Origin: Argopecten irradians
Taxonomy: Eukaryota; Mollusca; Bivalvia; Pectinida; Pectinidae
Length of the DNA: 64,000 bases
Direction of reading: 5' to 3'
Assembly (NCBI RefSeq): GCF_041381155.1
Contig: NC_091149.1
Coordinates: forward strand, 9,998,609-10,062,608
Of this stretch, positions 1 through 64,000 are shown in pieces (position 1 is the first letter of the stretch; every line of letters begins with the position of its first letter). The translations under genes and the position numbers were made by a program. The notes under the pieces were generated by a model. That model worked only from the letters and a program-made list of their open reading frames with translations. It searched no databases and was not told the origin of the DNA.

Positions 1-306
1 ATTAAGATGTACATGTACTTTTGAAAGATACTCATTCAAATTGTGTGGTCAGCATATGATTTGAAGCTTTGATTTGTCTGATTTTATGCCTCATTAACAG
101 ACAGGGTCATTTAAGGATGTACATGTACTAGGTCTAGGAGGTGGAGGAAAGCAGAGTACCCAGAGAAAAAAAAACACACAGCCCCAGTAGAAGCAATAGA
201 GTTGTTGTTTCTGTGTTAATGTAAACAATCAGCTATACACTTGCCTTTCACACAGTGTTACCAGTATTAATATTTAAGTTTTAAATTTAAATTAATTTAT
301 TTATTA

Positions 307-1605
307 GCTCACCTGGCCCAAAGGGCCGGTGAGCTTATGTCATGGCGCGGCGTCCGTCGTCCGTCGTCCGTCGTCCGTCGTCCGTCCGTCCGTCCGTCCG
401 TCCGTCGTCCGTCTGTCCGTCAACATTTGCTTTAAATCGCTACTAGTCATAGAGTTCTGCATGGATTTTAACCAAATTTGGCCAGAAACATCCTTGGGGG
501 GAGGGGAACAGAACTTGTATAAATATTGGCTCTGACCCCCCGGGGGCAGGAGGGGCGGGGCCCAATAGGTGAAATTGAGGTAAATTCTATAAATCGCTAC
601 CTGTCCTAGTGTTCTGCATGGATTGTAACCAAATTTGGCCAGAAACATCCTTGGGGGAAGGGGAACAGAACTTGTATAAATTTTGGCTCTGACCCCCCGG
701 GGACAGGAGGGGCGGGGCCCAATAAGGGAAATTGAGGTAAATCCTATAAATCGCTACTTGTCCTAGAGTTCTGCATGGATTGTAACCAAATTTGGCCAGA
801 AACATCCTTGGGGGAAGGAGAACAGAACTTGTATAAATTTTGGCTCTGACCCCCCGGGGACAGGAGGGGCGGGGCCCAATAGGGGAAATTTAGGTAAATC
901 CTATAAATTGCTACTTGTTCTAGAGTTCTGCATGGATTGTAACCAAATTTGGCCAGAAACATCCTAGGGGGAAGGGGAACAGAACTTGTATAAATTTTTG
1001 CTCTGACCCCCTGGGGACAGGAGGGGCGGGGCCCAATAGGGGAAATAGAGGTAAATCCTATAAATCGCTACTTGTCCTAGAGTTCTGCATGGATTGTAAC
1101 CAAATTTGGCCAGAAACATTCTTAGGGGAATAGGAACAGAACTTATATAAATTTTGGCTCTGACCCCCCGGGGGCAGGAGGGGCGGGCCCAATAGGGGAA
1201 ATAGAGGTAAATCCTATAAATCGCTACTTGTCCTAGAGTTCTGGATGGATTGAAACCAAATTTGGCCAGAAACATCCTTGGGGGAAGGAGAATAGAACTT
1301 ATATAAATTTTGGCTCTGACCCCCCGGGGGCAGGAGGGGCGGGCCCAATAGGGGAAATTTAGGTAAATCCTATAAATCGCTACTAGTCTTAGAGTTCTGC
1401 TTGGAGTTTAACCAAATTTGGCCCAGAAACATCCTTGGGGTTAACAGAATTCCTATAATTTTTGGCTCTGACCCCCTTGAGCAGAAAGAGTGGGGCCCAA
1501 TAGGGGAATTAGAGGTAAATATTCAAATTCCTTCAGAAAAGAAACAATGAACCTTACTAGGCATTACAAACCAGGTGAGCGATACAGGCCCTCTGGGCCT
1601 CTTGT
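307..1605. repeat. Dispersed element with 7 copies of a 156-157 bp tandem unit
   Basis: The conserved core ACCAAATTTGGCCAGAAACA recurs at 471, 628, 785, 942, 1099, 1255 and 1411, so the period is 156-157 bp. The element opens with TAGCTCACCTGGCCCAAAGG, a CCGTCGTC run (about 350-420), and closes with CCAGGTGAGCGATACAGGCC and CCTCTGGGCCTCTTG, which pair as imperfect inverted ends. Open frames on either strand are by-products of the repeat and carry no domain. It lies in the ARMC8 intron before the exon at 1749. The family name is not known to me; a non-autonomous transposon carrying an internal minisatellite is the best reading. Confidence 0.85.
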
Positions 1606-1748
1606 TTTTCATGTCAAAGATAATTGTTATAAGACCTTTGTACTCATTCATTATTTAAAATAACACAAACGTTCTAAGCATCTTAACATGTAAATAATTT
1701 TCATCTCATTAATAATTGATATATGATCTCCGTACATTTTCTTTGCAG

Positions 1749-4700
1749 CCTCGTACAACGGAGAATCTATATCATCTCTACTGGTCCGACTACTGAACAG
1801 AGACAAGACATCAGAGATGCAGATGGCGGCTGCCAAATGTCTGACGTATCTGTGTCGTGGAGGAGCTATCAGTCCTCAGGATCACATCATTATGTTAAAT
1901 GTACAGAGACTCCGATGGGGAAGGTCTATTATTTCAGTTAAAGGCCCACTACCTTTCCGGAGCAAAATTTATAGGTTTCTTAAAAACATTAATAACAATG
2001 GAAAATATATATCGATGGCCTAAGATGAGGTTACAACACCAAACATATGCAAGATTTCCTGTCTAATGTACGATAACAGTGGAGATTCATTTCGCTGTTT
2101 TGCCGTCTGGCGCAGTGATAGTCAACTACCGTGCGGCATTTAGGACGACGGCGGGAAACATAAAACGACCCGCGTTATGAAAATTAACATTTTATTTATT
2201 CTAATTAAACAGTTCCGAAGTGATGCTAAGTGTGATAGTAAACGTATAGTTAATAACTTCTGCGACTCTACAAAATTATTAATCTTGTTTTACATTCCTA
2301 TTTTAAAAATTAAAAGCCGTTTCGGAAAGGTAGTGGCCCTTTAATATTAATTACTGTTTTTGACTGTCTGTTGTTCTGATTGCAATGTAGTCCGCAAAAC
2401 CTGCCTATATTGTTACGCTTTTTTAATTTTTTTTTGCCTAATATATAGACTATATATTAGGCAAAAAAAAAAAAAATAAAAAAAAAAAAAAAAAAAAAAG
2501 CCTAATAATATAGGCAGGTTCAGTGGACTTACTGCAATGATGGAAGTAATTATCGTCTGATTTGTGAGAAAACAGGAGTAATGAAAAAAGAACTAAATTA
2601 GAAATTTTTCCCAGTAATTTAACGTCAAAAACTTATTAAGTTATGTATGTATGAAATCAAAGCCTAGCTAATGTATGATAAAATAGTATATGACATTTGG
2701 TTAAGATTGAAGCATTTTCAGACATGTATATCTTTTAGGAATTAAGCTAAAAATATTATATATGATTGAAGTATGGTCAAACATATTACATCTTATCTTA
2801 TTTAGCTATAGCTGGTACTGTGAAACAAAACTACAATACCACTCCGGAGAGGACATCACTAAGTTGGGATAACTTGTGTCCAATACCTGTTATCAATAAT
2901 TAATGACAATAAAATTATTAAAAATATGTTTAAAATCAAATTACTACCACAGCTATTAATAACTTAAGATATTTTGTAACAGTAATAAATCATTCAAAAG
3001 ACACATCAATATTAATCTGCTGCAGACAATGCCGACCTTGATTAGGATGTGTAAGAAGGATCGCACACTCGAGGAGAATGTAGAGGGAGCCGAGACGCTC
3101 GCTTTCCTTATAGAGGGCGATGCTCAACTCCAGCAGGTCGCATCTGTTTCCGATCACATCATCAAAACTCTGGCAGAATACATTCGCTACACTGACGTTC
3201 AGCAGATCAACACCAGGGCCATGCATAGAAAGGTAAATTCATATTGTCTAGAGATAAAGGGGGCTGCGATGGCCAAGTGGTTAAGATGTATTGACATATT
3301 AACACAAGCCCTCCACCTCTGGACAGCAAGTTTGAATCCCATGTGGGGCAGTTGCCAGGTACTGACCGCTGGTCAGTGGTTTTTCTCTGGGTACTCCAGC
3401 TTTCCTTCAGCAACAAACCTGGCACTACCTTAAATGACCCTGACTGTTAATATGTTAAACTAATAATACCAAACCAAACAGTCTAGAGCTATATTGTGTC
3501 TTACCTGTAATTATTGTGAGCTGCAGTGGTCTATAGTGGTAGGGCACTGGGCTAGTTGGCTAGTTATCAAAGGGTGGGTAACTGGGGGGCTTAGTGGTTG
3601 ATTATGGAGGTAATCTGTGGCCCAACGACCAAAGATTTTATGAAATCCTCAAGTTGAGACAATGACTTATGAAATATTTGAGACTACTACCTACTAGTAC
3701 CAATGTTGTATTATTTAATAAATGCTAACAATGTTAAGGGTTCTTTGAAGCCATAAAAAGTAGACTGTCAGATAAAAAGGGAAATGGAATTTTGGATATA
3801 TATGTACAATAGAACAATCTGTGTGTAGTCTGACAGTAATATTGTCTTCTTAACAGGCTCAGGACACAAACTGGAGCAATGAACTGAAACAAGCAGCTTT
3901 CAAGGCATTTGCATCACTAGGGGCCAATGATGAGGAGATCAGGAAAAAGGTATAACTAGTCATGAATATCTTGTTTAAATGTATACCAATGTGTATCTAT
4001 GCATTGTTGTATTAACTAGATAATCATGTCTCATTTTACTTGAAAATTTTGACCCACAAAAGTAACGGGCTGTACAATAATATGTATGGAGAACAGGATG
4101 GACCATACATTATAGGACTAATTCATGTACCTGATAACGCTTGTGCTGGACTAGTTTATCCAGTGGTGACGGAACGTAACTCTTTGTAATCTTCCCGCTG
4201 AAATGACGTTATCCCGCGATAACGTCATTTGACATCATTACATCACCAATAGAAACAATAGTCCCGCAAAAACGTTATTGGGTATCACATGGTACATGGA
4301 TGAGTCCCATTAGAATTAGACTTAAAGTAATTAGATCTCCACTATGTATTAAGATACACTGCAAAGTAATTAGATCTCCACTATGTATTTAGATACACTG
4401 CAATACAAGATCTAACAACTCCCAGTTCTGGTTCACCTCAGTATAACCTCTATGGTTAGCCAATCAGGGTGTCGCCTATGAAATCTTCAATTCTTTTGAA
4501 AGTATAATGACTACCAGAACATTTCAAGAAGTTTCGATTCTAGGCCAAGGGTCATGTTGAAATGACCCCGAACAGATAGTTGTTAGGGTCTGTATTGGTC
4601 AGAATCGTGTTGTAGTGGAGCAGAATTACAAAATCTAATTTGAATTAGACTGAATTATTTACTAATTGGTTAACAACAGATAATAGAGACTGAGAACCTG

Positions 4701-7700
4701 ATGGACCACATCATCGTGGGTGTGAGTAGTGAGGACATGAAGGTCAAGGGAGCGGCTATCCGGTGTCTACACAGCATGTCACGGTCAGTCCAACAGCTCC
4801 GGACAACCTTCCAGGACCACTCTGTCTGGAAACCCCTCATGTCGGTATGTTTTCTATGACAACCCCCTATATTTTATCATATTATTACATTACAAGTGTG
4901 CTAAGGCTCTCATACTTTATGAACACGTCTCCAAAGGATAAAAAAGATTTTTCTGGGTCAAAGGTCAAAGATCAATGTCACCATAATGATAGCTAAAACC
5001 AGTAATTAAATTATGTGATAAAATCAAAATTAATGTTCTTTGCAATGTTTTACAGCATTTTGTGATAATATGTGACTAAGACCTAACCTGCTAGTCTGTC
5101 TGTCTCAGCAGATAATGCAGCACTGTCCAGAACACCTGGTGGGCGTGGCCTCCTCGACCATGTGTAACCTACTGCTCGAGTTCTCACCTGGTAAAGAGGT
5201 AAATACAACATATACCTGTATATTTTACTGACCTCCTCGACCATGTGTAACCTACTGCTCGAATTCTCACCTGGTAAACAGGTAAGTACAACATATACCT
5301 GTATATTTTACTGACCTCCTCGACCATGTGTAACCTACTGCTCGAATTCTCACCTGGTAAACAGGTAAGTACAACATATACCTGTGTATCTTACTGACCC
5401 ACTCGACCATGTGTAACCTACTGTTTGAGTTCTCACCTGGTAAAGAGGTAAATACAACATATACCTGTATATCTTACTGACCTCCTTGACCATGTGTAAC
5501 CTACTGTTTGAGTTCTCACCTGGTAAAGAGGTAAATACAACATATACCTGTATATCTTACTGACCTCCTTGACCATGTGTAACCTACTGTTTGAGTTCTC
5601 ACCTGGTAAAGAGGTAAATACAACATATACCTGTATATCTTACTGACCTCCTCGACCATATGTAACCTACTGTTTGAGTTCTCACCTGGTAAAGAGGTAA
5701 ATACAACATATACCTGTATATCTTACTGACTTCCTCGACCATGTGTAACCTACTGCTCGAATTCTCACCTGGTAAACAGGTAAGTACAACATATACCTGT
5801 GTATCTTACTGACCTCCCCGACCATGTGTAACCTACTGCTCGAATTCTCACCTGGTAAAGAGGTAAGTACAACATATACCTGTGTATCTTACTGACCTTC
5901 TTGACCATGTGTAACCTACTGCTCGAGTTCTCACCTGGTAAAGAAGTAAATACAACATATACCTGTGTATCTTACTGACCTCCCCGACCATGTGTAAGCT
6001 ACTGTTTGAGTTTTCACCTGATAAAGAAGTTAATATTCCTTTATTTGTATGCATAACAGATAATACCTGACAATTTTGTTACTTGATTAATATTATAAGA
6101 CTCTTTCATATGTGGATATGAAGGATAGGGATATTCTACCCGAGGGTCACAAAATGTAGTAAAACCCAAAGCTTGACAAGGGATTTGTAACATTTTGTGA
6201 TCCCGAGGGTAGAATATCCCTATCCTTCATATCCACATATGAAAGAGTACTTTCCTTTCATACCTCGACGCTTTATTGCAATTTTACAACTATAATATAC
6301 CGCCATGTTGAAATAAATTTGAAGAAATCTACAACTGAAAGTCAATTTTCCATACATGAAAAATTCCGATATTTTTATAGTAAAACCAGTCAAGTTTTTG
6401 ATAAAAATGTTGAAATTTAATTTTACCGAGGAAATAGAAATTTTGTCGACGCCGTAATGTCATAGAAATTTTGTCAACGCCGTAATGTCACGAGGCTTTA
6501 ATGCATGGGTAGCAATACAATACAGCCTCAGGCGGCATGAGTGTATTGCCCTAGACCAGCCAGTATCACACCCGTAGGTATGAAAGAAAATAAATTAATC
6601 ATGGTTATTTTGTGAAATTATATAGGTCAAGGAAATGTAATATTCTCTTAATAATGAAATATTTTTGAAAAAAGTAAAAATGTTTTTTTTCCCAAACAAA
6701 TAAGGTAATCCAATAATTAAAGCTGTTTTCATATACAAATTTACCAATTGATATTGATGTTTCTGATATTACTAGCTCAACAATTGTTTAAAAGTATCTA
6801 ACCATACTTTTCCAGTCTATACTAGAGTCTGGAGCCATCGAAATCCTTGTTGGACTGACCACTCGAGTGGAGCCAGAGTTACGTCTAAATGGAATATGGG
6901 GTCTCATGGTATGTTTTAATAATATCGCAGATGAAACAGTTCAGAAAATTAAAATACATATTCAGATATGAATAAGTAGTAAAGTGTTTGATCCAATAAG
7001 TGCCAAATCCATATAAGCCGCCCTCCCCTGTTTTAGGCTTCAATTTTAATTGCCCAGACATAAAAAACAACCAAAACTGTACAGGTTTGCAATAATTTTG
7101 TCTTATTACGCACCTTTTCAATTTTTTTTTTCAATTTTCTGAGCGTTATTGGGTCAAATACGGTATATTATTACCAAGGTTTTGAGATACCAAAATAATG
7201 CTTGCTTAGTACAATTTACCGTTAATTAGTTGGACATTCCTGTGTATTATGACGTCATAAAATTCACTTCAAATTTGTCATCACAATCACAGAAAAGGTA
7301 GGACAAATCAAAGGTAAATCGTACTAAACCCACATTGTTTTTGAATCTCATATTTTCTGCAATGTCATTTTGAAGGATTATAAAATCTTTTGATTTGAAA
7401 AATTATTCCAAAATGACTTTAAGGAATTTTGTATTTTTGTAATAGAACATGGCGTTCCAGGCTGAACACAAGGTGAAGACACAGATTATAGAATCCGTAG
7501 GAATAGAACAACTGTTCCGGCTTCTCTCCGACCAGGATCCAAATATCCTAATGAAGACGCTAGGACTCATACGAAACCTCCTCTCAAACAAACCGGTAAC
7601 GTTAAGTTTTCATGATACTCATCATACGAATTCTCCTCTCAAACAAACAGATAACGTTAAGTTTTCATGATACTCATCATACGAATTCTCCTCTCAAACA

Positions 7701-10482
7701 AACCTTGCAATTTTGAATTTTCAATCTCAATGTTTGATACAATTATATTGATTTTTCTAAATTTCTATTTGGTTCTTCTATATCTATCTGATTTTTAGGT
7801 CAATTGGCAGGATGATTGTAACTGAACTTGGTCATAAATGTCCTAGGGTAACAAATTTTGTATACCCTGGCTTTCCTCCACCAACAAACCTGGCACATCT
7901 TTACATGACACTGGCTGTTGATAGGACGTTAAACTAATAAAAGAAAACGTTAAAGAAAAACAAAATAAGAATCCAAATCATACAGGTAAAAGCAATGCAT
8001 ATGATTCTTTACTGTAATTTGAAAATGTTTATTTATAAACTCTGAATTCGTGATTTCAGCACATAGACAGTATAATGAGTGGGTATGGAACCCAGATCAT
8101 GCAGGCCGCCGTGTTTATACTCGAGGGAGACCACACAGCTGATATCAAAGAACAGGTAAAAACAAAAACATTTAAATTGCAATAATGACATCTTGGTCGA
8201 ACATAATTTGGTTTTAATAGATATGTGTTAGTTTTAGAATGCCATGGCTTTTATTATTCATGGCAGGAGCATATTGATAATACAAATTTTGTTTATTATA
8301 CTGTATTAATGAACTTATTTTAGCAGTACAGTAAAACACAGTTATAACAAACCTCTGAGGACCACAAAAATCCCTCTATTACTAGCATAGCTCGTTATAC
8401 CCATAGATATAGGAATAGAGAACAGAGAGAACAGAGAAATTACTACGCTATAATAATCATTTCTTTGTAAGCATATCATATTTGTTTTAAATGTGTTTTA
8501 CTGTAGTTTGATTTAAGCGCTTTTTGCACTGTATATAAAATGCTAATTCATGTATAGCACTACATTATGTAAAAGAGGGTGTTTCTGGTATTAAAACGCT
8601 CAATTGTGCTGATTTATATCCTCACTCATAAATCATCCTGCACTAAAATAAGTATATTACAGTTTGAAAATGCCCGAGTTTCCTCTTAGCATATCACTAA
8701 GATATTATATAATATTTATATTCCTCTGACAACAAGACTTTAATTAGTGTACCGGATAATAGTTTTACTGATCATTTATATTTTGTCCAGACCCTGTGCA
8801 TTCTAACAAATGTTGCCGATGGTGACCAGGCGAGGGACTACATCATCGGGAATGAGGACGTCCTTAAAAAATTAACAACCTATATGGTAAACACTTATTT
8901 TTTATATACCTAAGTTAATCAGGTGGTACAGTCATGCTGGTCAGTGGCCAATTCTCGCCAAATACCAATTATCACCATCACTTCTGGATCACGAGTTCGA
9001 ATCTGACTTGGGGCAGTTGCCTGGTACTGACTGTTGGTTGGTGGTTTTTTCTGCAGGTACTCAGGCTTTCCTCCACCAACAAACCTGCACGTTTTTACTT
9101 GACCCTGACTGTTGATAGGACATTAACCTAATAAACCCAAACCAATATTCACTCTTATCTACTTGATCATGAATATTGATTGAAATGGATTTTGTATCAG
9201 CCATTTCAGAACCCAGAAACTTGTTTCTTATTTCCAGGTCCATACCAATGTTAAACTTCAAATAGCGGCCACGACCTGTATATCCAATCTAGTGTGGAAT
9301 GAAGAGGAAGGTAAGCTTTGTATTTCTTGTGTTCATTCATTTTACTCAGCACATGACCAAAGTAGTTACTTTATAATTTTTTTTTGCTTGTAAAATACAG
9401 CTTTAGATTGAGTTTTTGAGTTTTGACTTTTTAAACCTAAAGGAAAAAAAAAAACATGTAAAGAGGATAAAAATGTGATGTAATTTTGTACTAATTATGA
9501 AAACAATTATTTATTTTATTGGTTTTTTTTTTTTCTTAATAAATAAATTATGTTAAAGAGGTCTAACTGTTCCTAACAATAAATGAAACATCTGAGTTTG
9601 TTTATTTTGCAAAATTTTTTTTTTTTTTTTGCATTAGTCATTGCCATTCTCCGAATATTCTATTTTGATAAGTAAATCGTTGAGTGTGCTAAATTGAAAT
9701 TATGAAGGGGAGATAATTCCAAAAGGAAGATAAGATTTTCAAAGGGTTCTGTCAGGACAATTAACTTTTGAGAGAAATATCAAAGATTCCCAGGAAATAT
9801 GCTTTTTATTATATTCATTTGGCCATTCATGATGATAATAGAAAATGTTTTTGTGGAAAAATTATGTAAAATAAAAATGTTAATGCTACTTTCGTAACAT
9901 TTAGTTTTTTTCATTTGTAACGATTTTATTCTATTCCCATTGTAGGTGCCTACAAACGACAGCAGAAGCTTAAAGATTTAGGCGTTTTAAAACTTTTACA
10001 ACAATTATTGAATACAACAGATGCAACCCTTTTTGAAAAGTATGTATTCACTGAACTTAATACTACACTGTATGTTTGAATAACATGTATATTTATTAGT
10101 GGTGTCAAAACATATCATTTTAGCCATATTCATTGTAAATTTATCAGAATCAAACAAATAGTCTATGTTGTTATTATAATAAATATGCTATAGGTGGTTA
10201 TTTTCACAGAGATGATATTTTTGTGGGAGATCCTTCAATAAAGGGAGGTGGTTATTTTCACAGAGATGATATTTTTGTGGGAGATCCTTCAATAAAGGTT
10301 AACCATGGAAACGTAGCGTAATGGAGGAAGATTTGGTTGCCAACGTATCAGCTGTAGGGGGTTATTTGTGTGGCTTACAGTTTTAGTTCTTTTATCAATT
10401 TACACTTTCTGATATTATAATAATACTGTATACTCTTTTGTTCTGTTTCAGAGTTAAAACGACGTTACATCAGTTCACATGA
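1749..10482 (+). CDS. ARMC8: ARMC8, 3' part (12 coding exons to the stop)
   Basis: Armadillo-repeat protein 8 is a scaffold subunit of the CTLH/GID E3 ubiquitin ligase. Coding exons: 1749-1900, 3026-3232, 3857-3949, 4680-4844, 5112-5198, 6816-6908, 7446-7595, 8060-8155, 8791-8886, 9238-9310, 9946-10039, 10452-10482 (TGA at 10480). All have GT-AG borders and the phases join without a break, giving about 445 residues of helical armadillo repeats. Stretches such as [58 protein letters not shown] and [11 protein letters not shown] align with vertebrate ARMC8 almost without gaps. The first exon enters needing one base from an upstream exon, so the model is open at its 5' end. The N-terminal exons are not upstream here; they lie on the other strand at 33016-35379. 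The exons at 5112 and 7446 have tandem copies of their 3' ends in the following introns. Confidence 0.93.
1938..2344. mobile_element. MITE family D, TTAA-bounded, copy 1
   Basis: A 407 bp element with terminal inverted repeats (TTAAAGGCCCACTACCTTTC at the left, its complement at the right ending in TTTAA). It matches the copy at 14713-15118 over its full length. The TTAA ends suggest a piggyBac-type non-autonomous element. It lies only 37 bp after the end of the ARMC8 exon at 1749-1900. No coding potential. Confidence 0.8.
2388..2532. mobile_element. MITE family E, small foldback with poly(A/T) core, copy 1
   Basis: Terminal inverted repeats of the type TAGTCCGCAAAACCTGCC ... GGCAGGTTCAGTGGACTTA flank an AT-only core that also contains an internal palindrome. 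A second copy is at 55998-56119. Intronic in ARMC8. Confidence 0.7.
3258..3475 (+). mobile_element. tRNA-derived SINE
   Basis: A tRNA-like head with an A-box-like GATGGCCAAGTGGTTAAGA and a B-box-like AGTTTGAATCCC is followed by the conserved body with TTTTCTCTGGGTACTCCAG and a 3' end reading GACCCTGACTGTTAATATG. Related pieces are at 60-165 (reverse), 7850-7950, 8922-9145 and 11430-11560. Intronic in ARMC8, 25 bp after the donor of the exon ending at 3232. Confidence 0.75.
5150..6045 (+). repeat. 83-bp minisatellite that copies an ARMC8 exon end and its splice donor, 11 units
   Basis: The string CCATGTGTAA (with small changes) recurs at 5158, 5241, 5324, 5407, 5490, 5573, 5656, 5739, 5822, 5905 and 5988, an exact 83 bp period. 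The first unit is the real 3' end of the ARMC8 exon 5112-5198. Most later units keep the coding end plus a GT donor. Units at 5241, 5324 and 5739 have CAG|GTAAGT, closer to the consensus donor than the real GAG|GTAAAT. Reading past the real donor meets an in-frame TGA after ten codons. No unit carries an obvious acceptor. Confidence 0.95.
6096..6590. mobile_element. Foldback element family F, copy 1
   Basis: A long hairpin (about 6099-6155 pairing with 6198-6250; arm includes CATATGTGGATATGAAGGAT) is followed by a further inverted segment ending near GGTATGAAAG. A close relative lies at 21340-21720. No coding capacity. In the ARMC8 intron after the 83-bp array. Confidence 0.75.
6985..7168. 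mobile_element. MITE family B (GACCCAATAAGCGCC ends), copy in ARMC8 intron
   Basis: Short element whose right end reads TATTGGGTCAAATACGGTA and left end is the complement. It contains a conserved GCTTCAATTTTAATTGCC segment. Family members with the same ends and core occur at 10768-10953, 12500-12673, 17238-17435, 18427-19043 (interrupted), 27395-27573 and 31058-31258. Confidence 0.7.
7571..7711 (+). repeat. 55-bp repeat copying the end of an ARMC8 exon, about 2.6 units
   Basis: The motif ACGAA followed by CTCCTCTCAAACAAAC occurs at 7571 (inside the exon 7446-7595), 7626 and 7681, spaced exactly 55 bp. The real donor is CCG|GTAACG. In the second unit the GT has become AT, and the third ends before the donor, so the copies look unable to splice. 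Confidence 0.85.
8922..9145 (+). mobile_element. tRNA-derived SINE, second copy in ARMC8
   Basis: B-box-like GAGTTCGAATCTGACTT, then GGGGCAGTTGCCTGGTACTG and a 3' end with GACCCTGACTGTTGATAGG and TTAACCTAATAAACCC. Same family as 3258-3475. It lies 35 bp after the exon 8791-8886. Confidence 0.7.
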
Positions 10483-11735
10483 CTAGAATACTGTGTTTAC
10501 GAGGAGGTGTATATTTGAGGACTTCAGTTATTAACAAAATAATTATTGACCTCAATTATTGACGATACAATTATGCACTTCATTTATAGACAATATTATA
10601 ATTATTAATGTTTACACTGAAGTGCTGTACACTTGTTCATAAAATTGTTTTATTAGAGAGAGAAAAAAATTGTAATTCATAACAAGTGGTTTGATAACTT
10701 AAAAGTGTTGTTACGGTATAGGCCTATTGATACAGATGGTTTATTATCAATTGGTAAATACTGTATTTGATCCAATAAACTCCTGCCCAGAGTGCTTAAA
10801 AATTATAAAATGAGTGATGCTTAATGGGGCTAACTTGAGAAACCTTCAGATTGTTTTAAAGTTTCAATAGTTTCAGACTGTATTGGAATTGTGGCCTCCA
10901 TAAATGGGAGGGGCACTTTGGGACAGGGGCTTTAATTGGGTCAAATATGGTACTGTTACAGTATTACATGGATATGTTGTGTCAAGTTTTTTTTTTACTC
11001 TGGAAGTGAAAAATGTACAGCTATTAGATTATATCTAAATGCTATAAATGTTGGATCAAGTTAATAGTGATACATGGTTAATGTTGTTTGACATTTTTGT
11101 TCTGGTATATATATTGTCAGAAGAGCAACTTTATAAATTTGATTTTGTTTACTTCTAATGATTTATTATATCAATTGAACTAGCTGTGATACAGTTAAAG
11201 CTCCTTCAACTTTTTGTTGAAAACATTTAAAACTTGAAAGTGTAATTTATTAAGAGTTATCATGTTAGTGTAAGAAAAGTGGTTCCTGTTGGCAGACCAA
11301 CTATTTTCAAGACAAATTCATGTTTGTCGACACAATTACACTGCATAAGGTTTCCAAACAATTCTATACCACGAACAGCTATTAGTTCTCGATCCATATC
11401 TGAGTTACAAGTTTTAAACCTATGGTAGTTGGTTTGTGGTGTTTCACTGGGTACTCCAGCTCACATTCGCTCGATCTTTTAATCTGGTAATATGCCCCTA
11501 AATGACCTTGGCTTTTAATAGAAATATGTAGCTTCACTTTCAGTCTATCTGTCAGGATTATCGAACCCGAGAACAATGAAAACTAAATTGTTCCATATAT
11601 ATATATATATATATATTGGTATGTGAAGTGTGTAAACCCTTCAGGCTTATTACGGACAAAGAAATATTGTTATAATTGTTAGGTGTATGTCTTAAAACAA
11701 AAGTACTGATAAATAAATTGGATTAAAACATGTGC
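10483..11735 (+). other. Probable ARMC8 3' UTR, with poly(A) signal
   Basis: After the stop at 10480-10482 there is no further ARMC8 coding sequence. An AATAAA at 11712-11717, followed within about 20 bases by a GT/T-rich stretch (TGTGCTGTGATTTCTGTTTT), is a good candidate cleavage signal. The interval holds a MITE family B copy (10768-10953) and a reverse SINE fragment (about 11430-11560). The UTR limit is inferred, not seen in a transcript. Confidence 0.5.
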
Positions 11736-14335
11736 TGTGATTTCTGTTTTCTCTTATGGCCATTCCATTGAAATACCCAAGTCCAAAAAGTCCAAAAGTC
11801 TGATACACCATTTGTTAATTGCTATTCATTTAAATAAGGCCAAAATAATATATATGTCTGTTTTGGTTTACCCAACAACCCTAATCCCCCCCCCCCCAAA
11901 AAAAAATAAATATTTTGCATATGAAAACCCAACAAGAGACATCAGATATCATTAATTTTAATAGAAAATAAATCTCAATCTCTTTCACCATATATGTATT
12001 CAAGGAGAAGACAGTTAACAATGATTATATATATATATATATATATAAAAATATTGAATTGAATATAAAGAGTGAAAATTTGTACATCATTTCTATAACA
12101 ATGTCCGTATTATTTAAACAACATCTTAATATGTATGGCACAGTATTGCATAGTAAGTTTCTGAATTAACACCTTCAAAACTCTACAATTGTATATAGGT
12201 GTTTTTGCTTTGCTTATTCCGCTCTGCATAATACATAGTTATATGCCCTTGTTGGTATAGTTATTGATTGTGACGTCATGTGTTTGCGAGCAAAATCGAC
12301 CTTGTGTTCACTAACAAAATATTGACATCACATAATGAACACCTGCCCCCAAGGGAGGTAACTCTTAATATTCAAAGACAGAATTATAAAGTCAATGGAA
12401 CATATAGCTGATATTTATCTTATAAATCATGATGTTAATTATAAAAAACCGATTTTTTTAGACAAGCTCTGATTAAAGTATGCAAATATGTAAATGTACT
12501 TTATAAGCGCCCATGTCCTTGTTAGAGCCCCTCCCACTTTTGAGGCCTCAATTTCAATTTCCTGTGCATAAATAAAGAACAAAATTGTAAAGGTTTGCAG
12601 TAATATTGTCTTATTAAGCACCTTTCCATTTTTTTTTTAAATGCCATGAGCGCTTATTGGGTCGAATACGGTATAAACATTTGTACTACACAGGAGTATC
12701 TTTTGGCATTTGCAAAATTCTTTTTGATATACAGTAAAATATTTATAAAAATAAGAATTTACTGGTCAGGAAAAGTATTACATACATCATCATATCCCAC
12801 GGCTAATAACGCTCTGATATATCACACAGTTATCTCCCCTTACAGTACTGAAGAGTTTAACAAAGGGAAATAACTCTGATAGATGAGAATGGATTATTGG
12901 TTTATATACCATCAAACACTAAATAGAGGAATGATATGATTAATGCAACCATGAATGTAGAAATTGTGAAAATGTAAAAGATGTGAAATGAGCATATTAA
13001 TTATCATACAGGCTGTAAATACATACATAGTAGAATTTCACATTATACATTATAACACGTGACATTTAACACATTTGACACATTATTCAACACGAGACAG
13101 ATAGATAAAGAATATATTTCAGATCATAACAGGAAACTACTATCATAAATGTCACTTCCTAACATAAAAACAAGCTGCTTTTGACCAATCCAAAATGCTA
13201 TATATGCTGGTTAAAATACGGGTAATCATTATGATCCAGAGCTTAAATTAAATGTTAAAAGTTTAGGATTAAAAAAAACCCAGATAAACATACATACACT
13301 TAGTTTAGTTGTTAACTACAACTTCTTTTCGTGTTATTTTTTTTCTGCCTAACTACTTATTCACTACAATTTATTTTGAAACGATATAAACTCTTATATT
13401 AATTCTACACGTGTTTCAATTTCAGAAATCCTGAGAAGTAAAATGGAATTCATGTGATCACAACACAACAAATTTGGATAGTTATGAAAATGATATTTTC
13501 CTTGAGAATGTATAGTTTCTAGATACAGCAAATGTACATGTACATATTTCAGCCTACATAACAATATTATTTAATTTGAATTCACATTTTTTTTGGCCAA
13601 AAGTACTAAGCTGAAGTATGATTATGCTAATACTAATAGCATTGCATTTAATTAAGTCATTAATGTGTTTAAATTTACATAATTGTGCTAAGCTATATAC
13701 CAAAATTAAGGACATTTTACAAACATCAAATTTTTTAAATTATCATTTTAATACAACCTACAGAAATGTACAAAAATATAGAAAGCTGCCTCAACCATAT
13801 TTAATTGAAAGTGAATATTAATAAACAGTGAATATAAAACAAATAACAAAAGTCTCCATCGCGATAACATTAGCATGACTTCATAACAACATTGCAATGA
13901 CGTCACAACAACGGCAAAAACGTTTCTTTGTTCAGCTAGGTCACATCATATACTTGCTTGCATTGCTGACACATCACCCAAAGGGAATCTCACTTTCAGT
14001 CTGGTAAAATTGTAAATACTCCTATCACGGATATATTATGCAAATTACAATGTATATGTTATTATGCAATATATATGATAAGCCATATATATAGTTTGCT
14101 GCTTAAAATTATACATCTGTATAGTTGAAGTTTCACTACTCCATTGTAGGTGAGATAAGATAATGTTAAATTATATATATACCTAGATTACCATAAAGTC
14201 TTTAGCAAACACACCTCTGAGCTCAAATATATATACTTAATTAATTGTACATTGATTGTGAAACAAGGTATATTACAAATCACTTTTGATGGCCTGGATG
14301 TTATAATAAGCATGTAAGAGATCTCAAAATGAGAG
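11736..14335. other. Intergenic, AT-rich; only small repeats seen
   Basis: Between the convergent ends of ARMC8 and ADAM17. It holds an (AT)n run (12026-12047), a MITE family A copy (12215-12384) and a MITE family B copy (12500-12673). From about 12900 to 14335 I see no gene, conserved motif or repeat family. Short open frames here have no recognisable domain. Confidence 0.6.
12215..12384. mobile_element. MITE family A (palindromic, TGACGTCA core), copy 1
   Basis: Imperfect 170 bp palindrome with ends of the type ATTCCGTCTTTGCATATTAC and arms containing CTCCCTTGCGGGTAGGTATT. It carries TGACGTCA at about 12271. Family members: 20311-20497, 21813-22017, 33265-33440, 40748-40931, 59134-59318. 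Confidence 0.7.
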
Positions 14336-14485
14336 AAAACTGGAGTGCCTGGGGAAAACCCCCATGTTTGTGCAGGTGACTCCTGACATTTTCACATCCT
14401 TGCCAGGAATCAAACCCCAGTCGGCTAGGTGAAAGGCATTAGTAGCTTATAACCACTTCACCACTCGACCACCCCTCTAGCTATA
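14336..14485 (-). mobile_element. tRNA-derived SINE, reverse
   Basis: On the minus strand the segment reads GGTCGAGTGGTGAAGTGG (A-box-like), GGGGTTTGATTCCTGG (B-box-like), then GGGTTTTCCCCAGGCACTCC, a typical SINE body. It lacks a credible tRNA fold. Confidence 0.7.
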
Positions 14486-14547
14486 GGTTAATTAGCTACC
14501 TTCTGCTGTGGTATCGGTACACTGAATTCATTATACACTCACTATGT

Positions 14548-15400
14548 AAAGCCAATAAAAATATACATCAACAACAACATGTAAATCAAAATCATAAATG
14601 GAATTAGTTTTCTTAATGAGATGCTATATATAGCTACTTATTATAAGACAAAAGGGCGAAAGCATATAGTTTCAGACATCGTAGGTGCATGAGTTTCAGC
14701 GAAGTGATACAGTTAAAGGCCCATTACCTTTCCGGAGCAAAATATAAAGGTTTGTTAAAAAACATTTATAACATCAGAAAATGCGTACCGATGACCTAAA
14801 ATAAGGTTACGACACCAAACATATGCAAGATTTCCTGTGTAATATATGAAAACAGTGGAGAGTCAATTCGCTGTATTGCCGTCTGGCGCAGTGATAGTCA
14901 ACTACCGCCCGGTATTTAGGACGACGGCGGGAAACATAATACGACCCGCGTTATGAAAATAAACATGTTATTTATTTTAATCAAATCGTTCAGAAGGTGA
15001 TAATAAATGTAGTATTAACGGAAAGTTAATAATTTTTGCGACTCTACAAAATTATCGATCTTGTTTTACATTCCCATTAAAAAATTAAAGCCGTTTCGGA
15101 AAGGTAGTGGGCCTTTAACCAATATACTGAAGTTAACCAATATACAGCGAAGTAATACAGTTAATCAATATACTGAATTAATACACTCAATATGTACATG
15201 TATACATGTATAAATATTAGTAAACAACAGAAAAGCCAATAAAAATATATATCAACAACAACATGTAAATCAAAATCATAAATGGAATTAGTTTTCTTAA
15301 TGAGATGCTATATAAAGCTACTTATTATAAGACGAAAGGGCGAAAGCATATAGTTTCAGACATCGTAGGAGCATGAGTTTCAGCGAAGTAATACAGTTAG
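14548..15400. repeat. Direct duplication flanking MITE family D, copy 2
   Basis: About 165 bp at 14548-14713 is repeated nearly perfectly at 15232-15400 (shared string GGAATTAGTTTTCTTAATGA). The MITE at 14713-15118 begins exactly where the first repeat ends, at the TTAA of ACAGTTAA. It ends in TTAA at 15115-15118. Confidence 0.8.
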
Positions 15401-16292
15401 CCACTCTGCCACTATCATGACTGTTTTGATTAATATTGTAGGTCAATGTTTTAATGTATCATGCATAATATTATAAAATGGTCATAATGCATAGAACTAT
15501 AAACTGGTCTGCTACATTCAAACATAACTCTACATACTTCACTGCTCAAATCTATCAAGTTATGTTTTGTTAAATTATCCATATGAATTTTCAAAAAAAT
15601 TAGTTAGTGTTTTCAATCATAGGGCAAGAACTTAATAGATGAATAAAATCATAAACTCGAGTATAAACAGCAAACTTGTCACTCAATTAATGCAATCATA
15701 GACACAAACATATTACACTCTCATGCATCACAAGTGCCAATCAATCAGCAAAAATAGCCTCACAACCAATTTACTTTTAGATAAGGATGTACACACTCAT
15801 TTGATTCTTTGATTCATTTTCATATTTGTGTTTTTACTATAAGTGAATACTAACTTGCATACTTCTCTCACTAATCAATAGCTTACTATTTTCGTTGTTG
15901 ACTAATGGCTGTACGTTTCATCTTATGGTGCTTACAAATGTAAAGATGACCTTATAGATTAATTAAATATAATATTTCTTTCAGCTTTGCTGATAGAGTG
16001 ATAAAATGTCTCTGCTTATTATAGCTACACTCTGTTATTGTTTACTTATTAATATGTTTTGCAACAGGAATATCTCAGAGAGAATTTGGCTGAGCAGCAC
16101 TCGGCAAGCCTTCTGCTGACCATCATACATAGTATACATGATAGTGGTATCATAAATAGAACATATCAAGAGTACATTGTAAGCTTTGCTCCATATTATG
16201 TCTTGATTTAACTCATTCTGTTTATAAATGGCAGTTAAAAGGTTTTACAATTATATTTCAGTTATTTCTATTTCAAAAATTCATCGCATCAG
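15401..16292. other. AT-rich sequence, probable ADAM17 3' UTR and downstream
   Basis: Directly 3' of the ADAM17 stop on the minus strand. No domain-bearing reading frame, repeat family or RNA gene was recognised. The transcript end could not be fixed. Confidence 0.4.
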
Positions 16293-17134
16293 CTAAATCA
16301 TGGTCTCCGTCACAGAATAATCATCAAATCCAAGGTTAGTGTATCTATAACCATCCTGGTTGTGGTCGCCATGGTTACCAGGCAGATGCTTATAGTTACC
16401 AGTTGGTTGTCTGGGAGAGTTTTGTACTAAATTTTCAGTACTGACTCCAGGTTGTCTGTGATAGTTACTCGACAGTTTCTCATAGCTGACCGGCTGTGAA
16501 TTTCCATCGTACCCCCGAGGTGTACGACTAACATTTGTCGCGTCTTCATAAGGGTTTTCATGGTAGTAATACGAATGACGCCCAGAATCTCTTGGAGTAC
16601 TTTCGTAGTCCGTATCAGACGACCGATGGCTTATTGGTACGAAATGCTGGCCATCGTCGCCAGTCGGCAGTGGATTAGTAACATGGACACTACCCGTGTC
16701 ATTGATACGTAGAGCAGTTGGTTTGAGAGTCACGGACAGTTCGTTTGGATAACCACCAGCACGCATATCATTGTCTGAGGTATATCTATTGTAATTTCTC
16801 CAGTTTTCATGGTCTGATCTAAATCCCCTGGACGGCAGAGGTAAAGTACTAGCTTTATTATCGTAACTTTCAGTACCAGGATATCCGTTGACAGCTGGCT
16901 TTCGTACACTGTACGGTAGAGTATACACTCCTCGCTGTAGTTCGGCGTTGGACGGATACTTCGGTGACTGTGGCGACAGCTGTGTACTGTTATGAGAGGA
17001 CCTATCACGGCGCTTGTCGGACAGATTGTCTATGGTCAAGGGTATCCGCTGTGGCTGACCGTCGTATCCTCTCGGCTTCCACCCCTGTGGTAGTGTGCTG
17101 ACCTTATGGTGGTCAGAGTATAGAGGCTGGCTAC
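16293..17134 (-). CDS. ADAM17: ADAM17 last coding exon: long Tyr/Ser/Pro-rich cytoplasmic tail
   Basis: This exon alone gives 279 residues; with the two exons before it the cytoplasmic part is about 360 residues, against about 130 in human ADAM17. It is rich in Tyr, Ser, Pro, Asn and His and looks disordered. PRGYDG occurs twice. The protein ends in ETMI, which fits a class I PDZ ligand (S/T-x-hydrophobic), parallel to the ETEC end of human ADAM17. The acceptor at 17135-17136 gives GGT across the junction in phase. Confidence 0.85.
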
Positions 17135-20100
17135 CTGTAATTACAAAGACCATTACATCAACAATAGTTGTCTCGGAAACAACCAGGTGACAAATAACAC
17201 AGAGGCCAAAGATGTTAGTAAATCAATTGGTTTAATATATATATGACCCAGTAAGCACTTAGGGCACTTAAAAATTGAAAAAAAAGGTGCTTAATAAGAC
17301 AAAGTTATTACACACCTATACAGTTTTGATAGTTTTGATCTATTATTTATGCCGGGCAATTCAAAATTGAGGCCTCAAAAGGGGGAGGGGCACTTATAGG
17401 TACATTGCCACTTATTTGGTAAAATGTGGTAAATAGTTAATAATTAATGTAACGGCTAGCTAGGGCAAGAGAGTAATGTGCCCCTAGCCTGAATGGAGCC
17501 TGCATCTCCACACTTACTGGTATGCCGCTCTAGCAGATAAGTTAAAGGGAAATCCCACTTCAAATGTGAATCTTAAGAAGGCAACAATATCACTATTTAT
17601 ACATTTAAAACCTGCTACATGTAATGTGTGCCAGCCTGCAGGATAGCACCCGCATTAAAGATTTAACTCATCTGCCACTCTACCATCTAAGCTAAAGAGA
17701 AATCCCTCCACTCCATGAGCACCAAGCTTGTAAGAATTACAACTAAACCTGTTACAATCATTATAATATTACCTGACATTGTAGAATGTCCTGCATACTC
17801 TAGATGCGGGTCTGACCTATGGTTGTAAGATATGTGTCCAGTATCATTAGAACGTTGAGTTTGGGTTCTCGATTTTCCAGACACTGTCAGGCTTCCAACA
17901 TGACGAATCGAAGACTCTTTTTCAAATCCGTCTGGTAGAATGTCAACCTTCTCTCTCTGTTACGGCAAGTACACAGAGACATGACATCAAATGGAAGTCA
18001 AAGGAATTCAACTAAAGATATTCTGTACATAAATTCATATTATTTTGCATTGCAGCTCAATGTTGTAAATCTATCCCAGTACTGTAACATTCCTTACCGA
18101 GTTCAATATCAAGCAACCAAATGTAGAAGATCACTGTTCCATTTTTTAATTTAATTGACATTTATGATTTCATTTTAGAATTATTAATTGACACAGAATA
18201 TAAATGCAAAATGTCTGGCGTAAAAACTGTGATTAAAATGTGATTAAGATCTTACCAGATGTTTGTTGACTTGCTTCCTGATCAGAATGTCGTCTTCTCT
18301 TTTCTTTTTGTTTTCCTGAAAACGACACGTAAATAAAAACACAAAATTTGGGTAATATGCATAGTTCTTTTCAAATTACCAAAACTTTTAATTAGAAACA
18401 GTCTAGACATCTATGAATTCTAAAAGACCCCATAATCGCCCATAAGCACCCTTGTCCCTATAAGCGCCCCTCCCTTTTTTAGAGGCTACAATTTCACATC
18501 ATTTGATCCAAATGCAGATTGAAACTATATATATATATCTATTTGATTTTTTTTTGTAAATTGATTAATTACTTATTAATTACTCTGTACAATATATTTG
18601 TGAAATGTTAGCCCCAATTTGGTGCTACATTGTATTAAGCTCCCCTTCATTAAAGATGCTCCACCGCCGACAGAGCATAAATGGAATTCATCATTAGAAC
18701 AATAATTGGTGTTTAATCTTGTATAAAAAATAATATAAAATGATTTATTTTGCCTTTGGTGCATGCGCAATCAGTACTTCATTCCATATAGGATAAAGTA
18801 CCACAGAATTTTTTCGGGATGCAATTAATTATTTTTCATATTTTCAACTTGAAGTAAAATTAGAAGCTCAAACTTTTCAATGGTGGTAATGGTGTAAAGT
18901 AAGCAACTTTTGTAAATGAAAAAAAATACTATATCGTCTGATCCTGTTTTTGATAGTGAAAAAATACCATTTGTCAGCGGTGGAGCATCTTTAAATTTTG
19001 TTTTAATTTTGAAGCATACCGGGCACCTGTCGGGTCAACTATGGTAATATATTTTTGGTAACACCTAACACATCACCTCACCAAAGTGAAACCATCTAAG
19101 GCATTTAGCTTGACGTTCAGGTGACAAGTCACTTTGAAGTAATTATAAGAGATAGTTACTGTAAGTCAGCAGGTTTTCATTCATGCAGATCAACAGTGAA
19201 AGTGCTATCATTATGAAAAACTACTTTTTTTAATATTAATAAAATAAGACATTGTTTTTGTTTAGATTGCAATGTGACTAAGCTCACAATATACCAATAC
19301 TTACAAAATGCTCAAATATTAACACTGTCGGCAGCCATAGTATCGCAGAAAACAAGGTGATAAAGAAAACGATGTTGTTCCTCATAAATGTTCCTGTATG
19401 TAAACAAATTATAATGTAGTATTTAACATGTCCTTCATGAAATTCTTCATTTTTGAACTAATTTATAATGTACAAATGATATCATTTAAAGCTTCAACAA
19501 TTTTTAGAAGTAAGTACAAACTACATGTAAAGTGACTCATTGTCTTAATTTGGGATATACATAGTATGTTTTTGGTATATACACTTACCAAACGAATCAA
19601 TGACTCGACTTGTCAGTGCTGTCCAGAACTTATTGATGGGTGATGGACTTTTGATACATACGCCCTGTATAAATATCAACAACAGATCATACGAGAAACT
19701 AAAACTTTAGGAAAGGTACTATATACTAGTGAGAATTTCTTAGAAATATGGATGATAATTACAAACATAATAAATTTTTTTTTTTTTCTTATTCTAATAA
19801 TATTTTTATGTAATATCAGGTCAATGATTTCTGAGAAAAAGAGTATAATAATTAATTGTTGCAAATAATGTGACATTTTATGAATCAATATCTGCTTCCA
19901 AGGGCAGACAACTCTACATATGTGAGAATCTAAGAATCAAAAGGCGAAAATTTATTATATGCAAATGGAATATTAACAATGGATGGAAAATGATAATCAA
20001 AACCAATAAGTGGACTTATCTTATGTAACATTATTTTTTAGAAAGTAGTTATAAATCAATATTAGTTATTTAACAGAAGTAACACTCACCGCCTGACAGT

Positions 20101-23100
20101 AACCTTGGTAACAGGTCCGGCCGTTTCCTAGTAACTCTGTAAAGCTGACACATTTTGAGTTCGGACCAGACTTACAACATCTGTAGCAGGCTAGTCCACT
20201 CTCTGTATAACAAATACGAGATTTTTCAATCTTAATTAGTAGCAGAATGAATTGGCCAGAATTATCTCCCTTGTTTTCTGCATAAGGACGAAACTAACAC
20301 CCTGTCCAATATTCCGTCTTTGCATATTACAGAGTTAGCTCCCTTGCAGGTAGGTATCGATTGTTACCTCATTATTTTGTTAGCGCAATTTATGTCGTTT
20401 TCTCCGAAACGTATGACGTTACGCTCAAAAACACATGACGTCACAAACAATACCTACCAACAAGGGCAGATAACTCTGTAATATGCAAATACAGAATATC
20501 GAGGGGATGCTCATATTTAAGGATTAACTTGAATAGATTTTTTATGTTATGGAGATATAACACAAAAATCTGAGTGTACTCTAAATAAACCGCGAAGCGG
20601 TTTATGATGAGAGTAAACTCAGATTTTTGTGTTATATCTCCATAACATAAGAAATCTATTCAAATTAATCCTTATAATTCAATTTACTAAAGATAATCTC
20701 TTCAACATTTAAAATTCATTTTGGGACTCTTTTGTCTATGAAATTATTATTACGCCGTCATCTCAGCCAATCAGAAGCGTCGTTACAAACGGCGACGCCA
20801 TTTTTTCCATTATGGGCTGATAAAGTAAATTTTTAAGCCAATGAAAATGCTCGTAACAAGCAAAAATGAATTATATGCAAATACAGTCAAACTATAAAGA
20901 CCCAAGGGTCAGAGAAATTTAATTTTAAAAAAATATATACCGGTATAGGCAGATGGTCTTTATACAGAGGTTGAATTTGGATAAAATTGGTCATTTGGGA
21001 CCCTAGAAAATTGGTCTTACTTAAGCAGGTGGTCTTTTTACAGAGGTGGTTGTTATGGCAAGTTTCAATGTACATACCTGAGTGTATACTGTTAACACAT
21101 AAAAATCTAAATTATCAACAATCGTAACAGACAGATACAGCTGTATTTAAAGTTTCTTACCAGGCGAACACACACAGGGAATCATGCCTTTTTGCTGACA
21201 AAATCCTACACAATTTCCATCAACACATTTACCACTGAAAAATGGAGGTACAATATATTTTTAGTATAAAACTATAGAAATCAATTATTTGTAATTTAAA
21301 TTCAATAAATAGATATAACAAGTTGACTAGCAACTAATGTTATAAGACTCTTTCATATGTGGATATGAAGGATAGGGATATTCTACCCGAGGGTCACAAA
21401 ATAGAATATCCCTATCCTTCATATCCACGTATGAAAGGGTATTTTTCTCTCATACCTCCACATTTTATTGCAATTTTACTACTTTTTTTCAAATAAGTTG
21501 CATGATATTTTCAACGCAAATCCCGTTGTTTGTATCTTTTAAGGTTAATCCACCCTAGTTTCTCAAAAAAATGTTTAAAATGGCACCTTAAAAATAGTAA
21601 TTTTATTGACGCCGTGACGTCACGCGGCTTTATTGCATGGGTAGCCATGCAATAAAGCCTCAGGCAACACGTGTATATTGCCCTAGACAAGCCAGTATTA
21701 GAGGTATGAGAGAAATACTACTATCATATAAAAAGAGAGTAAAGAAAGCATCCTTGGTCGCAACAGAGGCCTATATTGTGAGATATGTCTTGAATCAGAA
21801 TATATTCCATAGGTCCCGTCTTTGCATATTACAGAGTTAGCTCCCTTTCGGGTATGTGTATCTGATTGTCACATCAATTATATTGTGTGTGCGCAATTCG
21901 CACAATTTACGTCATTTTCACCGAAAAGTATGACGTTACGCTCGCAGAACACATGATGTCCACCATCAATACCTACCCGCAAGGGCAGATAACTCTGTAA
22001 ATAAGCAAATACAGAATAATGTCCCTTAATGTTGACTAAACCACAACCAGTAGTCAGTACAGTAGTAAACAACTGCCCTACATGGGAATTCTCGAACACA
22101 TGACCCAGAGGTGGGCGGCATGTTTGTCATAGCTATAATCGTCGACATCTAAGCACTCAGCCACTTTCAGCAGACCATTTCAGAAAACACCTGTCAGATA
22201 TTGTGGAAGAATGTACTTGTCAATCAATAAAAATATCCACATTTTGTCTGTAACCTACCTTACATAGAGATTATTCTTGACTCTTAATAAAAACTTTACT
22301 GTAATTCAATAAGACTGATACGAAGGTTCAAGATGCTAAAACTACAAGGTGTAAGTATGAAAAATTACCGTCAATAAGTCGCACCTTCTGATGACTTTTC
22401 ACATAATTTTGCGATGTCACAATCACTACAAGGTAGGACTTATCAATAGCAAATCGTACTTTACCTATGTTATTTTGGCACATCTCAAAAATCCCATATC
22501 AAAACAATGAACTACTCACGCATCGTGACAGGATGTGTTGTCTGGCTTACTGTCTGGGTTGAGGACAGTCGTACTGGAAACCGCTAGAACAACTTACAGG
22601 AAATGTTATTTCTCACTTACATTCCTGTAGATTTTAGAATAATCTGCATACTGGACTTATTATAATAATGAAATCATTAAATGGTGAGCAATTATCAAAG
22701 AGTCCTTCTTTCTTTGTAATTATAAAGATGCCAAAATGAAAGATTTCAAATATGCTGACGTTTTTTTGCAAACATTAGGACTATTTTCACAGCCACATAT
22801 CCATTTTTTGTTCCCTAAAAACCGGTCGCCCGTTAAAAATGTCTGGAGGTGTCTGTGAAAAGGATACTCGCACTGAGAGTTGCCTTTACAGCTGAAGTCA
22901 TCGTCTACGGTCTGTAGACACACGGTGCCAGCCGGAGAAAGACGACACTGAGAACAACACGCCTTGTTGTACGGACTAGAAAAGAAATTAATAACAACAT
23001 TTACCTAGTATCAGCCAATCATGTTTCAAAATTTATAAACTCATCAATTGTATCACAACATACCATAATCATCTGTATGTATATTTAGACTGTCAACTAA

Positions 23101-26100
23101 CTTTCTTTTGTGTGCGACAATAACCTTTGAAAATTTTGTGACCAAAATTAATTCATGAAAATTTATCTCTACGATTGATTATCTACAATTTTTATATTGG
23201 TGGGAATTTAAAACTCTGAGCCTGGAGTAGTGAGTACACATTTGTCTGTAACAGTTGTCACATTTGTCCAGGTCGTTGTCATGAGTTACACATTTGTCTG
23301 TAACCATTGTCAGCCTCGTACCGAGGTAGTCTTGTGGACTTACCTACAATCTGAGCCCGGAGTGAGTACACATTTGTGTACAACAGTTGTCAGGCCTTGT
23401 ACCCAAGTCTGAGGACTTACCTACAATCTGAGCCTGGAGTGAGTACACATTTGTCTTTACAACAGTTGTCAGGCCTCGTACTGAGTCTGAGGACTTACCT
23501 ACAATCTGAGCCTGGAATGAGTACACATTTGTCTGTACAACAGTTGTCAGGCTAGTACCAGAGTCTGAGGACTTACCTAAAATCTGAGCCTGGAGTGAGT
23601 ACACATTTGTCTGTACAACAGTTGTCAGTCCTTGTACCGATTCTGTGGACTTACCTACAATCTGAGTCTGGAGTGAGTATACATTTGTTTGTACAACAGT
23701 TGTCATGGCCTCGTACCGAGTCTGAGGACTTACCTACAATCTGAGCCTGGAGTGAGTACACCTTTGTCTGTACAACAGTTGTCAGGCCTCGTACCTGAGT
23801 CTGAGGACTTACCTACAATCTGAGCCTGGAGTGAGTACACCTTTGTCTGTACAACAGTTGTCAGGCCTCGTACCGAGTCTGAGGACTTACCTACAATCTG
23901 AGCCTGGAGTGAGTACACATTTGTCTGTACAACAGTTGTCAGGCCTCGTACTGAGTCTGAGGACTTACCTACAATCTGAGCCTGGAGTGAGTACACATTT
24001 GTCTGTACAACAGTTGTCAGGCCTCGTACCCGAGTCTGAGGACTTACCTACAATCTGAGCCTGGAGTGAGTACACATTTGTCTGTACAACAGTTGTCATG
24101 GCCTCGTACCCGAGTCTGAGGACTTACCTACAATATGAGCCCGGAGTGAGTACACATTTGTCTGTACAACAGTTGTCAGGCCTCGTACCCGAGTCTGAGG
24201 ACTTACCTACAATCTGAGTCTGGAGTGAGTACACATTTGTCTGTACAACAGTTGTCAGGCCTCGTACTGAGTCTGTGGACTTACCTACAATCTGAGCCTG
24301 GAGTGAGTACACATTTGTCTGTACAACAGTTGTCAGGCCTTGTACCCGAGTCTGAGGACTTACCTACAATTTGAGTCTGGAGTGAGTACACATTTGTCTG
24401 TACAACAGTTGTCAGGCCTCGTACTGAGTCTGTGGACTTACCTACAATCTGAGCTTGGAGTGAGTACACATTTGTCCGTACAACAGTTGTCAGGCCTCGT
24501 ACCCGAGTCACACTCTTCGCCGCTGTCTATTCGACCGTTACCACAATAAGCAAAGTAAGGATTCTTCTCTGTGGACACAAAAAGATAAATCAATCGTTAT
24601 GGTTTTGTTTATTTATTGTTTGATGTCCTAACACCCTTTTAAAACAACATTCATTTATTAATTTGTATTTGCTTGTTTTTTAACATAATCCAGAGCACCA
24701 AGAGAAAAACCAAAGACAAACAACCAGTTACTGATGATTTTTATATAGCTGGTATCAAACTCTTGACAAAATAAAGTCTGGCCTTGAACTCTTGATAAGA
24801 GAGGTGGAGGTATTGTATCAAAACAACCTCAGAACATGTTCACCATTTGTCCCGACACAGACCCACAGGTGTAGGACTAGTGGTAATATGACTTCATGAA
24901 GGCAAGGCCTTAAAGGGCGCAGCCAGATGTTTGAATTTGAATCATGCACGGCACAGGAAGAGCGAAGCTCTACTTGTTTATTTTATTTTCTATTTCATGT
25001 AGAAAAACAAAAATTTAGAAATAAAAGGACCCAATTTAAACTACAGAAGTATATGATGTAATAATTGTCTAGCATAAACCAAAGATTTCTCTGTGTACAT
25101 GCAAGGCCTGGAGTGCCGCGTATGCGAATCCTATGATTTCGCGCCATTTGTTGACGTTATGTGACGTCATGATTCCTTGTGCTCATCTTCGTCTTGGTGG
25201 ATATTTTGACTGCATTCTATAGCTTCTAATTTTCAAAGTGTTATTATCATTATTTACAAAAAATAAAAAAAAATGTTAATTACCCCTGTTATGCATTTGC
25301 ATTAGTTAATTATATATTTACTGGGGAGAGCAGTACCGGAACAACGCACAACCTCCTCATATGTATGAAAAAATGGCGGCAGCAAACCAAAGCTGTGAGT
25401 GTGTAGGATTGAAATTTTGAAGATTGTGTTTTTTCTTATATTTTCGTGTACGTGTTACCTTAGAAGTGTTTCGCACTTTAATGTTATTACTAAAATAGGG
25501 TGATAGAATACTCTAAACCAATTTTCTTTCGAAGCTACTAAATATCACGATTTCTGATTCAAAAGATTTTTGCAAAGTTGAGATCTATGTATTTGAAATT
25601 GAATTGTGATTGTGCAAGAATGGTCTAAGATCTTATTTCGTGGATTTACCTTGATTGCGAAATTAGCAAAAATAAATCGCATGGCATGCAAAATGAAGTT
25701 GATTTACAGTATTTGGTTGTTACCTTTAAAACAATCCCTCCCCTTCACTTCCAGTACTTTGTACACTGACCTCCTACTACAGGGAGAAAATATCTACAAA
25801 CAGACACATTCTAATGTGAAAATAACATAATTGTAAACTATTCAAAATATTGTAATCAAATTATTAATGAAGCCTTCAAAATTATCAGAGGATTTTAACT
25901 AGAAATTCAAAGTATGTAAATCTATTATCTAGTAGTAGTAGAAATATTTTGTGTATGAAAAAAATGGTTAACTTGACTGTAATGTAAGAGTACCCAAATT
26001 GGATCATACAATCAGGCAAGTTTCTGAATTTTTATTACAAAAACTTTTTTTTCTAAGCTGAATTTTTTTCTAACAAATTACTAGCTTACACACAGTTTTG

Positions 26101-29100
26101 TTGTAAAAAGTGCTTTGTTTTGGGTACTGTCGCCTTACATACACAATGTATAGTGTTTGTATACATACAACATTGTTGGAATAGAACCCTTCCTGTGATG
26201 TAGGGTACATGATGTAGAAGTCTTTACACTCGGAGCTGTCTGCATTGTCATGACCACTTCCCCAGTTATGGCCTACAAAGAAAGGTTTTATTATTAATCA
26301 TTGAATGTCAAGTGAATGTAAAATGTCAGTAACATTATCATTCCAAAAAATTTATCTGCCAAAGATTTATCACAGAGTTATCTCCACTTGTATGTTATCA
26401 TAGAGTTATCTCCTCCTGTTTGTTTATCACAGAGTTATCTCCTCCTGTTTGTTTATCACAGAGTTATCTCCTCCTGTTTGTTTATCACAGAGTTATCTCC
26501 TCCTGTTTGTTTATCACAGAGTTATCTCCTCCGAGTTTATCTGCTCTTGTTCAAATGCTAAAAATATGAAAACCATGTTTGCTTTCATATCGAATTCTTT
26601 TGCAAATTCATTTATGGCTTACTTTGTTGAATAAGTTTATTGGGTCAAATATGGTAATTGACTTATAATTATTCTGTCATATTAGTACATATTAGTATTA
26701 ATATTTATGACTACATGTAGTGTGTACATATTGTCTACTTACCAAATTCTGTGTTTCCAATATGTTGATGTCAAATGGGAATATAAAAGAGAAAACAAAA
26801 AGAAAAGATTAATTTCTTTCTTCAGTCTGTTCATTGACATAGAAGAGTGAAACAAATGCCATAAACAACAAATTATTGCTTGACCTGTTTCTTACACATA
26901 TATATATATGTAAGAACAATGGATGTTAAACAGTCATTTAGTAAATATAAATAAATGTAAAATTGTGTGGTAAAATATCAAAAGAAATTAATAACACTTA
27001 TTTGCCCTTTCAACCACAAAAATAAGAATGTTATTACAGTCAATACAAAGAAATACCATGAGCTGTGGTGATTGTGGACTGTAGAGTTAATACAGTATTC
27101 CCCGCCCGATTCCTCACCGACGTCAAACCTGTGTTACCAGCAATCTTCAGACCTTTAAATCAAAAGATATCTGTTATCATTGTACTGTTAATAATGTAAT
27201 TTTCGCAGGTCTTTATCACAATTTGGACTCAATTTGAGAAAATTTTAAATTTTTCAAGAATAAGAGAATCAAAATTTTTTTCCACCATAATAATGATCCA
27301 CGGAATCAATAAAATAGCCTGCAGCTCTTTCACCTCTTTATGTACCAATTTGAACATATCAATTTATAACAGAACAAAAACGCAGCTATAATATCGTATC
27401 TGACCCAATAAGCGCCCAGGGCATTTAAAAAATTGAAAAGCGCTAATAAGACAAAATCATTTCAAATCTATACAGTTTTTGGTCTTTATTTATGCCTTGG
27501 CAATTGAAATCAAGGCCTCAAAAATGGGGAAGGGCGCCTATAGGGACATGGGTGATTATTGAGTTGAATACGGTAGTTAAATTGTTATATTTCTCATAGA
27601 TGTTTTATGATTTCAAGATAGTGCTAGATACCTGCATATACATGTAGCATGTCATATTTTAGCCCTAAGGCTATATACTCTGACCCTGACGCCAGACTTA
27701 GACATTATGACAGATTGATGTCTGGTGTTGGGCCAGAGTGCACTGCTATATCAAAAGGTGGAACTCGCCAACTGGTATCAGTTCAGGTCATCTCCGATTC
27801 AGACTGACCACCAAAAAGCGCCACTTAACTTGGTATTTTCAATAAATGAATAATGTATCTACACAGGTATAGCAATCTGTCGAGATTACAGGTGACTTGC
27901 AAAATTGAAAAAATGGTGATGACAAAGAAACTGACATGATATGATGTGCATGAGTAATAAAATGGATTGCAATAAGTAAATAAATCATTCATTTATTGAA
28001 AAGACTAAGGTAAGTGAAGATTTTCAGTGGTAATATTTTAATGTAAGCAGTCTGAATTGGACATAACCTGGCCCGATATAATACAAAACTGTGTCGGCGA
28101 GTTCCACTTTGTGCTCTGGCCCTACACCAGACATCAATCTGTCATAAAGTCTAAGTCTGGTGTCAGGGCCAGAGTATCTCGGGCCTTTTATGTTTCAGGG
28201 TACAATATTTCACAATTAAAAGAGTAAAATTCAGTAGTAATGTATATTTTGAACATATCTATCATTGTAATCGGTAGAACATATTTACCGTAATCGGTAG
28301 GAGAACAAATACCCCCAAAGTCTTTACTCCGCCACGATGCTATATAGGCAAGCCCCAGGCCATCCTGGAATGCTGCATAGGTAAAGAGATGGACCAGACA
28401 GGCAGCATTCAGGAAAAACTCAGCACTAAATACCTACAACCAGGATATACACATGCAGGCAACATTCAGGAACAAGAGGCCCACCGGACCTGCGCATGCA
28501 ACATTAACATTTTATGTTTTAACCACAGTCTCTTCCCAAAAATTTTCAAATCACATTAATATGTATATATGTGTGGTAATTTTACTGAATTAACAAGAAT
28601 TAAATTGACAATTCACTCAGGCTTATTCTTTTACATAACCAAGAAGCAAAATTTAGCATAAATGTATTGGTCTACTGTAACATTTCTTAAGAAACATATA
28701 ACGTAAAACATATTCCACGACATTGTTTAGTAAATTTTAATTAATATCGTTGAAATATCAATTTGTTGATCAATAAGATTAAAAAGGTAGAATATGTAAA
28801 CTGTACCCATATCCGAGCCTAATTAAGTCATGCACGTTAAACAAATGAACTACATAACCACTGAGAAGGTGATAAAATGATTTTTAAGGCAAGACAATTC
28901 ACCTAATAAGGTAAACACACTACTGTCAGAGCGATTTGAGCAGTTCTAGAAAAAGTTGCATTACTCTACAAGCAAGGGACAGGGTTTGGCATAGTACCAC
29001 AATGTTTGAACATTTCACATACATGTCACCACCATGGGCTTTTCAGGCATATCACAGTAAAAATCGACTGATCTAATTTCCATTTGAAGTGGGGTTTTTT

Positions 29101-30766
29101 CCGATATATGTACAAATTTTAATGTTCTCTTAGACTGAATTGTCCCTTTAATGAGTAGGCTGATATTTATAATGATATTGATATAATCGTCTAATTATGA
29201 GACTTTGAGTTTCCTGAGATGCCAGCAGCTTAGACTTATAGAAAATCTCCTCTATTTCCAATAGCCAAAATAGACCTCAAATGCCAATACGAGCCATAAT
29301 CGAAGAGAGAGACAACATTTATTTCTAAATTAAATTTTAAAAAAGAAATCCCAACCATCCAGCCCAAAGTGGTGGGGGGTAGGTATTTGAAGTGTCAAAT
29401 CAAAATTTTTTATATAATATTGAATAGTTGATCCCTTCCCTCTAAGGAAGATTCTGACAAATGTTGCTTGAAACCCACTTAATAATTTTTGACAAGAAGG
29501 CTTTTAGGGAACAGCTGACAGACAACTAACCAAGTACAGCCATAAGGACGAAGTGATTCAACTATTTGCCAAAATAAATCCTAATCATGCATTAAGCGTC
29601 AAAGTAAAGGGGGGCTTCATCCAATCAAATTTTCTTTGAACATTTTGATTTCATTACAGATGTAAGTAATGTTGAGCAAAGTTGTTCAAAATGACAATTA
29701 GTATTTTATGACAAGTTGGGTTTTTAAAGAGATATAAAAGCCTAATTGATCCAAAGCAAACATACTCATGCGTCATGATTCTTGAAAGCCCATGCGTAAA
29801 AAACTGCTACAAAATTCTTAAAACAAGCAACGTAAACGTAGTTCCAGAGGGATCTTTGCGTCCACCAAAGAATGATCTGTGCCTGACAAACAAAAGAGGG
29901 ATCTTTTATCTGCTTTTCAAACTTTTAACTACATATTTACTACATATGAATTTTGAGAAGTTACTTCCTGAGATATGTATATAAACAGTAACAAAACCTC
30001 AATTGTCAAAATCCAAGATAGCGTCCTGTCGGCCATCTTGTTCACTTAATCGGTACCAAAATGCAATATGCATAAACAGGGACCTATGGGAACCTGCACA
30101 TGAAATTTGAGACAGATCCCTTCAATACTTTTGAGAAAATAGTGGTAACATGTTTCAAGTATCAAAATGTAAAGATATAGCGGCCCGTCGGCAATCTTGT
30201 TCACCGAGCAGTCCAAATATGCACAACTAGACCCTAGGGGAAACCTGCACATGCAATTTGACACAGATCCCTTCAGTACTTTCTGAGAAATAGTGGTAAC
30301 AAACTTCAATTGTCAAAATTCAAGATGGCGTCCTGTCAGCCATCTTGTTCACTGATCGGTATCAAAAAATGCAATATGCATAACCAGGGACCTAGGGGAC
30401 CCATGCACATGAAATTTGAGACGGACGGAAGGACGGACCACGGACTAAAAGCGATTTGAATAGCCCACCATCTGATGATGGTGGGCTAAAAACTTAGCAG
30501 CCATATTGAAAAGCTTTTGCAGCTAACTATAACTTCAAAACCTCAGGTACCTGTCTAGTCTGTAAACTTGTGGCAATTTGCTGGAACCTTCTGTAATTTC
30601 TCATAAAGGGTTAAATATAATAGGTCAGATAACAATCAAGGTGAGCTGAAACAGCAGCAAGCAATCTTTCAAGGAGTTTACTTACGTCGAGTGTATCCTC
30701 CATGTTTGTCTGTCTGTCTGCCTGGTTATAATGGTCACCAGCAGAAGGCTCGATGTGAATGATTAT
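16293..30766 (-). CDS. ADAM17: ADAM17 (TACE)-like sheddase, 3' part: mid-catalytic domain to stop, 16 exons
   Basis: Membrane zinc protease that sheds ectodomains such as TNF-type ligands. Exons in coding order: 30686-30766, 28289-28433, 27057-27152, 26743-26748, 26169-26272, 25724-25793, 24442-24568, 22868-22975, 22520-22573, 21161-21234, 20090-20202, 19589-19664, 19305-19393, 18256-18315, 17773-17956, 16293-17134. Phases are continuous (742 residues plus stop). Domains: end of the catalytic domain with LVHLFTYAAF, DGLGLAYIAS and zinc site HEFGHNWGSGHD; disintegrin (CGNGRIDSGEECD); membrane-proximal cysteine-rich domain (CYRCCKSG); stalk NKFWTALTSRVIDSFG; one membrane helix; tail with DGFEKE, as in vertebrate ADAM17. 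ADAM10 fits less well. Signal peptide, prodomain, furin site and the first half of the protease are absent; no exon for them was found between 30767 and 33000. The border choice at 22868/22573 is the least certain. Confidence 0.92.
17238..17435. mobile_element. MITE family B copy in ADAM17 intron
   Basis: Left part reads TGACCCAGTAAGCACTTAGG, right part GAGGCCTCAAAAGGGGGAGG with the same layout as 27395-27573. Non-coding. Confidence 0.65.
18427..19043. mobile_element. MITE family B copy split by a MITE family C insertion
   Basis: The left half of family B is at 18427-18530 (TAAGCGCCCCTCCC) and its right end at about 19010-19043 (GTCGGGTCAACTATGGTAA). Inside, 18650-18994 is a family C element with ends TTAAAGATGCTCCACCGCCG and its complement. 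Other family C copies: 56612-56971, 57452-57838, 62681-62999. Confidence 0.75.
20311..20497. mobile_element. MITE family A, copy 2
   Basis: Palindromic copy with ATTCCGTCTTTGCATATTAC at the left and AATATGCAAATACAGAAT at the right; contains TGACGTCA. In an ADAM17 intron. Confidence 0.75.
20535..20665. mobile_element. Foldback element family G
   Basis: Near-perfect hairpin with arms TATGGAGATATAACACAAAA and complement around a GAAGCGGTTT centre. A degenerate relative is at 58836-58915. Confidence 0.7.
21340..21720. mobile_element. Foldback element family F, copy 2
   Basis: Same arms as 6096-6250 (ATGTGGATATGAAGGATAGG and complement), here with a much shorter loop, and the same downstream half ending GGTATGAGAG. 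In an ADAM17 intron. Confidence 0.75.
21813..22017. mobile_element. MITE family A, copy 3
   Basis: Ends CCCGTCTTTGCATATTACAG and AAATACAGAAT; the central CRE-like site is degenerate. In an ADAM17 intron. Confidence 0.65.
23205..24520 (-). repeat. 78-79 bp minisatellite copying the ADAM17 disintegrin exon end and donor, 15 units
   Basis: The donor-side string CTACAA (complement TTGTAG) recurs at 24442 (the real exon end), 24364, 24285, 24207, 24128, 24048, 23969, 23891, 23813, 23734, 23655, 23577, 23499, 23421 and 23344, then decays towards 23205. On the minus strand each unit repeats coding for DNCCTDKCVLTPGSDC and ends TGTAG|GTAAGT, the same donor as the real exon. Reading on past the first donor gives AGG TAA, an immediate stop. 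Long frames such as those with VGKSSDS are other frames of this array, not genes. Confidence 0.95.
26392..26535. repeat. 29-bp tandem repeat, about 5 units
   Basis: CAGAGTTATCTCCTCCTGTT recurs every 29 bp (about 26400-26530), in the ADAM17 intron just 3' of the microexon. It does not touch an exon. Confidence 0.8.
26743..26748 (-). CDS. ADAM17: 6-nt microexon encoding the catalytic Glu of ADAM17
   Basis: On the minus strand the preceding exon ends CAT G and the following exon starts GC CAT AAC. Between them lies AG|AATTTG|GTAAGT. Joining all three gives CAT GAA TTT GGC CAT AAC, that is HEFGHN, the start of the zinc motif HExxHxxGxxH. Without the six bases the join is still in frame but reads H-GHNWG, losing Glu and Phe. 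The donor is a consensus GTAAGT. A pyrimidine-rich stretch lies farther upstream than usual (about 26790-26815), as often seen for microexons. Confidence 0.85.
27395..27573. mobile_element. MITE family B, well preserved copy
   Basis: CTGACCCAATAAGCGCCCAG at the left, GAGTTGAATACGGTA at the right, core ATCAAGGCCTCAAAAATGGG. About 180 bp, in an ADAM17 intron. Confidence 0.75.
27673..28186. mobile_element. Foldback transposon with about 90-bp terminal inverted repeats
   Basis: The left arm (about 27675-27780, with CAGACTTAGACATTATGACA) is the imperfect complement of the right arm (about 28095-28186, with CATAAAGTCTAAGTCTGG). Both carry GGAACTCGCC or its complement at the inner edge. About 510 bp with no reading frame. 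It lies just before the exon 28289-28433. Confidence 0.75.
28474..30493. mobile_element. Non-autonomous repeat element of about 2 kb with internal tandem units
   Basis: Opens at ACAAGAGGCCCACCGGACC and ends with CCACCATCTGATGATGGTGG. From about 30010 to 30430 a unit of roughly 150 bp containing GGCCATCTTGTTCAC and CACATGAAATTTGAGACAG repeats three times, followed by GACGGACGGAAGGACGGACC. No protein domain. It fills the ADAM17 intron between 28433 and 30686. Boundaries are approximate. Confidence 0.55.
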
Positions 30767-31379
30767 CTGTTAAATTTACAGTATAATTACTTTGAACACA
30801 GGATTGATACCAGGGAGGGGTGGGTGCGTGGGTGGGGGGTGAGGGGTACATTTAAATTATTGAAACTTACTATTAGTGGATGAACTAAGTCAATCTCTCC
30901 CAGGCTTCATTGCGGTACCCACATTCACCTCTGTCAACGGCTCATGAACCTTGGGTCACAGAATATTAACTAATAGAAACTGACAACAGGTATTAATAAA
31001 TGAATTTAGTGTGCGTCCGAATTAACTTTTTCAAGAATTATGTGATGTAGACTAAAATACCGTATTCCAGTCCCCCCATGTCTCTATAAATGCCCCTCCT
31101 CCTTTCTGAGGCCTTGATTATTCATTTTCACTTGCCTCAAATTAAATGGAAATCAAAAATATGAAAACCAATAATTTTGTGATATGATGGCCCATTAAGG
31201 GCCCTTCATTTTTTCAGTGTTTTTAAGCACCCTGGGCCCTAATTGAGTTGAATATGGGAAGAAAAATATATAAATACATCAGGTAACAGAATATGTACCA
31301 ACTTTCCATTTTGCAATAGAAGGCTATTAAATGGTTATTGTGCCAGCTCTAACAATTAAATTAAGTTAAAAGTTAAGAT

Positions 31380-33030
31380 ATATCAACACCTGAGTAAGAC
31401 AATGACACGTCCTGAGCCATACTAAGCTACAATGTAAGATAAATAATTAGAAACCTTTGAGTAAAACAAAGACAAAGTCAGAGTCATAACCAAGCTAGAA
31501 TGTAAGATAAATAATTAGAAACCTTTCAGTATAACAGTGAAACAGCCGGAGTCTAATTAACCAAGCTAGAATTTAAGATAACTTATTATAAACCAAGCTA
31601 GAATTTAAGATAACTTATTATAAACCAAGCTAGAATTTAAGATAACTTATTATAAACCAAGCTAGAATTTAAGATAACTTATTATAAACCAAGCTAGAAT
31701 TTAAGATAACTTATTATAAACCAAGCTAGAATTTAAGATAACTTATTATAAACCAAGCTAGAATTTAAGATAACTTATTATAAACCAAGCTAGAATTTAA
31801 GATAACTTATTATAAACCAAGCTAGAATTTAAGATAACTTATTATAAACCAAGCTAGAATTTAAGATAATAATTATAAACCTTTGATTATAACAGTGAAA
31901 CAGCCGGAGTCTAATTAACCAAGCTAGAATTTAAGATAATAATTATAAACCTTTGATTATAACAGTGAAACAGCCGGAGTCTAATTAACCAAGCTAGAAT
32001 TTAAGATAACTTATTATAAACCAAGCTAGAATTTAAGATAATAATTATAAACCTTTGATTATAACAGTGAAACAGCCGGAGTCTAATTAACCAAGCTAGA
32101 ATTTAAGATAATAATTATAAACCTTTCAGAAGGACAGTTTTAATGGATTTAATGGAAAATAATGGACGCAGGCTAGAAGCCTCTATGTCCATATCATAAG
32201 ACATAATATAAACTAATTATATTGTCACTGGTAAAGTTGTATACAAGTACTCAATAAAATTATTTATCAGTAATTATTATAGATATTGTCCTTCATATGG
32301 TTATCTAGCAGTATCTCAAAATCTTTAGTAGTCTCTGCATTAACGACAGACTCTGGTAGACAATTCCAGGTATCAACTACCCTAAATGTGAAAGAGTTTT
32401 TCCTTAGCTCCGTGTTGCAATGTTGTTTATACAGCTTAAATTTATGGCCTCGAGTTCTTTCGTTCGTATCATAAACAAATATGTTAGAGGTAACTCTCTC
32501 GTCAAATTTTTTGTTTACAATCTTAAAAACGTTTATTAAATCCCCTCTAATCCTGCGATGTTTAATCACTCTTCATATGACAGATCTTTAAATCCTGGTA
32601 GAAGCTTGGTAGCTCTCCGTTGTACGTTTTCTATCATCTGACAGTCTTTAAGTTTATATGGGCTCCATGCGCTGGCTGCATGTTTAAACATTGTTTCGTC
32701 CAGATATGTAAAAGATCTTCTGATAATGCCGAGGACTGAGTTTGCTTTATTTATAGAATTTTGAATATGGGTCCAAATTGGCATCTACCGTTACTCCTAT
32801 GTCTTTTTCGCTGACGATTTTTTCCAGTATGACTTCTCCAGATTGGTTCACGAGACGATATGTTCTTTTATTATTTGGCGATCCCTTAATTTGCAGTACC
32901 TTGCATTTATTCGGATGAAATTAGTGACAGTGACACAGCCGGAGTCATAACCAAGCCAGAATTTAAGATGAATTAATATAAACCGAGCTAGAATTTAAGA
33001 TGAATAACTATAAACCTTTGAGTAGAACAG
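31380..33030 (-). repeat. Composite minisatellite copying the ARMC8 exon-4 end, interrupted by a LINE
   Basis: On the minus strand the units read GACTCCGGCTGTTTCACTG then ATCAAAG|GTTTATA, a copy of the end of the ARMC8 exon 33016-33158 (coding DSGCVTVLLK plus donor). Between these lie about ten 32-bp units (ACCAAGCTAGAATTTAAGAT) from 31561 to about 31870. Array units resume at 32920-33000, after a LINE fragment (about 32128-32917), so the LINE inserted into an existing array. Since the array derives from ARMC8 exon 4, the DNA down to about 31380 is ARMC8 intron. Confidence 0.88.
32128..32917 (-). mobile_element. 5'-truncated CR1/L2-type LINE fragment (reverse-transcriptase C-terminus)
   Basis: Minus-strand frames include CKVLQIKGSP, EKDIGVTVD, NVQRRATKLLPGF and HCNTELRKNSFTFRVVDTWN, all typical of the C-terminal region of non-LTR reverse transcriptases. 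The frame is broken near 32566 and 32784. The 3' end carries the 9-mer TCCATTAAA twice, like the short tandem tails of CR1/L2 elements. Embedded in the ARMC8 exon-4 array. Confidence 0.85.
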
Positions 33031-35379
33031 TGACACAGCCAGAGTCCACTAAGTGCTGTATGTTTTCCTCTGTGCCTTTAGCCAGACTACCGAGGACTAT
33101 GGCTGCCTCTGTTCTCAAACCAACATCTGCATCATCATCAATCATCCACTGTAGGAGCCTAGAGAAAAGATATCATTGTCATTAAAAATCATTGCCATCA
33201 AAATAATAGTTTTACTATCAAAAAAATATCTTTATACTGTCAGTTTACATACTAATCTGTGTTTGAATGTTACACAGTTATCTCCCCTTGCGGGTAGGTA
33301 TTGATTGTGTCGTCATATGTTTGCCAGCGTAACATCATATGTTTCGGAAAAAGTGACGTGAATTGTGCCCACAAAATAATGACGTCACAATTGATACCTA
33401 CCCGCAAGGGAACTAACTCTGTAATATGCAAAGACGGAATAGTTTACCATCAAATTAACATTTTTGAAGTAGCTGTCTTGTAAACATCCTATATGTATAT
33501 ACTTAATTTGTATGATGTACGTGTACAGTCTTTTCAAAAATTAATTACTACTGGTAATTTAATCCTTACCACCAAAATTTTTCTATTTTTTCTTATTTCT
33601 TATACTACCTGTAAACACACTGTGTAATTATTATTTAATTTGTATAATCTACATTCTATTCAACATTTAACTCATACACTTTAGAAGGTATATACATAGA
33701 GTGAAACAGAGGACTCATCAAAATCTTTAAATCAGTGGTTTGGTTTATTGAGCCAGGATCAGTCTCACCTTGGTATAACACCTTGATTGATCACAACACA
33801 CTTTTGCTTGTTGTTTCCTATCACCCCATTCTTCAGGCATCTAGAAATAAACAACAGGACCTGTGACCATGGTAACTTGGTTACCTATATCAAATACTAA
33901 CAACTAAATACTAACTGAATAATGTCATCATTCCCATATTGTCTGTGGTAAATATGTTCAGTAAGAGATCTAGAGAAATTGTGAAATGCTTTTCATATGC
34001 ATGTAGACATTTTTCAATACATAAAATAATACTCTGACAATATTGTCCATGGATTTAGATTTAGAAACGGTACATTAGACTATTCTTCCATGTTTTTGAT
34101 TTAGTTGTTTATCCAGATTTTGAGATATTCAAGGTTTGTACTAAATCATTTTACAAATTATACCACAGATACATACACTATGGAGTTCATCCACTTCTCC
34201 TGGTTTCCACTCAGTAAACACTCCACGCAGCCAACTGTGTCATCCACCTCCTAATGTAGGAAACAAAAAGAAAAAAACAATGAACAGTAGAATTTAATTC
34301 ACATACCATGTATACCTAACAAGGTTTTGTGTATCTCTAGTGAGAGTGATGACAGAATGTAACTCCTTCTAATCTTCCTGCTGATTTGACATTAGAGCAG
34401 GATATCAACTTTTAACATCAATATAATCTATTGTAACAGGAGAGGAGAAAATGCAGAAGCCAGACCGGGATTCGAACCTGGGACCCTCTGAACACTAGCC
34501 AAATGCTACATGAGCTAGCTGGTCACATTTGATCGACCCAGTCTAATCCCGCTACACTCCTCTCTCCTTTCTCGAAGTCTTCGTCCTCTAAGACATACGA
34601 GACCCTTCCAAACAACACCACCATTGATTACTTATTTAGTTGGGCGCCAAATCTGTAACAGCTAGGAGAGGAGAAAATGCAGCGGGCATACCGCGATTCA
34701 AACCCGGGACACTATATGAACACTAGTCGAGTGCTCTACTGACTGAGTTACCTGGTCACCGATTATGGACCCAGTCCAATCCCGCTACACTATCACCAAT
34801 TTATTGAAACAATATAGGTCCTGCACAGACGTTATCAGGTATCACATACATGGTACTTTAATTTAGTCATTCTACCTCTGGTAAACATAATGTGAAATGC
34901 GCCCCTATGCAAGATTTTTTAATAACATGAGATTGTTTATATATTGCATCCAATAATGCATAGTGTATATCTATGAGTCTGATTTAGTCTGCTTTAGCCT
35001 AATGTAACACAGTTAAAAATACTATAATCAGATAATTCATAATTTCCATTGAGCATAAAAGTAACAGTCAAAGAGTACAATGCCAAAAAATACTGCTACC
35101 CAATTTACAATAAATAATTGAGATTAGGTGAGCGGAAAATACAAACAAAAACGGCACATAATCCCCAAGTGCGATGTCGATGTGGTGGCCGAACAGGTAG
35201 CAAAATATTAATGCACACTTCGTATTAACGAAATTCTATGATTCAGTAACATTCTAACAATGATAATTCCAACGCGATGCATTGTTCAGTAAGTTTTTCC
35301 TTATTAAAAAGTACGTTTAAACGGGTAACAGCGACCAGTTTAAGAAGAAACAAATGTTTACCATAGCAGTTTGAATCAT
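33016..35379 (-). CDS. ARMC8: ARMC8, 5' part (first four coding exons)
   Basis: Coding order: 35362-35379 (MIQTAM, proposed start), 34177-34250, 33769-33840, 33016-33158. The last three align without gaps to the N-terminus of vertebrate ARMC8: CLLSGNQEKWMNSIV, then CLKNGVIGNNKQK, GVIPR, and TEAAIVLGSLAKGTEENIQ. Splice phases 0, 2, 2, 1 join exactly. The next ARMC8 exon is not found downstream on this strand; ADAM17 exons follow instead, and the rest of ARMC8 is at 1749-10482 on the plus strand. The first exon is tiny and rests on its ATG, a GTAAAC donor and matching phase, so it is less certain than the others. Confidence 0.88.
33265..33440. mobile_element. MITE family A, copy 4
   Basis: Palindromic arms GGTAGGTATTGATTGTG and its complement, TGACGTCA at about 33380, right end GTAATATGCAAAGACGGAAT. 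In an ARMC8 intron. Confidence 0.75.
34435..34800 (-). mobile_element. Two tRNA-derived SINE units in tandem
   Basis: On the minus strand each unit has a tRNA-like head (TAGCTCATGTAGCA or AACTCAGTCAGTAGAGCA as A-box region; GGTTCGAATCCCGG or GGGTTTGAATCGCGG as B-box region) followed by CTGCATTTTCTCCTCTCC. The units start about 225 bp apart. Upstream of the ARMC8 exon at 34250. Confidence 0.7.
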
Positions 35380-35930
35380 TTTCTTCCCTTCTGTTTTCAC
35401 CGGAAGTGGAGGATGTCGTAATTCTGTTTTTGTTTACGACAATTTTTAAGCATAATGTATATCTTTTAGATTTAATTTTTGTATTACTTTTTGTTACAAA
35501 AACATAGTCTTGAGATTCTTTTAAATATGGAAAAGACAATTTGGTAAATTAATTTAAATTTAAGATGTAAAGAAATGGATATTCAATCTAACCGGTTATC
35601 AAAAACCGGTCTTATACTTCCGGTAGAAAGCCAGCCAAATTCGAACTTTTTTGGGTTGACGCGGAAGTTGGGTATATCTTGTTCGTTCCCCATGTCAACG
35701 GAGCTTTAAACACTACACGAATCACGTAAGAGTTAATGTTTTGTCTTAGAATGATTGTATCTTTGCACATTCCAATGAAACCGGCTCCTGAAGTACTAAT
35801 TGGTGCATGGGGACACAGGCGTCTGCATCTGGGTTTTGAAAAATACAATGTTCTACCCTACCCCTACTATATGAACATATAGTAGGGGTAGGTTATTATA
35901 GTTTATCAAACCAGAAGCAGACGCCTGTGA
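35380..35930. promoter_or_regulatory. Candidate shared ARMC8-DBR1 promoter with ETS-type sites
   Basis: Lies between the ARMC8 first coding exon (minus) and DBR1 (plus). It contains ACCGGAAGTG at 35399-35408, ACTTCCGGT at 35616-35624 and GCGGAAGTT at 35661-35669, matches to the ETS/GABP core often found in housekeeping bidirectional promoters. A small hairpin with CCTACCCCTACTATAT arms is at 35857-35893. DBR1's first coding exon has a splice acceptor before its ATG, so a 5' noncoding exon must lie upstream, plausibly here. No start site can be proved. Confidence 0.45.
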
Positions 35931-37920
35931 TTGGGATAATCGCATATATTTTTGTCACTTTATATTTATACATTTCGTTCAATAAGGTTTTTATTTTTTC
36001 GTTTCAACTACTTCAACATTTTACCCTTTTTGCAGACCCTTCTGTGTTTTTCCTTATTGCGGTGCTTAAACGTTTTAATTTTTAATATTTCTCTGATTTC
36101 TGACATGCATGTGGTGCTGCTTATGAAAGATTACTGCATCAGTGCATGGAAACAGCTTGGTTGGTGTGTGATGACAAACATATGTATGAGTGAATGGGGC
36201 AGTTATGTCACAGATTACACAAGCACAGTTGTGTTTAGCTCCTTAATTTGTTTAGCATAGATCTAGAGTCTGACAACTAGAAAAGAAAATGTGCCATGGC
36301 GCAAGTTTGATATAACAGCAGCTGGCTCATACAGCTTCACTAATAGAAACATTAGGAATTAATAATGTAAAACTATAAACACAGCTAGCATGAAAGAGCA
36401 CAACATGTCTGTTGATTGCATTGACCCATAATTAGTGAAATATAGCAATAGAATCAACTATCCTGCCAGGCTACCACCTGTCATATATGTTGATTTAAAA
36501 ATGCTTTTGAATAGGGCCATTCAGGCTGACGTCACACTGGTCAGAACAATAGAAAAGGCTACGGCCACTGGTGGTCTGAATTGGCTTGGGTTTAGTAGAG
36601 ACATAAAGTGAAAAAATACAGGTAAGTTGATAACTATCGACACAGAAATGTCAGCGAAAATTGGAAGACAACATTGGAAAGGGAATAATCCGATCTCCAT
36701 TTTGGTGTACATTTAAGGATTGGTCAGAAAATAAGGAAAACATCGTTAATTAAAAATTTACACTGTACAGCAATACAAAGCCAAACCATCAAAGCTAGAC
36801 CACCTGTGGGCGGAGCTTAACTGGCCATTGTGACGTCACTAATTATTGTATGAACTTGGGCTTATAATCTGGCTTAAATGATTCTGTCTTTTTCCAACTC
36901 CAGCCTCTCGCTTCATTACCCCATTCCATAACACAATCTTTAACTATATATTAAGGTGACCAATACCGGTCATTATCCCATATGTCCTTATTTAAAAGTG
37001 GCTCAATATGAGTAGATATAGAGCAGCATCAGTCCAGAGTTCAGAGCTTGAAGTTCCTATCTGTTTGATATAAATACCTGTTTATCAGATTATCTCCCAT
37101 GGTAAAAATACCCACTTGGCCTTGTGTAAATGTAAAAGGAGTTGGTCGGTGTGGTTTGTACATATTGTTAGATATGGTGTCTGTCGCTCAGCTGTCGGAG
37201 CATGCTTCTTTGGCTCAGTTTGTAGAGCTGTAGATTTCCATGCCGGAAACCCGGGTTTTGATTCCTGGATGGGGCAATCAACATGTACAGGAATGTGTAT
37301 TGTTCCCTGTTCTTGTACATTGGTGCCCAACTAAATAACCCATGGAAGGTGGTTAAAGAGTCTCTGGTTGATCATGAGATTTATGAAATCTCAAGAAAAA
37401 CAGGGGGAGTAGTGAAAAAGGAGCGGGTCGGTGTGGTTTGTACATAGTGTTAGATACAGTATCTGTCTCTCAGCTGATGGAGCATGCTTCTTTGTCTCAG
37501 TTGGTTAAAGCCATAGATTTCCATGCCAGAGACACGTGTTCGATTCTTGGTCAGGACACTCGACAGGAATGTGTATTTTCCCTGTTCTGTTCTTCTGCAT
37601 AAATGTGTCAGATTGTCTCACCTAATAGAAGTACAATGTTGCTAGATAACCTCCTGTTCTGAAGAAAATGTAATAACCTGGGCTGTTTTCATTTTTATGA
37701 TTGAAGTAGTTGGCCTGCTTAAAAGTAAATATTTCAAATACAAGTATAAATCCTGGTATTATGCAGGACTTGTTAAGGTTTGTCTGAAAACGATATAAAA
37801 TCACCAGGTCTGTCTGAAATAAATGATAATAAAAAAAAAAACGAACGACAAGGTCCAATCAGTAAACTGTATAAACAAAAATGGCCCTGTTTATTATGTT
37901 ACATCATGACCTTTGGTACA
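35931..37920. other. Presumed DBR1 first intron/upstream region; SINE-like tandem, no gene seen
   Basis: Contains a direct duplication of period about 282 bp (GGTCGGTGTGGTTTGTACAT at 37144 and 37426). Each unit carries a tRNA-like segment (TTGGCTCAGTTTGTAGAGC with GGTTTTGATTCC; TCAGTTGGTTAAAGCC with GTTCGATTC), so they are SINE-derived. A stretch at 37740-37880 resembles 47075-47215. TGACGTCA occurs at about 36528. Open frames here carry no domain. Confidence 0.55.
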
Positions 37921-37924
37921 TCTT

Positions 37925-38580
37925 TATGTAAGATTACCTCCCCTTATATAATTCAGGTGTGTGTCAGATTACCTCCCCTTATATAATTCAGGTGTGTGTC
38001 AGATTACCTCCCCTTATATAATTCAGGTGTGTGTCAGATTACCTCCCCCATGTACATCATGTGTGTGTCTTAGATTACCTCCCCTTATATAATTCAGGTG
38101 TGTGTCAGATTACCTCCCCTATGTACATCATGTGTGTGTCTTAGATTACCTCTCCTTATGTAAATCATGTGTGTGTTAGATTACCTCCCCCATGTACATC
38201 GTGTGTGTGCCTTAGATTACCTCCCCTTATGTAAATCATGTGTGTGTTAGATTACCTCCCCCATGTACATCATGTGTGTGTCTTAGATTACCTCCCCTTA
38301 TGTAAATCATGTGTATGTTAGATTACCTCCTCCAATGTAAATCATGTGTGTCAGATTACCTCCCCTTATGTAAATCATGTGTGTGTTAGATTACCTCCTC
38401 CAATGTAAATCATGTGTGTCAGATTACCTCCCCTTATGTAAATCATGTGTGTGTTAGATTACCTCCTCCAATGGAAATCGTGTGTGTCAGATTACCTCCC
38501 CTTATGTAAATCATGTGTGTGTTAGATTACCTCCTCCAATGGAAATCATATGTTTGTCAGATTACCTCCCCTTATGAAAT
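37925..38580 (+). repeat. 34-36 bp minisatellite, about 19 units, ending just before DBR1's first coding exon
   Basis: GATTACCTCCCC/GATTACCTCCTCC recurs about every 35 bp from 37932 to 38560. Two alternating subtypes (TTATGTAAATCATGTGTG and CAATGTAAATCATGTG) form a higher-order pattern. The last unit ends within about 20 bp of the acceptor TACTTTCAG, so the array supplies the branch-point/pyrimidine region of this intron. Confidence 0.92.
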
Positions 38581-38597
38581 ATTAGCCTACTTTCAGA

Positions 38598-41500
38598 ATG
38601 AAGATAGCTGTTGAAGGCTGTTGTCATGGTGAACTGGACAAGATTTATGAGACGATCGAATTCATTGAAAAGAAAGAAAACTTCAAAGTAGATCTACTGT
38701 TGATATGTGGTGACTTCCAATCCGTAAGAAACAAAAGTGATCTACAATGCATGGCGGTACCTCCAAAATATCAGCGAATGAACACATTCTACAAGTATGA
38801 CAGTTTGTTGTTACATGTTTTGAACATACTTCATGTTTCTCTTCCCTGTTCAAATGATAAATAGGAAAATTTTATAATGGTATTTTTTTCAGGGTTTGTT
38901 TATTCCCTATAGATGCAAAATCTCTTTGAGATTTTTATTATAGGTCTCACCATCTGGGTTGTTATCAATTGAAATTATAATTGGTTTCATTAATTTGTCA
39001 TTGTCAGACTCCCATAATTGCCAACTGAATGCAGGGCTCAGTTTCATGAACATCCCTTAAATCTAAGGAATCCCTTAATGCCTTAACTTAAAAATTTCCA
39101 TAGGAGAGCATTATAGATTTTAAGGAAAGCTCCTTAACTTTAGATTTTTTCCTTAACTTTGTAATGCTTTTGTATGGGGAAATTTTAGTTAAATGTTCAT
39201 GAAACTGGGCCCAGTTCAATGCATAAAGGTTCAGTAGACTTAAGGGGGTATGTAACATTTCTTTAATTATACTTCAACTTCTGTTCACTACTTCAGATAT
39301 TACTCCAGGGAGACAAGGGCCAGTTTTGACAGGTTGTAATATTAAAATGTACAGTATAATAAAGGGAGTTATGTAACATTTACTAAATTAAACTTCTGAT
39401 CACTACCACAGATATTACTCAGGGGAGAAGGTGGCTCCTGTCCTGACCATATTTATAGGAGGTAACCATGAGGCGTCAAACTACCTACAGGAACTTCCCT
39501 ACGGTGGCTGGGTGGCTCCCAATATCTACTACCTAGGTATGTAGACCAACATAATTTAGATTTACTTCTTCATGTGACAGCTTCTTTTCATTTAGTATTA
39601 ACTTTCAGATATCCTTCTGCTGTCTTTAATTGGTTTCTTTGATAAGACCTGATCTTAATTGTACAAGGTAGGGTCATTTAAAGCCTACCTTTGTTGAGTG
39701 TGTTTCAGTAAGTGAGTTTCTGTTTGTTTTGGGAGACTGTGGTATATTCCTGTCGTGTCTTCTTGTGATAGTGGACTTTGCTCTTTTAATCTCACACATT
39801 TCACTCTGTCACATTATGCTGACAATGGACAAAAAACCAGTCGCCATACTCTATATACTGAGTGGTAAGCAGGAGCAGAAACTACCAATTTTTTAGACTA
39901 TGGTGTGTTTTAGTGAGTGAACAGAACCCAGAGTTATTTCAAATTGATCTGTGTATTGTTTGTGACAATCAAGTATAGATATGTGACTTAAGGTATTTAT
40001 TTTGTAGGCTATGCCAATATGTTGTATTTATTTTGTAGGCCATGCCAACGTGTTGTATTTATTTTGTAGACTATGCCAACGTGTTGTATTTATTTTGTAG
40101 GCTATGCCAATGTGTTGTATTTATTTTGTAGGCTATGCCAATGTGTTGTATTTATTTTGTAGGCTATGCCAACGTGTTGAAGTTTGGTGGTATAAGAATC
40201 GGAGGGTTATCGGGTATCTACAAGGGGAAAGACTTCACAAAAGGTAAATATTGTCTTTCTACATATTATATTTAACCCATTAAACACCCTCTTCCCTATT
40301 ACCACCCCTCTCTTTCCAAGGCCTCAAAGTCTTGAATTATCTTTTCAAGGCCTCAACGTCTCAGATTAAATTTATACTGCAAATATGTTAACAATATCTA
40401 AAAAGTAGTTTTTGTTTGTTGCTGGCTTTGTGCAATAACTTTATGAATAGTTCCATTAAAAGACTTTTCTCAGATTTTTAAGATTCTAAATCAAACACAA
40501 TCCGTAATACATTATTCCTAACAATGTTCTACCATTTGATGCCGATGTGAGTAATTGTGTTTTTGTACAGGTCATTTCGAACACCCTCCTTACAATGAAG
40601 AATCTAAGAGAGCTGCTTATCATATCCGTAACTTGGAAGTCTTCAGACTGAAACAGGTACATATGTAATTTCTAGAAAAATTAGTACTAATTAGTATCCA
40701 ATTTGATTTTAGTTTTATATCATTTTACCAAGTATTTCATTAATGCTATTCCTTCTTTGCATAATACAGAGTTACCTCCCTTGCTGGTAAGTTTCGTTTG
40801 TTACATCATTATTTGTGAGCATAATTAACGTCGTTTTCTCTGAAAAGTATGACGCTAAGCTCACAAACACATGATGTCACAATCAATTCCTACCTGCAAG
40901 GGCAGATAACTCTGTAATATGCAAATAAGGAAAAGTTTTTTGTGAGATGATAGAGAGTATTCACACTATATAATTATTATCACATTTGATATTGATTATG
41001 TAAAATAACCCTTTATAATTTTAAATTTACTAAATAATTTCTTAATAATAATACAGGGGTTTTCAGATACCAAAATAACATGGTTTAAATACAATTTACT
41101 GTTGACCTCAAATCTTACAGTGATAGCAATGTCACGAAAATCATGTCAAAATCTGATGTCATAATCACTTGATTGTGGGACAAATTTACAGTAAATCATA
41201 GTTTACCCATCTCGCTTTGGTATCTTGAAATAGGCATATTATTGACTAAAGTGTCTGTTTTCAGTTGACAAAACCTATAGACATATTTATGACCCATGAT
41301 TGGCCGCGGGGTATCTATGACTACGGTAACACCTCACAGCTGCTGAAGGCAAAGCAGTTCCTGAGGGACGAAGTCGAGTCTGGAACGTTAGGGAGTCCAC
41401 CAGCCGAAGAATTGTTGATGAAGTTACAGCCACGGTACTGGTTCTCAGCTCATCTCCACGTCAAGTTCGCAGCCATAGTACAACACAAGGTAGTCTAATT

Positions 41501-44500
41501 TACATTATAAAATGTTTATTCTTCTAACAGTATATTTAAGAGTTCTATGATTTTCCTGATTTCCAAATGCAGTAATGGTCCTTTGCACAATCTATTTTTA
41601 TTATCAGGGACTTAAAACAGTTTTAATATTTAGTCTTTGAGCTGACTTTGTTCCAGCCTGTTTTGTGTTGCTTTGTCTTTTAAATGGAAATCTCTAATAC
41701 CTTTTATATTACAGGCGCCTGCAGGTGAAGAAAAGCTTACCAAATTCCTATCTCTTGACAAATGCTTACCCAGAAGGAAATTTTTACAGGTAAACATTTT
41801 AGAATAATATGTAAATGATTACGTAGAGGTAGTTTATTTTGTTGACAGACCGCCTCATTCCCAATAATTTATTCATTCCTCAGGATAAACATCTAAAACA
41901 AGTAACTTCACTATGTAGAAATCAGCTTGATACTTAGTCATCTATTATTATAAGGAATTCAATAGAATGTTTTTACTTGCACTTTTCAGAGTAACAGAAA
42001 TGTGAAAAACAGAATATCTTACTATCTAGTAGCTGAAATTTAAGTGAAAAAAAGAATATCACACTATCTAGTAGCTGAAATTTAAGTGAAAAACAGAATA
42101 TCACACTATCTAGTAGCTGAAATTTAAGTGAAAAACACAATATTACACTATCTAGTAGCTGAAATTTAAGTGAAAAACACAATATCACACTATATAGTAG
42201 CTGAAATTTAAGTGAAAAACACAATATCACACTATCTAGTAGCTGAAATTTAACTGCAGCAGATAATTATACAGTACATGTACATGACATTTAACCATTG
42301 AATTGGTTGTCATATGTTTGACATGCATAGTATCCAGTGGTGCACCTTAGCGCACAGTGGTGCACCTTAGCGCACCATGGTAGATATGCTATAACACCCA
42401 ATTTATATTACTTACCGGTTCACACTAATGCATTTCAAAAATTATGACAATCAATGGTTATATTTACATTTAAGTCATCTACATTTTAAAAAGAACATAG
42501 ATAAAAGATAAAGTATGAAGATTAATTTTATACGTCTGCATACAGAAAAATACCCGTTGATTGAACAGCCTATGATTTGCCGGGTAATAGTGTGTGCCAG
42601 TAGATTCTGATGTGTTGTCATGGACAACCGACTAGCCAATATCAGTAGATGATACAAAGATAATTATAATACAACACATTAATCCATTTGAAATATTTCA
42701 ATTACGATATATTTCATATTGGTCAATTCAGTGAATACTTACACAGACTTAAACCCAGTCTATTTGAGACATTTTGAAATCTGATGAAGGTATTAGTACT
42801 CCAGAGCCTAACTGACAATGTTAATACTAGAAATCAATTCAAAATCAAATCATCATATATCAGGTTTAGCAGCAACATATAGGTACTATGCAGTGGTAAT
42901 GTAAATATATTATATAGTATATTCTTTTATAGTGACTTTTGACAAACTTAAAGGTGTTAGCCTTTTCCAGATACTTGACGTACCACACGACCCCCAAGAG
43001 ACCCTTAAACTTCAGTTAGACACAGAATGGCTGGCTGTCCTCAAACTCACCAATCACCTACTCAGTCTAAAAAGAGGCAGTAGTTATATGCCGGGCCCAG
43101 GCAGTCAAACAAGGTACGTACGCTTTCAAGATAATGCGAAATTGTAAGAAGAAAGAAACAAACAGCCCTGCCCGCCTGTTATCAGTATACGGTTATGTGA
43201 CTGGATGGGCTGTGTTGTCTAGTGTCTGCAGCTGCATGTTTCAGTAGAATAGCACTATAAAAATGTCAAGAGCTCATCTATTACAAGAAGAATATACCAC
43301 AGTCTCCCAAAACATGCATCACACACGCACACACCTCTACATGGGAGTCCATTCATACCTACACCCCCCCCCCCCACCCCCCAAATAAATCCTACACCTA
43401 TCTACCCCCACCCCCCCCCCCACCCCCACCCCCCCCCCACCCACCACAAAAAAACAAAAAAAAACAAAAACAAAAAACAAATCAAACAAGAACAAAACAA
43501 CAGTCACAATTCGATATTTGGGATATGAATGGAGCATTCTGGTATTGCTATTATCTAGATTCAAACTATGCATTTGCATTTATCTTCACAACATAAGTCG
43601 TCATCTCTTCATCTTTCCCAAAACAAAAGATTATACATCATTCTGTATATTTTGAATGTTTTGCAAATTTTGTAGGTGGGAGTTCAAGCCTACAGTTGAA
43701 GAAGAAAACAGAATTCTAGAAGATTTTGGAGGTGATTTATATATACCGGACAATTTTCAGCGGACAGTGGATGTGTTTGACCCTAATCATGGTAAAACTA
43801 AAGTGAGTCCTCCAGTCACGATGGTTAACCCACAAACTACCCTGATTTGTACCATGCTGGACATAACTGACCCCAACGCTGTCTTTCTCGGCCAGGACTC
43901 AAACAATCTCCTCGACGTCTCCGGGGAGGGCGCTTGTGATGCCGACGACGACGACGATGTAGATGACGATGAAACAGAATGTGACAGTGAACCTAGTTTT
44001 GTGTCGTTTGTAGACAGTGATCAGAGTTATAGTAGTTTACTTTCATCCAGTAATGCGGATGACAGTATAATGTCCCTGGGAACGACTGGGGATGTGTCTA
44101 TTGACAATCGCGATCCAGTGAAAGACTTGTCTTCAAGTATCCAAACTAACCCAGAGGAGATTTCTTTGTCCGATGAGGAGGCTGAGTTCAAAGACATTAT
44201 GGAAGCTCAAAGGAAAAAGAAAGAGTCGTCAGAATCGGTAAAAGTTCCCATCATTGATGATGAAGATGACGAGGATGAATTCAAAGCCATAATGGCCGCC
44301 CAGAAAGAACAGGCTTTGTCCACGGATCCTTTAGTAGGACCAACTCTGACCCTACGACCTTTGACCCAGTCTAGTCCCGCCAGCAGTGATGAAAGGAGTG
44401 ACACTGAGGTCACTCGCAAAACAAACAGCCTCGCTCTGAATACAAGCAAGCGCGCCGACGGGTCAGAAAGTGAGGACAGTCCCCAATCCAAAAAGTTTAA

Positions 44501-44555
44501 GCGTCGGAATCAGCAAATTTATAAATCAGAGTCTCCTGATGAAGAGAACGTTTAA
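38598..44555 (+). CDS. DBR1: DBR1, RNA lariat debranching enzyme (complete coding region, 8 exons)
   Basis: Nuclear metallophosphoesterase that cleaves the 2'-5' bond of excised intron lariats. Coding exons: 38598-38794, 39412-39536, 40163-40243, 40571-40656, 41265-41489, 41715-41789, 42971-43113, 43676-44555; phases join exactly, giving 603 residues (human about 544). Catalytic motifs visible: [12 protein letters not shown] (the Cys-x-Gly form of the first metal motif typical of Dbr1), [54 protein letters not shown] and the C-terminal [11 protein letters not shown] are also family hallmarks. The C-terminal third is acidic and disordered. The ATG at 38598 aligns with the human start and lies one base after an acceptor, so the 5' UTR is spliced. 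Exons at 39412 and 40163 have tandem copies of their acceptors upstream. Confidence 0.96.
39260..39440 (+). repeat. 115-bp duplication of the DBR1 exon-3 acceptor and exon start
   Basis: CTTCAGATATTACTCCAGGG with acceptor AG at 39295-39296 is a diverged copy of CCACAGATATTACTCAGGGG at 39411, the real exon start at 39412. The preceding intron sequence (TATGTAACATTT) is also shared. The upstream copy is a decoy acceptor. Confidence 0.75.
39990..40180 (+). repeat. 31-bp minisatellite giving six tandem acceptors at DBR1 exon 4
   Basis: TATTTATTTTGTAG followed by GCTATGCCAAYGTGTTG repeats exactly every 31 bp, placing acceptor AGs at 40007, 40038, 40069, 40100, 40131 and 40162. Only the last is followed by the full exon (GCTATGCCAACGTGTTGAAG). 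Using the next one upstream inserts 31 nt and shifts the frame; two or more copies upstream meets a TAG. Confidence 0.95.
40748..40931. mobile_element. MITE family A, copy 5
   Basis: ATTCCTTCTTTGCATAATAC at the left and GTAATATGCAAATAAGGAA at the right; arms with CTCCCTTGCTGGTAAGTTTC. In a DBR1 intron. Confidence 0.7.
41985..42250. repeat. 42-43 bp minisatellite, about 6 units, DBR1 intron
   Basis: ACACTATCTAGTAGCTGAAA recurs every 42-43 bp from about 42010 to 42250. It lies inside the intron 3' of exon 41715-41789 and does not reach an exon. The reverse frame of repeated [11 protein letters not shown] is a by-product. Confidence 0.85.
43150..43340 (+). mobile_element. SINE fragment in DBR1 intron 8
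   Basis: ATAGCACTATAAAAATGTC, ATATACCACAGTCTCCCAAA and the ending TACATGGGAG match the 3' half of the SINE at 53279-53790. Confidence 0.7.
43360..43445 (+). repeat. Poly(C)/CCCCCACC tract
   Basis: Two C-runs of over ten bases with CCCCCACCCC spacing, on the plus strand of DBR1 intron 8, about 230 bp before the last exon. The opposite strand is G-rich. Confidence 0.85.
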
Positions 44556-47335
44556 AAACTGATTTCAATCTTTGTCTTTCTGTCCTCTTGTGATGGTAGA
44601 TGTTAGCTTTTGTGATCATGGGTCTGTTACATTATTGGTTTTCATGAGAACATTCTGTTATTTTCTGTGAAGCATTGATGTCACTATTTTTAATTTCTCA
44701 AAGTATGAGAAAAAATTGTTTGCAAACTGTGTGAATCCGAATAAAGCTTGTAAACAGAGAATTCTCTCAAAAGTTTGCAAACAAATTAGTTGTCATGCCC
44801 CGATGAAATAAAAAAAAAGTAGTGACATCATTATTTACGATTAATTTTTCAATCTAAGCAACCAACCAACCAACTATAAACTGTGATATACTGCAAACCA
44901 AATTTCTTTTGCAATCAAAATCAAAGTAAAATAGCGAACGTTTATCTCTGCAAATTATTATTTTAGACAATTCTTGCACAGTTGGATTTTAAGATATTTC
45001 AATTTAATAATAAATCCGCAAAACATTTTGTCTCTCTTGTTAAATGTTTTAAAATAACAATTGCACAATTTAGTAACTGCTGCAGAAGAAAGTTGGTTTT
45101 ACAGTGATAGACATATGATACATGTGTTGCTAATGTGCTATGTTTGTAATGTTGCTACTCAAAATGATTGTAAATTTGTGATGTAGTCAGTACACATACT
45201 GTGAATAGTATTTAGTTGCTGTGGATATTTATTCAGTATATGAATAACTTAAACAATTGAAATTTAAAAAAAAAAAGTAGATCATTAACTTTGTTTTTAT
45301 GAAATAGCCTATTATGTCCAGATATATTTCACAAAGCAAACAATAATAAAAACAAATCATGATGTAGTCTATTTATATTGTATATATTATAATAATATCT
45401 GATCAGAAACACAAGTGATGAAGGATGACAGTTTTATGACTCGTGTCCTATCTGGGCTTCAAACTCGCAATCTACGGCACCAAATCGCCTAGCCAAACAT
45501 ACCAACGACTTGTACCACTGTGCCACATCCACATCCTCAAAAAGGATATTTCAATGGCGAAGTGATGGTCGGCCGATATATACTTACATGATCAATTAAT
45601 TTAATGACTTGATTACCTGGTTCACAATGTATGTCATTATGTACATGTACATGGATACAAATTGTACACAATATATAATACTCATCATCAGAGTACAATT
45701 TTGACAAGAAAGGACTATAGATATAATAATGGCTCTTTTTGGCCCCTAGTATCTAGAAATTAAGTTGCTGCGTTTGAAATATTAAATAAGCCCCTGATAA
45801 GAACTTAATAATATTTTTGTTGACAGAAAGTATGTTTTTGCTATATAACCATGGTAACTTTGCATAAGTTATGCAAATTTGAAAATTTGGTCAATTTTGG
45901 CATATTTTTTGATAGTCTTCTTTTAAAAGCAATATAGTACAACCTACAACAAATTTTATATTTGAAGGGAAATAGCAGACACTAAGAATACATTATTTTG
46001 AGAAATATATAGTTTGTTCTAGAATGCGCTAGATGAAAAACTGCATAAAAAGGGTCAATTTTGATGAAATTTTCACATTTTGCATAATTAATGCATAATA
46101 AAAATGGTTGCCATGGCAACGAGAACTTCTATATTACCTAATAGCACTTTCAATTTTGTCAGATATGTGGTTAATATTTGAAATGGAAAATTCACATCTT
46201 AAAATAATAGACTTTGAAAAATATCGAATTTGGGGGCCACAAAAGACCCTTACCATACCTAGTCCTTTAAAGTGAATAGTCGGGCAAGGATGACTAAAGT
46301 CGGTAAAAATGGTGTGAATGTATCCAGTATAATTTCTTATGGAATAGAAAAATAAACTTTCTCGTCTGAATCTGTCTGTATAAGTAGAAATTAATTTAAA
46401 GTATAGGAATCCTAAAACGTCCTCCCGGCTGACTATGGTTACATTTCATGCAGCCTCGCTTTCAATGCTTTCAACTTTTCAAGTCAGAACTGGGAAACGT
46501 AAGCAGAACTTGACCGTCGTATTGATATGTGAGAACTTTTGGAAGGCCATTGAACGCATTTTGACTGGTTTTCTTTGCCCGACTATTCACTTTAAATATA
46601 AATCTTGGAATCAATAACATATATAATCTATTTATATTATACATTGTGTTTTAGTGATTATATAATATCTCAGAAATCTGAGGAAGGATGCCAATTAATT
46701 TTATGCATTATTGATCCATGGGATAAGATTTGAATTTCCTGTTAAAAGTTTTACCCCGCTGATATTTTATATAAAGGAGGATCTTACATGTCAGAGTGGT
46801 TATGTGATATGAAGCTTATCAATAATTTGATATGCCACAAGCTTGAGGTGAGTGTTATATCAAATTATTTAACTTGTTTGATAAATTTCATATTACATAG
46901 TCAGGAGTGTAAGATTACATTTATCGCATAACTTTAATTTATAAAAATATAATTAAAACTTTTTGTCTCTTATTGACTCTAGATCTAGAAATCAAGCTCA
47001 GATGTGATCAAGGTCGTTTTCGTTTATTCGGAACAACTGGTTCGACCCTTGGTTAAAGTCATTATTTCAAGTATAAATCCGGACGGACCTGCAGTTTTTG
47101 ATACAGGCCTGTGAGGGCTTTGCTTAGGCTCGTCTGAAAACAATGTAAAAGCCCCAGGTCCGTCTTTTATTAATAAACGAACACTTAGGTCCAACCAGTC
47201 AAACCGTATAGTCGAAAACGGCCCTACGTAGTTACGAGATTTCCGAGTTACCGGTTTCCGGACGGTTTTTGTGTTTAGTTATGACGTACGTCTACTTCCG
47301 GTCCTACTTCTATTTACATTGGCAACTCCTGTCAA
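44556..47335. other. DBR1 3' UTR and intergenic region
   Basis: Candidate poly(A) signals AATAAA are at 44740-44745 and 44807-44812. A reverse tRNA-like SINE fragment lies at about 45440-45535 (minus strand: GATGTGGCACAGTGGTAC and GAGTTTGAAGCCC). From 45710 to 46270 there is low-complexity sequence with GGTTGCCATGGCAACGAG, possibly an old repeat. At 47075-47215 there is sequence resembling 37740-37880. No coding exon was recognised. Confidence 0.5.
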
Positions 47336-48176
47336 AATGCCGTCTGCGAACCGCTGGTGTGTTGCCGAAGGGTGTAATTCCGCAGATTGTAAAAGAGGGA
47401 AGTATGGTTTTATAAGCGGCATTGAATTTTTTTTCCATTTCCATCCCAAAAGAAATCGCCGAAAGCCCGAAAACGATGGGTGGAACTGTTGCGAAGAGAG
47501 GACTTTGACCCAAATAAACGGCACAGACTGTTCTCGTCATTTTGTTGACGGCAAACCCACAGATAACCACCCTTATCCCGAACTATTTGCTTATAATAAT
47601 TATAAACAGTCATGCAATCCAAGATCAGCACGTTTACTCAGTAAGCTTTGTAGGTGTAGGGATGAAGAGTACTCGACAAGGCACACAGCGACAAATACAT
47701 GTACAGATCATACCGAGGAGGTGCCAATGGCCATGATGCTTGTTGACTTTCCAGATACTGATGAGGTATACAGGGCCAATTAATCTACTCACAATCAATT
47801 TCAACCATGTGTTTACTTGCATGATAGTTTATTTTAACATTCAAGGAAAATAAAAAGATGTATTTGTTGTCCTGAGTACCTGTTTATTTATAGTGAACAA
47901 ATAAACATGTTCACATTTTTAGTCATAATACAGTTAATGCTGCCATCACCAAATAATCTTTTAATATAATGTATTGTACTATGCACATTAAACACTATAA
48001 GTATAGTATCCATATTTGAACTAAAATATGATAAATCCACAGTGAAAGCATCATTAACCAAAAGCAATATCCAACTTTACTGACGTCACCATTATGTCAA
48101 CATTATTTTTCAGGTTGGTCACAAGATATTTATCCCTGTAATTCCGGCATCAATGGCGGATGCGAGGAAAATTTGA
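47336..48176 (+). CDS. THAP-domain protein, small two-exon model
   Basis: The frame starting at the ATG at 47336 (MPSANRWCVAEGC) shows a THAP-type zinc finger: C-x4-C near the start, FHFHPK, a conserved Trp (NDGW), then CSRHF (the C-x2-H pair) and GKPTDNHPYPE, a form common in invertebrate THAP proteins. THAP domains bind DNA and occur in transcription factors and P-element-type transposases. An upstream in-frame ATG exists at 47271, but the THAP start fits 47336. A donor GAG|GTATAC at 47765 could join 48114-48176 in phase 0 (VGHKIFIPVIP ... TGA); otherwise the frame stops at 47783. The second exon is tentative. It could be a transposon-derived fragment. Confidence 0.5.
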
Positions 48177-48669
48177 AGAAGGAGCCAACAAAGAAATTCG
48201 ACAATATTGGCTGTATAAATGGTTTGGAAAGTCTGAAACATATCCAATCATGTAACTATATAACTAAAGTTATGTGAGTGCGGCTGATTCCAGCTACCTA
48301 CGATATGCGATCAGGTTAAATCCAACAATCGTGTTAACATGTCCTCTGCATGACGGGCCCCCGCGAAAACGAACTACATAACTATAAAATACATTTTAGT
48401 TCATGTACACTAATGTATTTTGTATTCATACTAGCTAATTTAAGCATTTCATACACTATGTACAGTTACCATCTATAACACCAGTGTAAAGAAAAAACGT
48501 GAAGGAAGGGAACACGCGATGACTGAACAAAGTTCATGTGAATAGACTGGTCTAGGCATCATAGACGAAACTGAATTACTAACAACAAAAATCTATATAC
48601 CTGGAACCTTCATGACTTTCTAAATGAGTATAGCTAGACTAAACAAATATTTAGAAAAAACTGCCACAG

Positions 48670-51600
48670 AGGTAAACAATATCCGGTCTACCCGAAGTTA
48701 TCTCAGATAGTAAAGGGAGACAACTTCGTAATCAAGTTAACTATAAGAACGACACCGAAAAATCCATTGAATGGCATGTGTATCCCGGTAAGGAAACAAG
48801 ATTTCTAATTATTGAGAATCTGGATTATATTCTGTCCTGTGGCCCTGTGTTAATTGCACTTTGGTGTGGAACATGTGATCTTACCAGAAAAACCGCTTAT
48901 GTGTTGGATATTAATACTGGAGTCTCGCCCTCTGACATTCTTGAGCAACTAAATCGGCTTACTCCATTGAAACAAAAGCATGGAGACAAACTGTCAATTG
49001 TTATATTAGAGTGTCCATATCACTCCATAACCCTATGGAACAAATCCAAGGGGCATCATGATGGAAAACTGTTTATAAACAGTACTAATACCCTGCAGCT
49101 GAAAATTGACGAACTAAACAATGGAATTCGCGTTTTCAATACTGGACTGGGAACACTTGCACCTAAATTCAACGAGGATCTAACAACGACTAGGAAAAGC
49201 AATAAGAGTCGTGTTACCAAGCGTATCTCGTACAGCTTACTATATGATGGTATTCATATGCATCCAGGGGAGACATTAGCTAAACACTGGCTACGCAAAG
49301 TTGTAATAAAACTTATCAAGGAGCAATGTCAGTAACAAGCATAAATTCAAATATGGATGACGAAAGTGAGTGTACAGAAAGACTGGATATATGTAACAGT
49401 GAATCTACACAAAACAAAAGGAAGAGGGGTCTTAATGACACTAACAATTATTGTAAATGTGATCTTCCCTTGTACACAAACACTAAACATCTAGAGTGTG
49501 AGAACTGCATGCAAAATTTTTGTCAACGGTGTACCAAAGTGCCAGACGAAGTCTACCAACACATGGTTAACAGTGTATCAACAGGAATAGCCTACACGTG
49601 CAGAACCTGTACCCGGGTACAGCCCACCCTCGACAAAATTGATAAGTCAATTAAGGAACTATACGTGTCCAATGAAAAGAGAATCACTGGTATCGATACA
49701 CGAATAACCAAGTTGGAAATGGACACTAAACTCACCATTCAGAGAGAGATTAGTCAAACTAAATCTACCATTGAAACCACTATGAAAACCAATGTAACCA
49801 AATTAGTGGATAACAGGATGAAAGAGCTTGAGGAACGGAAAAGCAAAGAATTTAATCTTATATTGTTCAATGTTCCTGAACCATCCAACGAAGAAAGTCC
49901 ACAATGAAGGAAGACAAAGGATGAGGATCAAATCCGACATATATGTCTAGCCTTAGGGTTAGAGGAATTAAATAAAGCCGCAATATACAGAATGGGAAAA
50001 CTAAAAAATGACTACATCAGGCCAACTGTCCCAGTGATGAAGGTTAAGAAACAAAGAAAACATCTCCTCCAGAAGGCGCATACAATCAAAGACGCACTAC
50101 AAGGACCCTTTAGGAAAGTGATCCTAACCAGGGACCTAACAAGAGAACAGAGGCAAGAAAGAAAGAACGAAAGAAAGGATAAAAGGCCAACTCCACCTAT
50201 TCCAACGATACCAAGGGAACCAGAAAATGATCACACTGTCTTATTGGCAACAGGAAGGGAAGGTAACCTGATGCTCTGCCACAGGCCCATCCCGACCCAT
50301 GCCAAACCCAAAGACAGGTTCAAAAGGACTACAAAATATGTCATTGTCAAGTATTCCCAATCATTCTACTGCCCCTGGTGCTACTTGTATCAATTTTTTG
50401 AACCAACCATGATGAGTACTCAACAAAATCCTCATCGATATCCCAGTAACAGTGGAAATGCCAAATTACCAATAAGTCCAATACTGGCAAGAATGATGAG
50501 CGTGGACCCGACAACAAGTAGCTACTCAGCCTACCAAACACAACTATGTATGACGACAACGAACAAACCTGATCTACAACAACACAAGTTTACAACGTTA
50601 CCTATCGACACAGCTTTGTACAACATTGACGGGTACACGTCAATTTACCTCGGAGATAGTGAATCGCGGGGAACCATTATTTACATTATTACCAATAATA
50701 TCTGAATGCAGAACAAATTAAGGAACACCATTGTCTAGATTATGTCAAATGCGAGATCAAGCTACAAAATAGAGACATCCTTCATATATGTTGTATTTAT
50801 AGGAGCCCGAATAGCACTGAAGAAAACAACATGCTTCTGAACAGAATTATTGATGGGATAGACAACAACAAACCAACCCATATATTGCTGTTAGGAGATT
50901 TTAATTACAAGGAAATTAATTGGGAACTTCAAATATCAATGGCAAGTCTGAACAACCCCGCAAGTAAATTTCTTGAAACTATTAGGAACAAATTCCTGCA
51001 TCAACATCTAAAAAAACCAACAAGACTTCGGGAAAACCAAATCCCGTCTCTACTAGACTTAATATTCATAAATGAGGAGGAAATGATAGAAAACATTGCG
51101 TACCTAGACAGTATTGGCAAAAGCGACCATGTGGGTATCATATTTAAAATGATCTGCTACACCAATCCGGTAAACAATAACATCAATGTGAGGAAACTAA
51201 ATTTCCAGAGAGAAGACTATGAAGCTATCAAGGAAGATTTGTACACCATTGACTGTGACTTCCTAAACAATATAGATGGTATTGAGAACGCCTGGACGTA
51301 CTTTACTGGACATCTCCAAACCATTATAGAACAACATATACCAGTGAGTAGGGTACAACACTCCAGTCGACCACACAATCCAGAAATTGACAAGGAAGCT
51401 CGTGCAGCAATAGCATTGAAAAGACGAAAATGGTACAAATACCTTAATAGCAAGACTCCTGAGAACTTCCAAAGCTACCAAGCAGCCCGTAACAATGCAA
51501 CAAAAATCATTAGAAAATCAAAATATAAGTACGAAGAGGATTTACCTCTGAAAATCAAAACAAATCCTAAACTTTTTTGGTCCCGAGTCCGATCCAAAAC

Positions 51601-53278
51601 CAAGACTAAATCAACGATAGGGGGTACCGAAGCCGGAAACGGAACAATTACTACAAATAACGAAGCAACTGCGAATCTTTTCCAGTGTCTTCGTTAATGA
51701 CGGGGATCTACCATTGCCAGTGGTTATTCCAAGACAAGTCAACAGCTTATTGACGGATATCTACATAAGCGAAGAAACTGTCCTCAAAGCAATTAAAAGA
51801 ATTAACCCCAATAAATCTCCTGGACCAGATAATCTACACCCTAAATTCATTTGTGAAACTGCTGATGTCATCAAAAAACCTCTATCCATAATTTACAGGA
51901 AACCACTCGATGAATCAATATTACCAAAAGACTGGAACAGAGCAATAGTTACACCAATTTTCAAAAAAGGAGCGAAAAAAGAAGCCAATAATTACAGGCC
52001 CATCAGCCTCACCTCAGTACCATCAAAAATTATGCAACGAATAATCAGAGATATTCTTCTTAAGCATATGGACAACAATAATCTCTTTACTCCACACCAA
52101 CATGGGTTTAGGCCAGGGAGATCTTGTATTACACAATTATTTGAAATACTTGAAGATTAGTATAGTGGACTAGACTCAGGAAGTAACATCGACGTGATAT
52201 ATTTAGACTTTAGTAAAGCGATTGACAAGGTTTCACACAGATTTCTTATCCACAAATTGAGAAGCTACAGTATTGGAGGGAAAATTTGGATAACTGCATT
52301 CCTAGCCAACAACGTTCAAAGTGTCACAGTTAATGGTCAACTATCAACAGAACTACCCGTCACCAGTGGCGTACACAAGGGAGTGTGCTGGGACCAATCC
52401 TATTCCTAATTTACGTTAACGATATGTCAGATATGCTGGACTGCACAATAAAGCTATTTGCAGATGACACTAAACTATCAGCAAAAATCACATCAGATGA
52501 AGAACGTTCTAAGCTGCAAGAAAATATCAACAAAATGTGTGACTGGACGTCGACATGGTTAATGAGCCTAAACACAGACAAATGTAAATTCTTGGAAATT
52601 GGAAACAATCTGGGAAACCACAATTACACCCTTACAACACAAGGCAACACTACTACTATCTCTCGAGTAACCATGGAAAAGGATCTTGGAGTCACTATTG
52701 ACAACCAACTCAAATTCACAGCACAATGTAATGCAGCAGCCTTAAAAGCGAATAGGATGTTGGGAATAGTGTTCCGCACCTTCACCTATATGAGTCCGAC
52801 CATGTTTATTACTCTATACAAAACTTTAATTCGTCCCCATTTGGAATACGCAACCACAATCTGGTCACCAATGTTGACACGTGATAAAATTACACTGGAA
52901 AACGTACAACGAAGAGCAACTAAAAGGATACCATCAATTCAAAACTTATCGTATTCAGAGCGTATCAAGAAACTCGGGCTACCAAGTTTAGAATATAGAA
53001 GAAACAGGGCAGATGTGATTCAAGTCTACAAGATTTTAAACAAAATAGACATTCTGGATCAAACAACTATGTTCAGAGAACTAACGGGTACAGCAACTAG
53101 AGGACACTCGAAAAAACTCTTCAAAAAACGATTATGGCTAAACTCAACCGGAAATTTCTTCATTAATCGAGTAATTAAGACATGGAACTCGCTCTCAGTG
53201 GAAGTGGTTACATCACCAACGCTTAATTGCTTCAAATCCAGACTGAACAAATTGTGGGTCAACCACCCCTGCAGGTAG
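48670..53278 (+). mobile_element. Degenerate CR1/L2-type LINE with SGNH, PHD-like, endonuclease and RT parts
   Basis: In order: an SGNH-hydrolase-like frame (to 49335; LPEVISDSKGRQL, WCGTCDL, YDGIHMHPGETLAKHW); an overlapping frame 49326-49907 with a PHD-like Cys pattern (CKCDLP, CENCMQNFCQRCTK, CRTCTR), a coiled coil and FNLILFNVPEP; an L1-ORF1-like C-terminus (49992-50280); a broken apurinic endonuclease (50590-51160; LLLGDFNYKEINW, SDHVGI); and reverse transcriptase (51714-53278; PNKSPGPDN, NYRPISLTS, YLDFSKAIDKVSH, FADDTKL, NVQRRATKR). It is inactive: frame breaks near 49905, 50700, 51690 and 52372 and a TAG at 52158. The 5' boundary is uncertain. Confidence 0.88.
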
Positions 53279-53790
53279 GGCGTTAGAATTGTACCTGCTG
53301 CCCCTATTGCATGATCGTAAAAGGCGACTAAATTTAGGATCTTATCTTTTCTATTCTTCCTAACTGACTTTATCCTTCCTAATGCCTCCCTTGGCACCGC
53401 CTCACTTTTGGCCTTGAGTTGAGCGTTCGCCCCTGTGAGGAAGGCTCTGGGTTCTGTCCCCTGGCCGAGACACACCAAAGTCTGTAAAAGTGGTAGTTTC
53501 TGCTCCTGCTTAGCGCTCAGCAAAAAGGGAGTGGGACGACTGGTTCGCCCGTTGTCAGTATAATGTGACCGGGTGGGGTATGTTGCTTGGTGTCTTCGGC
53601 GGCATGCTTCAGTGATATAGCACTATAAAAAGGGCAAAAGTTCCACTATACAAGAAGACACAACATGAATATACCGCAGTCTCCCGAAACACGCACCTCG
53701 CACAACATACACGCAACACACCGCATACATGGGAGGCCGTCCTTACATGACCATAGCTGTTAATAGGACGTTAATTAATCAAACAAACAA
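53279..53790 (+). mobile_element. SINE directly after the LINE
   Basis: Contains TTGAGTTGAGCGTTCGCCCC and GGCTCTGGGTTCTGTCCC (tRNA-like boxes), then CACCAAAGTCTGTAAAAGTG, ATAGCACTATAAAAAGGGC and TACATGGGAGGCCG, ending in a TAATAGGACGTTAATTAATC tail. A partial copy is at 43150-43340. It may share its start with the LINE 3' region. Confidence 0.65.
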
Positions 53791-53903
53791 ACCACCCAAC
53801 CAAATTTCGACCATCGTTCTACTAGTGAGTTAGTCAACTGAACTGTGTAGTGGTAGTATGAACTGTTAAACAACCACTAACATTTTAAATGGAGAGGTTA
53901 TTT

Positions 53904-54620
53904 TTAACACCCAATAGGGTCACCATGACCGTATATGTACAATAAAATATGGTCATCAGTGGTATGACATATAGAATAAATGCCACTTATCGATGGAGAC
54001 CTCCACTCCTCCACCACCTTGGTCTCTGTCAGTAGTGTTTTCCTGGCCACTGCTTTCTTACCTTTATCCTCTGACTGTTGTTGTGATGAAGGTTGTTGCT
54101 GACCCTCTGATAATGATACTGACCGTTTCTGGTCAATGGATGCATAAATTTGACCTGAGGTGGTGACCTTTCCTAAGGCTTGTACCAGGTAATCTTTAGG
54201 AGTATTGTTTGGAGTGAAGCTAACTTTACCTAAGCCAGGTTTTACGGGAATATGTATTCGGGAGTCTATTTCACATTTGGTGTCGTATATTTCTATGTGA
54301 GAGCCCTGCTGAAGTACTGTCTTACATTTCTGTATTTGTTGTTTGAGTTGTTTGTCAAACATCTCAAGTCTCTGTTTGTATATCGCTATGAGTTGAATGT
54401 TGTCATCTTTTATTTCCTGATAATGTGAGAGTGTCTCATCTTTCAGTTTGTCAAGGTCTTGTTTTGATTTCTCTGTTTGCATCTTTGACTGATGTGACAA
54501 ATTTTCAAATATGCTGTCATTGTCTTTGAGGAGTGTATCAGTAGAGGTAATGTATTTCTCAATCTGTACCAGATCATTTTGTTCTGTTCTGTCAATAAAG
54601 TTTCTTATTTCTTGTTTCTT
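53904..54620 (-). CDS. TRIM-like coiled-coil exon or pseudogene fragment
   Basis: Open on the minus strand from a possible acceptor (TCCTTAG at 54621) to a stop at 53904. The first half is a coiled coil (FIDRTEQNDLVQIEKYI; KQRLEMFDKQLKQQIQKCK), followed by VLQQGSHIEIYD, SFTPN and KVVEEWRSP, the arrangement seen in molluscan TRIM proteins between the B-box region and the NHL-type propeller. It stops after the first propeller-like residues. RING and B-box exons are not seen upstream, where a repeat element begins directly. Probably a broken copy, but an intact gene with a distant 5' exon is not excluded. Confidence 0.5.
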   Translation of the reverse strand, partial: KKQEIRNFIDRTEQNDLVQIEKYITSTDTLLKDNDSIFENLSHQSKMQTEKSKQDLDKLKDETLSHYQEIKDDNIQLIAIYKQRLEMFDKQLKQQIQKCKTVLQQGSHIEIYDTKCEIDSRIHIPVKPGLGKVSFTPNNTPKDYLVQALGKVTTSGQIYASIDQKRSVSLSEGQQQPSSQQQSEDKGKKAVARKTLLTETKVVEEWRSPSISGIYSICHTTDDHILLYIYGHGDPIGC

Positions 54621-55445
54621 CTAAGGAGTGACTTCACTAAGCTCACTAGGGGCTGAGAAATGGGGTCCCAAAAGGGCAAATTTTCTTAATTTTAGCTTTA
54701 AAATCCTACTCCTCCTTCATCCTTGGATGGATTTCATTCATATTTGGTGTAAAACATCATTTGGGAAGGACAATCATATTTTATATAAATGAGTCTGGTC
54801 CGACCCCTAGGGGCTGAGGGGTGGGGCCCCAAAAGGGCAAATTTTCTTAATTTTAGCTGGCCCACTTCCTGTTTTAGGTTTCGGTCTCCGATCTCAATGA
54901 AAATTGGTCTATAGGGGTTTTAATTGATGCCGAACAACATGCAAACATTTTCGTAAAGATTTTGGTATTCCAAGATGGCCGCTGGCCCACATCCTGTTTT
55001 CAGGTTTCAGTCTCCAATCTCAATGAAAATTGGTCTACAGGGGTTTTAATTGATTCAGAAGGAGGATTTTTAGGTAAGGACAATCATATTTTATAAAGGA
55101 CCGAGCTAAGACCCATGGGGATAGTGCTGCGGAGGTCCAAAATGGGAGCTTTGCTGGAATTTGGCTTTAAAATCTGATTCCTCCTTATATTAATCCTTGA
55201 ATGGGTTACAACCATATATGGATGAAGTGCTACCAAGTTTGTTCAACAAATGACATTTACCTATTTCAGAAACTTACATATTCAACTAAGGAGTTCATTG
55301 TATTGTTTATATAAATCGTTAACCAATACTTTATACTATGACTTTGTTGTTTTGTGCCATGAGTCAGATGACCGTTGAGGCCCACAGGCCTCTTGATTGT
55401 CAATGGCACTGATATCTGACCGCTTAGGCCCATCGGCCTCTTGTT
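54621..55445. repeat. Repeat element with tandem units, ending GGCCTCTTG
   Basis: AAAAGGGCAAATTTTCTTAA and GACAATCATATTTTATA recur (54675, 54830; 54770, 55080), as does ATGAAAATTGGTCTA (54897, 55024). Unit lengths vary from about 125 to 310 bp. It ends with CCCACAGGCCTCTTG and CCCATCGGCCTCTTG, resembling the end of the element at 307-1605. No coding sequence. Confidence 0.65.
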
Positions 55446-56611
55446 ATAAATACAACGCAAACAATGTTTATACTTGTGAACAAAAAGCATATTTGCAGCT
55501 GCTCTTGAAAAGTCGACAGTGTAAATATAAAGGATAATGTATATTATGTATGTCAAGTTTTTTGTCCATAACACAGGAATATTGAGCTCAACCACAAAAG
55601 AGTGAAAAACAGGATTTACGCAACTTTCCTTTTTTGTTAGGTTATCTGAACCGCAGGGTCAGGATATACGTAGTATACTGAAAGATGTGATTTTAATTAT
55701 ATTTTGGAAGCTCATACATAGTCTATCTGACAACAGAGAGGAATCTCTAGTCTTATAAGCTTTTCTACTACATATAAATCTGTTAAAAGCTTAGTTCTTT
55801 TGTTTTGCGAAACGGTTTTTAATTTAAAACGAGATTGAGAATTTGTAGTCACAAAAGTTATTACCTTACCTTTAATACTACATTTACTTACATTACCTTC
55901 TTAATAATTTAATCAAAATAAATTAAATATTAATTTTAATAACACTGGTCGTCTTATGTTTCCCGCCGTCGTCATAATTTTCCAGGCGTTAGTTGACGTA
56001 GTCCGTTAAACCTGCCTATATTGTTAGGTGTTTTTTTTTCCATATATATATTAGGCAAAAAACTAAATAAAAAAAATATAAAAAAAAGTCTAATAATATA
56101 GGCAGGTTTAGCGGACTATAGTTGACTATAGAGGCAAAACAGCGAAATAAACCTTCACGGTTAAGATAAATCATGCTGGGAATATTGTATACGTCAAGTG
56201 TTGTAACCACATCTTAGGCCATCAATATAGATTTTCTAATGTTATTATTTTAAAAACATTTGTGGTTTTTGATTGGGAAAGGTAGTCGGCTTTTAGAGGA
56301 CACAGTTTGACAAGTATTACTACAATACCTTTCTCTATATACATTGTATGAAGTTAATTTTGACGCATCACGAAGACGCTAAATAAGCAATTATCGTATG
56401 TATACTATCTTAAAATGAAAATAGTTTTGTTTCATGAAAATACAAACGAGAATATAATGACTTCATTTTCTAGATTACTTTGATTCTCATCGCGAATTAA
56501 CGCGAAAATAAACACCACACGAAATATAGGTGATTTGCAGTATATCCTACTCTATTGTTTTATTTTGTGCGACAATATAAGATGAAATAAAAAAAAAATG
56601 GAAATGTGAGA

Positions 56612-56971
56612 TTAAAGATGCTCCACCGCTGAGGAATGGTAATTTTTCTCTAACAATAATAGGAACATATGAATTAGTATTTCTTCAGTTACAAAAGTTA
56701 CTTTATACCATTACCATATTTGAAAAGTTTGAGCTTCTCATTTTACTTCAATGCAAAAATATTAAACAATAATTGATTGCAACCCAAAAACATTTCGTGG
56801 CACTATATGTCCTATATGGAATGAAGTACTGATTGCGCATGCATCAAAAGCAAAATAAAATATCTTATAATATTTTTCATGATAATTAAACAGATAAATA
56901 CACGATTAAACACCAATTATTGATAAATTGGTGGGTATTGTTTATGCTCTGTCGGTGGTGGAGCATTTTAA
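56612..56971. mobile_element. MITE family C, copy 2
   Basis: Starts TTAAAGATGCTCCACCGCTG and ends CGGTGGTGGAGCATTTTAA; internal CACCAATTATTGATAAATTG (reverse relative to 18650-18994). Confidence 0.75.
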
Positions 56972-57451
56972 AGGTATTAGCCACTATTTAAGTTAGGGAT
57001 AATTCGTATACCTATATGTCACTTTTAGGTGTGCTTTTTTTTAACTTGAACATAACTAAGTTGATAAAAAGTGTCCATCGGGGCCAACAATAGGTATTAC
57101 GTTTGTTATGTAGCTTGTAATGCAAAATACGTGAAAAATATATTTCAGGAAAACAAGTCCACAGGATTCGGAACAGGAACATATTCTGACACCAAATAAC
57201 CATGTTGTTATATCTACATATATTTATAGCAGGTACAGGCCAAAAAAGGATAGTTCGTTTCACCGAATTCGACTTTACTAAAGCATACACATCGAGTCCT
57301 TTTTGGCATTGTCATGCCAATGGATATGGTGGTTGTAAAGATTTTTTTTTCAAATATTTTTTAGATGGACTACGTCTTGTGTTGTGTATCTCAATTAACG
57401 AAAAGATCTTAGTAATAAGTATAAGTATACGAGAAAAATAAAATCCTATTT

Positions 57452-57838
57452 TTTAAAGATTCTCCACTGTAGACAGAGCTTAAACGATATACATCATTTG
57501 AACAATAATTGGTGTTTGATCATGTATAGTATATATATACATGTCTAATTAACATAAAAAATAATAAGAAATAATCTATTTTGCTTTTGGTACATGCACG
57601 ATCAGTACTTCATTCCATATAGGACATAATGCCACGGATGTTTTTGGACGAAATCAATCATTTTTAATCTTTATTTTTCTTTTTTTTCTTTTTTAATATG
57701 AAGTAAAATTAGAAACACAAACTTTTCAATAGTTGTAATGGTGTAAAGTAAGTAACTTTTGTAACTGAAGAAAGATACTAATTTGTCTTTTCCTGGTTTT
57801 TTTTATTGGGAACCCAAATGCTATTCGTCAGCGGTGAC
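57452..57838. mobile_element. MITE family C, copy 3 (diverged)
   Basis: TTAAAGATTCTCCACTGTAG at the left, AACAATAATTGGTGTTTGAT inside, GTCAGCGGTGA at the right; the right terminus is eroded. Confidence 0.65.
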
Positions 57839-58417
57839 GATCGACTATATCCATATAAAATATTGAAAAGGTTGTTAAAGGTTCCGGACTGATTTTAGAG
57901 CCAATCGGTGAAATACGGTGTATTCCAAGTTCTCAAAGACATAAACAATTTTCAACTTCGATTTCATTTAAAAATTAATTATTTATTGTTGAAAATACAA
58001 TCAACAAGTGATAAGGCACAAAAGATTACAAATTATCAATATATTCTTAATATCTATACAATATAGTAGTGTAAATGCAAATTAAACGTGGTTAACATGC
58101 ATATTTTTCACAATTCTTCAAGGTTGTATATATCAAAATCTGTAACATGAGTCGTATATACACGTATAGGATCGTAAACGAGTGTTCAATTCATATGAAA
58201 GGAGTCGTTTATTTTTGCGATCCTTGACGCGTTTCATAAAATCTCATTAGTTGAACACAAATTATAAACATTTTATCACATAACTACACCAATCTGCATT
58301 TAAAACAAAAATCAACATCATAGCCTATGTTTTACAATAACCCAATATGGAAGCCGCTACGACGTCTTGAAATCCTTACATCACGTTATGGCGTCACAAT
58401 ACACTTTTACCCACAAT

Positions 58418-58490
58418 CTCTCCCAGGGTGCATTGCGGCCACCCACATTTCATGAATGTGGGAACCGCAATTGACCCTGGGAGAGATGGT
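58418..58490. repeat. Palindromic foldback, CTCTCCCAGGGTGCATTGCG type
   Basis: ATCTCTCCCAGGGTGCATTG pairs with CAATTGACCCTGGGAGAGAT around ACATTTCATGAATGT. A half copy is at 30893-30938. Likely a MITE remnant. Confidence 0.65.
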
Positions 58491-59133
58491 TTCACTCAAT
58501 GGAAAGCATACGAAAGAAAATAAATACTAAAAATTAAAAAAATTAACTTAATCATGTTTGGAAACTATATTGACAAAAATTAAATAAAATGTTTAAGGAA
58601 TCCAAATCATGAATAAGAACAACAAGTTAATCTCTGCCCCAGGGTTATCTATAATTCTGATTACTATGTGAGGGAGCAGTAATGACTATAACTTGGTAGT
58701 CTTTATTTCCATATGACTTACTACGAATTCGATACAGTGAGACAGAGAAACTAGTAAATATTAAAAATGGTTTTGATAAATATGGTTATTTAAAGAGCAA
58801 CTTATTATTTTCTTTTATAATTCATAGTTTCAAGTTATGGAGATATAACACAAAAATCTGAGTGTTCTTTAAATACACCGCATCAGCTATCTGTGTTACA
58901 TCTCCATAACATATAATCATATTTTCAAATTCATCATTACTAAGAATAATTTTATAGATATTTTTCACGTGTAATTCCACTTCTATCGATGGATTCATAT
59001 TGTAAATTATTATGCTGCCGTATGTACCAATCAAATGCGACGTTATAAAAATTTATTTTTAGCCAATGAAAATGCCTGTTACAAGCAAGATTAAATCATG
59101 TTCAACGTATCATAAATACTTAATAATAATAAT

Positions 59134-59318
59134 ATTCCATATTTGCATATTACAAAGTTATCTGCCCTTGCTGGTAGGTATTAATTGTAATGTCGTGTGT
59201 TTGCGAGCGTAACGTCATACTTTTCGGAAAACTGACGTGAATTGCTCTCACAAAATAATTACGTAACAATGGATACATACCCGCAAGGGAGCTAACTCTG
59301 TAATATGCAAAGACGGAA
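59134..59318. mobile_element. MITE family A, copy 6
   Basis: ATTCCATATTTGCATATTAC at the left, GTAATATGCAAAGACGGAA at the right, palindromic arms with CTTGCTGGTAGGTATT. Confidence 0.75.
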
Positions 59319-61420
59319 AATTTCGGCTGGTTCGATTAAATATTGGTGTGAAATCGATGTCTCTTCTTAGGTTTGTATCTCGAGGTATGTTCTATGAAAT
59401 CGAAAAAAATCATGTTTATTAATTTTTTTAGATCCATCAAACTTTTGGTTTATGTAGTATTTCGAGTGTCGCTGAGTGTCGTTCATTAATCAGAATAAAT
59501 CTTGTCTATATAGAAAGAGTGCTGACTGGGATTGCCTATACAACCTAAGGCACAGTATGACTGTTTGATGCTGAATTTATCAACGCCGTACTGGATTCAG
59601 CTATCATTCATATCTCATATATACGTATATCACAAAATCCACTCGGAATGCATTTACCAATGATATTTATACAGTTAGTTGCTAAAACACATTCATCAAC
59701 GCTATAATTGATGAAAGTGACAGAACTGTATCACATAAACATACCACAAGCTTATAAGATTTATACAAGTCAAGGCGGCCAGTGGACATGCACATATTTC
59801 CATATACAGGTGTTCGCAACATCACCATTTATTATACGCATCAAGTTTAACATTTATCAATAGTATACTTGAAAAAATGTATCACTTGTTCAAACGAAAA
59901 TACATAAACATATTTCATTATGCAGGAAAGATAATAGTGTTTACTCAAGCGACATTATTATTCGTCACTGTCATTATTTGCCTAGAAATCTCAAGTATTT
60001 GTTTGTTAACATTTTATCGCGTTGGATTTATTTTCTAAGTAAGGTATGGTTGTGAAATTGTTCACCCAGATAACGATTAACAGGGACAATTAATGAAATG
60101 CAATGGAAATCATTAAATCGATTAAAATGAAATTAAATAAACAAACTTCCAGTATACTGATTGGAAACCAAAATCGTGACGCTTCACTATCCAGATAGTA
60201 TTTACGTTTTTGACAAATATTTTAATTTCATTTGTAACGAATATTTTCATTGAAGAGAAAATGTATGTTACGATCTCATCACATCAGAAAGGGAGTCACC
60301 GTATTTTATTCTATAGCTCAATATACATTCAAGTTAATCCTTAGGTAGCAGTGTACAGTAGATTTGAAAAATTCAGCAAAATAATGTGTAGGCTTTAATT
60401 ATGTACACACAGCTTTTAACATTAAATGACACCTATATAAAAGTATATATATTTTTAATCTACACAACGTTTGCAATTGTCATGCAGAGTTCATTTTTGG
60501 ATAGGTCTGCTTTTTGTTTTTATGTGAACCTGTAAAACCATGGTAACCAATTTTTTTTGAAAAATTGCAAAAAAATTGGATTTTCAACCCAAAATTACAC
60601 CCCTTCTAGGAGATTTTTTTTCTTGAACACAATTTAAAACTGGGCATCACTGTCGTGAATAGAGGAACTGAACCTATTTCGACATTGGTATAATTTGAAA
60701 CCTTTGAACAATCTTACCTCGTACCGCGGCTATCAATTTTTGCTGCTACAGTATTGAGTTTTTCCGTCTTAGACGCACATTCGGATACCTTCTTAACAAT
60801 TAATCTCGAACCGATTTTGTTGAATTTCTTTATGCAAATGAAGCCTGCATATAAGTCTCAAGATTGAATTCACCAATTTTAGGACATTTTTTTTTTTTAA
60901 TTTATGCATAAAATAAAACGGGCTTTCTGCTTAATAAAAATCTCACCCATGGCCATTCGGTCTAACTGTACACTGCTACCTTATATATACCATATAGCCG
61001 GTCATTTTCGATGGGAACTTATAAACAGGAATCAAATTTTCTCGATTTGGCTCGAATTGTGTTGTATGTATAATTCAACAGATTCTTTATTTTTCACCGA
61101 TCAATTGTTCGCTACCAAGGTATGGCACGGGAAATCGCGAAAATAACTAGGCTGTATGACACAATATTTTAATTTTCACTACAGTCCCACTATGTAACGT
61201 TACCAAGCGCAGTTGGCAGTCATATAGAAGTTGAGCTTCAATCGCTTATTATGACGCCATTACATTGTGACGTCACAATTTTCGTGCCAGCAATCACGGA
61301 AAACGGCTGTTTAAATGGCTGTTCCATCCTTGACAATAACGATTGATTAATTCATTATAGATGCATAATCGCTTGGTATATCAACAAAAAAATTAACAAA
61401 ATGTAAATATAAGAATTTAA
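59319..61420. other. Intergenic, no gene or repeat family recognised
   Basis: AT-rich sequence between the last family A MITE and the foldback at 61425. The longest open frame (60904-61146) has no domain and starts in an AT run. No tRNA, rRNA or tandem array was found. Confidence 0.5.
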
Positions 61421-61424
61421 CGTC

Positions 61425-61565
61425 TTTCAGTTGACATTTGTAGCCAGAATGAATGCCAACTAGACAGAGGCAATCCCACACGAAGCTAGCGCGCTTCATG
61501 GAATTTGCCTCTGTTCAGTTGGCATTCATATTGGTTATAAATGGCAACTGAAAGACGTTCAATCC
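61425..61565. mobile_element. Foldback element with about 55-bp arms
   Basis: ACGTCTTTCAGTTGACATTT ... GAATGCCAACTAGACAGAGG pairs with CCTCTGTTCAGTTGGCATTC ... AACTGAAAGACGTTC around a GC-rich loop with CTAGCGCGC. Only copy in this window. Confidence 0.7.
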
Positions 61566-61728
61566 TTAAATGAACAACGTTATACGTTCATGATAAAACT
61601 ATTGTTTCTACAAAATGTATTTAACATAATATATACATATGGTTGTTTTCCTTAATGATAAAAGTCACTAGAAAAGCACTTGGTAAAGATATATACGAGT
61701 ACATATTATTTAAATTAACACATTTTCG

Positions 61729-63789
61729 CTACACTTCCGGTAAATTGTCAAGGCCAAAGTTCACGCTTCTATCCTCGCGCACTTTTTGAAGTTCTGAATG
61801 ATCTAAAACAAATGTCGGGTTAACCGGAAGTGAGAGAATGGAAATTTTCCTTTGGCAAACATGGTGTCCATAAACAGTGCTGGCTTGTGATGAACCTGTC
61901 GAGATTTTCCGGCCAGCTAAAGAATGGCGACCATGACCGCCATCTGGATTGGTTTGAATTGATGTAGTTCCGGTTCGCAAAGAGAATGCCGGTACTGACA
62001 ATGATCGAGAGAATTTTATCTTTGTTGCTATGACGCCATGTGCAGTTTCTTCTGTTCCATCCTAATGAAGAAATAAAAAATATATTTAAGACACAAATAT
62101 TGAAGGCGTTTTATTAACAGTACTCTCCGTTGATGTTATAAGGTAGGATTGATTTGGTATTTTGACGTTACAATGCCCAAATATCGATTTTCTCATATGA
62201 CATCACTCTTTGTTAAGTGACATCACTCTTTGTTAAGTAAGTATTCATATCTGATAATACTATTATTATTTTTAACTAATATAAAGGCTTTTGACTAAGC
62301 TAGTATAGTGTTATACCTGTATACCGCCATGAAAGAACAATTGCAATGAACTACGCAATCGGTCAGTATTTAAATCTGCCAGGAGAGCATTTCACCATAT
62401 TGACCCGTACAAAGGTCCATAATTGTTAAATAATATATCAATCCTATCATTATTTAGCGTACACTTAACATCCTCTGTATACTAAGGTCAAGTTCAGTTT
62501 TAGACAAAGACGTCACTTTTAATGTTGCATTCCTATGTTACGTTCTAACAATATTGTGATGTCATAGAATTATGAAAGAACTAAATTAATGATACTTCTT
62601 TTTTTTTTTATAAATTTTATGTTTGGAATTAGAAGGATACAATTACGGAATCCTTTACTAATAACAATATGTGAAATGATTTAAAGATGCTCCACCGCCG
62701 ACAGAGCATAAATGATATTCATCATTTGAACAATAATTGGTGTTTAATCGTATATATTTATGTATAATTAACACAAAAAATAATATAAAATAATTTACTT
62801 CGCCTTTGGTGCATGCGCAATTAGTACTTCATTCCATATAGGATATAGTTGCACGGATTTTTTTTGGGGATGCAATTTATTATTTTTTATATTTTTAACT
62901 TTAAGTAAAATTAGAAGCTCAAACTTTTCAATGGTGGTAATGGTCTAAAGTAAGTAACTTTTGTAACTGAAGAAAAATACTAAATCGGAGCATCTTTAAG
63001 AAATGTATTGCTATGTAAGATAAATACATATGTGGTCCGTTCGAATGACAAATATATTTTTAAAATATAAAGGCAAACCTTTGTAGACTTGCACATTTCC
63101 GGCAGTAAGCTGTCCAGCCACTGTAGCTCATAGGGATCGAACACGTATTCTAAAGCCTTCCTGATGAAGCAGATCGCCACCACCTGATAACAAATACACC
63201 TGATTAATTGTTTATAAAAAATCAATATGAGCAGGTTGGAAAACAACATGTCACAAGATATATACTTCGACTGCTGTAATAATATAATAATTTATCCTTA
63301 AGAGCCATCACAGAAGGTATCACACTTCCATTTAAAAAAAAAATAATGAAATTTTCTGTCTGAAATTAAACGGCTGTTTATAAATGGATGCTATATTCAC
63401 TAAATATTGTTATAATTAACACTGCTTTGGAAGTAATGTTCAATGAAATAAATATTATAATAAATAAATAATTTCAATTTTATTCCAATTTAAATATTTT
63501 CATAACTATGAATTAGTGGTGTGGTTTGTATGTATTATTAAGGACAGTGATGTGTTTGTGCAGAATTTATAGTGCTATCTCACTGAAAGTGATATAGAAT
63601 GAATTGACATACCATGATAGGGAATGATATGGCAACGGCCTTGACGCTTTTGACAATCCAGAGAACTGCCAGACAGACGACCTGGATGAAGGTGAAGAGA
63701 TGCACCCTGGGAAGGGGCACGTATCGGAGGTACTTATAGTCGGGTTGGTATTTCTGTGGCATAAAGACAATTAGGATCCTCTCCACTAG
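61729..63789 (-). CDS. SLC4-family Na+-coupled bicarbonate transporter (NBC-type), 3' end
   Basis: Plasma-membrane bicarbonate carrier. Coding order: 63613-63789, 63079-63183, 61729-62061 (stop at 61729); all phase 0 with GT-AG borders. The first exon encodes [36 protein letters not shown] and [10 protein letters not shown]; the second [20 protein letters not shown] and LLPE. These are the last membrane segments of SLC4 proteins. YLR-VPL-VHLFT and LDxLLPE match the Na+-coupled (NBC/NDCBE) branch rather than anion exchangers. The last exon is a 110-residue Ser/Thr-rich tail, poorly conserved. Upstream exons lie beyond the window. The exact paralogue cannot be named. Such transporters feed bicarbonate to shell mineralisation in molluscs (general knowledge, not shown here). 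Confidence 0.88.
62681..62999. mobile_element. MITE family C, copy 4, in SLC4 intron
   Basis: TTAAAGATGCTCCACCGCCG ... GGAGCATCTTTAA; internal ATAATTGGTGTTTAATCG as in 18650-18994. Ends 80 bp from the exon at 63079. Confidence 0.8.
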
Positions 63790-64000
63790 CTGAAAGACAA
63801 ATGAAAAATAACTCTGTATCAATCTGGATAACAAACGTGTAAATTGCCACCAAAAGTCAACACATGTTTCAAATTATTTGTTTATTTCATTCATGCCTCT
63901 CACGTAATGCGTTTTGCCAGAAATACAAAAAACAGTATGTCTTAGGCAATAAAATGAGGCATGTTTTCCACTATTGGGGACGGATTTATTAAAAATGTCC

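Follow-up and report, generated by a model that had tools for sequence, protein, structure and literature searches.

A probable ~36-kb inversion, likely heterozygous, splits ARMC8 and an ADAM17-like protease gene on a bay scallop chromosome

On chromosome C16 of the bay scallop Argopecten irradians, ARMC8 and an ADAM17-like protease gene are each split into two pieces on opposite strands, and one flip of ~36 kb restores both reading frames with matching phase. We consider it likely that this reflects a natural inversion formed by staggered breaks, most likely heterozygous in the sequenced scallop, with C16 carrying the broken allele. The window, the whole 64,000-nucleotide stretch of DNA analyzed, corresponds to C16:9998609-10062608. 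Coordinates are those of the window (C16 position = 9998608 + window coordinate), with negative values lying to its left. Joins and exons were examined in 164 kb, comprising the window and 100 kb to its left, and genome searches covered 845758899 bases in 1508 contigs. The features of the locus are as follows.

-12494 to -5567 (C16:9986114-9993041), plus strand: head of the ADAM17-like gene, exons 1-8, left of the window (tblastn with P0122 and P0123)
-5295 to -5143 (C16:9993313-9993465): left breakpoint, the second copy of an inverted duplication (blastn, MAFFT, genome search)
-5142 to 31035 (C16:9993466-10029643): inverted segment, ~36 kb
-3708 to -312 (C16:9994900-9998296), plus strand: ARMC8 exons 5-8, outside the window to the left (tblastn; splice sites, frame)
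1749..10482, plus strand: ARMC8 exons 9-20, within the inverted segment (stop codon ends at 10482)
16293..30766, minus strand: tail of the ADAM17-like gene, exon 9 onward, from mid-catalytic domain to stop, within the inverted segment (tblastn with P0122 and P0123)
31036..31205 (C16:10029644-10029813), minus strand: right breakpoint and one copy of the inverted duplication (blastn, MAFFT, genome search)
31391..33016, minus strand: minisatellite expanded from the last part of ARMC8 exon 4 together with its splice donor (TRF, sequence)
32623..32691, minus strand: retroelement-like first exon used by protein model P0121, 22 residues (tblastn of P0121)
35362-35379, 34177-34250, 33769-33840 and 33016-33158, minus strand: ARMC8 exons 1-4 (tblastn with Pecten maximus P0001 and Ylistrum P0002; splice sites, frame)
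38586..38864, plus strand: ORF, probably DBR1 coding exon 1, oriented divergently to ARMC8 exon 1

The initial annotation had placed ARMC8 exons 1-4 on the minus strand (35379 to 33016) and the 3´ part of the gene on the plus strand (1749-10482), with no overlap in protein coverage, and these coordinates hold: the minus-strand piece covers approximately residues 1-103 and the plus-strand piece residues 103-663. The start of the minus-strand ADAM17 piece at 30766, in the middle of the catalytic domain, was likewise confirmed by tblastn. The missing exons had been predicted to lie to the left of the window on the plus strand, ARMC8 middle exons first and ADAM17 5´ exons beyond them, and both sets are present there in that outward order. 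Tblastn across the window and the 100 kb to its left placed neither ADAM17 head exons nor ARMC8 middle exons in the interval 30767-33015, and concealment of the lost exons there or elsewhere in the window was rejected on this basis. ARMC8 exons 1-4 have kept their original place beside the probable DBR1.

As had been proposed, reversing the segment between breakpoints in an intron of each gene, here ARMC8 intron 4 and intron 8 of the ADAM17-like gene, restores both genes with open frames and matching phases. The joined ARMC8 ORF spans 1992 nt without interruption before its stop, and each of the 19 introns begins with GT and ends with AG. At the restored join, two bases from exon 5 complete the codon that exon 4 leaves in phase 1, and the frame stays open. 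The joined pieces match the human ARMC8 chain 7nsc_E (E 1.8e-191), the armadillo subunit of the CTLH/GID E3 ligase, as well as the ARMC8 proteins of Pecten maximus and Ylistrum balloti, to which the 663 aa product is 96-97% identical; Arm repeats were found in the Pecten protein (P0001). All 20 exons are kept in the scallop but, unlike in known ARMC8, the C16 gene consists of two pieces on opposite strands. A whole-genome search with P0001 gave 19 matches, 18 at the C16 locus and one on the unplaced contig C970, and detected no second C16 copy of ARMC8 (all 22 candidates scored). Across 659 columns, 9 residues are unique to A. irradians, 13 to Pecten and 9 to Ylistrum, and the ARMC8 halves appear free of decay or acceleration. 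Given the intact exons, this lack of acceleration and the lack of a second C16 copy, the idea that the pieces are decayed ARMC8 duplicates, which the initial annotation had named as a refuting outcome, was rejected.

For the protease, the eight plus-strand exons of the head encode residues 1-283, and the join of exon 8 to exon 9 is in phase 0, with an open frame across it. The tail contains one 1-nt frameshift, at 22555, which may be an assembly base error, in which case the sequence here is imperfect. With 90 residues unique to A. irradians (49 in Pecten, 113 in Ylistrum) and this frameshift, the case against a decayed duplicate looks less clear than for ARMC8. A genome search with Pecten ADAM17-like P0122, in which 45 of 60 candidates were scored, placed 22 of 27 matches at the C16 locus, the remaining five being paralogues on C3, C11 and C16 at 31.25 Mb. 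Two RefSeq-type models, both annotated on a contig of 34531595 bases, equal in length to C16, correspond to the two pieces: P0241 (299 aa) is the head and reads through the donor site of exon 8 into intron sequence, and P0121 (767 aa) is the tail, with its first 22 residues taken from the retroelement-like piece. The protease tail of the window shares 98% identity with 'LOW QUALITY PROTEIN: ADAM 17-like protease [Argopecten irradians]'.

Judged by its domains, the protease is an ADAM17-like M12B enzyme, having a propeptide (PF01562) in P0241 and a reprolysin domain (PF13574 and PF13688) in P0121, where the HExxHxxGxxH motif reads HEFGHNWGSGH. It had been called ADAM17, a name that needs revision. 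Although it shares the propeptide and M12B protease domains of ADAM17 (TACE), and its best solved relatives are ADAM17 chains, it differs in that a search at E 0.01 detected ADAM17_MPD (PF16698) in neither P0121 nor P0122. This domain is present in the Pecten paralogue P0221 (E 4.2e-11). Since the protease groups with fast oyster and scallop paralogues, apart from the ADAM17_MPD-bearing Pecten gene, we classify it by sequence as an ADAM17-like paralogue and not canonical ADAM17.

The joins themselves are precise. The right breakpoint had been predicted between 30767 and ~31380, and the junction falls within that range, at ~31036-31205. It had also been suggested that the join lay at a minisatellite; this was ruled out, as the array begins at 31391, past the right breakpoint toward ARMC8 exon 4. 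The joins are marked instead by an inverted duplication of ~150 bp. A blastn comparison of the two junctions showed that -5295..-5143 is repeated in inverted orientation at 31190..31036, with 97.4% identity over 155 columns, and MAFFT alignment of the ~140 bp core revealed a single 1-bp gap in a short A run and zero mismatches. An inverted duplication is therefore found at both breakpoints of the inverted arrangement, as for a staggered-break inversion. The duplicated segment is a member of a dispersed family, partial copies of which occur genome-wide. In a genome search that scored 40 of its 77 candidates, the partner copy was 97% alike along the full segment, and the 38 further matches were 75-93% alike over 40-108 positions. 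Because these other scored matches are less alike or shorter, the breakpoint pair is likely to be of recent common origin.

The stray ARMC8 match led to C970, a contig of 22364 bp on which ARMC8 exons 9, 8, 7, 6, 5, 4, 3 and 2 follow one another without a break on a single strand; neither the 18-nt exon 1 nor exon 10 was detected there. C970 runs from the side of window position -3561 into 31199 and on to 35211, and across ARMC8 intron 4 it links -3746, beside exon 5, to 31199 within ~90 bases. Both arrangements of ARMC8 are thus present in one assembly, inverted on C16 and collinear on C970. The contig is error-rich, with mismatches of 2.3-9.4% in six compared stretches and extra bases far outnumbering missing ones, and in its richness in insertions it resembles raw or unpolished long reads. 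Just to the right of the junction its match is only 61% over 1039 columns. From ~11250 onward collinearity with the window is lost, and this part, with its inverted ends of ~1 kb, looks from its sequence like an element; the last bases of the contig gave no match above shuffles to window 35150-35450.

Of the un-inverted arrangement, C970 covers the ARMC8 side alone. None of the four ADAM17-like exons tested was found on it, and an un-inverted ADAM17 allele was not found in the genome among the candidates scored (45 of 60 for P0122, 40 of 77 for the duplicated segment). The duplicated segment was also not found in this error-rich contig, the best scores, 75 and 68, falling below the 81 reached among 20 shuffles. 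Its lack there suggests that the segment derives from the protease intron, that the ARMC8 intron was cut nearly cleanly and that the breakpoint pair is not an old repeat pair. The latter point bears on whether the inversion could have arisen not by staggered breaks but by recombination between an older pair of dispersed repeats in inverted orientation. That the segment is a member of a family with partial copies genome-wide would fit such an origin, but the un-inverted ARMC8 intron on error-rich C970 lacks a copy, and the other scored copies (40 of 77 candidates) show much lower identity than the breakpoint pair or are shorter. We regard recombination between repeats as extremely improbable.

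The initial annotation had left three options: a true inversion, a haplotype difference, or an assembly segment joined backwards. C970 favors an inversion that differs between haplotypes. The main rival is misassembly of C16, in which a ~36-kb unitig or contig was inserted backwards, the 150-bp duplication is an unmerged overlap in the ADAM17 intron and C970 has the true order. We consider it unlikely, if worth weighing: it would account for the un-inverted ARMC8 on C970, for two genes that look intact and constrained once re-joined, and for a duplication core free of substitutions, as expected where two overlapping contigs were left unmerged. However, neither join has gap letters, no N being present anywhere in the 164 kb, and overlaps between neighboring contigs in long-read assemblies are kilobases in length, not 150 bp. 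In addition, when compared with C970, both joins hit the ARMC8 intron a few tens of bases apart, for which a flipped contig gives no reason. Taken together, the two arrangements in one assembly, the precise joins and the duplication found only at the inverted arrangement make a heterozygous inversion the best reading.

Under a heterozygous inversion, a staggered break would have left ~150 bp of intron 8 of the ADAM17-like gene single-stranded, and filling in would have duplicated this stretch, in inverted orientation, at both new joins. ARMC8 intron 4 would have been cut almost cleanly, perhaps with the loss of some 25-30 bp. The assembler would then have placed the inverted allele in chromosome C16, leaving the noisy un-inverted piece as C970. 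An account of Drosophila subobscura polymorphic inversions treats inverted duplications limited to the inverted arrangement as a mark of staggered breaks (PMC5080602). The scallop case is similar to what is described there in its inverted breakpoint duplications and in that breakpoints can fall in genes, but that work concerns large chromosomal arrangements with population data, whereas ours concerns ~36 kb in one assembly, with both breakpoints intronic and two genes split. Megabase heterozygous inversions between haplotypes are described for a pearl oyster (PMC9646362), likewise a bivalve with two structurally differing haplotypes; those were described from a phased assembly, whereas here the other haplotype is represented by a noisy leftover contig.

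The inversion looks young, given a duplication core without substitution and ARMC8 without decay. This bears on a further alternative, that the species carries the inversion at fixation or at high frequency and that C970 is rare or foreign DNA, with ARMC8 and the protease lost, replaced by paralogues or trans-spliced. The database models do split the protease into the head P0241 and the tail P0121, the latter with a retroelement first exon, and the genome has other ADAM17-like genes. Yet ARMC8 is deeply conserved, its exons are undecayed and it has no second copy, and the identical duplication core argues for a recent event, making a fixed or common inversion very improbable. As for the ancestral order, ARMC8 and the ADAM17-like gene each lie on a contig of 32483354 bases in Pecten and each on a contig of 1200850 bases in Ylistrum, so the two genes are probably linked in these scallops too. 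The intact proteins in other scallops and the equal-sized contigs suggest that the un-inverted order is ancestral.

If C16 carries the broken allele of a heterozygous inversion, ARMC8 has no continuous gene on that chromosome. In-frame fusion genes were ruled out, the simplest fusions stopping after 112 and 289 residues, and by sequence cis-splicing could give only out-of-frame fusions. With no continuous ARMC8 and only such fusions, both functions are likely to be lost on the inverted allele. We lean slightly toward a gene-breaking inversion that segregates in wild or farmed bay scallops, removing a single-copy ubiquitin-ligase subunit and a protease, and that is carried in the heterozygous state as a recessive lethal. 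This would be a base-resolved, mapped piece, within a reference chromosome, of the large genetic load known in bivalves. A review of recessive-lethal load in bivalves puts the number of deleterious recessive mutations in an oyster genome at 8-38 (PMC6058216), a figure with which a broken allele in the heterozygous state would be in keeping. Were the inversion real, the bay scallop reference would carry a double loss-of-function allele, the models P0241 and P0121 would be halves of one protease gene, and the locus would offer a PCR test of whether structural variants form part of the load that the review describes (PMC6058216). Were C16 misassembled, breeding and annotation would be relying on a reference that contains a defined error.

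We also noted features of the minisatellite beside ARMC8 exon 4. The array is interrupted by a retroelement-like piece at ~32150-32930. Minisatellite arrays touch 7 of 42 splice donors and 0 of 42 acceptors. An excess of minisatellites on splice sites was rejected, since random placement of the 22 arrays gives a mean of 6.35 donors (P 0.45); what is seen is an asymmetry between donors and acceptors.

Several minisatellites in ARMC8 and the ADAM17-like protease gene have a repeat unit made up of the 3´ end of an exon together with its own splice donor, and lie at these positions (negative coordinates are left of the window):

5149-6035, 7567-7704, 23282-24509 and 31391-33016: exon-end/donor minisatellites inside the window
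-7491 to -7189, -6561 to -6485 and -1216 to -916: exon-end/donor minisatellites left of the window

Across the two genes, minisatellite arrays touch 7 of the 42 donors but 0 of the 42 acceptors. There was no excess at donors, as randomly placed arrays reach a mean of 6.35 donors compared to the 7 observed; thus, the donor/acceptor asymmetry is the only feature of minisatellite placement that stands out.

We also noted an element carrying an internal array of 157-bp units, similar to tandem-array mobile elements of bivalves, with an apparent presence/absence difference between the chromosome (C16) and the unplaced contig C970 in three places:

window 206-1605, with the element at ~300-1605: present in C16, absent from C970
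-5100 to -3780, at the left join: present in C16, absent from C970
C970:4433-5137, near window -1900: present in C970, absent from C16

On C970, ARMC8 intron 1 sequence is followed by ~11 kb (C970:11250-22296; L035, L036) between inverted ends of ~1 kb, which are 86% alike and rich in short repeats. This block has the appearance of a large insertion element carried by the other haplotype.

Within the protease gene, one surplus base at window 22519-22584 sets the two halves of an exon in different frames; the extra base is either a single-base mistake in the assembly or a genuine lesion. The database model of the protease tail (P0121), which carries a low-quality label, reads through it. At C3:36915639-36917561 (L038), an ADAM17-like reading frame runs for 820 codons uninterrupted by introns or stop codons; it shares 32% identity with the Pecten ADAM17-like protein P0122 and is possibly a retrocopy.

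A DBR1-like start (window 38586-40179) adjoins ARMC8 exon 1 in divergent orientation, an arrangement shared by human ARMC8 and DBR1, and is accompanied by arrays:

37927-38580 and 39993-40179: arrays beside the DBR1-like start
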